NCBI GenBank assembly: GCA_016946835.1
Contig: JACVTC010000108.1
Coordinates: 562,501-626,500 of the forward strand
Reading direction: 5' to 3'
Length of the DNA stretch: 64,000 bases
From: Neocallimastix lanati (nom. inval.)
Lineage: Eukaryota; Neocallimastigomycota; Neocallimastigomycetes; Neocallimastigales; Neocallimastigaceae
The position numbers and the translations under genes are program-made. Within the stretch, counting starts at the first letter, position 1, and every line of letters starts with the position of its first letter. Positions 1-64,000 of this stretch are shown here, one piece after another. The notes beneath the pieces were generated by a model. The model saw only the letters and a list, made by a program, of their open reading frames with translations. It did no database searches and was not told where the DNA came from.

Positions 1-112
1 AAATACAATGTTGAATATTATCCTATTAAAATATAATATATTTCATATTATTATAATTAATAAATATATATTTTTTAAATTTATAAAATTAATCGATATA
101 TCCAATTTATCA

Positions 113-144
<32 letters not shown>

Positions 145-2033
145 TTTTTGTGTATAAATCGTTATAATATTTTTTTTTGTTGTTTTTGATTTTGATTTTT
201 TCATTTTTTTTTTATTATATTAATTTTAATTATTACTATTATTTTTTTTTATATTTTTATATATTTGTATATTATTTTTTTATTTTATTTCATTTTATTT
301 TTATTTTTATTATATATATATATATATCATTTGTACTTACTTCCTTTCCAACTACGACTTTTCCATCCTTATCACTGAAAGCTAAAATTTCTTGAGTATT
401 AAAACTTAAAACTAAAACAGGTGTATCATTTTCAAGGAATTTAGCAGAATTTAATTCTAAATTACGAAGTTCAATTAATTCACAACGAGTACTTAATCCT
501 TGAGCTTTTTGAGCTTCTAAACCAGCATTAAGAACATTATAAGTCTATTTTATATTTATATTGATAAATTTATTTAATTTTATTATTATTGTTATTGTTA
601 TTGTTATTTAATTTAAAATATATTTTAGATATTCATATTTATATATATAATAATAACAATATGACTTTAGTTCTTTCTTTTCTTTTTTTTTTTTTTTTTT
701 TTTTTTTTTTCATATACACTTATATTATATATATATACTTACAACTTCACCACACCATTTCTTTAAGGTTTCTGAATCACCCTTAAGATAAGCTTCTAAA
801 ACTTCTGGAAGATAAAGCATTTGACAATCTTTAATGAATTTTTCAATAGAAAATCCTGGATGAACCGATGAGAAACGTTTAACTGTTTTTGACATTTCTG
901 ATTCTTCAAACATACCTTGTAATTTACTAGCAATATTTCTAAAACTATCCATTAAAGGTCCATCTTGATCATCTAAATAGTTTTTAAAATTATTATACTT
1001 TTGAGCAAAAGTACTGTTATTTTTGAAGTTATAGGAAAGACGTTTAAAAAAAGGCATCTTATATAATACTAAAGAAGATCCTGCATTTTCATTAGATTCC
1101 ATGTATTTTACTTTAGAAAATTTTTGTGTAGCTAACTTCTTTTTAAAAAGAATTTCACGTTCATCTTTTGTAAGGAATTCATTGTACCGTGCGGTGGTTG
1201 ATGTACTAGTAATGATATTAGATATATTATGAACAGTACGTGTTATTGGATTATGAACAAATGGATGACTTATCTAATCCATCCATTTCGATTTCCATTT
1301 ATTATTTTTGATATAATATAATTTTATTAATTTTTTTATATAAAAAATATAAATAAATTAACGTAATTTATAATAAAAAAAAAAATAGTGTCATTGTTAA
1401 AAAAAAACATATATATTTATATTTTTTATTATTATAATTATTATTATTTATCATCTATTAATTTTTTTTATTATTTATTTCTATTTCTTAATAATTTTTA
1501 CTTTTATAATTTAATAATTTTATCTAATTTTATATCAAAAAAAAAAAAAAACTATTTTCAAATTTTAAAATTACACTTTTAAATTATTATTATTTTTTAT
1601 TATTCATTATAAATTTTTATAATATATAAAATTTAAATCTTTTATTATTATTTTATGATATTTAAATTACCTTTAAAATGGTATTACCAAAATGTTCACA
1701 ATTTCTTTGCATTTTCTTACATTTTTGTTGAACACTATCACTTTCTATATAAGAAACAACATTTTTCTTGGTATTTTGAATTTTTACTTTAGTTTTATTT
1801 GTAGCTGATTTAACAATTCTTACCGGGGCAGTCTTAGATATAACATCAGCTTTTTTTGAAAAATAATCAACTGATTCTCTGAATTCTTTATTTTCTTTAG
1901 ATTGACGTTTTAATGAATTTCCAAATTCAGCAAAAACATTAACATTACGTCTTTGATAATTTGTTATTCCATTTATTATTAAAGTGTTAGTTAAATTTTT
2001 ATTAACTCTTAATACTGATGTTGTTGATAACAT
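1..2033 (-). CDS. TIM44: Tim44-like mitochondrial/hydrogenosomal import protein, 4 exons, 3' end off the window
   Basis: Exons on the minus strand: 2033-1671 (start ATG at 2033, donor GTAATT), 1273-743 (acceptor TTAG, donor GTAAGT), 544-341 (acceptor ATAG, donor GTAAGT), and 22-1 (acceptor ATAG) running off the left edge. All junctions keep the frame. Exon 1 (residues 1-121) begins with a basic, Ser/Thr-rich presequence-like segment (MLSTTSVLRVNKN) and continues with the charged helical N-terminal region (FGNSLKRQSKENKEFRES). Exons 2-3 hold the conserved C-terminal domain, with landmarks FSSVHPGFSIEKF, LPEVLEAYLKGD, and DTPVLVLSFNTQE followed by GKE/DNIQHC across intron 3. About 373 residues are visible; the family runs about 430-450. 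Tim44 tethers mtHsp70 to the inner-membrane translocase. If this is a gut fungus the organelle would be the hydrogenosome. The ATG follows an 18-nt A tract on the coding strand. Recognition is by motif reading, not a database search. Confidence 0.85.
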
Positions 2034-4048
2034 TTTTTTTTTTTTTTTTTTATTTATTTAATTATATATTACTGCTAATTTCTATTAAAATATGATTTCC
2101 CCAACTAGATCTTTTTAAATATAAATGATTAAAAAAAAATAAAATAAAATAAAAAAATAAAAAAAAAAGGAATAATAAATATTTATTATTTAAATTTCAT
2201 TATTATGAAAAATAATAATATTATTTCAATTTATTATATTTGAATAAATATTTTTTTATATAATTATTATTACTAATATTATTAGTATGTATGGTAATAT
2301 TACCTTCTTTTTTTTTTTCTTTTTTATTCTATATAGTCAAAGCAAACAAAAAAAAAGTATATATATTGTCAAATATATAACAAAAAAATATAACTAGAGT
2401 GATAAAAGAAAAAGAAAAACTGTTTAGCAAAGAAAAAAAAAAAGAATAGAAAAAAGAAAAAAAAAAAATTTTTTTATATTTTAAAATATTAATTAATGAT
2501 ACATAAACATCCTAAATAATAATATAATATATCAAACAGTTTTATAACATTTTTTTTTATATATATTAAATATTTATAAAATTATTATTTGATTTTTTTA
2601 TATATTGTTTGATATATTATATTATATTATTTATATTAGTTAATAAATATTAAATATGAATATTAAATGAATATCAACTATGAATAGGATATATATAAAT
2701 ATTAAATATATATTTATAATGTACAATACATTAATAAATGTATCACTTTTATTTATTTATTTAATATTCATTTATTCATTTATTTAATATTTATTTATTT
2801 ATTTAATTTAGAATTTAGGAATTATTTTAATTAATTAATTATTTATTTATTATGTATTTATTTATTTATATATATAAAAAAAATTTTTGAAAAAGTAATC
2901 CTATCCAATAAAATTTCAATTAAGAAAAAAAAAAAATAATTTTATCCATGAAATTTATTATATTTAATTTTCCTTATATATATTATTTAAATATAAAAAA
3001 ATGCAACTATTCACGTACTCTACTTGTAGTAAATAATTAATAAATAAATATTAAATAAATAATAAATAAAAAAATTAATATTTAATGAAAATTAAATATA
3101 TAAATAAATAACTCTTAAATAAATAAATAAATAAATATATAGATATTAAATAAATAAAAATAACAATTCATTTCATCAAATCATTAATTATAAAACTAAA
3201 AATAGTTTAATTTCTTTTTTTTTAGATGTAAGTTACGTTCATTGAAATAAATTATTATTACTATCATTATTTTATTTTTTCTTTATTTTTTATCCTTTAC
3301 TTTCATTTTTTATTTTTATCCTTTGGTGTTTTTTTTTTGGTATTATTTGTTTTTAAATAAAAATTATTTTTTATCATTTTTATATTTATTAACAAATTTA
3401 ATTTTATGTTTTTTTTTGTTTTTTTTTTTTTATTAAATTATACTTTTTTTATTATTATTATTATTGTTGTTGTTGTTAACAGTAATTTTACTAATTATAA
3501 AATTTTCTATTTAACTGAATTGCTATTATTATTACTATTTTCTATGTGTAAATACATTATCAACTCATTAATTTTAGAGAGAAAAAAAAAATTTGATTAT
3601 TACTTTAGTTTATGTTGAAAAGTATAAAAAATGTATATATATATATATATATATAAGGATATATATTTTTAAAATTTTTTTAATTAAAAATATTATTATT
3701 GTTTTAAACATTTTTTTTTAATAAATAAAAAAATGTTTTCTATTTAATTACATAATCTCTTTTGATATATATATATATAATTTATATATTATTATTTTTT
3801 TTTTATTGTAATAAAATAAAAAATAAAAAAAACTAAAAATATTATTTAAATTTATTATAAATAGGAAAAAAAAAAAATTAAATAATAATAAAAAAATACA
3901 TTTTAATATTATTAGTATTATTATTTAAAATCAACCTCAATATCATTTCCTCCTTTTTTTTTTTTTTTTTTTTTTATGATTATAATTATAATATTCATTG
4001 ATTAACTAATATATCATAAAATAAAAAAAAAAAAAATTCTATGCAATC
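2034..4048. other. Intergenic AT-rich DNA between the two host genes
   Basis: About 2 kb upstream of the Tim44-like gene and downstream of the CotH gene. It consists of homopolymer tracts, TA runs and TTTA/TAAA-type repeats. Open frames here are only Phe/Ile/Tyr/Asn low-complexity translations. I see no gene, tRNA or recognisable promoter beyond generic TATA-like AT stretches. Confidence 0.7.
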
Positions 4049-6020
4049 TTAAAGTAAAAAGAAAATTATAAATAGAGATATAATTAAAAGTTTTGATATT
4101 TTTACAGTGTAAGAAGGATAAGATTTTGATATAGTAACTTTTATATCTTTAGTTAGGTCCTGACAAACATTACTTCTTAATTCAACAAATTGTTTAAGAC
4201 CATATTGATTATCATTAACAATGACATTTTCTATAAAGGGAACAGGTTCATTATTAAGATTTCCTTCAAAATGTTGAATGGTATATTTATTAATTAAACC
4301 ATCATAGGTGGAAGGGTATTGATCAACTAAATTAAAATTCCATTCAACATCATCTCTAATTAAATTTGCAAGTGCATCAACATAGGCTGATACGGATTCA
4401 ATACTAAAGGTTGTTCTAGAAGCTTTTGCTAATATCACGAGATATCGATCACGAATAGGCTTATATTTTAATAAAACTTTAACAAAATTTTCTGCATTAA
4501 CATAATCTGAAGTAATATACCAATTCATACAATCATTGATGGCATCCTTTGGGAAATACTCAGTAAAATAACCCTTTAGTGCTTCATCATAATCGTAGGG
4601 AAGAAAATGATATTTTTTTTGTTCAGGATTATAATATATAGCAATATTTGATTGATAGGGTGTAAAATTATCAACAGCCATCACAAATGATTCTATTGCA
4701 ATAATTCTAAGTGTTAATTCGATATTTAAGAAGGTTTCAAGTTCTTTTACAGCCTCTACTGATTCTAATTCATTTTGATATTTTATTTTCCAATTATGAA
4801 ACAATTTAATGAAATTCAACATGGGTTTAAAATTTTCTTCAGTATTTGCTTTGACATCTTCATTATCCATTACATTATCATTTTCCGTTTTTTCGTCAAT
4901 ATCAATGGTATACGTTTTATATAACGTATAATCGTCACCTAAATATTCCAAACTAGCATAAGGACCATCGGGATGAGAAGAAAATAATTTATAAGCACTA
5001 CCAATCTTATAATCATCATCGCCATGGATATAGCCTTTCATCCATTTAGGATTCAGAGTATCAATAAAGGAATACAAACCCCAAGTATCACTATTAATAT
5101 AAACTCTTGCAAAGGAACCTTCTTGAACAGGAATCCCTACTGCTTTTAATAAACTTAGAGAAAGTTTATCACGAAGTAGTGTAGGATCATTAGCAATACC
5201 TCTGAGTTTAATGGATTTTCTACCCAAAAACTTTTTATCAAGTTTCAATAGCCATGATAACTTTTTATATAAACGACTACCGTAACCTACTAAACGAAGT
5301 GTTCCTGAGGATGAAAATTCACCCTTTGGTGTAATAATATTTATTATTGGACAAGTGATTGATACATCATTACGTTGTCTGCCTCCATTTTTAGTAAGAA
5401 ATGGTTGATCTCTAACAGATAAATAAGTGGCATTATCACATTCTACATAAACATTGTAAATAATATCTTCTGGAATTGGTTGTAATTTTTCGGAACCCAT
5501 TGGAAATTGTGCATCAAATGGGTGGGGAAGTTCTGGAATAATAATTTCTTTTTTTACTCTACATATATCAATTATTGAATTTAAATTTCATATATAAATA
5601 TGAAGTTTATTATATAATTATTATATATATACATTTTATTTTATTAATTTAATTAAACATTTTATAATTTTGATTTTAATTTTGAAAATTATTTTTTTTT
5701 ATACTTTTATTAATAGAAAGATAATAATATATATGTATATGTATATGTATATACCTATTATATACATCATGCTCATTTTCTTTTTTATCTTTAATATTTC
5801 TTTCAAATGTTTCTTGGCCAGCCACAGCATTTAATTGATTTAATTCTACATAATGATAGGTAGATATGCTTGGTGTATCCACAGAAACCTCATATACTAT
5901 TAAATTATTATTATTTATTATATTATTATATAATTATATAAATATATATAATAACATCATATATAAAATAAAATTTTATGATTAATTAATATCTTATTAA
6001 TAATTAATATTAATTTTTTA

Positions 6021-6053
<33 letters not shown>

Positions 6054-6409
6054 AAAAATTTTATTAAAATATTTTATTAAAGTTGACTTAATAATTTTGT
6101 AAAGAATAATTTTAATTTACATGGAAATTTAGTAGGTTTCATTTCAACTGTTTCACCATTATTATATACAACTGCTATTTTTTTTCCAACACCCAAAGTG
6201 GAAATTACACTAAAATTATATACTTCGGCTAAAAAAATACGAAAAAAAAATATTAATATTAATATTGTTTTAAAAGTTTTATTTAATTAATTTTTAATTA
6301 TTTCATTTTTTTTTTTTCTAATTTAATGTTTTATTTTTGTAAATTTTTAATTACCATTTCCACAAACAATAAAGGTTGATAAAAATAAATTGAATAAGTT
6401 TAATTTCAT
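4049..6409 (-). CDS. CotH-kinase family protein, secreted, probably membrane- or GPI-anchored, 4 exons
   Basis: Exons on the minus strand: 6409-6355, 6228-6121, 5896-5755 and 5558-4049, with GT-AG introns of 126, 224 and 196 bp. Phases agree and give a 604-residue protein. Residues 1-18 (MKLNLFNLFLSTFIVCGN) form a signal peptide, so the ATG at 6409 is the start. Residues 19-100 are the usual N-terminal beta-rich part (AEVYNFSVISTLGVGKK, then QLNAVAGQETFER). The CotH kinase core follows, with SIKLRGIAND near 216-225, LRDKLSLSLLKAVG and VYINSDTWGLYSFID. The metal/catalytic region SNIAIYY ... FLPYDYDEALKG lies near 405-431. The last about 16 residues are hydrophobic (LLIISLFIIFFLL), fitting a GPI signal or tail anchor. 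CotH proteins are atypical protein kinases, known as Bacillus spore-coat kinases and Mucorales surface proteins; in gut fungi they are abundant and some are cellulosome-associated. No dockerin is visible here. Function beyond the family is inference. Confidence 0.88.
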
Positions 6410-7808
6410 TTTTCTTTTTATATTAAGTTATAATTTTATAAAATTATATCTTTCATTTATTGTTATTAGTATAAATTATTATTATTACTATTATTATTAA
6501 AATCTTTGAAAATATTTGTATTGTTTAAAATTATCTTGCTGACTTCTTATTATAAAAAAAAGTCAACTTAATGGAATTTAATAATTAATTTATTATTCAA
6601 TTTTATATTATTTTATCAGTTTGATTATGTTTTATATTATTTTATTTTATATTGTTTTGCTTTTTTGATTATGTTTTATTCTATTCTATTTTATTATGTT
6701 TTATCTTGGTTTACTTTATTTTTCTTTTATATATATATATATATATATATAAATAATTGATTAAATTTTGCTTATTAATTTTTAAGCTATTCTTTTATTT
6801 TTTATTTTTAATTTTATTTTATATTGTTTTATTTTATTTTATATTATTTTATTTTATATTATTTTATTTTATTTTATTTTATTTTATTTTATTTTATTTT
6901 ATTTTATTTTATTTTATTTTATTTTATTTTATTTTATTTTTTATCCTTTTTTTTTATTTTTATAATATCTTAAATTCTTCTATATTGTTTAATTATTATA
7001 TATAGAATTAAAATTACTTTTCATATAATAATAAAAATATAATTTTTTTTTAAAAAAAAAAAAAAAAAAAAAATATTTTTAATTATTTATATATAAATTA
7101 CGATTAAAATATTATTAAATATTAATATAAAATTAATACCCATCCATTGTGTATATCTTTATATCTTTATATTTTTATATTTTCATATTTTCATATTTTA
7201 TATATTTTATATATATTATATATATTTTGAAAAATTTTTATATTTTAAAAAATTTCAATTTATTTTGATTATTTTTAAAGTATTAATATTATGTAACCCT
7301 AATGAATAATTTTTAATTTAAATCTTTTTAAACATTTCTTTTTATTATAAATTTATATATATTATATGTATTATATTTATATAGATAAATATATATAAAT
7401 ATAAATATACTTTTTTTTCTTTTTTTTTTTTTTTCTTTTATATTTTTCTATTTATTAATCTTTATATATATTAATATATAATTACCAAATCAGTTTTACA
7501 AATCATTTGTGTAACCATTCTTATTATTATTATAAGGAGTAAATTAAATAAAAATAATTTATTTTTTTATTATTTTCTAAAAAAGGGAAAATTTTTAATA
7601 TTAAATAAAAAGGTTACACAATTAATTTTTATATTTTATTAATTTAAAATTAAAAATAAAAAAAAAAAAAAAGAAAAAGAAAAATTTTAGACACAAAATT
7701 TTAATTTGTTTGTTTTATTATACTTCATCGTTTCAACCTTAAATTATTACTCCCTAATAATAATTAGGTTAGGGTATATGATTTGACCAATAAAATAATA
7801 ATATTAAT

Positions 7809-7840
<32 letters not shown>

Positions 7841-8430
7841 TTATTGTTTATTATTTATTTATTTATTGCTTATTATTTATTTATTTATTATTTATTATTT
7901 ATTATTTATAATTTATTATTTATTATTTATAATTTGTTATTTATAATTTATTATTTATTATTTATTTATTTATTTATTTATTTAGCTGTAATAGAATAGA
8001 ATAAAATACTAAATATTAATTCAATATTTATTTTACTATATTATTGTTAATGATATAAGTTAACCTTGGATAGAAAATATGTAATACTTTAATAAAAATG
8101 TAAACGATAACAATAATTCATGTATAAAATAAAAAAGTTAAAATTTAAATATTTATCTTTTTTAAACGTTACACAACAAATAAGTATTATTATTTTTTTT
8201 TATTTAAAGAATATAAAAATTAATATTTTTAATATAAAAAACTTTACTATATAGCTAATACTCTATATACTATTAATTATTAAAAATTTAATTAATATTA
8301 GTTATTAAAAATTTGTAATTAAAATGTATACAATATATATATACATATTATATTAAATTTTTTTTTAATAATCTTGGCATTTATCAATTAATAATACATA
8401 AATATATAAATAAATTTAGAATGTATCATT
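6410..8430. other. Intergenic low-complexity AT DNA
   Basis: Region upstream of the CotH gene. It contains an ATTTT microsatellite, a 22-nt A tract near 7052 and a TTTA/TTATTTA-rich stretch around 7803-7985. No coding potential other than repeat translations. A short TTAGGTTAGGG-like motif near 7765 is isolated. Confidence 0.65.
6861..6940. repeat. (ATTTT)16 microsatellite
   Basis: Pure ATTTT pentamer run of 80 bp, flanked on the left from about 6815 by degenerate copies (ATTTTATATT variants). An open frame over it is only a Leu-Phe-Tyr-Phe-Ile type repeat translation. Confidence 0.95.
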
Positions 8431-9446
8431 TTGCAATTGTGCAATTTGCAATGTGGCTTAAAATATTTTAATTAATTGCCACATTATATAAGTTTTTTTA
8501 ACCAATAAATAAATAATTAATTAAATAATTAAATAAATAATAAAAATCATTTTTGAAATAAGTAAAGTCTTTAAATATTTTATTATAAAATATTTTTAAA
8601 TAAATAAATTATAATAAATAATAAATAATAAATAATAAATAATAAAAAATAAATAATAAATAATAAAAAATAAATAATAAATAATAAATAATAAATAATA
8701 AATAATAAATAATGAATAATAAATAATGAATAATAAATTATGTATAATAAATAAATAAATAAATATTTTATTTTTCTAATTAAAAAATTGAATAATTAAC
8801 ACTAATTTTTTATACTGAATAAATATAAATAAATATTTCAAATATTAAGCAATAAAAAAATATTTTCATAAATACTTCATATCTTTACATTACTGTAAAA
8901 TTAAAAATTACATATTATTTATTCTGAATAATAAATAATTATATATATAGAATATCAATATTTTATATAGTTTTTTTTATTATTAATATCAATATCATTA
9001 TTTTATAATTTTTTTTATTATTAATATCAATATCATTATTTTATAGTTTTTTTTATTATTAATATCAATATCATTATTTTATAGTTTTTTTATTATTAAT
9101 ATCAATATCAATATTATATAGTTTTTTTATTTTATTAAAATTTTAATAATAAAATAAAACTAAAAATTGATAGAAATTAAGATAAAATATAAGAGTAATC
9201 ATAAAACATTTTTAACATATTTTTTTTTATTATTAATATCAATATCAATATTATATAGTTTTTTTATTTTATTAAAATTTTAATAATAAAATAAAACTAA
9301 AAATTGATAGAAATTAAGATAAAATATAAGAGTAATCATAAAACATTTTTAACATATTTAATATTTTTATTTATTAATTTTATTTATTTATACGTTTATT
9401 TTTCAAAAATATTTTAAGCCACATTTTGAGAAATGCACTATTGCTA
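8431..9446. mobile_element. Possible non-autonomous DNA transposon (terminal inverted repeats, no transposase)
   Basis: ATGTGGCTTAAAATATTTTA at 8451-8470 recurs inverted at 9405-9424 with about one mismatch. The similarity continues outward, with GCAATTGTGCA near 8433 matching the reverse complement of TGCACTATTGC near 9434, so the inverted ends are about 40 bp. The interior is about 1 kb of AAT microsatellite and minisatellite DNA without a gene. No clear target duplication is seen (TATCAT on the left, CATCAT on the right are only similar). It could be a MITE-like element; superfamily unknown. Confidence 0.5.
8969..9357. repeat. Minisatellite of about 42 bp followed by a 137-bp tandem duplication
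   Basis: Three to four copies of a unit containing ATTAATATCAATATCATT and a T run lie at about 8969-9090. A 137-bp block (9091-9227) is then repeated almost perfectly at 9228-9357, including the shared string AATTGATAGAAATTAAGA. It lies inside the possible TIR element. Confidence 0.85.
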
Positions 9447-10230
9447 AATACACATCATAAATCATAAAACATAAATAATAAATAAATAATAAATAATAAA
9501 TAATAATAAATAATTGAATAATTAAATAAATAAATAATAAATAATAAATAATTAAAAAATAAATAATTAAATAATAAATAAAAAAAAGAATAAATAATTG
9601 AATATTAAATAATAAAAAGAGTAAATAATATATTAAATAAATAAATAAATAATAAATAATAAATAATAATAAATAATTGAATAATTAAATAAATAAATAA
9701 TAAATAATTAAATAATAAATAATTAAATAATAAATAATTGAATAATAAATAATTGAATAATAAATAATTGAATAATAAATAATAAATAAATGTGTTGAAT
9801 TGTTGAATTACAAAATTTGTAATAAAAGATTTAGAAACAAATATGAATGTATTTTATTAAAAAATAAAATGTATGTATTAAACATTTTTTTAATCCATTT
9901 GTAACAAAATAAGACTGAATAATTAATATTAAATTATTTATGATAAATAACTAAATTTAAATAATAAAATAAATGATAAAATAATTAAATATAACTAATA
10001 AATAATTGATATAAAATATAAAAAATAAAATTAAATATTATATTTTATATATCAATATATAAAAAATATATTTCTTAAAACCTCTTTATAATTAAATAAA
10101 AAAAATATAAAATAAAAAAAAAAATATGAATAACTGATAATAAATTATATTTTTAATAATGCTTTATAATTAAATAACTGAATTAATACAAATTTATTCA
10201 GAATAAATAATTAAACATATATATAAAAAG

Positions 10231-10428
10231 GAAATTTTAAAACATAAAACTTTTCATAATCCTCTTGAAATAGAATTTAATACATCTATGTCAATTGCAA
10301 ATCATAGAATTAAAAATGAAATTAGGAAAAGTTCAATATCATTAGGTATAAAGCCAAGGCGTATATTTAATGAAATTTCACAAGAAATGGGATTAATATG
10401 TCCTGAATATGATGCAATTAAATCCTAA
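10231..10428 (+). pseudogene. Fragment of a MULE-type transposase N-terminal (FLYWCH-like) region
   Basis: An open stretch of 65 codons ending in TAA at 10426, with no start and no continuation. It reads EILKHKTFHNPLEIEF, then SIANHRIKNEIRKSS, then IKPRRIFNEISQEMGL and CPEYDAIKS. The HxxxxHNPLE pattern followed by a basic helical segment resembles the end of the FLYWCH zinc finger and the linker before the transposase core in Mutator-like elements, which are frequent in gut fungi. The N-terminal cysteines and the DDE core are absent. It stands out as ordinary-composition DNA surrounded by pure repeats. The family call is from memory of the motif and only moderately sure. Confidence 0.5.
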
Positions 10429-10437
10429 ATAGCAAGA

Positions 10438-10915
10438 AATAAATATAAATAATATAAATAAATAATAATAAATAATAAATAAATAAATAATAAATAATAA
10501 ATAATTAAATAATTAAATAATAAATAATAAATAAAAAAAATAAATAATAAATAATAAATAATAAATAATAAATAATAAATAATAAATAATAAATAAATAA
10601 TAATAAATAATAAATAATAAATAATAAATAATAAATAATTAAGTAATAAATAATAAATAATAAATAATAAATAATAAATAATAAATAATAAATAATAAAT
10701 AATTAAATAATAAATAATAAATAAATAATAATAAATAATAAATAATAAATAATAAATAATAAATAATAAATAATAAATAATAAATAAATAATAATAAATA
10801 GTAAATAATTAAATAATAAATAATTAAATAATTAAATAATAAATAATAAATAAAAATAATAAATAATAAATAATAAATAATAAATAATTAAATAAATAAT
10901 TGAATAATATATTAA
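10438..10915. repeat. AATAATAAAT-type microsatellite array
   Basis: About 480 bp of interrupted AAT/AAAT repeats directly after the transposase-like fragment. Similar but shorter arrays occur at about 8610-8760 and 9475-9790. Confidence 0.9.
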
Positions 10916-11349
10916 TTAGATAAAATAATAAAATTTATAATTCTCCATAATTATTTTCTATTATAAAAAATATTTTTCTTTTTAAATATTAATATATCAA
11001 CAATATAATATAATTTTTTTTTTTTTAAATAAGGATTTCATCCTTTCCCCTTTTTTCTTTTTTTCTTTTTTTTTTTTCTTTCTCCTTTTATGAAGCATAA
11101 CACTTAACACATTAAGTTAAATTATATATATTTATTAGTTTTACTTTTTATTATTATATATATATATGTTTTTTTTTATGTATAGGTATATCTGTACATA
11201 AAAATTATATTGATATTTAATGAAATTTTTTTTTTTAATTTATTTCCATTAATTTTTTTTAAATATAATATATTAATTAGTAATTAAATATTTAATTATA
11301 AAATAAACTAAAATTAAAATTTTAATTATAATATCAATACCAATTAAAA

Positions 11350-11454
<105 letters not shown>

Positions 11455-12289
11455 TGTTAGAATATGTGAAATGTATGAAATATAAGCTTCAAATGTATTG
11501 AAACATATTGTAATTTAAATAATGTATAAGCCACAATGTATTAATATAAAAGCATTTAATTTAGAATAATTAAGTGCCAGTAACTCTTTATCATAAAATA
11601 TATTAATAAAATTGACATAATTATAAACCATAAATTCATAACTTTTAACAGATTAAGAGTCTCATCTGACTCTTAAAAAGATACATAGCAAAAGAATCTT
11701 TTGCCGGAAACAATATTATGTCAAAAAAAAAAAAAGAATAATTGTATTTTAAATTATGATAAAGGTTGCTCATTATGTCAATTTTTAAGATGACTAATAA
11801 AACTGATAACTGATCAAAATGATCAATACAGAAAAATTGATGAAACGCGTAAAATATAAAACTGTTGATAAAAGAAGTTATTTCAGGATAAGTAAAAAAA
11901 AATATATAAAAATATTTATTTAAAAAGAAAAAACACGTATAAACGTATATAAAAGAAAATTATATATCTTCATACTAGAGACTCTTAATTGAAATTATAA
12001 TTTGATATCTTAACAAATAAGCTTTTGGCTATAATATAATATCTATACATGAAGGAATCTACTATGTGATGGACTATTTCCGCCCCATGAATATACAAAA
12101 CATATTATTTAAAGTATAGTTATTTTAACGCGTATTTATAAATATCAAACGCGTATATATAAATATAAACTACAATAATGGAGGAGTCTATATGTCAGAG
12201 ACCTCATATAAAATAATTAATATATAATATCCCAAATATTCAAGGGAAATATAATAGAATGATAATTCCTAGGTGTAACGAAACTCATA

Positions 12290-13357
12290 TGGTAGACTCG
12301 GGGTTGACACTTAGATATTTAAAATCAAGCAGGGGGGGACGGGTATTACCCTGCTTTGATTTTAAAAAAAAATAAATCTTTCTTTATTAAAAATTATTTA
12401 TTTTTTTTATTAATATAAAAGTTTTTTTTTTTTTTTTATTTAAAGTACACATATTTAATTTTTAAGAAATTGTTACAATATTTATATTTTTTTATAAATT
12501 TAAAGTATAATTAATTGTTTATAATTTAAGTAATTTTATAGAATTATTGAATTAATTTTATATCAATAATTCATTTTTGTTTTAATTTTTATAAATATAA
12601 TAATATAATATTCAAATATAATTTAATTAAAAATAATTATAAAATAAATATATAGAAAATAGGTTTTACTATTTTCTTTGATATTTTTAAGTTAAATAAA
12701 TTGTTTTTAAAGATTAATATAATAAATTTAATAATCTTTAATTATTTTAAATAATACTTGTAATTATTTTCAAAATAAAATAAAATTTTTATAATATTTA
12801 ATTAATAAATTTGATAATATTTAAATAATAATTTTTATAATAAGTAAAATTTTTAATAATAATTTTTAATAATAAATTTAATTAATAATCTTAATAATTT
12901 TATAATAATATTTAATAGTTATAATATATAAATTTTTATAATAATATTTAATAATTTTAATAATTTTATAATATTAATAATTTATAATAATTTTTAGAAT
13001 AATATTTAATTAATAATTTTAATAATTTTATAATAATTTTTATAATAATATTTAATTAATAATTTTAATAATTTTATAATAATTTTTATAATAATATTTA
13101 ATTAATAGTTTTAATAGTTTAGTATCTTAAAAGTATAATTTTAATATTTACAATTGTATTTTAATATACATATATTTAATAATATAACAATAAAATAATT
13201 AATTAAAATTTATTTACATTATTTACAAGTTAAAATTAATTTATATCAAAATAAATTAAATTTACAATGAGGTTTAGGTTATGAAGAATATAGGAAAGTA
13301 CAATTTAGTAAAGAATTATTAATAATAAAATAAAGGTTATTAATTCATTCTTTACCA
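12290..13357 (-). mobile_element. Solo LTR of family A inside the F 5' LTR
   Basis: On the minus strand it runs from TGGTAAAG to TCTACCA (1068 bp) and matches the LTRs of element A at 30852 and 38347, including the GC-rich hairpin (12321-12363 here). It is flanked by CATA at 12286-12289 and 13358-13361. There is no internal region, so it is a solo LTR left by LTR-LTR recombination. It entered 20-23 bp upstream of the A-box-like sequence of the F LTR. Confidence 0.92.
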
Positions 13358-13380
13358 CATAACTAGTAAATTAGTAACTA

Positions 13381-13435
13381 TGGTTCAATGGTAAGTTACC
13401 ATAACCATCGGGCTGAACCCTTAGGGTTCGACACC
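13381..13435 (+). promoter_or_regulatory. tRNA-like module with A and B boxes in the F 5' LTR
   Basis: A-box-like TGGTTCAATGG at 13381-13391 and B-box-like GGTTCGACACC at 13425-13435. The starts are 44 bp apart, the spacing of tRNA positions 8 and 52. A 6-bp stem TATGGT/ACCATA encloses the D-arm-like loop, and GGG-TTCGACA-CCC makes a T-arm-like hairpin. No 7-bp acceptor stem or normal anticodon arm can be drawn, so it is not called a tRNA gene. The same module lies at 18692-18746 in the 3' LTR. Pol III activity is inference. Confidence 0.7.
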
Positions 13436-13700
13436 CACTCTTTCCAAATTTTAATAACTTTTTATTTATTATAACTAGAATATTAAAGAAATTACTAGTG
13501 TTTATCGGTTAAACAATTGAACCGATAAAACTAGAAAAATCTATTTTATTAATATTTTTTATCATTTTTTATCTAAGATTCATTTTCTAGAAAGAAAACT
13601 TGTTTTCTTTAATTTTCTTTAATTTTCTTTAATTTTCTTTTATTTCTAATAATTACTAATAACAACTGATAACTTAAAATAATTAATTTTCCTGAAAAAC

Positions 13701-13752
13701 TATAAATAGGTGTAAAATTTCATAATAAAATATTTTTACTTGTGCTTTTATT
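13701..13752 (+). promoter_or_regulatory. F LTR core promoter and primer-donor segment
   Basis: TATAAATA at 13701-13708. GTGCTTTTATT at 13742-13752 lies about 34 bp further on, where the transcript should start. This 11-mer is the exact complement of AATAAAAGCAC at 13931-13941, just after the LTR. Confidence 0.8.
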
Positions 13753-13930
13753 AATTAATTTTAAAGTAATTTAAAATATTACAATGATTAATTAATAAAA
13801 TAATAATTTATATTTTTACTAATAAAAAAAACTTATTTTAATAAAACATATTTTGAATTACTTTAGTGTCGAGAACCTTTTGTGTAAAAAAAACCTTATA
13901 ACAATCTTAAGTAACATTAAGATTTGTTAC

Positions 13931-13941
13931 AATAAAAGCAC
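13931..13941 (+). other. F self-priming primer binding site
   Basis: AATAAAAGCAC begins at the last LTR base and pairs over 11 nt with the predicted 5' end of the element's own RNA (13742-13752). There is no TGG tRNA-type site. This is the arrangement known for Tf1/sushi elements. Confidence 0.8.
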
Positions 13942-14338
13942 CCTTTGACAAAAAACACGAAACCTTCTCGAGACAAATCTACTCTTTTGGAATCTACTCT
14001 TTTAAGAATCTACTTTTTTGGAATCTACTCTTTTGGAATCTACTCTTTTAAAACTTTAAACAACTCTTGGGCTACCGCTAATAATTATATTATCACTAAA
14101 ACAATATTTTTTCTGTGGAATACTTCCTTAAAAAATTCTATTCTTGAATCTAGTATCTTTTGGATTATTTCTTTTTATAGGTTATCTACCTTTCTTTTGT
14201 ATTCCTTCTTTACTCAAATTCTTGCCCAATTTTTCCTTAGATTCTTCGCTTTCTCTTTATTATAAACATACTTTCAAATTAAATTCTATCTACCTTTGGA
14301 TTCCTCTTTGAAACTCTACCTATACCTTTTGGATTTTA

Positions 14339-14382
<44 letters not shown>

Positions 14383-14733
14383 TTATTAAATGAATATATA
14401 ACCCTAACCCTATATTCTATAATATATTTAGGTGAATGAATATATAGTATCTTAGATAAATACTATAATAAAATTAATTGAACTAATATACTATTTATTA
14501 GATAAATACTATAATAAAATTAATTGAACAAATATATTATTTATTAGATAAATTTATAGTAAAACTAATTGAACAAATATACTATTTATTAGATAAATTC
14601 TGAAAGAAAATTAAGTGAACATATACATAATTTTAGATAAAATTTAACTATAATCTAAGTGAAAGAATATAATATATTTTAAGATAAATTAATACTTAAA
14701 ACTAAATACATATATTAATAATTAGCTAAATAA

Positions 14734-14773
<40 letters not shown>

Positions 14774-15446
14774 TAATAAAATTTACTAATAAGGAGAATC
14801 TGTATAGACAATCCTTATTCTCTTTTATTCTTTTTATTTAATTCCTTAATTTTGTGTTGGCCCTCGCTGGTAGGCTCAGACGTAAGTCCTACATCTCAGC
14901 TCTTTCAGTTAAAATTCACTGAAAAAACAGCAACACAAAAAAAGAAAAAGAATTTTTAATTTTTAATAAGTTTTCGTGTCCATATTTTTAAGGTAATACG
15001 ATAAATATACTAGGAGCGGTTAGAGCTCATAAACAGAGTTTCGGCGTATATTAACTAGTTTCAGTAGGTTAGAAACTATAGTCGTTAATTATTTGAATAT
15101 AAACGGGCTTCAAAACCCTAGAGTGTAAAGAGAGTGTGGATTAAAAGAGAACCACATCCTACCAACCAACTTCAACAGTTCGGTGGTTGCTCTATTCGAA
15201 TAAGCTCTGGCGAATAAGGAACTATAGTCACCGAAGGCTATAGGTTGGTCGTGAAGGTAAAGCGACATTAAAATATATAGTTTTTAATTTTATTTTGAGG
15301 TCTAGTATATACCTCTAGTTAGTAGCTTTTGCCGGTTTTTTTTTAGTTGTAAGGCATTAAAAGCGAAATTTAAATTGTATTTACCTTAAATAAAAGTTCT
15401 TCAATAATTAAATTATCAAATAAATCTATTTTGAAAAGGCAAGAAA
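13942..15446 (+). other. F leader: tandem repeats, A tracts and a structured GC-richer segment
   Basis: 13970-14050 carries 14-bp repeats (GAATCTACTCTTTT variants). A38 lies at 14340-14377. 14440-14640 holds about five copies of a 46-47 bp unit (TTAGATAAATACTATAATAA core). A tract at 14742-14769. 14840-15290 is far less AT-rich and has hairpins such as AGTTTC...GAAACT (15057-15077) and CTATAG...CTATAG. The small open frame at 13945-14265 mostly translates the repeats and is not called a gene. Confidence 0.7.
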
Positions 15447-18341
15447 ATGGAAGAAGATACCTTTTTAAATGCCAGTGCTACCAATAAAGATGGATTCGCT
15501 GGAGATCGTCGTTACTTTAAAGGATTTTTAGCAAAAATGAATCTAATATTCATGCTTGATCCCGAACGATTTAATAATGATCCAATAAAGGTTGCGTATA
15601 TCATTTCTAGACTCTACGGCTCTGCAATGAACTGGGCTGCTACTTTAATTGAAAATAACGATCCATGTTTAAATAACTATCAACAATTCACCTCAAGATT
15701 TAAGGCTACTTTTGGGAGCTACGATTCGACTTTCATTGCTAACCAGAAATTGAAGACAATTAAACAAAGACGCATCGGTGAAATAACAAACTATATTCTC
15801 GAATTCAATAGATATTCTGACGAATCTTCATGGAATGAAGAAGCTAAAATGGATGCTTTCCTCAATGGACTTAATGACCAAATTGCTACCAAAATATATG
15901 AAATGTTTCCAGGACCAAGATCTCTTTTCGCATTACAAACTATTGCCTCTAGACTAGATAGTCGTATTGCTGCTCATAGACAATTTTCTAATCCACAAAA
16001 CAGATCAAATAATAATAATAATAATAATGATAACAGAAATAATAACAGAAACAATAATAATAGAAGACAAAATAAAGGAAAAAAGCCTTTCAAATTCAAT
16101 ACCCGAGGTCCTTTGTCTAATGAAGAAAAGGAAAGAAGAAGAAAAGAACATCTTTGTGCCTATTGTGGATCAGCTAACCATTCCCTTGACCATTGCCCAC
16201 TAGTAAACAGAAATAAAGCCTCTTTTAGCAGTTCTCATATCACTAATCTTGTACCTAAAACTATTCCAAGAATAAGAATTTCTGATCAACCCGATGTAAA
16301 GCTACCAATTTTTGAATTCTCTCTTAATGTTTCCAATATTTCTACAAAAACTAAAATTCTTCTGGACTGCGGCTCTCAACTTAATTTAATGGATGTATAC
16401 TTCACAAAAGAAAACAATATTCCTTACTCTAGTGAATGTAATCTCCCTAACGTATCTAGAATCGGCGGTATTCAGTCAATCATAGGTAAAACTGCACCAA
16501 TATCCTTAAAATATAAAAACCACATATGTAAAACAAGTTTCTATGTTGTTGACCTTCCTTCGTATTGTGCTAATTTAAGCATTGACTGGCTAGAAACTCA
16601 TAATCCCACTATAGACTTTGCCTCAAAAGAACTCTCTTTCAAATCCAACTATTGTATTTCTAATTGCCTTGTACTTCCCAGCGCCTTCACTACTTATGCT
16701 CCTTTAAATACTATTAAAAAGAATTATAAAGAAGAAGAAAATAAAGAAAGTAATAAAATAAATAAATCATTACCAAAGAAATTACTTCCATTTAAGGATA
16801 TTTTTAGCGAAATATATGCGAATGCACTTTCTCGAAGACCTGATTATGCATCAAATGAAGAAGAACTGTCCTCTGACATTCCTTTCAACGTCTTAAAACC
16901 TGAAAATTTTTGCGCTACCACTTCCATTGCCTCTTTAAATGATCAAATACTCCATGAATACAAGAAAGATAAATATTATAATGAAATCTGCAAAAAACTC
17001 AACTCTAAACAAGACTTCCCAGAATCTAATAAATTTTCTTTAAGCAACAACTTCTTACTCGTTGATGGAAAAATTTATGTTCCCCTTAACTGTCGTTCTT
17101 CCGTATTAAATATCTGTCATGACTCCCCATCTGCTGGTCATTTTGGTTTCAAGAAAACTTTCTCCTTAATCAATCGTGACTTTTGGTGGTCATCTATGCA
17201 AAAAGATATTAAAGACTATATTAAATCTTGTGAAATCTGTTGTCGTTCAAAGGATTCTAGACACAAACCTTATGGATTTCTGAACCCACTAGAAATTCCT
17301 GACCGACCTTGGACTTCGCTTTCCATGGATTTCATCACTGATCTCCCTTCATCTAATGGATATACTTGTATTTTTGTTGTTCTCGATAGATTCACAAAAA
17401 TGGGTCACTTCATCCCATTTCCTAACGTTCCTTCTTCTGAAGATACTGCTAAGGCATTCATGACTCATATTTTCAGACTTCATGGATTACCAAATGAAAT
17501 TCTTTCCGATAGAGGTACTCAATTCACTTCTAAACTCTGGACTTCTATTTGCAAAACTCTCAATATCTCAATGAAACTTTCTTCTCCCTTTCACCATCAA
17601 ACTAACGGTTTAACGGAGAGGGTGAACTCCGTTGTAGAACAATTTCTCAGATGTTACTCTAATTTTAAAGGTTCAAATTGGCATAATTATCTATTCCTTG
17701 CTGAATTCTGCTACAACAATTCTATTCAAGAATCATTAAATAAATCACCTTTCTACGCAAATTATGGTTACAACCCTCGCTTCTCACCAGCTGTGCCAAG
17801 TTCTATTGATGTTCCGCGTGCTGAAGAATTTACAACAAACTTAGCGAAACTTTTCAAACAATTAAAAGAAAATTTAAAACAAGCAAGAAATAAACAAGAA
17901 AAATTCGCCAACCAACACAGAATTAAAGCACCTGAATTCAAAGTAAACGACAAAGTTTGGATAAACAGTTCACTCATATTAAGAAATAAAAATAAAAAAT
18001 TAAAACCAAGAAAGCTAGGACCTTATAAAATAATTGAAAAAGTCTCTCCAGTAACATACAAAATTGATTTTCCAAAAAATATAAGAATACACCCAATTAT
18101 CCATGTATCAGAACTTGAGCCATACTACAAAGACAATTTTAAAAGAAAAAAGGAACCTCCACCTCCAATTATAGTTAATGATGAAGAAGAATATGATGTA
18201 GAAGAAATACTTGATAAAAGAAAGCATTATGGAAAGATTCAATATCTTATTAAGTGGAAAGGATATCCTTTATCTGAAGCATCTTGGGAACCGGAAGAAA
18301 ACCTCAACTGTCCAGAAATACTCAAAAAATTTAATAAATAA
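15447..18341 (+). CDS. Element F Gag-Pol polyprotein (gag, protease, integrase, chromodomain)
   Basis: 964 residues from ATG at 15447. The Gag region (about 1-240) includes an Asn/Arg-rich stretch and the zinc knuckle [14 protein letters not shown] near 237-250. The protease-like segment follows ([13 protein letters not shown] near 308-320). Integrase begins after about residue 540, with its HHCC finger (HFGFKKT, then CEICC) and a catalytic core with [10 protein letters not shown] and [11 protein letters not shown]. The C terminus is a chromodomain ([30 protein letters not shown], near 915-955), which in chromoviruses directs integration to marked chromatin. Element parts are listed as seen; it is treated as a broken fossil copy. 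Confidence 0.88.
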
Positions 18342-18656
18342 AACAAATAAACTTATATTTAGATAATGAATCTATAATATTAATTATACAAAAATTTATA
18401 TTTATTAATATCAAATTTATTTCTATTAATATCAATATCAATAATCTTTATTATTTTTACTTATTAATATAAATATTATTTAAATTCATGTAACCTTATT
18501 ATTAATAATGTATTTTTATGTTTATCATGTATTGAAATTTTACACCAAATAACTATTAAAATAATTTATATATTAAAATAATTAAATAAAATTTTCTTAG
18601 TATAGTTTAGCCTAGCTTTGAGATTCGTCTGGCATCCGAATCCTAGAGGAGGACCA

Positions 18657-19242
18657 TGTAACGAAACTCTTAACTAGTAAATTAGTAACTATGGTTCAAT
18701 GGTAAGTTACCATAACCATCGGGCTGAACCCTTAGGGTTCGACACCCACTCTTTCCAAATTTTAATAACTTTTTATTTATTATAACTAGAATATTAAAGA
18801 AATTACTAGTGTTTATCGGTTAAACAATTGAACCGATAAAACTAGAAAAATCTATTTTATTAATATTTTTTATCATTTTTTATCTAAGATTCATTTTCTA
18901 GAAAGAAAACTTGTTTTCTTTAATTTTCTTTAATTTTCTTTAATTTTCTTTTATTTCTAATAATTACTAATAACAACTGATAACTTAAAATAATTAATTT
19001 TCCTGAAAAACTATAAATAGGTGTAAAATTTCATAATAAAATATTTTTACTTGTGCTTTTATTAATTAATTTTAAAGTAATTTAAAATATTACAATGATT
19101 AATTAATAAAATAATAATTTATATTTTTACTAATAAAAAAAACTTATTTTAATAAAACATATTTTGAATTACTTTAGTGTCGAGAACCTTTTGTGTAAAA
19201 AAAACCTTATAACAATCTTAAGTAACATTAAGATTTGTTACA
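18657..19242 (+). repeat. Element F 3' LTR (586 bp)
   Basis: Starts TGTAACGAAAC after the purine-rich tract AGAGGAGGACCA (18645-18656) and ends TTGTTACA. It differs from the 5' LTR at about one base, next to the CATA site. tRNA-like module at 18692-18746. Confidence 0.95.
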
Positions 19243-19260
19243 CTAGGGTACATTCTAACA

Positions 19261-19663
19261 ATAATAATATTATTAAACCTAGCGTGAAATAGGTTTAAAT
19301 AAAAAAAAATTATTTAATATAATCATAATACAAACCTTCGTGATGAAAGGTATAATAAAATATTAAATATAACCATGAATTATGTAAAAATGGATGATGT
19401 TTATCCATCTATAAACTATACTTATTTATTACAGAGTATTTAAAATCATTAAAATTTTATAATTAATATTTTAATAATGAGAAAATTCAAATATATTAAA
19501 TCCTTTTTAGAAATTTGGATTTTAGGGGAAAGTAGGCAAAATAAAATACAAATTATAAAAATATAAAAGAAAATAAAAATATTAAAGAAAAGTCACTTAA
19601 CTGATTCTTTGAGCTAATTATTTGAAAATAATATTTATCTTGAAGTGAATAAAATAGCCTAAT
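19261..19663. other. Unassigned AT-rich spacer between LTR G and LTR I
   Basis: About 400 bp with no open frame of note and no match I can see to the LTRs around it. It includes AAACCTAGCGTGAAATAGG near 19275 and CAAACCTTCGTGATGAAAGG near 19330. It may be host flank or the eroded interior of another element. Confidence 0.5.
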
Positions 19664-20291
19664 TGTAACGGAGGTGCTTCTATTGTAACGGCGGGACGGG
19701 GTATAGAAACACACAAAAGAAGAAAACTCAATAGGTTTACACTATCTGTATAAATAATTCGTTTTATTAGAAATATTTTTTATTAATTATAAAATTTAAA
19801 GTAATTATTAATATTAATCAACAAGGTAATATTTCGAATTACTTATACGTTAATTATTATTAATAAAAGCACGAAGAAAAATATTTTCATTCGTGAAGTT
19901 CGCACTATTTATACTTTTAACGGAAAAACAGTTTTAACATGTAAAAATAATTTTAAAGAAATATTTAGAAATATGTTTTTAATAATTAATAATGTAAAGT
20001 TTCTAGAATATAGATTTTAATTGATGAAAATGAATCTTATCAAAAAAGAATAAAATAATTTATATAATAAGAATTTCTAAATTCATTTTGGTTGAATTAC
20101 GAACCGAAAGAATCTTTAACTTTCTATAATTTTATACAGAAAGAATATTCAAGAAGATATTATTAATAATTAATAAAATAATTAATAAAATAATTATTTA
20201 TGCAAAATGGGTTGAGGTGTGAGTCGAACCCATTAAGTATTGGTCATCGTCAATGTAACTAACCATTGAACCAAAGTTCTAATTTTACTAA
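19664..20291 (-). mobile_element. LTR I (relative of the F LTR), cut by a nest of insertions
   Basis: The minus-strand LTR lies from 20291 leftward to TGTAACGG at 19684, and its first bases are displaced to 54253-54266. Homology to the F LTR: the tRNA-like module, TATAAATAG (minus, 19913-19905), then the primer-donor segment GTGCTTTTATT (19872-19862). Beyond the LTR, the minus-strand sequence ATAGAAGCAC (19683-19674) corresponds to the self-priming site, followed after a few bases by a second CCGTTACA at 19664-19671. So a scrap of internal sequence remains. Reassembled length is about 630 bp against 586 for F. Older than F, judging from their divergence. Confidence 0.78.
20220..20273 (-). promoter_or_regulatory. 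tRNA-like module with A and B boxes in LTR I
   Basis: On the minus strand, TGGTTCAATGG (20273-20263) and GGTTCGACTCA (20230-20220), with starts 43 bp apart. The A-box sequence is identical to that of the F LTR although the surrounding LTR has diverged. The insertion nest starts at 20291-20296, 18 bp upstream of the A box. No full cloverleaf can be drawn. Confidence 0.65.
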
Positions 20292-20296
20292 CTGTG

Positions 20297-21227
20297 TGTA
20301 AAGAATAATAATTAATTTTTATTAAAATAAAAAATAATTATTAATCTTTATTAAAATAAAAAATAATTATTAATCTTTATTAAATAAAATAATAATTATT
20401 TAATAAAATTTATTAACTTTATTATAAAATATTTTTAATATAAAATTATTATTAATAATTTAAAATTAATATTGTAAAATTATTATTCTTTATCATTGTA
20501 TTAATTAATAATATTAAAATAATTAAACATTAATATTTTTTATATTTGTTAAAATTCATCTGATAATTATATGTTAAGTTTTAATTTAAATAATTGTTAC
20601 ATTAATATAATTTTAAACAAATCTAATATAAATTATAGAATTATAATTTAGAAATAATTATAAAATTATATTAAAATCATAATGTAACAAATCAAATGAA
20701 AAAAGAATAATTAATATTTAAAAAATTAATTAAAATAAAACAATGTCATGTATAATTGACATTGTTTAAATAAAACAAATGTTAATTGAAGTTTTCCGAT
20801 TGGAAAATATCGGTTTTTATTCAATTAACATATGATCAATTTTATTAATAATTGATCATTAAACTTTTTAGGTTTTTCTCCCAAATCTTTTCCTAAAAAG
20901 TTATTCATTAAGATTTGGAACTTTACTATAAATAATTCTTGATTTTCTTTATTTTGAAAATCAAGAGTTATTATTATAAGAATATAATTATAATAATAAA
21001 CAAAATAAATTTTTAATTTTTTAAAAATAACAAAAATCTAAATAAAAATTATTTTTAATAAAAAATATTTTAATAAAAATTTTATTTGAACTAATCTCTT
21101 ATAATAAACTCCTACCCTATTTTAAGTTTCGTTAAGTATTTTCTTTTTTTTTTAATTTCTCGATTAATATTAGTATTAATTGTAGAAAAGGGTTAAATTT
21201 AATTAAGTTTAAATTTAATTCTTTACA
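20297..21227 (+). mobile_element. Solo LTR E (relative of the D LTR)
   Basis: 931 bp with perfect 10-bp terminal inverted repeats (TGTAAAGAAT...ATTCTTTACA), flanked by CTGTG at 20292-20296 and 21228-21232. It shares with D the block of TATAAATAA then TCAAGAGTTATTATT and the TTTTTCTCxCxAATCTTTTCCTA segment. No internal region. Confidence 0.88.
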
Positions 21228-21232
21228 CTGTG

Positions 21233-22197
21233 TGTAAGAATCTATAATTATTTTTAAATAAAATAATTATATTTTCTTAGTTAAGTTATAATTATAACTT
21301 TATTTAATTATATAATATTTATTCATTTAAATATTATTAATAATTTATTAAACTCAATATTAAATAATCATTAATTTAATACAACAAATTTATTTAATTA
21401 ATTATTATTTATACATTTATAAATAATTATAGTTTATTTAATTATATATTTAATTATTAAATTTATTAGTCTTAGTTTATTCATTTAATTAAATTGTAAA
21501 CAAATATATTATGTATTCTAATATGTACTTAATAATGTATTCTGTATTTTGTTTATTAATATCATTATTATGTTATTTTCCTTATTTGTAAATTTATGAT
21601 TTTATGGTCGAAATATCTTTTATTATTTTATTCTTTTATTTTCGATCAATTAAATTAGATTAGTTAATCGGTCAATTAGGGTTTTTCCCAATCACTTTTT
21701 AAAAGTAATTGGTTTTACCTAATTGATACGATGATCGATATGGATAGAATATCGATCAAAAATCTTATCTAGGTTTTTCTCTCTAATCTTTTCCTAGATA
21801 AGAGATTTGTTAAGATTAGAAAACATTTTTTAATTTAACCTTATTTTTCAAAAAAGTATAAATAAAGCTCTTGAATTCTCTTTGAGAAATCAAGAGTTAT
21901 TATTATAACAATTATAATATAGTAATAACATTAATAAATTTTTTATATTTCTATTTTAATAAAGTAAGTTTTAATAAAAAACAAATTTAAAAAAAAATAA
22001 AATAAAATAATCTTTTCTCTTTGACTATTTTGTGTTATTAGTTTATTATAATTAGTTATAATAAACTCTCTCTTATAGAAGATAAGTATATTTATCTTTT
22101 TTTTTGTTTTCTCAATTTAATAATAATTATTATATAGTTATTATTAAGTTGTAGTTAATAATTTAATTCTAATTAATTTTATAATTAAATTATTACA
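21233..22197 (+). repeat. Element D 5' LTR (965 bp)
   Basis: TATAAATA at 21857-21864. The primer-donor segment AAGAGTTATTATT at 21892-21904 lies where transcription would begin. Terminal TGTAA...TTACA. Confidence 0.95.
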
Positions 22198-22209
22198 ATA
22201 ATAACTCTT
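22197..22209 (+). other. D self-priming primer binding site
   Basis: AATAATAACTCTT directly at the LTR edge is complementary over 13 nt to 21892-21904 inside the LTR. There is no tRNA-type TGG site. Confidence 0.82.
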
Positions 22210-22279
22210 ATCTAGAATAGATTAGTGTAGTACAAAGAAAATTTTAAATAATACCAATATATTATTGAATTATGTAGTA

Positions 22280-22318
<39 letters not shown>

Positions 22319-22739
22319 TAAGATAAAACTTCAATATATTTTTAATAATAAAATAATATAAAAATAATAAATTAAAACAATATATTAGAATAGAATAATT
22401 ACAATAAAACGATACATATAGAATAGTCTAGAAATTAAGCAAAAAAAAAAAAAAAAAAAAAAAATTTACATAAAATAATAATAAATTAAAACAATATATT
22501 AGAATAGAATAATTACAATAAAACGATATATATAGAATAGTCTAGAAATTAAGCAAAAAAAAAAAAAAAAAAAAAAAAATTATATATTTGTACTATTATA
22601 TATTAATGGATGGATAAATACATACTTTTAATAAATATATTACTATATATAAATGAATACATGACGTATATAAAATCACTATAATATATAAATAAATAAA
22701 ACAAATAATATATATTGTGTAAATAGATATATATATATA

Positions 22740-22781
<42 letters not shown>

Positions 22782-22861
22782 GATAAACATAATTTATTAG
22801 AAATATTACAAAATTTTAAATCTACACTAATTATAATTTTTCACATAACTTAATAAAACTA

Positions 22862-22897
<36 letters not shown>
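22210..22897 (+). other. D leader with five long A tracts and a 114-bp direct repeat
   Basis: A tracts of 24-39 nt end near 22314, 22464, 22579, 22779 and 22896; the last abuts the gag ATG. A block of about 114 bp (TTAGAATAGAATAATTACAA core, ending in an A tract) is repeated in tandem at about 22361-22474 and 22475-22579. A (TA)n run precedes the fourth tract. Confidence 0.8.
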
Positions 22898-22901
<4 letters not shown>

Positions 22902-24331
22902 AAAACAATAGTGATATTCAAATTAATGAGCCTTTAGCAGACACACCATCACCAATTTCACAGTCCATTACGTATAACGAAAATGCTTCTAAACTAATCT
23001 CTGCTATTACAGATTTCATACCTGCCTTCTTTTCGCCAAATGGAGTTCTTCAGAAAGAAAGTGATGTGAAAAACCAACCAAGTATTAGGGAAATAATTAT
23101 CCATAGTGAAGACTTTATTAAGACTCATCCAAATACATTCAAGGATGATGAGTCAAAAAACTCCTTTGTTATCAATAAACTAACAGGAACTGCAAGAAGA
23201 TGGGGTCTCTCTTTGCTAACTGATGGGACTCTAAAGAAGTTAACATTTGAAAAATTCAAGAAACTTTTGTTAGAAAATTTCGATTCAGGTATTGAAAGGA
23301 AGCAGAAATACGTTATTATGGACAAATTGTGGAAGCTTAAACAATCTCAACTTGGTAGTGTCGCTGAATACACTATCGAATTCCGTAGGTTGGCGGGACG
23401 TCTTGGATGGCCCGACGAAGTGCTCATTGACATTATTGGAAAAGGACTTGTGGATAAGGTGCGCGAAGAATTCGACAAGGTTGAGAAACCATCTACCTTG
23501 TTTGAAGCTACGAACACTATAATTGGAATAGATAAAAAATGTTATTTGGAAAGTAGTTTAAGGAATAAGACTAAAAATTTCAAGAAGAATCATAAATCCT
23601 TTCAAAAGAAGCGCAGAGAACTCACCAAAATCGAGAACTACAAGAAACATTTTCACAATAAAAATAAACCTAAAAATGACATTCTCTCAGCCAACTATAC
23701 TTCTAATGGAAACCCAACAATCACTACTGCCTTTTACTTAAATATAAATGATAAAAATATTAGAACAAACTTTTTAATTGACTCCGGATCTGCTAGAAGT
23801 TTCATTTGTAGAAATTTCGCTAATAGTCACAAAATTCCATCATTAGGTTTATCCTCTCCAATTAATATCCAACTCCCAAATAGTAAAAGCATGAACATTA
23901 AACAAACTACAAAACCGCTTAAACTCAAGATTATGGACCATACAGAACGTTTTGAATTTTGCATCGCAAACATAGCCCTCCAAGGAATCAATGGTATTCT
24001 TGGAAGAGATTGGCTCTCAGTTCATAATCCTTTCATTGATTACAAGAAAAATAAAATATTCTTTTTAGGTAAATACTGTGGTTCACATTGCCCTTCTTCA
24101 AGGAAATTCAAGTTCGCAAACCAAAACTCTAATTTCACTGCAACTATGTTCGACAATCCCACAATTAACAATGCCGATCATGATTCTATCATTCCTGAAT
24201 CAATCCCAGAAGATACTGTTTGTCATTCAGACTTGAGTGACTCCGATTTATGTGCCGCTATGCCAACGAAAATAGACTCCGAAGGGAAAAAACCGAGGCA
24301 TAAGAGAGATTCTCGACAAATACTATTCTGA
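22898..24331 (+). CDS. Element D Gag and protease
   Basis: 477 residues. The capsid-like Gag helices (about 60-220) include FVINKLTGTARRWGLSLL and YTIEFRRLAGRLGWPDE. A Lys-rich nucleocapsid-like stretch follows (about 225-255), with no CCHC knuckle seen. The retropepsin motif FLIDSGSARSFI lies near 292-303 and the ILGRDWL motif further on. The C terminus is acidic. The family assembles virus-like particles in the cytoplasm. Confidence 0.85.
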
Positions 24332-24392
24332 TCTCATAATAGTATTTGAGAAAAATGAAGCTGAGAAGTTACCACCACACAGGGAATATGAT

Positions 24393-26990
24393 ATGTCAAT
24401 TGATCTTATTCCTGGTGTCCAATTATTCTTCGGTCCAATCTACTCTCTTACCGTTCCGGAAATGAAAGCCTTGAAAGAGTATATTCAAGAAAATCTTAGA
24501 AAAAAGTTCATACGAAAATCAAAATCACCAGCAGGTGCTCCAGTTATATTTGTATTGAAACGCGATGGAACTCTCAGATTATGTGTCGATTATCGACGCT
24601 TGAATGCTATTACAATCCGTAATAGTTACCCGATTCCAAGAATAAATGACTTAATGGAATCTTTTAAAGGTGCAATGATATTTACCCGTCTTGACTTAAG
24701 ATCCGCCTACAACCTTATAAGAATTAAAGAAGGGCATGAATATCTTACAGCGTTTAGAACTCCTTTAGGGCATTTCGAATATCTCGTAATGCCTTTCGGG
24801 CTTAGAAACGCGCCTTCCGTTTTCCAACGTTTCATTCATGATATACTTAACGACTGTATTGGTATTTTTGTTAGAGTTTACCTTGATGACATAATTATCT
24901 ATTCCAAATCCTTAAAAGAGCATATTAACCATGTAAGAACTGTTTTAAAAATTCTTATTGATAATGGATTATATGCTAAATTAGAGAAATGTGAGTTTCA
25001 TGTAACTGAAACCACATTCTTAGGCTTCACAGTTTCCAATAAAGGGCTAACTATGGATAAAAATAAGGTCAAATCAGTACTCGATTGGCCAAGTCCTAAA
25101 AATGTTAAAGAATTGCAAAGTTTCCTTGGATTATGTAATTTCTATAGAAAATTTATAAAAGACTTTGCAAAAAACATGGAACCCCTTCGCAAACTTTTAA
25201 AAAAGGAAAATCCTTTTATCTGGGATAAATCAGCTGAAGATGCTTTTCAAAAGTTAAAGGACTCTTTTAAAGCTGATGATTTTTTAATATTTCCTGATCC
25301 TGATAAAGAATTTATAGTTGAAACCGATGCAAGTGATTTTGCAGTCGGATGTATACTTTCTCAGGTATCTAGTGAAGATAATCAATTGCATCCTGTGGCA
25401 TTTCACTCCAGATCCCTTAATAAAGCAGAAGCTAATTATACTATCTATGATAAAGAGCTTCTTGCTATTATTACTGCATTTGAAACCTGGAGACATCATC
25501 TTGAAGGTGCCAAGTTCCCAGTTCAAGTAATAACAGATCATAAGAATCTGCTATACTTTAAAAAACCACAACATTTAAACCAACGACAAATTCGTTGGAG
25601 CCTTTTCCTGTCTAAATTCGACTATAGGATTGCGTATAGAGCTGGCTCAAAAAGTGGAAAGCCTGATGCTTTATCCAGGAGACCAGATTATAAATCCACA
25701 CATCCCGTGGAACAACAATCCTTAATTAATAAGAATGCTTTTTGTTGTGCTACTAGCGACAATATAAGTAAACTTATTAAAGCACAGAAAGAAGACCAAT
25801 ATTGTCAAAATATCCTTTCTAAATTAAGAGATCAGTCGAAAAAACTAAATAGTTCTCTATTTACTCTCGTCGAGGGAATTCTTCATTTCCAAAAAAGAAT
25901 TATTGTTCCATCTAGTCTCAGGGCATGGATTTTAAAATCCTTCCATGATGCGCCTACTAGCGGCCACCAAGGGATAGAAAGGACCTTTGAAAAACTTAAA
26001 AGGTTCTACTGGTGGCCAAACATGAAGAAAGATGTTTCTAACTATGTTCTTTCGTGCAATGTCTGTTCCCGAAGTAAGATTCGCAGACATAAGCCATATG
26101 GTAAGTTAATACCACTTCCCATTCCTACAAAACCCTGGGAAGTAATTGGCGTGGATTTTATAGTCTCTCTGCCTTCTTCGCAAGACTGCACATGCATCAT
26201 GATTGTTTCTGATCATTTAACAAAAATGGTCCATTTAGTGCCCTGCTCCGACGTTCCTTCCGCCGACCTAACCGCAAAATTACTGCTCTTCCAAGTCTTT
26301 AAACACCATGGTTTTCCAAAAGTTATTGTTTCCGACCACGGCTCTCAATTCTCCTCCCAATTCTGGACCTCTTTATGTGATGCTATTAGAGCCAAACCAA
26401 GATTAGCAACGGCCCATCATCAGCAATCAAATGGTCAAGTGGAACGTGCCAATGCTGTTATTGAACAATATCTTCGTTGTTATTGTTCTTCCGCCCAGAA
26501 TGAATGGTGCTATTATCTTCCCTTATGTGAAATGTCTTATAATAACTCCATCCATAAATCAATTGGCCAAACTCCTTTTCATGCTAACTATGGTTTCGAT
26601 CCTAATTGTGTTATTGACTCCCCTCCTGTCTTACTAAGAGACACAGCTTCTATCCTTACTAGAGACTGGTCGTCACACTTTAATGCCCTCCGGCAACACT
26701 TAATAAAAGCCAAAGAAGATTTTAAGAAATATGCTGATAATAAAAAATCTATAGGCCCTGACTTCAAAGTTAATGACTTGGTTATGCTTAAAAGATATTA
26801 TTTTACAAATGAACCGTCCAAAAAGCTATCTTCTCAGTATCTTGGTCCATTTAAAATTATCGAAAAGGGGGAAAGAATGAATTACCGCTTGGAACTTCCA
26901 GAAAACTTACATCTTCATCCAGTATTTCATATCTCACAATTGGAGCCTTATACAGAGCGGAATAAAGAATTGAAAGAGCCATCATCGTAA
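24393..26990 (+). CDS. Element D Pol (reverse transcriptase, RNase H, integrase)
   Basis: 865 residues from the first ATG of the frame; homology to Ty3 pol extends a little upstream. Reverse transcriptase (about 25-240) has LDLRSAYNLIRIKEG, MPFGLRNAPSVFQRF and YLDDIIIYSKS. RNase H (about 300-425) has ETDASDFAVGCILSQ, YTIYDKELLAI and TDHKNLLYF. Integrase has the HHCC finger (GHQGIERTFEKLKRFYWWPN, CNVCSRSK) and core (GVDFIVSLPSS, VSDHGSQFSSQFW, HHQQSNGQVERAN). It ends after HPVFHISQLEPY, a typical GPY/F end, with no chromodomain. Confidence 0.9.
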   Translation: MSIDLIPGVQLFFGPIYSLTVPEMKALKEYIQENLRKKFIRKSKSPAGAPVIFVLKRDGTLRLCVDYRRLNAITIRNSYPIPRINDLMESFKGAMIFTRLDLRSAYNLIRIKEGHEYLTAFRTPLGHFEYLVMPFGLRNAPSVFQRFIHDILNDCIGIFVRVYLDDIIIYSKSLKEHINHVRTVLKILIDNGLYAKLEKCEFHVTETTFLGFTVSNKGLTMDKNKVKSVLDWPSPKNVKELQSFLGLCNFYRKFIKDFAKNMEPLRKLLKKENPFIWDKSAEDAFQKLKDSFKADDFLIFPDPDKEFIVETDASDFAVGCILSQVSSEDNQLHPVAFHSRSLNKAEANYTIYDKELLAIITAFETWRHHLEGAKFPVQVITDHKNLLYFKKPQHLNQRQIRWSLFLSKFDYRIAYRAGSKSGKPDALSRRPDYKSTHPVEQQSLINKNAFCCATSDNISKLIKAQKEDQYCQNILSKLRDQSKKLNSSLFTLVEGILHFQKRIIVPSSLRAWILKSFHDAPTSGHQGIERTFEKLKRFYWWPNMKKDVSNYVLSCNVCSRSKIRRHKPYGKLIPLPIPTKPWEVIGVDFIVSLPSSQDCTCIMIVSDHLTKMVHLVPCSDVPSADLTAKLLLFQVFKHHGFPKVIVSDHGSQFSSQFWTSLCDAIRAKPRLATAHHQQSNGQVERANAVIEQYLRCYCSSAQNEWCYYLPLCEMSYNNSIHKSIGQTPFHANYGFDPNCVIDSPPVLLRDTASILTRDWSSHFNALRQHLIKAKEDFKKYADNKKSIGPDFKVNDLVMLKRYYFTNEPSKKLSSQYLGPFKIIEKGERMNYRLELPENLHLHPVFHISQLEPYTERNKELKEPSS

Positions 26991-26999
26991 AAGGAGCAA

Positions 27000-27964
27000 T
27001 GTAAGAATCTATAATTATTTTTAAATAAAATAATTATATTTTCTTAGTTAAGTTATAATTATAACTTTATTTAATTATATAATATTTATTCATTTAAATA
27101 TTATTAATAATTTATTAAACTCAATATTAAATAATCATTAATTTAATACAACAAATTTATTTAATTAATTATTATTTATACATTTATAAATAATTATAGT
27201 TTATTTAATTATATATTTAATTATTAAATTTATTAGTCTTAGTTTATTTATTTAATTAAATTGTAAACAAATATATTATGTATTCTAATATGTACTTAAT
27301 AATGTATTCTGTATTTTGTTTATTAATATCATTATTATGTTATTTTCCTTATTTGTAAATTTATGATTTTATGGTCGAAATATCTTTTATTATTTTATTC
27401 TTTTATTTTCGATCAATTAAATTAGATTAGTTAATCGGTCAATTAGGGTTTTTCCCAATCACTTTTTAAAAGTAATTGGTTTTACCTAATTGATACGATG
27501 ATCGATATGGATAGAATATCGATCAAAAATCTTATCTAGGTTTTTCTCTCTAATCTTTTCCTAGATAAGAGATTTGTTAAGATTAGAAAACATTTTTTAA
27601 TTTAACCTTATTTTTCAAAAAAGTATAAATAAAGCTCTTGAATTCTCTTTGAGAAATCAAGAGTTATTATTATAACAATTATAATATAGTAATAACATTA
27701 ATAAATTTTTTATATTTCTATTTTAATAAAGTAAGTTTTAATAAAAAACAAATTTAAAAAAAAATAAAATAAAATAATCTTTTCTCTTTGACTATTTTGT
27801 GTTATTAGTTTATTATAATTAGTTATAATAAACTCTCTCTTATAGAAGATAAGTATATTTATCTTTTTTTTTGTTTTCTCAATTTAATAATAATTATTAT
27901 ATAGTTATTATTAAGTTGTAGTTAATAATTTAATTCTAATTAATTTTATAATTAAATTATTACA
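27000..27964 (+). repeat. Element D 3' LTR (965 bp)
   Basis: Same length as the 5' LTR; only one base difference noticed when read side by side. Followed by CTGTG. Confidence 0.95.
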
Positions 27965-27967
27965 CTG

Positions 27968-28935
27968 TGATAAAGAATGCCCAAATAATGTTCTTTTGGT
28001 TATGCATCTTAAATGATTCATTTAACCCTTAAACAAATTATTTGATTCTTTATTCTTTTGGAACTTTCTATATTCTAATAAATTAATCTATATTCCTAAT
28101 TAGTACAAATTAAATTATACTATTTAAAAAAGTATATTTAAAATTAATTCCTTATCTATGCTACCTTTATTATTCTTATCTATATTTTATTATTATTAAA
28201 ATCCTTATCAATATTATATAGTTTATTTTTTCAATTTTCTTTATAGTTTATCAAAATCTTATCAATATTTCTTTTATTAATATTAAACTTATCAATATCA
28301 ATTATTTCTTTGGAAAATTCCAAATTAAAAAAATTGTATTAATGATTACTAATAAAAGATTAAACATAAAAGGAAATAATTATATTATTATTATATGTTT
28401 TATTATAAATATTATATTATAAATTTGATGAAATGATTATAATTTTTATATTAATAATTTAAATAATATTATTTTTCTAAACTTAGTAAAATTAAACTTT
28501 AGGATTAAATAAATATTACTAAACCACAGAATTAACTTCTGTAAAATAAAAAAATTTGTCTTTTAAAATATATAATTAAGTAGATTAGTAATAAATAATT
28601 AGTAATAGATTAATATATAAGTATTATTTATTATAAGTTAAATAATAATTATATTAATAATAAAAAATTAATATAAAATATTTAATAATTAATTTTTATT
28701 ATACAAAGAAATGGCTTTACCATTTCTATTATTTTAAGAAAAAAAAAATATAAATAACAGTAAAAAAATTGTATTTTTTATATTGTAATTTAATATTGTA
28801 ATTTTTAAATAAAATTTTAATAAAGGATTTATAAAACAAAAATTTGTTTTGTTTATTAATTTTCTTGTTTGTTTATTTTTTTTGTTGTTTATATTAATAC
28901 TTATTTTTATTTTTCCCTCTCTCCGAACCTTAACA
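27968..28935 (+). mobile_element. Solo LTR X1 (A/C lineage)
   Basis: 968 bp from TGATAAAGAATG to CCTTAACA. The 4-bp duplication ACTG is at 20291-20294 (left of the later E and D insertions) and 28936-28939. It shares with the A, C and X2 LTRs the block GGAACTTTC..ATATTCT about 90-110 bp from the start. Confidence 0.78.
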
Positions 28936-28941
28936 ACTGTT

Positions 28942-29828
28942 TGTAATAATTCTATTAAGAACTAACTCAAAATAGAATTATTAACTACAACTTAACGACT
29001 AATTCATTAAGTTGAGAAAATAAAATAAAATAAATTTTTTTTTTTACCTTTAGAGTAGAGTTTATTATAAAATTAATTATAATAATAACACAAAAAGTAA
29101 GAAAAGAATTGTTTGTATAAATTGATTTTAAAAATATGTTTTTGAATAAAATATTTTTATTAATTTATTTAAAGTTAAAAATATAAAAATGTTACTATTA
29201 TAACTATGTTTTTTATAATAATAACTCTTGATTTCTCAAAGAGAACTCAAGAGCCTTATTTATATTTTTTTATTAAAATAAGGTTAAATAAGAAAGGGTT
29301 TTCTAATCTTAACAAATCTCTTATCTAGGAAAAGATTAGATAGAAAAACCTAGATAAGTTTTCGATCGATATTCTATCCATATCGATCATCGCATTAATT
29401 AAGTAAAACCGATTACTTCTAAAAAGTAATTGGAAAAAATCTTAATTAACCGATTTTCCAATCTAATCTAATGATCGAAAATAAAAGAATAAAATAATAA
29501 AAGATATTTCGATCATATAATTTATCCTTATATTAAAAATATAAAATTAAATAGTTAATAAAATACAGAATACATTATAAAATACAGAATACATTATAAA
29601 ATACAGAATAAAATACAATACAAAATACATTAGTTACAGTAGAGAATTTAACATATTGTAAATATATTATTTAAAATTAATTAAATAAATTTTGTTAAAT
29701 TAATGAATATTTAAAATTAAATTAAATAAATTTAATAAATATTATATGTAATTAAATAAAGTTATAGTTATAATAACTTAACTAAGAAAATATAATTATT
29801 TGTTAGCAAATAATTATAGATTCTTACA
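28942..29828 (-). mobile_element. Solo LTR D2 (relative of the D LTR)
   Basis: On the minus strand, TGTAAGAATCTATAATT to AATTATTACA, 887 bp. It is flanked by CTGTT at 28937-28941 and 29829-29833. It matches D in the AATCTTTTCCTAGATAAGAG and CAAGAGTTATTATTATA blocks but is clearly diverged. No internal region. Confidence 0.88.
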
Positions 29829-29832
29829 CTGT

Positions 29833-30847
29833 TGGTAAAGAATGACTATAAATTACTTATTTTGTTATGTTTAAACATAACTTAACCATAATTAAGTTTA
29901 TATTCTTTACTAATGGAACTTTCTTATATTCTTCCCTGAATTAAATTAAAAATTTTATTATATAATATTATAAATTAATTAAAATTATTATAATATTAAT
30001 TAAAATTTTTATAAAAATATTTTTTATAAAATCATTATTGAATCTTAATTAAATTAATATTAAAATACATATAAACTCTTCAAAAATTTATATTAACAAA
30101 TTCTTTATTGAATCTATATTAAAATTATTTTATATTTTTATTATATTTTTATCAAATTAATTATTATTAACTTTCAATAACATTATAAATTAATATTAAT
30201 TTTTATTAAACTTAAAATAAATTATCATTAAATAATTTATTATCTTTTACCAAATTCAATTAATATTTTTGTAAACTTTTAATTAAAAATTTTATTAAAA
30301 ACTTTTTAATTATTTACTCCAGATATTATTTAATTAAAATCTTTATAATATTTTTTTAAATAATAATTTTTTTATTCCTTTATGGAATTTATATTAAACA
30401 TATTATTAATAATTTTATTTAACATTTAATTAAGAATGAATTAATAATTCTTTTAATTAAATACTTAAATTCTTTTTCATTTCCAAGATATTAAACTTTA
30501 AAAATGAAATCGAATATAAATATCTGAAGAAAATAACTTCTTCTAAAAAAATAAAATAACAAAACAATAATAAAAATAATAATAATAATAATAATAATAA
30601 AAATAATAATAATAATAAAATAAAAATAGTAATAATATTAGTAATAATATAAGTAATAGTATTAATATTAATATTAGGAATAGTAATAATTTAGCTAATA
30701 AAATTTAATTAGTTTAATAAATAATGTAATTACTTTAAAAATTAAATAAATAAATAAATTATAAAATTGTTATTGTGTAAATAAATATTTTAAATCTTTA
30801 TCTTTTGTGTATAAAAAAAATTTTGTTTTTCCCAATGAACCATAACA
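29833..30847 (+). mobile_element. Solo LTR X2 (A/C lineage)
   Basis: 1015 bp from TGGTAAAGAATGAC to GAACCATAACA, flanked by CTGT at 29829-29832 and 30848-30851. It shares the GGAACTTTC.TATATTCTT block with A, C and X1. An (AAT)n run lies near 30575-30625. Confidence 0.82.
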
Positions 30848-30851
30848 CTGT

Positions 30852-31865
30852 TGGTAAAGAATGAATTAATAACCTTTATTTTATTATTAATAATTCTTTA
30901 CTAAATTGTACTTTCCTATATTCTTGATAACCTAAACTTAATAATAAAATTTAATTTATTTTGATATAAATTAATTTTAACTTGTAAATAATGTAAATAA
31001 ATTTTAATTAATTATTTTATTGTTATATTATTAAATATATGTATATTAAAATACAATTGTAAATATTAAAATTATACTTTTAAGATACTAAACTATTAAA
31101 ACTATTAATTAAATATTATTATAAAAATTATTATAAAATTATTAAGATTATTAATTAAATATTATTCTAAAAATTATTATAAATTATTAATATTATAAAA
31201 TTATTAAAATTATTAAATATTATTATAAAAATTTATATATTATAACTATTAAATATTATTATAAAATTATTAAGATTATTAATTAAATTTATTATTAAAA
31301 ATTATTATTAAAAATTTTTACTTATTATAAAAATTATTATTTAAATATTATCAAATTTATTAATTAAATATTATAAAAATTTTATCTTATTTTGAAAATA
31401 ATTACAAGTATTATTTAAAATAATTAAAGATTATTAAATTTATTTTATTAATCTTTAAAAACAATTTATTTAACTTAAAAATATCAAAGAAAATAGTAAA
31501 AACTATTTTCTATATATTTATTTTATAATTATTTTTAATTAAATTATATTTGAATATTATATTATTATATTTATAAAAATTAAAACAAAAATGAATTATT
31601 GATATAAAATTAATTCAATAATTCTATAAAATTACTTAAATTATAAACAATTAATTATACTTTAAATTTATAAAAAAATATAAATATTGTAACAATTTCT
31701 TAAAAATTAAATATGTGTACTTTAAATAATAAAATTTTATATTAATAAAAAAAATAAATAACTTTTAATAAAGTATTATTTTTTTTTATTTAAAATCAAA
31801 GCAGGGTAATACCCGTCCCCCCCTGCTTGATTTTAAATATCTAAGTGTCAACCCCGAGTCTACCA
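30852..31865 (+). repeat. Element A 5' LTR (1014 bp)
   Basis: TGGTAAAG...TCTACCA. Near its right end is a strong hairpin at 31792-31834: arms AAAATCAAAGCAGGG and CCCTGCTTGATTTT around a GC-rich loop. The same hairpin occurs in the 3' LTR (39287-39329) and in the solo LTR at 12321-12363. Confidence 0.94.
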
Positions 31866-31869
31866 AAAT

Positions 31870-31887
31870 TGGTGGAGATATCGGGGA
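31870..31887 (+). other. A primer binding site (tRNA type)
   Basis: TGGTGGAGATATCGGGGA, four bases after the LTR. The C element has the same site (48030) and B a variant (TGGTGGAGAATCCGGGC at 39929). The implied tRNA 3' end is TCTCCACCA; I cannot assign the amino acid. Confidence 0.75.
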
Positions 31888-31901
31888 AGAAGAAGAAGAA
31901 G

Positions 31902-31933
<32 letters not shown>

Positions 31934-32905
31934 GAAGAAGAAAAAGAAGACCAAGAAGTAGACCAAGTGGAAGAAGACTAAGAAAAAGAAGACCAAGAAG
32001 AAAACCAAGTGGAAGAAGACCAAGAAAAAGAAGACCAAGAAGAAAACCAAGAAGAAGACCAAGAAGAAAACCAAGAAGAAAACCAAGAAGAAAACCAAGA
32101 AGAAAACCAAGAAGAAAACCAAGAAGAAGACCAAGAAGAAGACCAAGAAGAAGACAAAGAAGAAGACCAAGAAGAAGAGACCAAGAAGGAGAAGACCAAG
32201 AAGGAGAAGACCAAGAAGGAAATTGGAACTACTAGGACTTATTTTTTTTTTGGAATTATGAGAATAATTTTTTTTTAATTAAATTTAATAGAATTAAATT
32301 AAATTAAAACATAAAAAAAAAAAAAAAAAAATTTTCACACTTTTACAATCATCATCATCAAATTTTTTTTATTGTTATCGGTTTTTGTGTTGTTGTTGTG
32401 GTTGGTGTTGTTGTTGTGATTGTTGTTGTTGTGGTAGTAATAAAAATTAACATCAGTTTTATTTGGTCTTCGCGTGCTCCAAATAAAACTATATACTGAG
32501 TTTACTGCGTACTAAGCAGTTATAGATAATTCTATAATTGCGAGTGGTTTAATCAGGTGTTTGGAGAGGGGCCGGTTACGAACTAATCGAACCCCGATTA
32601 GATATAGCGGTAAATACTGTTGGGAAGCAGAAATTACCCTATAGATCACCCATTATACGTTCAACACGGTTTGGGTGCTCCTCCACTTGACTCAGGCAAA
32701 TTCACTTAGTATACCGAAATACTAAGGTCCCTCTGCGTGGTCGGCAGTTGTAATAGATAGCGGTTTTTCAAGTTGTATTAGGTTTGTTAATTTACCTTGT
32801 TTTTAATTAAGTTTATTTGTTTTTTTTTTAAGTTGTAATTATATAAACTTAATAATAATTGTAATTGTAATTGTAAATATTGTAATAATAACCGATAACA
32901 AATAA

Positions 32906-32947
<42 letters not shown>

Positions 32948-33323
32948 ATATTAATTTTTGTGTTTTTTTTAAATATTTTTAATTGCTATATTAATAAATT
33001 TTTTTTTGTAAATAATTGTATATATTTTTTTTATTTAAGTAAAGATAAACGAAAGGGGTTATTAGCTTGAAAGAATAGTGAACACTCCAACTAGTTTATT
33101 AATTTATATTTATTCTAGTGTCCAGGAGGGGGAGTACGGGTGTATATAGCAAAATTAAATATACACTAGCCGGAAACGTCTCACTAGAGATATAAATTAC
33201 TTAAATATATAATTTTAATTGTAAATAAATAAATAAATAAATAAAAATATAGCAATTAAATAATTAATAAAACAATTTTTTTTATTTTATTTTTTTTTTT
33301 TTAAAAGTGTGTTTTTTTTTAAA
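31888..33323 (+). other. A leader: purine minisatellite, structured segment, A tract
   Basis: 31888-32232 is nearly pure purine plus C on the plus strand, built of GAAGAAGACCAA / GAAGAAAACCAA 12-bp units; frames through it (Glu/Asp/Gln/Asn repeats) are not called genes. 32450-32770 is much less AT-rich and has hairpins ACTGC...GCAGT, CTAATCG...CGATTAG and TTAGTAT...ATACTAA. An A tract of 37 nt lies at about 32908-32944. Confidence 0.75.
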
Positions 33324-33553
33324 ATGAGTACAATTAATTTTAAAGATTTAAAAAAGGAACTTAAGGATATTGAAAAAATATCCAAAGAAAATTTAGATGT
33401 TAAAACTTGGAAGTCTGATTTAGAGCTTTGGATAAAGCTTGAACATGTTGAAGACTCCAAGATTATATTTTATGCCTGTGTTTTAACCTCAATTGGTGAA
33501 ACCAGGAAAGTCATCCAAGAATTAATGGATGATAATAATAAAGATGATGATAG

Positions 33554-33593
<40 letters not shown>

Positions 33594-34277
33594 AATTATA
33601 AGGATATTAATGATGAAGATGAGGATGATGATAATGAAGAAGATAAAGAAATTGATAAAAAGAATAAGGCTTATCCTTCCCTTAATAGAATTGTAAAAGC
33701 TATAGAAGAATTTTATGGCATTAGGGAGGATCAAAATAATTTATTAAGAGAGCTACGTGCTCTAAGAATTAAGAGAAATGAAAGAATCAAAGATTTTAAT
33801 ATTAAGTATAAAACTTTATATTTAAAATTAAATAAAAAGAAAAGAAGTCAGATAAGTGTTTTAGATTACACAGACTCCATTGAAAACAATGTTGAAGCCT
33901 GGAAACGTCTAACCTTATTTGATAACATCTCTCTGTCAAAAGCCTTTAAAATTGCTGAAAAAGCAGATAGGTTAAATTATATGGGTAGTAATCAAAGAAG
34001 ACATCCTTCTACCCCTTCACCTTCTGCAAATACATCTTCTTTTAGTAATAGAGTTAATTTTCATCCTCCTATTAAAAATAAATTAGAACAAAAAGTTAAT
34101 ATTAAACCTAAAGAAGATAATGACATAGAGGAATTAACAAGAAAAATGAGAAGTTTAACAATAAAGGCTTGTTATTTCTGTAAAGAACCAGGTCATTATC
34201 AAAACAATTGCCCAAAGTTGAGAGCAATTGTTGAGAAAAATAGGAAGGAAATTAGAAATAATAAACGTTTAAATTGA
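33324..34277 (+). CDS. Element A Gag
   Basis: About 317 residues from ATG at 33324 (MSTINFKDLKKELKDIE). The capsid-like N-terminal half is interrupted near residue 75 by an Asp-rich run encoded by GAT repeats. The zinc knuckle CYFCKEPGHYQNNC lies near the C terminus. Similar in layout to the C element Gag at 48528, which has an acidic Glu/Asp/Ser stretch at the same place. Confidence 0.85.
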
Positions 34278-37200
34278 GTAATGGGATAAGAAGCTCTCCC
34301 ATACTTAATAAAGCAGCTTCACTTAAATATCAAAAAGAAATTAAAAATTCTCGTCTTTCTAATATTGAAGAAACTCCTGCTAATAAAAGGGTGGTTAATA
34401 AAAAGAAAGTTGATTATTTAGTAGGAGCATCTAAACGTAAAATTTATGATGTTAATAATGATGAAGGTAGTGCAGAGAAAAGGATTCATAAGTCGTTGAA
34501 GGAGAATCCTAAACCTATAATAACTCCTGCATTACGAAAACAGAAAGAACGAGAAGTAAAAGAAAATAATATAAGTAATAAAATTGTTAAACAAATTAAA
34601 CCATCTATTCTAGCTCAACCACGAATTGAAAAAGAAAAAGAGATTGAAAGACAAATTCGTGATAATGAAAGAGCTAGTAATAGTAATACTAATTATAGTA
34701 ATAATCATAGTAATGATAATAGTAATGATAATATTAATAATAATTCATTAGTGAATGATGAAGTTATTATAAATAATGTAAATAATGATAAAAGAAAGAA
34801 TAAAAATTTAATGAAAGAAAATAATGATAATAATAAAAGTATTGTGAAGGAGAATAATAAAGTAATTGATTTAACTAGGGTGTTAAATAGTAAAGATAAA
34901 GATACTCAAAAAGAAAATAAAAGTTCTAGAGTATCTAGGAAAATTAAGATGCAATCGGGGGAAGAAGAATATGATATTCTTAAAGATTTAAATTCTGCCC
35001 ATTGCAATATTACTTTTGGACAGTTATTGGATGCTGCTCCAAAATTAAGATATAAGGTGTCACAGGGTATTAAATTGGATAGGGACCAATCTAATATCTC
35101 TGGGGTGTTGGATAATGTGTCAGCCACGACTGTGGTCGTTAATAACATAGACCACACTTATAAAAGTAAAGGTAACGAACCATGTGAAGAGGATATTGCC
35201 ATGGTTGATGTTACAGTTGAAGGTGTTTCGGGGAAGGCTTTAATTGATTCATGTAGTAATTTAAGTATAATTACTCAACAATTTTTAGATAAGCTTCCGT
35301 CCGAATATGAACCTATTGATATTAGTCGTGGCAGAATTAGGTTGGCAACTAAGAATGATGATTACTCGGAAGGTTATATCATTCGGGTGCCAGTAAAGAT
35401 TAATAATCTTGTATTAATGGTTAATTGTAGAATAGTAGAAAAGGAGGATCCTTTTTACGATATTCTAATTAACTTAAAAACCCAAATTGATTATAATTTG
35501 TTTATCCACCCCATTTTATATAGTTTGTGTCAAATTACTCCTGAGGGAGTAATTGACGTTATTGCACCTATTAATAATGATTATGAAGATGAAGAAAAGT
35601 TGTTGTGTATGATTAAGGCTTTGGATGAGGATTCCAAAAAGAATGATTTAAAGAAAATTGAAGGATTATCTCCAAAGCAATATATTCATCATGAAATTTT
35701 CCTAAATACTTTAAATGAAAAATATAAAGATGAAATAATTAAAATTCTGGAGGAGAACTTAGAAATAGTTGCTACTTCTTCAGAAGAATTAACACCTTCT
35801 GATCTTCCTCCACATAAGATTAATTTAATTCCTGGTGCGAAACCAGTTAAGCAAAGGTGCTATAGATTAGTTAAATTTAAGTCGGATATACTTAAGGAGG
35901 AATTAATTAAATTAATTAATAAGAAATTAATTGAACCTTCTTGTTCCGAATGGTCATCGCCAATAGTGTTAGTACCGAAGAAGAACGGTAAATGGCGATT
36001 ATGTATTGATTATCGTAAGGTTAATGATTTAACAGTTAAAGATTCTTATTCATTACCTTACATTGATGAGATATTTGATAGTTTAGATGGGCCACAGATT
36101 TTTACAACAATGGATCTTTACTCTGGTTATCATCAAATTTTGATGGATGAGGAAAGTGTAGAAATTACCACCTTCACCACAAAATTTGGTAACTACCAAT
36201 TCAAGGTTATGCCTTTTGGTTTAACCGGAGCCCCAGCTACATTTCAAAGGGAAATGAATAGGATTCTTTTCCCATTTATAGGAAAGTTTGTTTTTAACTT
36301 TATAGATGATATTTTAATATACTCTAAGAGTATAGAAGAACATATAAGCCACATTAGGCAAGTGTTGGAAGTATTTCGCCAACACAAATTAAAAATTAAC
36401 ATTGAAAAATGTGCCTTTATGCAGACTGAAGTAGAAGTCTTAGGTCATAAGGCATCAGTGAAAGGTTTAAGTCCCCAGGATAGCAAAATTAAGGCTATCA
36501 AGGAGTGGGTAGCACCTGTTGATGTTCATGAATTACGATCCTTTCTTGGAGCAGTAGGATATTATAGAAACTTTATTGATAAATATGCCCAAATCTCTGC
36601 TCCTTTATGTAAATTATTAAGAAAGAATGTTAAATATAAATGGAATACTGAACATCAACAAAGTTTTGATCTGTTAAAAGAAAAGTTAATAAATGCTCCA
36701 ATTTTAAAATATCCAAGTTTTAATCAAAGGTTTATAATTAGAATGGATGCTTCCTATGAAGGTATTGGAGGAGTATTACTCCAAGAAGATTTAGAAACCA
36801 AAAAGGAACATCCAGTTCATTATATAAGTAGAAGTTTAAGTAAAGCCGAGAAAAATTATGGCATTACTGACTTGGAAGGAGCTGCATTAATTTATTGTAT
36901 TACTAAGTTGAAATCTTATATATTAGGAAATCCTAATAAAACAGTAGTAATAACAGATCATAAACCTTTAATCAGTTTCTTTAAAAATAAGGAACCTAAT
37001 AATGCTAGGCAAGCAAGGTGGTGCTTAACTGTTAGTACCCTTGGTGTTGAAATTCAATATCAAATGGGTAAGAAAAATGTGTTAGCCGATGCATTATCTA
37101 GGATGAAGAAAAGAGATGATTCTGTGGTATTGGCAACTAAGTTAACTTCAAAGGAAGAAGAAGAGTTGCTTTCTAAAACTATTAAAGACTTTATAAATGA

Positions 37201-38323
37201 AAAATTTGTTACGATAGATGGTGAAGATTACTTTGTTGATGGTAATGACTATCGTAAATTAATTACTGATCAAACGGAAAGAGTAAAACTTATTTTAGAA
37301 GCCCATAAGATAGGTCATGAGGGATATTATAAGACTTATCAAAGGCTTCGTAAAAGTTTTTATTGGAATAATATGGTGATGGATATTAAAAGAGTGGTGC
37401 AAAGTTGTGACAAGTGTCAGTTGAATAGGTCACAACCATATCCAGAACCTACAGAAAATACTCCAACTAAAGTAGAAGGTCCTTTTATACATTTGGGTTT
37501 AGATATTATTGGACCTTTGATTAAAACTAAAAATAATAATCAATATATTATGGTTGTGGTGGATTACTTCACCAAATGGGTTGAAGCAGAACCCACGGAA
37601 AATATAACATCACAGGATGTGATTAAGTTCTTAATTAATGTGTTTGCTCGTCATGGTGTTCCACAGGTAATAACAACTGACAATGGTGTTCAGTTCACCT
37701 CGGACATGACGAAAATATTTTTAGATCTCTATGATGTATATGTGAAGTTTATTTCCACATATCATCCAGAAAGTAATGGACTTACGGAAAACCGTAATAA
37801 AGAGATCGGAAAGTTATTGAGGTTGTTGGGTTCTAAGAATAAGGATTGGGATGAAGTTTTACCATCCGCCTTATGGGCTCTTAGAACTACCAAAAATAAG
37901 GTAACAAAACATTCAAGTTTTGAGTTGGTTTATGGTAGGGAAGATCAGCAGCCTTTTGATATTGCTGCTAGACCTACCAAGGATATTAATAAGTCATCGG
38001 ATGAAGTGTTGTTAGAAAAATTTATAAATCATTACCGATGGACTTTAGAAGCAGCCGAAAATGTTAAAAATGCAAATAAGTATTGGGCTGCTAGAAGAGA
38101 GGAAAAGAATAGTTTGAATGAAGGAAAAAGAATTAGGGAAGGTGATTTAGTTCTAGTTAGAAATTTTTCAAGAACTAAACTAGAACCTTATTTTGTTGGT
38201 CCTCTTAAAGTTATAAAAAAACAATTTAATACGGTTACCTTGGCTGATCCAAATTCTGGAATTCAAATGAATAGGAATGTTCATTTGAAGAATATAGTCA
38301 AGTATAACTCAGCTTCGATGTAG
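34274..38323 (+). CDS. Element A Pol (protease, reverse transcriptase, RNase H, integrase)
   Basis: About 1349 codons open, overlapping the end of gag in another frame. The N-terminal about 200 residues are Lys/Asn-rich. Protease-like ALIDSCSNLSII lies near 325. Reverse transcriptase has WSSPIVLVPKKNGKWRLCID, MPFGLTGAPATFQREM and FIDDILIYSK. RNase H has RMDASYEGIGGVLLQ, YGITDLEGAALI and TDHKPLI. Integrase has an HHCC finger (GHEGYYKTYQRLRKSFYWNN, CDKCQ) and core (LGLDIIGPL, TTDNGVQFTSD, STYHPESNGLTENRN). It ends at NVHLKNIVKYNSASM without a chromodomain. Confidence 0.9.
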   Translation: MSNGIRSSPILNKAASLKYQKEIKNSRLSNIEETPANKRVVNKKKVDYLVGASKRKIYDVNNDEGSAEKRIHKSLKENPKPIITPALRKQKEREVKENNISNKIVKQIKPSILAQPRIEKEKEIERQIRDNERASNSNTNYSNNHSNDNSNDNINNNSLVNDEVIINNVNNDKRKNKNLMKENNDNNKSIVKENNKVIDLTRVLNSKDKDTQKENKSSRVSRKIKMQSGEEEYDILKDLNSAHCNITFGQLLDAAPKLRYKVSQGIKLDRDQSNISGVLDNVSATTVVVNNIDHTYKSKGNEPCEEDIAMVDVTVEGVSGKALIDSCSNLSIITQQFLDKLPSEYEPIDISRGRIRLATKNDDYSEGYIIRVPVKINNLVLMVNCRIVEKEDPFYDILINLKTQIDYNLFIHPILYSLCQITPEGVIDVIAPINNDYEDEEKLLCMIKALDEDSKKNDLKKIEGLSPKQYIHHEIFLNTLNEKYKDEIIKILEENLEIVATSSEELTPSDLPPHKINLIPGAKPVKQRCYRLVKFKSDILKEELIKLINKKLIEPSCSEWSSPIVLVPKKNGKWRLCIDYRKVNDLTVKDSYSLPYIDEIFDSLDGPQIFTTMDLYSGYHQILMDEESVEITTFTTKFGNYQFKVMPFGLTGAPATFQREMNRILFPFIGKFVFNFIDDILIYSKSIEEHISHIRQVLEVFRQHKLKINIEKCAFMQTEVEVLGHKASVKGLSPQDSKIKAIKEWVAPVDVHELRSFLGAVGYYRNFIDKYAQISAPLCKLLRKNVKYKWNTEHQQSFDLLKEKLINAPILKYPSFNQRFIIRMDASYEGIGGVLLQEDLETKKEHPVHYISRSLSKAEKNYGITDLEGAALIYCITKLKSYILGNPNKTVVITDHKPLISFFKNKEPNNARQARWCLTVSTLGVEIQYQMGKKNVLADALSRMKKRDDSVVLATKLTSKEEEELLSKTIKDFINEKFVTIDGEDYFVDGNDYRKLITDQTERVKLILEAHKIGHEGYYKTYQRLRKSFYWNNMVMDIKRVVQSCDKCQLNRSQPYPEPTENTPTKVEGPFIHLGLDIIGPLIKTKNNNQYIMVVVDYFTKWVEAEPTENITSQDVIKFLINVFARHGVPQVITTDNGVQFTSDMTKIFLDLYDVYVKFISTYHPESNGLTENRNKEIGKLLRLLGSKNKDWDEVLPSALWALRTTKNKVTKHSSFELVYGREDQQPFDIAARPTKDINKSSDEVLLEKFINHYRWTLEAAENVKNANKYWAARREEKNSLNEGKRIREGDLVLVRNFSRTKLEPYFVGPLKVIKKQFNTVTLADPNSGIQMNRNVHLKNIVKYNSASM

Positions 38324-38346
38324 CTTGAGTTTTAGAGGGGGCATCA

Positions 38347-39354
38347 TGGTAAAGAATGAATTAATAACCTTTATTTTATTATTAATAATTCTTTACTAAA
38401 TTGTACTTTCCTATATTCTTGATAACCTAAACTTAATAATAAAATTTAATTTATTTTGATATAAATTAATTTTAACTTGTAAATAATGTAAATAAATTTT
38501 AATTAATTATTTTATTGTTATATTATTAAATATATGTATATTAAAATACAATTGTAAATATTAAAATTATACTTTTAAGATACTAAATTATTAAAACTAT
38601 TAATTAAATATTATTATAAAAATTATTATAAAATTATTAAAATTATTAATTAAATATTATTCTAAAAATTATTATAAATTATTAATATTATAAAATTATT
38701 AAAATTATTAAATATTATTATAAAAATTTATTTATTATAACTATTAAATATTATTATAAAATTATTAAGATTATTAATTAAATTTATTATTAAAAATTAT
38801 TATTAAAAATTATTACTTATTATAAAAATTATTATTTAAATATTATCAAATTTATTAATTAAATATTATAAAAATTTTATCTTATTTTGAAAATAATTAC
38901 AAGTATTATTTAAAATAATTAAAAATTATTAAATTTATTATATTAATCTTTAAAAACAATTTATTTAACTTAAAAATATCAAAGAAAATAGTAAAAACTA
39001 TTTTCTATATATTTATTTTATAATTATTTTTAATTAAATTATATTTGAATATTATATTATTATATTTATAAAAATTAAAACAAAAATGAATTATTGATAT
39101 AAAATTAATTCAATAATTCTATAAAATTACTTAAATTATAAACAATTAATTATACTTTAAATTTATAAAAAAATATAAATATTGTAACAATTTCTTAAAA
39201 ATTAAATGTGTGTACTTTAAATAATAAACTTTTATATTAATAAAAAAAATAAATAACTTTTAATAAAGAATTATTTTTTTTTTTTTAAAATCAAAGCAGG
39301 GTAATACCCGTCCCCCCCTGCTTGATTTTAAATATCTAAGTGTCAACCCCGAGT
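38347..39354 (+). repeat. Element A 3' LTR
   Basis: Starts TGGTAAAG after GGGGGCATCA and is followed by CTGT (39355-39358). About ten differences from the 5' LTR were noticed over 1 kb. Confidence 0.92.
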
Positions 39355-39364
39355 CTGTCAACTT

Positions 39365-39924
39365 TGGTACGTTACTCACTAAAATAGAATAAATTATTAA
39401 AAATATAAGAAAATAAATAATTCTTTAGTTATTTTATTATAATAGGTATAAGGTTTAATTAGTATATAAAATTATAATATTAATAAAAATAATTTTAATT
39501 AATAGATAACCAATAAGAATTAAGATAAATTATAGTATAAAAATAAGTGAAAGATAAAATATTAACAAAGGAGGAACTTAATAATCTAATATCTTTAAAG
39601 AATATAATAGTTAGAATAGGAATTATAAAATATTTATTCGGGTGAATAAATTTTAGGATATTTTGGTTAATATTATTATTAAAATATAAATTTAAAGATA
39701 TAATAAAGTTATAATAAAATTAAATGTACTTATTTAAAGAACAAAACTTATAAATAAAATAAAGACTTAAAAGTAACACATTATTATTTATTAAAAATTT
39801 ATTATTAATTTTGTGTTATAATTTTTTTTATTTATTTCTTTTATTAGAATATATTATTTTATAGTTTTACAACTTGCTTTCCCCAAATCATATAAAAGGT
39901 ACAATATATAAAAATAACGTACCA
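39365..39924 (+). repeat. Element B 5' LTR
   Basis: 560 bp with 10-bp inverted termini. A GGAGGAACTTAATAATC block lies in the middle and CATATAAAAGG near the right end. Confidence 0.94.
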
Positions 39925-40174
39925 AAATTGGTGGAGAATCCGGGCGAAAGCAAGATAAAATAATATGAAAATAATTAGAGAAATTACTTTACTTTAATTC
40001 ATTCATTTTTTTTATTTTATATATTTATAGTACAAAAGCATTTATTGTATTATTATAAAACAATTTTTATTTTTTTTGTTTCTTCATTTTTTTTTTTTTT
40101 TTACAAAACAATTATTATATTATAAATAAATATAACTATTTTATATTACTTTTTTTTAATAAATTCTATTTATC

Positions 40175-41356
40175 ATGATTGACGCTGCCAAATTACAGAA
40201 AGCATTACCAAATCTCATCGACTATGGAAAAGATGTTGATGGATGGATGCATGAATTCGTCAGAGTGATGGAGCTCTACGATGTTGTGGAACCAAGAAGA
40301 ATTTTTGTCTGGGCCAAAGAAGCAGTCGAAGAAGACATGCATGGGGCCTTAAACTCTTTAAAAAGTAAGAATGGAAACGAAGTTAGATATCCCAGCTTCA
40401 AAGAAATCCAAACTGCCGTAGAGGAGTACTTGCACATCACACCTAATGATAAATGTGCAGTATTAAAATCATTAAAAATTAATAATAAAGAAACTATAAA
40501 AAAATTTAATCATAGATACAAAATATTATATAAAGGCCTACCAAGAGAATATCAAAAATTAATTTCAATAAAGGATTATACTACTGCTATAAGTACACGG
40601 GTCTTTCCTTGTTCAAGAGTTATGACAACCGAATGCGAAACTTTATCTGAAGCTTTTAAGGTAGCTGAAGTATCCGAAGAAGCTGAAAACGAAATAATCA
40701 GTAATATTGGGCAAGATAATAATAAGAATAGATCTAATTTAATGTTCGTGCAAAATTTGGATAGTCCTATAATGAATCACCCATTTTATCAGAATTTTTA
40801 TGGAGAACCTTCTTATAAACATAATATAAATCAAAGTACTAATAGAAATATTTACAATAATAATTTTCGTCCACCTTTTAGAAGGAATAACCGAAACTTT
40901 AGTAATGGTTCAAGATTTATGAACCTCAATAATAATTATAATACTAACGTCAATCAAAATATGAATAATATCATGGATAACAACAACTATAATTATAATT
41001 ATTTACCTAATAGGATACAAAATAGTAATAACTCTAATTACAATTATAAAAACAATAATATTAGTAACGATAACAATACCAACAATATAGCTACCGCAGT
41101 TTCTCAAAATAGTAACGTATATGACAATAATAACGGTATTGATGCTAATATACTTACAACTACCATAAATAGAAATCCAGGGGTTATTCCAAATAAGGAA
41201 TATAATAAAAGTTTTAATAAAGACTACCAAAATAGGAAAACTACTTGTTTCCGTTGTTTCCAAAATGGGCATAAGGCTTCAAACTGCCCCTATTCGTTCA
41301 AACAATTAGCGGAAATGGAAGAAAGGGGAATGATCAACAAATCTTTAAACCACTAA
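40175..41356 (+). CDS. Element B Gag
   Basis: 393 residues from ATG at 40175. The N-terminal half is ordinary capsid-like sequence (LPNLIDYGKDVDGWMHEF; SFKEIQTAVEEYLH). Residues about 215-345 are very Asn/Tyr-rich, from AAT repeats. The zinc knuckle CFRCFQNGHKASNC is near 363-376. The next frame begins just downstream. Confidence 0.82.
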   Translation: MIDAAKLQKALPNLIDYGKDVDGWMHEFVRVMELYDVVEPRRIFVWAKEAVEEDMHGALNSLKSKNGNEVRYPSFKEIQTAVEEYLHITPNDKCAVLKSLKINNKETIKKFNHRYKILYKGLPREYQKLISIKDYTTAISTRVFPCSRVMTTECETLSEAFKVAEVSEEAENEIISNIGQDNNKNRSNLMFVQNLDSPIMNHPFYQNFYGEPSYKHNINQSTNRNIYNNNFRPPFRRNNRNFSNGSRFMNLNNNYNTNVNQNMNNIMDNNNYNYNYLPNRIQNSNNSNYNYKNNNISNDNNTNNIATAVSQNSNVYDNNNGIDANILTTTINRNPGVIPNKEYNKSFNKDYQNRKTTCFRCFQNGHKASNCPYSFKQLAEMEERGMINKSLNH

Positions 41357-41394
41357 ATGGGAGAAGGATAACTTCCAGTAAACAAACCAACCAC

Positions 41395-41901
41395 ATGGAA
41401 GACAATGCTAATAATTGTTATCATCATAATAGAAATATTAATAATAATAGTAACAATATTAATAATAAATATATTAATAATAATAATATGAATAACCATA
41501 ATAAATCAATATCAAATTATCAACCTTTACATATTAATAAACCAATTGAAGTTCTTGCACCAGCTGTCAGAAAACAAAAAGAAAAAAACGTAAGTTCCAT
41601 TCCTTATAATAAAGAGAAATCCAATGATACATTAAAGAATAATCCGACGCCGATTCAAACAGCGGCTATGAGACATAACAACAAATATGATGCTTGTCTT
41701 GATGAAGAAAAAAAGGTGCATAACCAAAAGGATCAAAATATGGAAACTAATACTTTACCAATTGAAGATGTAATTATGATTAAAGATGATATTGAAGATG
41801 GTATACTAAATAATGAAATTAATAAAAATAAGTCTACAAATACAGTAGATAAGAATACTACTTTAGATAAAAATAATAAAACTACCTCTAATAGTAATTA
41901 A
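41395..41901 (+). CDS. Element B Asn-rich segment between gag and pol
   Basis: 168 codons open, Asn/Lys-rich, including VLAPAVRKQKEKN. This resembles the ITPALRKQKERE stretch near the start of the A and C pol frames, so it corresponds to the N-terminal part of pol rather than to a separate gene. Confidence 0.6.
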   Translation: MEDNANNCYHHNRNINNNSNNINNKYINNNNMNNHNKSISNYQPLHINKPIEVLAPAVRKQKEKNVSSIPYNKEKSNDTLKNNPTPIQTAAMRHNNKYDACLDEEKKVHNQKDQNMETNTLPIEDVIMIKDDIEDGILNNEINKNKSTNTVDKNTTLDKNNKTTSNSN

Positions 41902-41910
41902 ACCGAAAAA

Positions 41911-44900
41911 TTGGAGTACTTAGATCCTTCAATTATAGCCGAGAAGAATATTAGAACGAATAAAAGAAACAATTATGAAGAAAGAATTAAAGATATTATT
42001 GAAAATGCAAAGAAATCTCCACCTTCATTAAGTAACAACAAAGAATCTAATGAAAAACATATTAAATTAATAGAACAATTTGATGATTATTTAATACAAG
42101 ATCTATTAAAAGAAGTTGCATCTACTGAAGTTATTACTAAATTAGGATACTTACTTGATCTATTCCCAAAATTCAGAACAGCATTTAGTAAAGCTTTGAA
42201 GCTTACTCCTAAAAGTAATGCTATTAATAATGTGATGACAATAGTTAATAAATTTAAAATAATTAAAGTAAAAGGAAAAGTTGAAAATACCAATTGTGAG
42301 ATATTTTTAGATACTTGCGCTAGTGTTAATGCTATTACAAGATCTGCTTTAGAAAAATATAATATAAACAAACCTGCCATAGGAAGAATCTCAGAAACTA
42401 TTTTTCAAGCTTGTTCAAACTCGACAATTGAATCCGAAATATATGAGCTAGAAATAACTATAGGAGACAAGACTTTCCAAGATTATTTTAGAGTAATTGA
42501 AAAAGATGACCTTTTCGACATTCTAATTGGAGTTGATTCATTAAAGAAAAATAGGTTTGATATTAACCTAGTTAATGACTCATTGTATTATATTAATGAA
42601 GATAATACTTACAAGAAATTAGCTGACCTTTACTACGATATTAATCTGAAAAATCCAATTGACTCAGGAGAAGAAATTAATAAAGAAAACAAAAATGCAT
42701 CTACACCCTTACTACTTACTATAGTTATTCAGAATAAAGATAAACAATTAGAACAAACTATTAATGTTAAAGAAAATCTAATAAATGATATTATTAATGC
42801 CGTACCTAGTGAACATAAGAACTCTATAAAAGAGCTATTCGAAATTTTTAAAGACATATTAGCTGTGAAGACTGATGACCTTGGAACTTCTAAATTATTA
42901 CCACATAGAATTAATTTAATTCCAAATGCTAAACCAATAAAACTGAAAGCATATAAACTTTCTAAAGCTCAATCTATGGCTCTCAAAGAAATACTTACAT
43001 TTTTAATCAATAATCGGTTGATTGAACCGTCTTTCTCTGCCTGGTCCTTTCCTGTTGTCTTAGTACCTAAAAAGAATAATAAAGATTGGAGAATGTGCGT
43101 TGATTATCGTAAATTAAATAATATAACAATTAAAGATTCATATTCATTACCTTTAATCGATGAAATTCTTTTGCAAATCGGAAATAATTCACAAATCCTG
43201 TCTACGATTGACCTTTTTTCAGGATACCACCAAATCCCAATGGCTCTCGAAGATAAAGAAAAGACTGCATTTACCACAATGTATGGCAATTACAACTTCA
43301 GAGTAATGCCATTTGGTTTATGTAACGCCCCAGCAACCTTTCAGAGAGAAATGAACAAAATATTTTTTGAATTAATCGGTGAATGTGTATTTATTTATAT
43401 TGATGATATAGTTATATTTTCTAAAGATATAAATGAACATATTTTACACTTACGTCGTGTTTTTAAGATACTAAAAGACAATGGATTAAAAATTAATTTG
43501 GAAAAATGTTCATTCTTTAAAAAAGAAGTTTCACTACTTGGTCACAAGCTCTCGACAGATGGTATTTCTCCTATTCCGGAAAAAGTAAAAACAATTGTTA
43601 ATTGGTTACCACCTAAAAATACTACACAACTTAAATCTTTTCTTGGTGCTATAGGATATTATCGCAAATTTATTAAAAATTTTGCTCAAATAGCAAAACC
43701 ATTATTTTACCTTTTAAAGAAGAACTCGATATTTAACTTTTCCGAAGAGTGTATTAAAGCATTTGAAGAATTAAAAAATAAATTAATACAAGCACCTATA
43801 TTAACTCCCCCAGATTTTTCTAAACCATTTATTATACGTACCGATGCTTCTAGAGATGGACTAGGAGGTGTTCTTCTACAACGAGATAAAAATAATCTTG
43901 AGGTTCCTATTTTTTATGAAAGTAGATCATTAAGTAAATCGGAAGAAAATTATAGTATTACTGACCTGGAAGGTAAAGCTGTCTTCCATTGTGTTCAGAA
44001 ATTTAAACAATTTATCACTGGTAATTCTTTTATAACTATAGTTTATACTGACCATAAACCGCTTGTTGGTATATTTAATAATCGTGAACCTACCAATAGT
44101 AGACATCTCAAATGGGTTACGGAATTATCCATCTTGAATGTTAAAGTCGAATATCAAGAGGGGAGGAAGAATGTCATAGCTGATGCCCTGTCTAGATTGG
44201 AAACTTCTGATAAACCTAAAGAAACAATAAATATTATATATAACAATAATAATGAAGTTGATAATAGTGATAATGGTATAAGCGATAATAATAATAATAA
44301 TAGTAATAGTATTAATAAATTTATAGAAGATTATATCAAAAAAAGAATAATAATTATTGATGGCAAAGAATATTATAAACAAGGCGATAAATTAAGGTAC
44401 ATAGTGAAAAGCATAGAAGAAAAATTAACATTAATTGATCAAGCTCATCAAATTGGCCATGAGGGAGTATATAAAACATACAACAGACTAAAAAGAGATT
44501 ATTATTGGAAAAATATGAAAAAGGATATTAATAATTATATTCGATGTTGTTACAAATGCCAAACATGTAAGCCACAAACATTAAATCAATTTCCAGAAGA
44601 TAATGCCACTCCTCCAGGATACCCTTTCTCAAGAGTTGGACTCGATTTAATTGGACCCCTACCAGAAACTCCAAGAGGTAATAGATTTATAATTGTTCTA
44701 GTTGACTATTTAACCAAATGGGTAGAGGCTGAACCACTAGTAACATCGGAAGCAGATGACGTGATAAACTTTTTAAAGAAAGTATTCTCAAGACATGGTA
44801 TCCCTGAGATACTGGTAACAGACAATGGTCCACAGTTCACCGCAGATAAAACAAAAGCATTCTTAGATCTACACGATGTTTATGTTCACTATATTTCAAC

Positions 44901-45477
44901 TTACCATCCAGCCTCGAATGGAGAAGTTGAAAACAGAAACAAAGAAATTGGGAAGTATCTACGAATCCTGGGAAAAAAAGATAAGCATTGGGATGAGACT
45001 TTATATAGTGCTTTATGGGCACTACGTACTTGTAAAAGTGAAGTTACAAAACACAGTAGCTTCGAATTATTGTATGGAAGGAGGGATATACAACCTTTCG
45101 AATTATCCATTAATATTGAAAAGAAAAATGAATGGGAAAGTGATGAAGAGTACTGGCTCAGAAAATTTTTGATACATGATAAGTGGATAAAGGAAGCCAT
45201 AAGAAATATTGAAACCGCAAACAAACTTTGGTCCGATAGAAGGAAACAAATCAAAAGAATGAGAAGTGACCATAAACCAGGGGACTTAGTATTAGTGAAA
45301 GTATTTAATCGAAGGAAGCTAGACCCATTCTTCACAGGACCATTACAAATTGTTAAAAGAGAATTAAACACAGTGACAGTATGCGACCCAACGACTGGTG
45401 AACTAGCAGAACGTAATATCCACCTGAAGAATATTATTCCATACTTTACGGAACTAAACCTCACAAATGAAGACTAA
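41911..45477 (+). CDS. Element B Pol (protease, reverse transcriptase, RNase H, integrase)
   Basis: About 1188 codons open. Protease-like IFLDTCASVNAI near 130. Reverse transcriptase: WSFPVVLVPKKN, TIDLFSGYHQIPMA, MPFGLCNAPATFQREM, YIDDIVIFSKD. RNase H: RTDASRDGLGGVLLQ, YTDHKPLVG. Asn/Ser-rich spacer from AAT repeats near 790. Integrase: GHEGVYKTYNRLKRDYYWKN, CYKCQTC, VTDNGPQFTAD, STYHPASNGEVENRN. It ends with NIHLKNIIPY; no chromodomain. Confidence 0.9.
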   Translation: MEYLDPSIIAEKNIRTNKRNNYEERIKDIIENAKKSPPSLSNNKESNEKHIKLIEQFDDYLIQDLLKEVASTEVITKLGYLLDLFPKFRTAFSKALKLTPKSNAINNVMTIVNKFKIIKVKGKVENTNCEIFLDTCASVNAITRSALEKYNINKPAIGRISETIFQACSNSTIESEIYELEITIGDKTFQDYFRVIEKDDLFDILIGVDSLKKNRFDINLVNDSLYYINEDNTYKKLADLYYDINLKNPIDSGEEINKENKNASTPLLLTIVIQNKDKQLEQTINVKENLINDIINAVPSEHKNSIKELFEIFKDILAVKTDDLGTSKLLPHRINLIPNAKPIKLKAYKLSKAQSMALKEILTFLINNRLIEPSFSAWSFPVVLVPKKNNKDWRMCVDYRKLNNITIKDSYSLPLIDEILLQIGNNSQILSTIDLFSGYHQIPMALEDKEKTAFTTMYGNYNFRVMPFGLCNAPATFQREMNKIFFELIGECVFIYIDDIVIFSKDINEHILHLRRVFKILKDNGLKINLEKCSFFKKEVSLLGHKLSTDGISPIPEKVKTIVNWLPPKNTTQLKSFLGAIGYYRKFIKNFAQIAKPLFYLLKKNSIFNFSEECIKAFEELKNKLIQAPILTPPDFSKPFIIRTDASRDGLGGVLLQRDKNNLEVPIFYESRSLSKSEENYSITDLEGKAVFHCVQKFKQFITGNSFITIVYTDHKPLVGIFNNREPTNSRHLKWVTELSILNVKVEYQEGRKNVIADALSRLETSDKPKETINIIYNNNNEVDNSDNGISDNNNNNSNSINKFIEDYIKKRIIIIDGKEYYKQGDKLRYIVKSIEEKLTLIDQAHQIGHEGVYKTYNRLKRDYYWKNMKKDINNYIRCCYKCQTCKPQTLNQFPEDNATPPGYPFSRVGLDLIGPLPETPRGNRFIIVLVDYLTKWVEAEPLVTSEADDVINFLKKVFSRHGIPEILVTDNGPQFTADKTKAFLDLHDVYVHYISTYHPASNGEVENRNKEIGKYLRILGKKDKHWDETLYSALWALRTCKSEVTKHSSFELLYGRRDIQPFELSINIEKKNEWESDEEYWLRKFLIHDKWIKEAIRNIETANKLWSDRRKQIKRMRSDHKPGDLVLVKVFNRRKLDPFFTGPLQIVKRELNTVTVCDPTTGELAERNIHLKNIIPYFTELNLTNED

Positions 45478-45578
45478 GATACTTATCAGATAATATAAAT
45501 ATATTTACAATAATTATTAAATAATTAAAACAATATTTATAGCAAGTTTTTTTTTAATAAGTAGATAATCAAAGAATG

Positions 45579-45610
<32 letters not shown>

Positions 45611-45713
45611 TAATAATATTTACATATGAATTTTTTTATTTATCAATATTTATTATCAATTATAAATTAAAAAATAATATATATAAAATAAATATGGTTT
45701 TTTATCAAAAAAA

Positions 45714-45747
<34 letters not shown>

Positions 45748-45853
45748 TATTTTAATACAACCTATAACTTCCTGACAATAACACGTTTTAAAAAAAAAAT
45801 TATAGAGATAGATAAATAATACAATTATATAATTTTCAGAATATAGATAACGA

Positions 45854-45903
<50 letters not shown>

Positions 45904-46375
45904 GCGTTTGAATTTCAACTTACAAAAATAAACATTTAGCTATTGTTGAAAAGTTTAATAAATTAATTCACATTTCTAATCCAGTAATTTCTTTTATTAG
46001 ATATAAATAATAAAATATAATAAAAATATAATAATAGATTATAATAGTAAAATATAATAGTAAAATATAATAGTAAAAAAAATAATAGTAAAATATAATA
46101 GTTAAATATAATAGTAAAATATAATAGTAAAATAGAATAGTAAAATATAATAGTAAAATATAATAGTAAAATATAATAGTAAAATAGAATAGTAAAATAG
46201 AATAGTAAAATAGAATAATAAAATAGAATAGTAAAATAGAATAGTAAAATATAATATTAAAATATACAAAGATATATAGACAGAATATATATAAATTAAA
46301 TTTTAAATTAGTAAACAAGTATATAATTTTATAAAATTTTATAAACAATATAACATAATTTTACAATTTACTTAC

Positions 46376-46415
<40 letters not shown>

Positions 46416-46687
46416 TATATATATATATATGCATATACAATATAGTATAAATTACATATATGTAATGTATACATGTACATTATTGTATGAAATTGTATAT
46501 ATATAATATAAAAAAAAAAAAAAAAAAAAATTTATATAGTTATATAGTTCAAGTATAAAAAAAAAAAAAAAAAAAAAATTTAAAGAATATAATAACATTT
46601 TTTTTTTAATTTTTATAAAAATTTTTATTCATTATATCCATAAACCACGACTTCAAGGGACGAAGTCTAGACAAAGTGGGGGCGTCT
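45478..46687 (+). other. B 3' untranslated tail with repeated A tracts
   Basis: Six A tracts of about 20-48 nt (the longest at about 45854-45901), a TA run at 45731-45751 and an 11-bp AATAGTAAAAT-type minisatellite at 46020-46260. No gene. Ends at the purine tract before the 3' LTR. Confidence 0.8.
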
Positions 46688-47246
46688 TGGTACGTTACTC
46701 ACTAAAATAGAATAAATTATTAAAAATATAAGAAAATAAATAATTCTTTAGTTATTTTATTATAATAGGTATAAGGTTTAATTAGTATATAAAATTATAA
46801 TATTTATAAAAATAATTTTTATTAATAGATAACCAATAAGAATTAAGATAAATTATAGTATAAAAATAAGTGAAAGATAAAATATTAACAAAGGAGGAAC
46901 TTAATAATCTAATATCTTTAAAGAATATAATAGTTAGAATAGGAATTATAAAATATTTATTCGGGTGAATAAATTTTAGGATATTTTGGTTAATATTATT
47001 ATTAAAATATAAATTTAAAGATATAATAAAGTTATAATAAAATTAAATGTACTTATTTAAAGAACAAAACTTATAAATAAAATAAAGACTTAAAAGTAAC
47101 ACATTATTATTTATTAAAAATTTATTATTAATTTTGTGTTATAATTTTTTTATTTATTTCTTTTATTAGAATATATTATTTTATAGTTTTACAACTTGCT
47201 TTCCCCAAATCATATAAAAGGTACAATATATAAAAATAACGTACCA
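46688..47246 (+). repeat. Element B 3' LTR
   Basis: 559 bp, same ends as the 5' LTR, followed by ACTT. Confidence 0.95.
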
Positions 47247-47250
47247 ACTT

Positions 47251-48021
47251 TAATATAGAATGAACAAATAATACTAATTGTGCTAGAATAATATAAATTA
47301 TTCTAACCTTATAGATTATTCTATTCTATATAATTGGAACTTTCCAATATTCTTCAAATATTACTAAATAGAAATCTTAAGTTAATAAATCACTAATTAA
47401 CTTATAATTCCTTTTTGAATTATCGAACCGATTCCATTATAATGTATTAAAAATCTTTAGCCAAGAATATTGTCCTTGCCCACTTAATATATTAATATTA
47501 TATTTCTTTTGTATTATGTTATATTGAAAATAATCAAATCTATTTAATTAGTTATTAAAATTTTCGTTATCAATTTAAATTTATTTTTAATTACTAAATT
47601 TAACTAAACCACAATAAAATATTCTGTATAATCTCTTTATTTTTATTTTATATATATTAGTATTAAACTATTATTAAATAATTAATAATTCAATAATATA
47701 TAACTACTATTTATAACAATAATATTATTAACTAAAATAATAATTCAATTTCAATTTAAATGTTTTATTTATAAAAATAATTAGTAATTAGTTTATTAAA
47801 AAAATAGTTAGGCTTTACAAATTTTAATTTGATAAAAAAATATAAATACATGTAATTTTAGTGAAATAAAATATAATCAATAACTTTCTTTTTATTAAAT
47901 AAATAATTATATTATTATTTTTTCTTTTATAAATTTAAATAAATAAATATTGATTTTAAAACAAATTATTTTTTTTATTGTAATTTTATTATATATTCCT
48001 AAAATTATATGAACCATACCA
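47251..48021 (+). repeat. Element C 5' LTR
   Basis: 771 bp. It shares GGAACTTTCCAATATTCTT with the A, X1 and X2 LTRs. Ends CATACCA. Confidence 0.93.
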
Positions 48022-48046
48022 TGAAAAATTGGTGGAGATATCGGGG

Positions 48047-48527
48047 AATATAATAATAAATTAATACATTAGGGATAAAATTATAATATTAATAAATAAT
48101 TTTTCTAATAAAACAAATAATTTTTTTTAAAAAACAATTTTTATATTTTTAACTAATTATTATTAATTGTTAAAAATATTAATTAATATTAAATTAAACT
48201 AATATTCGTGCATAGATTTCCTGGTTAAGTTTATCCTACATAGTAATTGGGCTAGTAGGCTCTGGACTGCTATTTTTTATATTGAAAATAGTAACCGTGG
48301 CACACGCGTGGCATGACACCTTTCAAGAGGTAAGCTGCACGTCAGACAGTGTGTACTATCAGATTGCACGATTATTATAATTTAATAAATGATTAATAAT
48401 AATAAATAATTAATAATTTTATTAGTTAAAAGATTTATTTTTTTTAATTTTTTTTTTATTTTTACTTTTTATAACAATTTATACATTACGAGGTTTAGCA
48501 TTCTATAGATACAATAAATTTTATTTA
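48047..48527 (+). other. C leader with structured segment
   Basis: 48211-48370 is GC-richer than its surroundings and contains hairpin CTATTTT...AAAATAG and the palindrome-rich GGCACACGCGTGGC. It occupies the same place as the structured segments of A and F, but I see no sequence similarity between them. Confidence 0.6.
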
Positions 48528-49445
48528 ATGAGAACATCCAGTACTTCCAGTACTCCAACAGAGAGTACTCCAGAAAGTAAGCTTAGCTTCCGAGAATTAA
48601 AGAAAGAATTAAAAGATTTTGAAAAGCTTACTAAACAAAACCTAGACATCAATTCCTGGGCAAACGAGTTAAAGGCATGGATAAAATACCAACATATCAA
48701 GGATCCTGAAACTATTTTTACTGCTTGTATATTAACGGCTTCTGGAGAACCAAGAGAAATTATCCAAGAACTAGAAGATGGAAATGACCTTACTGAAGAT
48801 GAAGATTCTGATTTCGATAGCGATAGTGAAGGAGAAGATGATGAAGAAAGTGAATCTACTAGCACCTACCCAAGCCTTGATGAAATCATAAATCATCTGA
48901 AGACTTTCTATGGACTTAAAGAAGATCAAACCAATTTGTTACGAGAATTACGTTCCATGAAAATAAAGAAGAACGAGAAAGTTAAAGATTTTAATGTCCG
49001 TTATAGATCTTTGTACCATAAATTGGATAAAAAGAGAAGAAGAAAAATTAGTGTTTTAGATTATGCAGATTCCTTAACCAATAATCCTGACGCATGGAGA
49101 AAGGTTATGCTTAAAGACAATATTTCTATTACCAAAGCGTTCGCTATAGCCGAAAAAGTTGATCGTTTATCTATTAAAAATAGTACTGAATATTATGATA
49201 AGACTCATTACAATCTCCTTAACTCTAAAAGTAATTTTAATAAGAACATTTCAAATGATTTTAACAAACCAAAAACCCACAAAAATGTATCTATAGAAAA
49301 TATCACTAACAAGATGAAAGAAATGAAAATTAGTACTTGCTGGTTTTGTAGCAATGAAGGACATACCAAACGAAACTGTCCTAAATTAAATTCTATATTG
49401 GAAAATAACCGCAAGAAGTTTTATGAAAATCATTTAAACCACTAA
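48528..49445 (+). CDS. Element C Gag
   Basis: 305 residues from ATG at 48528. LSFRELKKELKDFEKLTKQN is clearly homologous to A Gag. An acidic Glu/Asp/Ser stretch lies at about 84-108, and the zinc knuckle CWFCSNEGHTKRNC near the C terminus. Confidence 0.87.
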   Translation: MRTSSTSSTPTESTPESKLSFRELKKELKDFEKLTKQNLDINSWANELKAWIKYQHIKDPETIFTACILTASGEPREIIQELEDGNDLTEDEDSDFDSDSEGEDDEESESTSTYPSLDEIINHLKTFYGLKEDQTNLLRELRSMKIKKNEKVKDFNVRYRSLYHKLDKKRRRKISVLDYADSLTNNPDAWRKVMLKDNISITKAFAIAEKVDRLSIKNSTEYYDKTHYNLLNSKSNFNKNISNDFNKPKTHKNVSIENITNKMKEMKISTCWFCSNEGHTKRNCPKLNSILENNRKKFYENHLNH

Positions 49446-49615
49446 AAGGGAGTAGAAGCACTCCCATCGTCAAAAAAATTGCTTCAGTCTGCCATCGTCC
49501 CAAAATAGTTGACTTAAAAGAAGATGATGATTATGAAGAAACTGCTGATTTCCAAGAAGGTACTACTACGGATTATTACGAAGATTTTGATGATGAGTCG
49601 GATGGTTCCAAAGAA

Positions 49616-52600
49616 TTGGATTACTTAGTAAACGTTATAAAGAGAAAGGCAAATCCTAAAGATGAAGAGACTAGTGACCAAAGAGGAAAGAGGGTTCACC
49701 GTAGTCTAAGAGATGATCCTAAGCCAATAGTTACTCCAGGTTTACGAAAACAAAAAGAAAATCAATTAAGGGGAACATCGCGACCAGTCAAAAAGCCAAC
49801 AACTCAATTACATCCTTCGATTATGGTTCAACCTAGAATAGAAAAAGAAAAGAGAATTGAGAAAGAGCTAAGAGATAAGGAAAGAGCTAGTACTAGTACT
49901 TCTGTGGAAAATAATAATAATAATAGTAATGTTAATGTTATTAATGAAGAAACTTCTCAGGAAGAAAATAATTCTAAACAAACTTTAAATAAATTAATTC
50001 AAGAAAAATCATCAGAAAAATCAACTGAAATTATGCCAACTAGAATTCCAAGAAGAATACAAATGCAAACTGATTGTGATAGTTATGACGTGATCAAAGA
50101 TTTAAACTCCAGTAATTGCAATATTACATTTGGACAATTATTGGACGTTGCTCCAAAGATACGGTCTCAAGTATCACAAGGACTTAAATTAGAAAAGAAT
50201 AATACTAAAATTTCAGGTGCAGTGGATAATATGTGTGCTACTAAAATAATAACGAACAATATAGATCATACATATAAAAGTAAACATCATGAACCACAAG
50301 AAGATGATATTGCTATGGTTGATGTAATAGTAGATGGAGTTCGTGGTAAGGCTTTAATAGATTCATGTAGCAACTTAAGTATTATCACAAAGCAATTTTT
50401 AGATAAATTACCTTATCAGTATGAACCTATAGGAGTTAGTGCAGGACGAATACGTTTAGCAACGATGAATGATGATTACTCAGAAGATGTGTTAATCAAA
50501 GTTCCCGTAAAAATTAATGAACTAGAACTACTTGTTACGTGTAGAATTATAGACAAGGAGGATCCATTCTATGATATATTAATCAACCTCAAAACTCAAA
50601 TTGATAACCAGTTATTTATACATCCAATTAGATATAGTCTTTGTCGATTTAATGATCAAGGTTTAATTGAAGAAATTGCACCTATTAATAATGAATATGA
50701 TGACGAAGAAAAATTATTATGTGTAATCAAAGCATTGAATCACCAAGAAGCTAAGCAACAATTGAAAACGATTGAAGGATTACCACCCATAAAATATATA
50801 TATGACACAGTTTTTCAAAGTACAATTAATTCAAATTATAGAGAAGCTATTACTAAATTACTTGAAGAATATATTGATATAATTGCAACTTCTTCTGAAG
50901 AATTAACACCTTCAGTTTTATCACCACACAAAATTATTCTTAAGGAAGGAGTTAAACCTATTAAACAAAAATTTTATCGACTTAGTAAATTAAAAACAGA
51001 TATCTTAAAAGAAGAATTAACCAAACTCATATATAAACGATTAATTGAACCTTCATGTTCAGAATGGTCATCACCAGTAGTACTTGTGCCTAAAAAGAAC
51101 GGTAAATGGCGCCTGTGTATTGACTATAGGAAAGTAAATGAAGCAACTAAGAAGGATTCTTATTCTTTACCAAATATTGAGGAAATTTTTGATAGCTTAG
51201 ATGGAGCAAAAATCTTCTCAACATTAGATCTTTATTCCGGTTATCATCAAATATTAATGGATGATGATAGTGTTGAAATCACTACCTTTACAACTAAGTT
51301 CGGAAACTACCAATTCAAGGTAATGCCCTTCGGTTTAACAGGTGCTCCAGCTACATTCCAAAGAGAAATGAACCGTATACTATTTCCCTTAATAGGAAAA
51401 TGCGTCTATAACTTTATCGATGATATTTTAATCTACTCAAGAACTGAAGAAGAACACCTAGAACATCTTAAACAAGTCTTAGAAATATTCAAGGAACATA
51501 AGTTAAAAATCAATATCGAAAAGTGTTCTTTCATGCAAACTGAAGTAGAAGTACTTGGACATAAAGTATCCTCAGAAGGTTTAAGTCCATTGGAAAACAA
51601 AGTTGAAGCTATTAAAGAATGGAAGGCTCCCTCTAACATTCATGAACTTCGATCATTTTTAGGAGCCATTGGATATTATAGAAATTTTATTAAGGACTTT
51701 GCAAAAGTTACTGCTCCTCTATGCACTCTATTAAGAAAAGGTATTAAGTTTGAATGGAAAAAGGAACAAGAAGAAAGTTTTAAAATTCTTAAGGAAAGAT
51801 TAATCAATGCCCCAATATTAAGATTTCCTAGATTTGATAGAGAATTTATTATAAGAACAGATGCTTCCTATTATGGAATAGGCGGTGTGCTTTTACAAAA
51901 GGATGATGAAACTGGAAAGGAGCATCCGGTTCATTATATTAGTAGAAGTTTATCTAAATCGGAAAAGAATTATGGAATTACGGATCTAGAAGGTGCTGCT
52001 CTAATTTACTGTATTAATAAATTAAAATCTTATATTATGGGAAATCCTAAGCAAACTATAGTATATACAGATCATAGACCATTAATCGGATTACTTAAAA
52101 GTAAGGAACCACAAAATTCTCGTCATACTAGATGGTGTTTGACTGTCAGTATGTTAGGAATTGATTTACGATATGAAGCTGGGAAGAATAATGTTGTCGC
52201 AGATGCTTTATCAAGAATGAAAAATGAAAAAGAAAAAGTTGTATTAACAACACAAATAATCAAAGAACAAGATGAAAACCTGCTTTCAAGAACCATTAAG
52301 GAATTTATTGAAGAAAAATTTACGACAATTGATGGTGTGGACTACTTTGTTGATGGCAATAATTATAGAAAATTAGTTACAGATACAAAAGAAAAACTTC
52401 AATTAATTTTTCAAGCACACAGTATAGGACACGAAGGCTATTACAAGACATACCAACGTTTGAAAAAGAGCTACTATTGGAACAATATGGTTAATGACAT
52501 TAAGCGAATTATAGGTAAATGTGAAAAATGTCAATTAAATAAATCTCAACCATACCCTGAACCAACGGAAGATAAACCAACTGAAGTGGAAGGACCATTT

Positions 52601-53437
52601 ACACACTTAGGATTGGACATTATAGGACCTCTAAGTAAAACCAGAAATAATAATCAATATATAATCGTTGTGGTTGATTATTTTACTAAATGGGTTGAGG
52701 CAGAGCCCACTGAAAATGTTACTTCTCAGGATGTGATAAAATTTTTAATTAATGTATTTGCTCGACACGGTGTACCTCAAATTATCACTACTGATAATGG
52801 AACACAATTTACATCAGATATGACAAAAATCTTCCTTGATTTATATGATGTATATGTTAAATTTATCACTCCATATCATCCTGAAAGCAATGGTTTAGTT
52901 GAGAATCGTAATAAAGAAATTGGAAAATTATTACGATTACTAGGAAAACAACACAAAGAGTGGGATGAAATTTTACCATCTGCACTTTGGGCTTTAAGAA
53001 CTACTAAAAACTCAATCACCAACCATTCAAGTTTTGAATTAGTTTATGGAAGGGAGGACCAACAACCTTTTGACATTGCTGCCAGACCAACTAAGGGTAT
53101 AAATAAGTCTTCTGACGAAATTCTACTGGAAAAATTTGTATCACACTACCAATGGGTAATGGAGGCCGCATCTAATATCAAAAATGCTTCGAAGTATTGG
53201 GCTACTAGGAGAGAAGAAAAGACCAGTATGAATCAAGCTAAAAGAATAAAACCAGGTGATTTAGTACTAGTAAGAAACTTTAATCGAACTAAATTAGAAC
53301 CTTACTTTGTTGGACCTATGAAAGTGGTAAAGAAACAATTCAATACAGTCACTTTAGCTGATCCTGCTACTAATATACAAATGAATCGTAATGTTCATTT
53401 GAAAAATATTGTCAAGTTTAACTCAGCTTCTACCTAG
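49616..53437 (+). CDS. Element C Pol (protease, reverse transcriptase, RNase H, integrase)
   Basis: About 1273 codons open, homologous to A Pol from DYLVNVIKRK onward. Protease-like ALIDSCSNLSII. Reverse transcriptase MPFGLTGAPATFQREM and FIDDILIYSR. RNase H RTDASYYGIGGVLLQ and YTDHRPLIG. Integrase GHEGYYKTYQRLKKSYYWNN, CEKCQ, TTDNGTQFTSD and YHPESNGLVENRN. Ends NVHLKNIVKFNSAST; no chromodomain. Confidence 0.9.
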   Translation: MDYLVNVIKRKANPKDEETSDQRGKRVHRSLRDDPKPIVTPGLRKQKENQLRGTSRPVKKPTTQLHPSIMVQPRIEKEKRIEKELRDKERASTSTSVENNNNNSNVNVINEETSQEENNSKQTLNKLIQEKSSEKSTEIMPTRIPRRIQMQTDCDSYDVIKDLNSSNCNITFGQLLDVAPKIRSQVSQGLKLEKNNTKISGAVDNMCATKIITNNIDHTYKSKHHEPQEDDIAMVDVIVDGVRGKALIDSCSNLSIITKQFLDKLPYQYEPIGVSAGRIRLATMNDDYSEDVLIKVPVKINELELLVTCRIIDKEDPFYDILINLKTQIDNQLFIHPIRYSLCRFNDQGLIEEIAPINNEYDDEEKLLCVIKALNHQEAKQQLKTIEGLPPIKYIYDTVFQSTINSNYREAITKLLEEYIDIIATSSEELTPSVLSPHKIILKEGVKPIKQKFYRLSKLKTDILKEELTKLIYKRLIEPSCSEWSSPVVLVPKKNGKWRLCIDYRKVNEATKKDSYSLPNIEEIFDSLDGAKIFSTLDLYSGYHQILMDDDSVEITTFTTKFGNYQFKVMPFGLTGAPATFQREMNRILFPLIGKCVYNFIDDILIYSRTEEEHLEHLKQVLEIFKEHKLKINIEKCSFMQTEVEVLGHKVSSEGLSPLENKVEAIKEWKAPSNIHELRSFLGAIGYYRNFIKDFAKVTAPLCTLLRKGIKFEWKKEQEESFKILKERLINAPILRFPRFDREFIIRTDASYYGIGGVLLQKDDETGKEHPVHYISRSLSKSEKNYGITDLEGAALIYCINKLKSYIMGNPKQTIVYTDHRPLIGLLKSKEPQNSRHTRWCLTVSMLGIDLRYEAGKNNVVADALSRMKNEKEKVVLTTQIIKEQDENLLSRTIKEFIEEKFTTIDGVDYFVDGNNYRKLVTDTKEKLQLIFQAHSIGHEGYYKTYQRLKKSYYWNNMVNDIKRIIGKCEKCQLNKSQPYPEPTEDKPTEVEGPFTHLGLDIIGPLSKTRNNNQYIIVVVDYFTKWVEAEPTENVTSQDVIKFLINVFARHGVPQIITTDNGTQFTSDMTKIFLDLYDVYVKFITPYHPESNGLVENRNKEIGKLLRLLGKQHKEWDEILPSALWALRTTKNSITNHSSFELVYGREDQQPFDIAARPTKGINKSSDEILLEKFVSHYQWVMEAASNIKNASKYWATRREEKTSMNQAKRIKPGDLVLVRNFNRTKLEPYFVGPMKVVKKQFNTVTLADPATNIQMNRNVHLKNIVKFNSAST

Positions 53438-53460
53438 CTTGAGTCTTAGCGGGGGCATCT

Positions 53461-54248
53461 TAATATAGAATGAACAAATAATACTAATTGTGCTAGAATA
53501 ATATAAATTATTCTAACCTTATAGATTATTCTATTCTATATAATTGGAACTTTCCAATATTCTTCAAATATTACTAAATAGAAATCTTAAGTTAATAAAT
53601 CACTAATTAACTTATAATTCCTTTTTGAATTATCGAACCGATTCCATTATAATGTATTAAAAATCTTTAGCCAAGAATATTGTCCTTGCCCACTTAATAT
53701 ATTAATATTATATTTCTTTTGTATTATGTTATATTGAAAATAATCAAATCTATTTAATTAGTTATTAAAATTTTCGTTATCAATTTAAATTTATTTTTAA
53801 TTACTAAATTTAACTAAACCACAATAAAATATTCTGTATAATCTCTTTATTTTTATTTTATATATATTAGTATTAAGCTATTATTAAATAATTAATAATT
53901 CAATAATATATAACTACTATTTATAACAATAATATTATTAACTAAAATAATAATTCAATTTCAATTTAAATGTTTTATTTATAAAAATAATTAGTAATTA
54001 GTTTATTAAAAAAATAGTTAGGCTTTACAAATTTTAATTTGATAAAAAAATATAAATACATGTAATTTTAGTGAAATAAAATATAATCAATAACTTTCTT
54101 TTTATTAAATAAATAATTATATTATTATTTTTTCTTTTATAAATTTAAATAAATAAATATTGATTTTAAAACAAATTATTTTTTTTATTGTAATTTTATT
54201 ATTTGTGTTAATTATTATTATATTCCTAAAATTATATGAACCATACCA
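53461..54248 (+). repeat. Element C 3' LTR
   Basis: 788 bp. Begins TAATATAG after GGGGGCATCT, ends CATACCA, followed by ACTT. Confidence 0.93.
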
Positions 54249-54252
54249 ACTT

Positions 54253-54266
54253 TAGGATTCGTTACA
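54253..54266 (-). repeat. Displaced start of LTR I
   Basis: On the minus strand it reads TGTAACGAATCCTA, matching the F LTR start TGTAACGAAACTC. With CAACTT and CTGT at the A/B junction (39355-39364) it completes the part of LTR I left of the nest at 20291. Directly beyond it is family-A LTR sequence. Confidence 0.72.
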
Positions 54267-54618
54267 ATAATAATTTTTAGAATAATATTTAATTAATAAT
54301 CTTAATAATTTTATAATAATTTTTATAATAATATTTAATTAATAGTTTTAATAGTTTAGTATCTTAAAAGTATAATTTTAATATTTACAATTGTATTTTA
54401 ATATACATATATTTAATAATATAACAATAAAATAATTAATTAAAATTTATTTACATTATTTACAAGTTAAAATTAATTTATATCAAAATAAATTAAATTT
54501 TATTATTAAGTTTAGGTTATCAAGAATATAGGAAAGTACAATTTAGTAAAGAATTATTAATAATAAAATAAAGGTTATTAATTCATTCTTTACCATGATG
54601 CCCCCTCTAAAACTCAAG

Positions 54619-56660
54619 CTACATCGAAGCTGAGTTATACTTGACTATATTCTTCAAATGAACATTCCTATTCATTTGAATTCCAGAATTTGGATCAGCC
54701 AAGGTAACCGTATTAAATTGTTTTTTTATAACTTTAAGAGGACCAACAAAATAAGGTTCTAGTTTAGTTCTTGAAAAATTTCTAACTAGAACTAAATCAC
54801 CTTCCCTAATTCTTTTTCCTTCATTCAAACTATTCTTTTCCTCTCTTCTAGCAGCCCAATACTTATTTGCATTTTTAACATTTTCGGCTGCTTCTAAAGT
54901 CCATCGGTAATGATTTATAAATTTTTCTAACAACACTTCATCCGATGACTTATTAATATCCTTGGTAGGTCTAGCAGCAATATCAAAAGGCTGCTGATCT
55001 TCCCTACCATAAACCAACTCAAAACTTGAATGTTTTGTTACCTTATTTTTGGTAGTTCTAAGAGCCCATAAGGCGGATGGTAAAACTTCATCCCAATCCT
55101 TATTCTTAGAACCCAACAACCTCAATAACTTTCCGATCTCTTTATTACGGTTTTCCGTAAGTCCATTACTTTCTGGATGATATGTGGAAATAAACTTCAC
55201 ATATACATCATAGAGATCTAAAAATATTTTCGTCATGTCCGAGGTGAACTGAACACCATTGTCAGTTGTTATTACCTGTGGAACACCATGACGAGCAAAC
55301 ACATTAATTAAGAACTTAATCACATCCTGTGATGTTATATTTTCCGTGGGTTCTGCTTCAACCCATTTGGTGAAGTAATCCACCACAACCATAATATATT
55401 GATTATTATTTTTAGTTTTAATCAAAGGTCCAATAATATCTAAACCCAAATGTATAAAAGGACCTTCTACTTTAGTTGGAGTATTTTCTGTAGGTTCTGG
55501 ATATGGTTGTGACCTATTCAACTGACACTTGTCACAACTTTGCACCACTCTTTTAATATCCATCACCATATTATTCCAATAAAAACTTTTACGAAGCCTT
55601 TGATAAGTCTTATAATATCCCTCATGACCTATCTTATGGGCTTCTAAAATAAGTTTTACTCTTTCCGTTTGATCAGTAATTAATTTACGATAGTCATTAC
55701 CATCAACAAAGTAATCTTCACCATCTATCGTAACAAATTTTTCATTTATAAAGTCTTTAATAGTTTTAGAAAGCAACTCTTCTTCTTCCTTTGAAGTTAA
55801 CTTAGTTGCCAATACCACAGAATCATCTCTTTTCTTCATCCTAGATAATGCATCGGCTAACACATTTTTCTTACCCATTTGATATTGAATTTCAACACCA
55901 AGGGTACTAACAGTTAAGCACCACCTTGCTTGCCTAGCATTATTAGGTTCCTTATTTTTAAAGAAACTGATTAAAGGTTTATGATCTGTTATTACTACTG
56001 TTTTATTAGGATTTCCTAATATATAAGATTTCAACTTAGTAATACAATAAATTAATGCAGCTCCTTCCAAGTCAGTAATGCCATAATTTTTCTCGGCTTT
56101 ACTTAAACTTCTACTTATATAATGAACTGGATGTTCCTTTTTGGTTTCTAAATCTTCTTGGAGTAATACTCCTCCAATACCTTCATAGGAAGCATCCATT
56201 CTAATTATAAACCTTTGATTAAAACTTGGATATTTTAAAATTGGAGCATTTATTAACTTTTCTTTTAACAGATCAAAACTTTGTTGATGTTCAGTATTCC
56301 ATTTATATTTAACATTCTTTCTTAATAATTTACATAAAGGAGCAGAGATTTGGGCATATTTATCAATAAAGTTTCTATAATATCCTACTGCTCCAAGAAA
56401 GGATCGTAATTCATGAACATCAACAGGTGCTACCCACTCCTTGATAGCCTTAATTTTGCTATCCTGGGGACTTAAACCTTTCACTGATGCCTTATGACCT
56501 AAGACTTCTACTTCAGTCTGCATAAAGGCACATTTTTCAATGTTAATTTTTAATTTGTGTTGGCGAAATACTTCCAACACTTGCCTAATGTGGCTTATAT
56601 GTTCTTCTATACTCTTAGAGTATATTAAAATATCATCTATAAAGTTAAAAACAAACTTTC
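54619..56660 (-). CDS. Element A2 Pol, C-terminal part (reverse transcriptase end, RNase H, integrase)
   Basis: Same sequence as element A from FNFIDDILIYSKS through NVHLKNIVKYNSASM. Upstream it meets the H LTR at the CTTTC duplication (56656-56660). Confidence 0.9.
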
Positions 56661-57433
56661 TATAAAGTTTTGATTTAAAAAATAGATTATAAGTCAAAAA
56701 TTATAATAACACTAAATAACACAAAAATGTTTTATAAACAACTAAGTTTTATTATATTTAGATTTTAAAATAATCTTTATTAATTATTAGTGTTATTAAC
56801 AATAAATCGTTAATAACAATTACATCGATTAAAATACATGAAATTTGGTTAACTATTTATATTTTTATCTTATTACATTTAGAATATATAATTCCTATTG
56901 AATTATATTATCTAACTATTTATTTAAAAACAATACTAACCTAAACTAATAATAAATAATTAACTATTACTAAATAAAGAGAATTATAATTAATAACTAA
57001 AATAAATATAAACAATTTCAATCGAGCTCATTTATTATTTATTTATTATTTAAATATTATTAATAAATTCTTATTATATTTTCTATTTAAAATTAATATA
57101 AAAGTTGTCATAATTATTTAATATGATTTTAGCATAAAATGCCGCAAGTTTCAACATGACTAATTGCATAGTTTCATGTTGTTAATTTATCTTGTAAAAA
57201 ACCTTAACTCTTATTATTTAAATTAAATTACATAAAAAGAAATGATTTTCAATTACTAGTTTCACAAGAGAAATTTTTAATTTATTAATATGATTGGGAA
57301 GAAGTCGAAGTTTTGTTTAAAATTATTTGCAATAATTTTATACACGTGATTTTTAATAGATTTATTTCAATTTTACTTAAATTTATGATTAAATTTAATT
57401 AAAATTTATAAAGATATTAATAATTTCTTTACA
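56661..57433 (-). repeat. Element H 3' LTR
   Basis: Minus strand TGTAAAGA...CAAAACTTTATA. Confidence 0.93.
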
Positions 57434-57470
57434 ATCTCGCCCCTTAAGTCGAGCTCCTGCGAGATTAACT

Positions 57471-60400
57471 TTAAGAAGGAAGATCAATTACAAAAGGTTG
57501 ATATTTATGTCTAACATAGTACTCGTTTGCATCATCAGGTGGTTGACAGAATTCGTTGTTAACATTCGAAGATTTGTTCTTCTTTTCTTTTCTGTAATAT
57601 TCTTGTATTAATTGTCTATCAAGAATTTGATCTTCATCAATCCAAGTATTTTCACTAAAATCGCATCCTTTCCATTTAATCAAGTAACGATTCTTATTGT
57701 TAAAGGTTTTCATTTTAATTATTCTTTCAGGAGTTCTATCAATTGTATCCGTATTAAGATTAATATTTCTTCTACGAGTATTTCTTCTGTTTGAAAATTC
57801 ATTTTCATGATAAGGTTCGAGAAGTGAAACATGAAATACAGGGTGACAACGCATATTATTAGGAAGTTTAAGTTCGTACGCTAAGTCACTAACTTTTCTT
57901 ATTATTTCAAAAGGTCCTATTAGTTGATCAGATAATTTTCTATTTTTCTTTGTTGTATTACCCTTTAAAAGATAAACTTTATTTCCTACTTTAAAATCTG
58001 GAGAATCCATTCTTTTCAGATCTGCATATTTCTTATAAGTCTTTTTTGCTTGCTCTAAGTTTTCTTTTAAAAATTTAATGTTTTCATTAATATTTAATAT
58101 TCTTTTCTCAGCTCTATGCGGATTCTCATTTGAAGGAATTTCAGGATTAAATTTCGGATTAAAACCATAATTTGCAAAAAATGGTGATTGATTTATTGAC
58201 TGTTGTAAAGTATTATTATAGGAAAATTCTGCAAAAGGTAATAAATCAAGCCAGTTATTTTGCTTTTCATTGATGAAACAACGAAGATATTGTTCCAATA
58301 TCGAGTTCACCCTCTCCGTTTGACCATCGGTCTGCGGGTGATAAGCAGTAGAAAAAGAATGCTTAATATTTAAAAGAGAGCAAAGACGATTCCAAAAATC
58401 AGAGGTAAACTGAGAACCACGATCAGAAATAATAGAATCGGGGAAACCATGAAGTTTAAAAATATTAGCAATGAAAGAATCAGCAGCAATAGAAGCAGTA
58501 GGAAGACATCTAAAAGGTATAAAATGAGCCATTTTAGTTAAGCGATCCACAACAACCATTATAGTGGTCATATCTTTGGATTTCGGAAGTTCAACAATAA
58601 AATCCATAGAGATAGCAGACCAGGCTCTATTTGGTGTAGAAAGTGGAGAAAGTAAACCATATGGCTTATGTCTTGGGATTTTGGATTTTGAACAAATTTC
58701 ACAAGATTTAATAAACATTTTAACATCTTTTTGTAATTTAGGCCACCAGAAATTACGAGAAATAAGTTCAATAGTTTTATTAATTCCAAAATGACCAGCA
58801 GAAATAGAGTCATGATGGAGTTCTAAAACTCTTATTCTAATTTTATTGGGAACATAAATTAAATTTTCAAAAAGTAAATAACCATTTTTGTCAAGAGAAA
58901 ATTTATCGATTTTACTAAAAGGGGGATCTTTTGATTTATCATTTTTAAGAAATTCAGTTATTTTGCAATAGAATTCATCATTAGCTAGAGAATCATGAAT
59001 AGAGGAGATTAAAGAATCATTCTTAAAACTACATGAATTAATAACGCATGAAATAGGACGAACACTAGCAAATAAATGATCACTACGTCTTGATAAAATA
59101 TCTGGTTTACCTGACTTTTTACCAGCTCTGTAAATTAGTTTAAAATCAAATCTAGATAAGAATTCATACCAACGAATTTGGCGTTGGGAAAGAAGTTCAG
59201 GTTTTCGAGGGAAAGTTAAATTCTTATGATCAGTATAAATAATAAACTGATGGCGAGCTCCTTCTAAGTAATGTCTCCATCCTTCCAATGCAACTTTAAT
59301 AGCAAGAAGTTCTTTGTCATAGATAGGGTAATTTCTTTGGGATTTAGTTAAGCTAGTAGAAATAAAAGCAATTGGATGCAAATGCCCATCAAATTCCTGA
59401 GAAAGAATTGCACCAACAGCAAAATTACTAGCATCAGTTTCAACAATGAATTGTTTGTTGCTATCAGGATGTTTCAAAATAGGAGCAGTAGTAAATAATT
59501 CTTTTAAAGTATCAAACGCTTTTTGTTGTTCAGAACTCCAATTAAAAGGAACATTTTTTCTAGTTAATTTGTGGAGAGGATTTGCAATTTTCGCAAAGTC
59601 TTTAATAAAAATTCTGTAATAATTACAAAGTCCAATAAACGATTGAATTTCTTTAACGTTTGTTGGAACAGGCCAATCTAAAATTGCTTTAACTTTTTCT
59701 TTATCCATTTTAATTCCATCTCTTGATAAAATATAACCAAGAAAGGTAGTTTCAGTTACATCAAATTCACACTTTTCTAATTTAACAACTAAATGATTCT
59801 CTAACAATTTTCTTAAAACTTTCTTAACATGTACATGATGTTCTTCCAAAGTATTAGAATAAATTAAAATGTCATCAATGTAAGAGATTACAAAATCATC
59901 TAAGTAATCACTGAGAACATCATTTATAAAATGTTGGAATGTAGCAGGGGCATTCTTAAGCCCAAAAGGCATAACGAGATATTCAAAGTGCCCGTATCTT
60001 GTACGAAAGGCAGTTTTGTACTCGTCACCTTCTTTAATTCTTACTAAGTTATAAGCAGATTTTAAATCTAACTTAGTAAAATATTTAGCACCTTTAACTC
60101 TATCCAACAATTCACTAATTAAAGGAAGTGGATAAGAGTTACGGATGGTCATTTCGTTCAATTTTCTATAATCAATAACTAGTCTATAAGTACCATCCTT
60201 TTTTCTAACAAATAAAATAGGTGCACCAGCAGGAGAAGAAGATTTCCTAATAAAACCCTTTTTTAAATTCTCTTCTAAATATTTCTTTAATTCTTCTCTC
60301 TCCGTTTCAGTTAAAGGGTACAACGGACCATAAAATAGACTACAATTATCTTTTAATTTAATTTCACAATCATAATTACGATGCGGAGGTAACACATTAC

Positions 60401-62291
60401 AATTATTTTCATTAAACACTTCTTTAAACATCAAATAGATTTCAGGTACTTCGACCTTTTCACCATCTTTATTTAAATTATTATTTTCATCATTACATTT
60501 TTCAATTACATTTAATTTCTTACATTTACTAGATTCACAAATTTTCTTTAAAATCCTTAAACTATTAGTACTAATTTTACTATCACAATTCATAACAATA
60601 ATATCATCACTATCGCTAAAGTTATCACTATCACTAATGCTATCACTAAAATTATCTAACATAAAAGTATCATTAATATCACTATCACTATCATAATTAT
60701 TAAATTCAGAGCAAGTTCTAATACGAGTTCGGCGGCCACGAATAGAAATTTCTTCTTCTGAGTCAGAGTCGGAATCAGAGTCAAAGAGAGGTTTTCTTTT
60801 TCTTGATTCTTCAATAATAACTTTGTTTTCTTCTAGGTTGGTAGCAGGTTCTTTTCCTTTGTTCCTTTTCTTGTTCTTGTTTTTCCTTTTTCTTTTACCA
60901 TTGTTACAATGTCTTGCACAGAAACCGGATCCGAAAGAAATCTTCTTTGCGTCATGGTAATTGTAGGGGGAGTGCTTATTGATCCATGGTAAACCCAAGA
61001 TAATATCAACATCAGGAATCCTGAGAACATAGAGTTGAATCGTTTCCAAGTGGTTCCTTAAACGAAGAACGCATTTCTCAGTTTCCTTTTTTACTGATGA
61101 AACACCATATCCAAGACCAGTAACACGGAAAGGTTCTTCGATTTCTTTTGTTTTAATTCCAAAGGCTTTAGCGAATTCAGGATGGATAAAATTAAGATCA
61201 GAACCAGAATCGATCAGAACTCTTGCTTTTACTTCTTCTATATCGTTTGTTTTAATATAGAAATCAATGATATTACTTTTCTTTGTCAAAAGTGAGTTTT
61301 GTTCTTCCACGATTTTTCTAACTTTGACAATATCTTCTTGGCTGTTGATTCTTCTAATTCTTCTTAAACTACTTGAGGGTGTGGTAGCGGTGTTTTCTTG
61401 TTTACTGATAATCTTGACTCCGGCAGGTTTCTTCTTATTTGGACAGTTAAAATAGCGATGACCTGGTTTTTTACAATAATAGCACAATCCTTTCCTTCTT
61501 TCTTCATCTCTTGAATTCGAGTTTTCTTGATATAATTTCTGGTTAGAAGGGAAGTAACTTGTATTCGTTTGTCCTCTCTTAATTCTGTATAAATCTATTT
61601 CCATTGGGTCACTAGTAGACGCATGATTATTATTATTTATTTCCTTACGATGGTAATAATTATGATAGAAAAATTCATTTATTTCATGTCTCTTAGTTAA
61701 GCTTTCGATACTAAGGACATCAGTGAAAAGTCTTCTTAAGTTATTGGGATTTGGATTTACCACTGCAAGGTGCTCCCTCATCTTGTAGTGAAGTCCTTTT
61801 ACAAACATATAAATCTTAGCAGAATCGTTAAAATCTGAATGTCTGCTGATTTTATTAAATTCATTTATATACTCACTAACATGACCAAATTTATGTTGTC
61901 GGATGCTGCATAATTTACCGTTTGCGACAACTGTGCTCATGTCCTGCTCTCCAAATTGATTTCTTAATTCTTGAATAAAATCTTCATAAACATTGAGCAG
62001 GGGATCATTATTTCTTCGCAAGTTTGAGGCCCATATCAAGGGATCACCGACAAGATAAGAAATTATAAATCTGACCTTTGTATGGTCGTTATTGAAACCT
62101 TGTGGATTGGCTTCCATAGCTATTTCAGCTCTTGTAAGGAAGCCATCAAAGTCCTTCTTGATTCCAGAAAATAGCGGTGGTTCGTTAACAATCTTTTGAT
62201 TGTTACGGGGCAGAACTTGATGATTCTCTTGATTCATTTCTTGCAGGTTAAGGTCTTCGAATCTTCTTATTAGGTTGTTAAATCCCTCCAA
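57471..62291 (-). CDS. Element H Gag-Pol polyprotein with chromodomain
   Basis: 1606 residues from ATG at 62291. Gag about 1-260 (PLFSGIKKDFDGFLTRAEIAM), zinc knuckle CYYCKKPGHRYFNC near 273-286, protease VLIDSGSDLNFIHPEF near 362. An acidic Ser/Asp-rich linker spans about 500-570. Reverse transcriptase: LDLKSAYNLVRIKEG, MPFGLKNAPATFQHF, YIDDILIYSN. RNase H: ETDASNFAVGAILSQ, YTDHKNL. Integrase: GHFGINKTIELISRNFWWPK, CEICSKSK, SDRGSQFTSDFW, YHPQTDGQTERVN. GPF-type end and chromodomain (NRYLIKWKGCDFSENTWIDE) near 1535-1560. A single frame for gag and pol is usual for Tf1-like chromoviruses. Confidence 0.93.
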   Translation of the reverse strand: MEGFNNLIRRFEDLNLQEMNQENHQVLPRNNQKIVNEPPLFSGIKKDFDGFLTRAEIAMEANPQGFNNDHTKVRFIISYLVGDPLIWASNLRRNNDPLLNVYEDFIQELRNQFGEQDMSTVVANGKLCSIRQHKFGHVSEYINEFNKISRHSDFNDSAKIYMFVKGLHYKMREHLAVVNPNPNNLRRLFTDVLSIESLTKRHEINEFFYHNYYHRKEINNNNHASTSDPMEIDLYRIKRGQTNTSYFPSNQKLYQENSNSRDEERRKGLCYYCKKPGHRYFNCPNKKKPAGVKIISKQENTATTPSSSLRRIRRINSQEDIVKVRKIVEEQNSLLTKKSNIIDFYIKTNDIEEVKARVLIDSGSDLNFIHPEFAKAFGIKTKEIEEPFRVTGLGYGVSSVKKETEKCVLRLRNHLETIQLYVLRIPDVDIILGLPWINKHSPYNYHDAKKISFGSGFCARHCNNGKRKRKNKNKKRNKGKEPATNLEENKVIIEESRKRKPLFDSDSDSDSEEEISIRGRRTRIRTCSEFNNYDSDSDINDTFMLDNFSDSISDSDNFSDSDDIIVMNCDSKISTNSLRILKKICESSKCKKLNVIEKCNDENNNLNKDGEKVEVPEIYLMFKEVFNENNCNVLPPHRNYDCEIKLKDNCSLFYGPLYPLTETEREELKKYLEENLKKGFIRKSSSPAGAPILFVRKKDGTYRLVIDYRKLNEMTIRNSYPLPLISELLDRVKGAKYFTKLDLKSAYNLVRIKEGDEYKTAFRTRYGHFEYLVMPFGLKNAPATFQHFINDVLSDYLDDFVISYIDDILIYSNTLEEHHVHVKKVLRKLLENHLVVKLEKCEFDVTETTFLGYILSRDGIKMDKEKVKAILDWPVPTNVKEIQSFIGLCNYYRIFIKDFAKIANPLHKLTRKNVPFNWSSEQQKAFDTLKELFTTAPILKHPDSNKQFIVETDASNFAVGAILSQEFDGHLHPIAFISTSLTKSQRNYPIYDKELLAIKVALEGWRHYLEGARHQFIIYTDHKNLTFPRKPELLSQRQIRWYEFLSRFDFKLIYRAGKKSGKPDILSRRSDHLFASVRPISCVINSCSFKNDSLISSIHDSLANDEFYCKITEFLKNDKSKDPPFSKIDKFSLDKNGYLLFENLIYVPNKIRIRVLELHHDSISAGHFGINKTIELISRNFWWPKLQKDVKMFIKSCEICSKSKIPRHKPYGLLSPLSTPNRAWSAISMDFIVELPKSKDMTTIMVVVDRLTKMAHFIPFRCLPTASIAADSFIANIFKLHGFPDSIISDRGSQFTSDFWNRLCSLLNIKHSFSTAYHPQTDGQTERVNSILEQYLRCFINEKQNNWLDLLPFAEFSYNNTLQQSINQSPFFANYGFNPKFNPEIPSNENPHRAEKRILNINENIKFLKENLEQAKKTYKKYADLKRMDSPDFKVGNKVYLLKGNTTKKNRKLSDQLIGPFEIIRKVSDLAYELKLPNNMRCHPVFHVSLLEPYHENEFSNRRNTRRRNINLNTDTIDRTPERIIKMKTFNNKNRYLIKWKGCDFSENTWIDEDQILDRQLIQEYYRKEKKNKSSNVNNEFCQPPDDANEYYVRHKYQPFVIDLPS

Positions 62292-62659
62292 TTTGATTAT
62301 TTTAAATTGACTTAAATTTTTGCAATTTCTTTAACAAAAATATCAAACAAATAAATATTTCAAACTATAACGTTTTTTCATCTAGTCGATCTAGCTCTAT
62401 CCTTTGAAGCGGTGCTGTCGAGTAAACGTAACGTTATAAATTAAAATATTAAAGGTTTATGGTTTTTCGAATCTTGTTCTAAGACGTGTAATTGTAATTT
62501 CGGTAGCAATATTATAGAGCTGGTGGCAATATTCTGAAACTGGTAGCAATAATCTAAAACTGGTAAAAAAAATATTTTGAATCAAGCCACACACAAGCCA
62601 CTGTTAACGTATCACGTGTTATAATCTTGACTTATAACGTATTTTATTGAGAGAAAAAG
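62292..62659 (-). other. H leader with a 20-bp triplicate repeat
   Basis: 62502-62561 holds three 20-bp units on the plus strand (GGTAGCAATATTATAGAGCT and variants). Otherwise a short untranslated leader between the primer site and the gag ATG. Confidence 0.75.
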
Positions 62660-62670
62660 GTAATTGTTAT
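62660..62670 (-). other. H self-priming primer binding site
   Basis: Minus-strand ATAACAATTAC at the LTR edge is the exact complement of GTAATTGTTAT inside the LTR (minus, 62834-62824). That segment lies about 30 bp downstream of TATAAATAG (minus, 62872-62864). Confidence 0.8.
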
Positions 62671-63444
62671 TATAAAGTTTTGATTTAAAAAAATAGATTA
62701 TAAGTCAAAAATTATAATAACACTAAATAACACAAAAATGTTTTATAAACAAATAAGTTTTATTATATTTAGATTTTAAAATAATCTTTATTAATTATTA
62801 GTGTTATTAACAATAAATCGTTAATAACAATTACGTCGATTAAAATACATGAAATTTGGTTAACTATTTATATTTTTATCTTATTACATTTAGAATATAT
62901 AATTCCTATTGAATTATATTATCTAACTATTTATTTAAAAACAATACTAACCTAAACTAATAATAAATAATTAACTATTACTAAATAAAGAGAATTATAA
63001 TTAATAACTAAAATAAATATAAACAATTTCAATCGAGCTCATTTATTATTTATTTATTATTTAAATATTATTAATAAATTCTTATTATATTTTCTATTTA
63101 AAATTAATATAAAAGTTGTCATAATTATTTAATATGATTTTAGCATAAAATGCCGCAAGTTTCAACATGACTAATTGCATAGTTTCATGTTGTTAATTTA
63201 TCTTGTAAAAAACCTTAACTCTTATTATTTAAATTAAATTACATAAAAAGAAATGATTTTCAATTACTAGTTTCACAAGAGAAATTTTTAATTTATTAAT
63301 ATGATTGGGAAGAAGTCGAAGTTTTGTTTAAAATTATTTGCAATAATTTTATACACGTGATTTTTAATAGATTTATTTCAATTTTACTTAAATTTATGAT
63401 TAAATTTAATTAAAATTTATAAAGATATTAATAATATCTTTACA
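62671..63444 (-). repeat. Element H 5' LTR
   Basis: 774 bp, nearly identical to the 3' LTR, flanked by CTTTC at 63445-63449. Confidence 0.93.
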
Positions 63445-63449
63445 CTTTC

Positions 63450-64000
63450 CTATAAATGGGAAAAGAATCCTATTCATTTCCCTTTGAAATGTAGCTGGGA
63501 CTCCGGTTAAACCAAAAGGCATAACCTTGAATTGGTAGTTACCAAATTTTGTGGTGAAGGTGGTAATTTCTACACTTTCCTCATCCATCAAAATTTGATG
63601 ATAACCAGAGTAAAGATCCATTGTTGTAAAAATCTGTGCCCCATCTAAACTATCAAATATCTCATCAATGTAAGGTAATGAATAAGAATCTTTAACTGTT
63701 AAATCATTAACCTTACGATAATCAATACATAATCGCCATTTACCGTTCTTCTTCGGTACTAACACTATTGGCGATGACCATTCGGAACAAGAAGGTTCAA
63801 TTAATTTCTTATTAATTAATTTAATTAATTCCTCCTTAAGTATATCCGACTTAAATTTAACTAATCTATAGCACCTTTGCTTAACTGGTTTCGCACCAGG
63901 AATTAAATTAATCTTATGTGGAGGAAGATCAGAAGGTGTTAATTCTTCTGAAGAAGTAGCAACTATTTCTAAGTTCTCCTCCAGAATTTTAATTATTTCA
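63450..64000 (-). CDS. Element A2 Pol, upstream part (reverse transcriptase start), runs off the window
   Basis: Minus-strand reading matches element A from about KINLIPGAKPVKQRCYR through WSSPIVLVPKKNGKWRLCID, LDLYSGYHQ-type motifs and FQREMNRILFPFIGK, where H interrupts. The earlier part of pol and gag lie beyond the right edge. Confidence 0.88.

Follow-up and report, generated by a model that had tools for sequence, protein, structure and literature searches.

Ends of several LTR retrotransposon families lie at a narrow distance before the A box of tRNA genes and of LTR-borne tRNA-like modules in Neocallimastix lanati

Introduction

Among retrotransposons associated with Pol III promoters, Ty3 duplicates 5 bp of its target, and TRE5-A is a non-LTR element that enters about 47 bp upstream. 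Ty3 from Saccharomyces and Tj1 from S. japonicus are gypsy elements that, in the accessible portions of the papers cited here and below, are described to insert within a few bp of Pol III starts, on the upstream side (PMC5911963, PMC4600332). Tj1 generates 5-bp duplications and was reported to insert such that it shares the transcriptional direction of its target (PMC4600332). DGLT-A of the dictyostelids is a gypsy element without chromodomain that inserts on average 15 bp before tRNA genes (PMC5006619), in either orientation (PMC5911963). TRE5-A from Dictyostelium also enters A/B-box sites that lack tRNA context, located on an rDNA element (PMC5391098). Helenus and TRIMp3 (Kojima 2024) are non-autonomous, carry tRNA-derived A/B-box sequence in their LTRs and have 5-bp duplications in fungi; Helenus elements are TRIMs of 311-1263 bp, and the accessible part of that paper does not describe them as integration targets (PMC10886601). 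Hence, Pol III targeting (Ty3, Tj1, DGLT-A) and tRNA-like LTRs (Helenus) are already known separately, and in the literature searched we found no report that combines Pol III targeting with LTR-borne tRNA-like landing pads. We describe here a window of 64,000 nucleotides from N. lanati in which retroelements are stacked next to such an LTR-borne module, together with searches of the 199-Mb assembly.

Results

Eight LTR elements or solo LTRs lie end to end at 20297-54248, all of them within one solo LTR, termed I. The order along the window is as follows.

19664-20296, minus strand: main part of LTR I, a solo LTR broken by the stack; the left duplication of E forms its final 5 bases
20204-20280, minus strand: tRNA-like module of LTR I, with the A box at 20263-20273, the B box at 20221-20230 and a T-run at 20204-20207 (all read as reverse complement)
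20297-21227, plus strand (orientation arbitrary): E, solo LTR, duplication CTGTG/CTGTG
21233-27964, plus strand: D, full-length gypsy element, duplication CTGTG/CTGTG
27968-28935, plus strand: X1, solo LTR, duplication ACTG/ACTG
28942-29828, minus strand (inverted): D2, solo LTR of a D relative, duplication CTGTT/CTGTT
29833-30847, plus strand: X2, solo LTR, duplication CTGT/CTGT
30852-39354, plus strand: A, full-length gypsy element, duplication CTGT/CTGT
39365-47246, plus strand: B, full-length gypsy element, duplication ACTT/ACTT
47251-54248, plus strand: C, full-length gypsy element, duplication ACTT/ACTT
54249-54266, minus strand: 5'-terminal remnant of LTR I beyond the stack, the ACTT duplication plus TAGGATTCGTTACA

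The orientations of X1 and X2 were set by terminal similarity only. A preliminary description had proposed eight insertions in one 11-bp stretch, and this is confirmed: all eight duplications are exact and derive from the same 11-bp string. Its reading of the single duplications holds as well, apart from the right copy of A, which has to be read past a small deletion because the 3' LTR of A lacks about 6 terminal bases that its 5' LTR has. D, D2 and E are flanked by 5-bp duplications, and A, B, C, X1 and X2 by 4-bp ones. The window copy of LTR I (locus L011) aligns to positions 15-644 of the LTR I reference. Its flanks are unlike in kind, with an A-family LTR on one side only. By eye, its outer duplication is imperfect (ATTAT/ATTAG), and a sequence similar to the remnant at 54249-54266 adjoins the C copies L154 and L170.

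An intact tRNA gene within LTR I was rejected, since ARAGORN reported 0 tRNA genes in the window and Rfam gave no match over 12200-20400 even at E<=1. The LTR I module retains just A- and B-box-like motifs. None of the modules of I, F, J, K, M and locus L062 scores as a tRNA in Rfam, and promoter activity is therefore assumed from their A/B motifs.

Shared duplication letters allow part of the insertion order to be read. The D2 duplication CTGTT includes the first T of X2 and is itself split by X1, and the D duplication CTGTG includes the first TG of X1; the order is therefore X2, D2, X1 and then D/E, every newcomer lying on the module side of its predecessor. The duplications do not fix the order of A, B and C. 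The earlier proposal that each element entered at the boundary of the previous one stands for X2, D2, X1 and D/E; B and C entered at another position, more distant from the module by a few bp. As far as the order can be read, it agrees with a ruler that starts at the A box. LTR divergence was considered as a clock for the stack: the LTR pairs differ at 1 of 965 positions in D, at 10 in about 1,008 bp in A (12 with slightly shifted ends), at 2 of 559 in B and at 1 of 771 in C. By this measure A appears older than B and C, whereas the A-box ruler requires that B and C were in place before A. We judged the clock unreliable, because at several differing sites of A both letters also occur among other A copies, which suggests that conversion or recombination lies behind the differences.

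A second, independent case is found in element F of the same window.

12274-19242, plus strand: F, LTR element with chromodomain and without RT match, duplication CTAGG
12290-13357, minus strand: A-like solo LTR within the 5' LTR of F, duplication CATA

The LTRs of F bear a related tRNA-like module, whose A boxes are by manual count at 13381 and 18692, and the 5' end of the A-like solo LTR lies 23 bp before the F A box. F and one LTR I copy are about 5.3 kb long, with gag-bearing frames, gag and integrase parts and no RT match. Element G lies inside the coding region of an A relative, and its 5' flank shows neither a tRNA-like promoter nor an adjoining LTR end; the family has 272 termini.

Elements A, B, C, D and G contain RVT_1, RNaseH, H2C2 and rve in the Ty3/gypsy (Metaviridae) order RT-RNase H-integrase, and among solved structures the best sequence match of the A and D pol is Ty3 (7q5b). 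The Pfam Chromo domain is present in F and G and was not detected in A, B, C or D (E<=0.001). Two polymerase lineages occur at these sites, A/B/C with 4-bp and D with 5-bp duplications, which bears out the expectation of at least two lineages landing at LTR I. A-class elements have their 5' end towards the putative Pol III site in 11/11 cases found without choosing an end; a search with 3' ends yielded one 3'-facing C copy (L160), and for this reason we do not propose that elements with 4-bp duplications obey a strict rule of orientation.

We sampled 30 LTR I copies from 289 matches of an A-box 20-mer in the assembly; sampled loci were the first in contig order, not random, and some may duplicate one event. 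Thirteen of the 30 copies are broken at alignment positions 10-16 of 644, and two are broken elsewhere, one of them (L008) in addition to the hotspot break, so that 13 of the 15 breakpoints fall within 7 of 644 bp. The junction lies 21-25 bp before the A box in all 13 broken copies. A sharp peak and no even spread had been predicted for LTR I and LTR F; the sample shows this for I, and the single F case in the window, at 23 bp, agrees with it. At the insertion sites of LTR I itself, taken as control family, the rules used below for the outer flanks of families A-D (tRNA or tRNA-like promoter, adjoining LTR end) gave 0/27.

The same families occur at real tRNA genes. Next to seven broken LTR I copies lie sequences that share 92-100% identity with the regions upstream of tRNA genes, where they end 13-16 bp before the mature tRNA start; this is the same A-box distance as in LTR I and agrees with the peak predicted for tRNA genes, here in a sample. 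The window families A, B, C, D, E and X1 were found 13-21 bp before real tRNA genes, for example E (99.7%) 21 bp before a tRNA-Arg gene at L050 and X1 (99.5%) 14 bp before a tRNA-Arg gene at L059. BLAST matches below about 85% in the AT-rich LTRs, mostly low-complexity noise, were left aside except for D relatives aligned to the LTR end. Among 37 tRNA genes, 25 have an LTR-type end 11-22 bp upstream and 12 have none at this distance; the 12-17 bp bin holds 21 ends, any other 6-bp bin at most 7.

The outer flanks of families A-D point the same way. Nine of 70 flanks carry a tRNA or tRNA-like promoter, 44 adjoin another LTR end (scored on the adjoining end alone) and seven show neither at the 5' side. 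Shuffled controls gave 0% and 2.8% for the two classes, and the signal was gone when flanks were cut back by 30-90 bp; chance as its source was rejected on both controls. The promoter distance is 20-24 bp in eight of the nine strict matches; the ninth, L093, scored 30 bp because the script picked a second A-box match. Predicted tRNA-Ala and tRNA-Thr genes are among the landing sites, with the same A-box distance. Elsewhere, seven of nine duplication pairs of C are exact 4-bp pairs, and its target strings are TTTT, AATT, CCTA, CTTT, TTAA, ATTT and TCTT. Target strings thus vary by site (CTGT, ACTT, CATA, CCTA, ATTT and others), which argues for position, not sequence; a fixed target sequence was rejected on these differences.

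Two copies of a further type, LTR J (L066 and L114), locate the origin of the ruler. With the LTR boundary set by eye, their A box is about 15 bp away from where the LTR appears to begin. The insertions are not in the LTR but 7 and 9 bp outside it, which places them at 22 and 24 bp from the A box. At these loci the zero point of the ruler is the A box and not the LTR end.

Discussion

We show here that ends of several families lie in a narrow interval, about 20-25 bp before an A box, at tRNA genes and at LTR-borne modules alike. We consider it likely, with a probability of about 0.85, that in this fungus at least two gypsy lineages target Pol III start sites in the manner of Ty3, and that A/B-box modules in the LTRs of other elements serve them as mobile landing pads. 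These modules sit near the 5' end of the host LTRs. By analogy to Ty3, the integrase may be tethered by Pol III initiation factors (TFIIIB) assembled on the A and B boxes. With the A box as the zero point of the ruler, each new element would then insert between the module and the latest element and push older ones outward into an ordered stack. Both LTR I and LTR F would thus act as mobile landing pads, and the two loci of LTR J suggest the same for this type.

One string is the source of all eight duplications in the window, as would be expected if the elements preferred a certain target sequence, or a spot in LTR I that is AT-rich and free of nucleosomes, without any role of Pol III. However, other sites share the A-box distance and differ in their surroundings and duplications (CATA in F, seven strings for C), and cutting flanks by 30-90 bp abolishes the signal; this explanation is very improbable. 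A preference for the ends of other LTRs, by self- or cross-targeting of termini and with tRNA genes as secondary sites, would account for the 44 of 70 flanks that adjoin another LTR-type end, yet repeated use of one site itself yields adjacent LTR ends. Moreover, LTR I is broken on its 5' side in 13 of 30 copies, whereas on its outer 3' side no other LTR start adjoins in any of 20 flanks, the two LTR J copies were struck outside the LTR at the A-box distance, and real tRNA genes bear the elements at equal spacing. We therefore regard LTR-end preference as unlikely. The array might also stem from recombination or an assembly artefact, that is, ectopic exchange or misjoining of solo LTRs and elements, in line with the imperfect outer duplication of LTR I, the A-family LTR on one flank only and the apparently converted LTRs of A. 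Eight exact, separately interpretable duplications and the recurrence of like arrangements at other loci leave this origin with very little probability.

Targeting of Pol III start sites may explain how a large genome can accommodate many insertions and yet have its genes spared, and it would extend Ty3-like targeting to an early-diverging, repeat-rich fungus and to several families at once. More tentatively, and with somewhat less than even odds, non-autonomous chromovirus relatives (I, F, J and others) may spread Pol III assembly sites, and a second retrotransposon guild may depend on these pads as much as on tRNA genes. If so, the transposons would form an ecology of two tiers, where the promoter-like module of one transposon sets where others may live and the count of safe sites rises along with the transposons themselves. 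LTR-borne tRNA-like sequences would gain a consequence besides transcription. Hundreds of similar pads (the 289 A-box 20-mer matches), with and without insertions and with varied distance between module and LTR end, constitute a natural experiment, and it should therefore be possible to read from the genome both the ruler and any requirement for A and B boxes.

Compared with the described systems, as far as the accessible texts present them, the Helenus elements resemble LTRs I and F, whose A and B box motifs nevertheless stay under the Rfam thresholds for a tRNA; in contrast to Helenus (0.3-1.3 kb, no coding sequence), F and one I copy reach about 5.3 kb and bear gag. The targets found here are borne by other transposons, unlike the TRE5-A target. 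The DGLT-A spacing is similar to that of our elements (13-16 bp before the tRNA), and no Pfam chromodomain was detected in A-D, but A-class elements are not found in either orientation alike, with the 5' end towards the site in 11/11 cases plus the one 3'-facing C; unlike Tj1, they mostly point away from the target. As for Ty3 and Tj1, insertion is about 15 bp before the mature tRNA, here 13-16 bp for cross-matched and 13-21 bp for window families. The differences to both are that many families share one site, that one lineage makes 4-bp duplications, that targets are LTR-borne and that stacks form, so that tens of kb of insertions can accumulate at a single point, the mobile landing sites being the unusual part.

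Results

Eight consecutive LTR units occupy 20297-54248 of the window, each bordered by an exact duplication of 4 or 5 bp. The source of all eight duplications is the ACTGTCAACTT stretch of a single solo LTR I, and those of D2, D and E also include bases of neighbouring elements. Reverse transcriptase (RT), RNase H and integrase are encoded by A, B, C and D, which are full-length gypsy elements (the 3' LTR of A is without about 6 bases of its end); the other four, E, X1, D2 and X2, are solo LTRs.

Features of the window
4049-5587: CotH-domain protein, 100% identical over 98% of the query to a protein of Neocallimastix lanati, an anaerobic gut fungus and the host of this DNA
12274-19242: element F
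up to 20296: body of solo LTR I
20297-54248: stacked units; target duplications CTGTG (E, D), ACTG (X1), CTGTT (D2), CTGT (X2, A), ACTT (B, C)
54249-54266: terminal remnant of LTR I
54267-57000 and 57434-64000, minus strand: A relative
56661-63444: chromovirus G, splitting the A relative

The 3' LTR of the A relative stops at 54267, adjoining LTR I, and no continuation was found before 19664; the outer duplication of LTR I is imperfect (ATTAT/ATTAG). The stretch 6001-12000 is very AT-rich (GC 9-12%), and short repeats are densely packed in its 7800-11000 part.

LTR I, on the minus strand, begins with TGTAACG and carries motifs resembling an A box (TGGTTCAATGG, position 36) and a B box (GGTTCGACTC, position 79) as well as a T-run; no tRNA gene was predicted in this module by ARAGORN or by Rfam at E<=1. 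A related module is present in LTR F, and in the 5' LTR of F an A-like solo LTR is inserted 23 bp before the A box (duplication CATA). Further repeat-borne A/B-box modules, read by eye, were seen at L066 and L114 (LTR J), L139 (K), L147/L160 (M) and L062. By eye, LTR J starts with TGTAAT, able to pair with ATTACA directly before the T-run, and the LTR start recurs in its putative primer site ATGAAACC; self-priming is possible in J.

Genome-wide searches were run on the 199-Mb assembly, where the A-box 20-mer of LTR I has 289 matches (<=2 mismatches). Among the first 30, taken with up to 1.5 kb on either side, 16 are whole LTR I copies and in 13 the alignment begins at reference position 10-16 of 644. 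Breaks elsewhere occur in two copies, L025 (at 557) and L008 (at 84, alongside a second break at 13). Junction and A box are 21-25 bp apart in 13/13 broken copies, which show, by eye, about nine distinct termini; L010 and L028 have terminus and junction in common and may represent one event.

A search for tRNA genes with RF00005 returned 9,278 candidates, of which 63 are scored matches. All 30 loci cut out contain a tRNA-Arg(UCU) gene, and ARAGORN predicted 54 tRNA genes (Arg, Asn, Thr) in them, 47 with distinct upstreams; removal of 10 Arg genes directly behind tRNA-Asn left 37. An LTR-type end (TTACA, TATCA, TACCA or TAACA) lies 11-22 bp upstream of the tRNA in 25 of these 37 and is absent at that distance in 12; the 12-17 bp bin holds 21 ends, every other 6-bp bin up to 119 at most 7. 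Sequences adjoining LTR I in 7/13 broken copies (L002, L008, L009, L010, L012, L019, L028) also adjoin tRNA genes, at 92-100% identity over 385-394 bp, and stop 13-16 bp short of the tRNA. At real tRNA genes the spacing is 13-21 bp for window families A, B, C, D, E and X1, each of which lies upstream of one. On one contig (G000:C555:170732-399007), 34/63 scored matches lie within 230 kb, all on the same strand; those inspected are tRNA-Arg(UCU). Outside this contig many of the matches belong to tRNA-Asn/tRNA-Arg pairs with a spacing of about 14 bp, and insertions lie on the upstream side of the pair.

Starting from the elements, 5' termini (<=1 mismatch, both LTRs of each copy included) number 484 for A, 896 for D, 93 for B and 462 for C. 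Upstream flanks were examined for 90 (A 30, B 20, D 20, C 20), and 70 were left after removal of 20 that precede a 3' LTR (10 A, 5 B, 3 C, 2 D). Fixed motif rules, tallied on 71 rows of which one, from D, later proved internal, place an A box at 8-45 bp together with a B box in 9/70 flanks and another LTR-type end at 3-6 bp in 44/70. Shuffled controls gave 0% tRNA-like and 2.8% LTR-end flanks; with the test moved 30, 60 and 90 bp away, tRNA-like flanks were 0/71 each and LTR ends 2, 0 and 2. Among the remaining 17 flanks, eight have an end in common with another flank (for L064 and L118, 80% over only 71 bp), L109 lies above the Rfam tRNA cut-off and L062 is tRNA-like by eye. Seven of the 70 fit none of these categories; one of them, L146, adjoins a module at the opposite end (L160). 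Intact tRNA genes are predicted in three flanks (Ala-CGC; Ala-TGC and Thr-CGT, each with an intron). As a control, LTR I's own insertion sites gave 0/20 outer 3' and 0/7 outer 5' flanks under the same rules, with internal flanks removed and L008, L010 and L025 unusable at the 3' side. In the window, neither motif class was found at either flank of F or on the 5' side of G.

The A-box distance is 20-24 bp in 8/9 tRNA-like flanks and 30 bp in the ninth (L093), where a second A-box match was taken. The start of LTR J lies about 15 bp from its A box (by eye); at L066 and L114 the insertions of A and D lie beyond this LTR, at 7 and 9 bp, yet their distances to the A box are 22 and 24 bp. Since the A-box distance is kept outside the LTR, the reference point for insertion is the promoter, not the LTR end. 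With no end chosen beforehand, the 11 A-class junctions recovered all have the 5' end toward the Pol III site: those of A, B, C, X1 and X2 in the window, that of the solo LTR in F, and those at L019, L045, L055, L056 and L059. Of 20 3' flanks taken for C, 16 outer ones were left after removal of four internal ones: one faces a module (L160), 11 adjoin another LTR start (somewhat wider motif list) and two an LTR I/F remnant. D was seen in both orientations.

Bases shared among duplications give a partial insertion order. The CTGTT of D2 includes the first T of X2 and is split by X1, and the CTGTG of D includes the first TG of X1; thus the order is X2, D2, X1, then D and E, each newcomer having entered between the module and the preceding element. 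A and X2 have the same CTGT duplication, so that their relative order is unreadable from it, and the ACTT site of B and C lies a few bp further out. Paired LTRs differ at 10 positions in A, 2 in B, 1 in C and 1 in D. By this divergence A would be the oldest, which is at odds with insertion of B and C before A, and the conflict stands. Conversion in A's LTRs (30852-39354) is likely, because at several of the 10 sites either letter is present in other A copies; differences at such variable sites point to conversion or recombination, not age.

Discussion

We show here the position and spacing of the insertions, the families that LTR modules and tRNA genes have in common, a partial insertion order and a negative control. 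TFIIIC and TFIIIB would assemble on the LTR modules and, once assembled, could recruit the integrase. Among the open-licence papers listed in literature searches, none was seen to describe such targeting in anaerobic fungi or to treat LTR modules as insertion targets.

In F (15435-18341), parts of gag and of integrase are encoded, and no RT match lies between them. The I copy L171 likewise codes for parts of both, without an RT match or integrase core; it is the one copy read, covering 4.0 kb of an internal sequence of about 4.6 kb, with its frame cut by the stretch end. LTR starts are about 5.3 kb apart in both, for F as LTR spacing minus the inserted LTR, and for I from at least 19 pairs of module matches 5.2-5.3 kb apart (counted by hand among 100 places listed). 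The pair spacing suggests uniform non-autonomous families. F and I are reminiscent of Helenus, whose members are non-autonomous and have a tRNA-like LTR (PMC10886601); unlike those, they are larger and coding.

Pol identity is 44-67% among A, B and C, 31-34% between these and D or G, and 52% between D and G. Duplications of 4 bp border A, B and C in the window (exact 4 bp in 7/9 C pairs elsewhere), and D and E have 5 bp. For Ty3, integration through TFIIIB at 1-4 bp upstream of the start is described, some 15 bp ahead of the mature tRNA (PMC5911963, PMC5006619); for TRE5-A, A/B-box sites lacking a tRNA context are described as a further target (PMC5391098). A chromodomain is present in F and G, whose targeting was judged at one site each, and none was found in A-D; similarly, in dictyostelids the element that targets tRNA genes, DGLT-A, is one lacking a chromodomain (PMC5006619).
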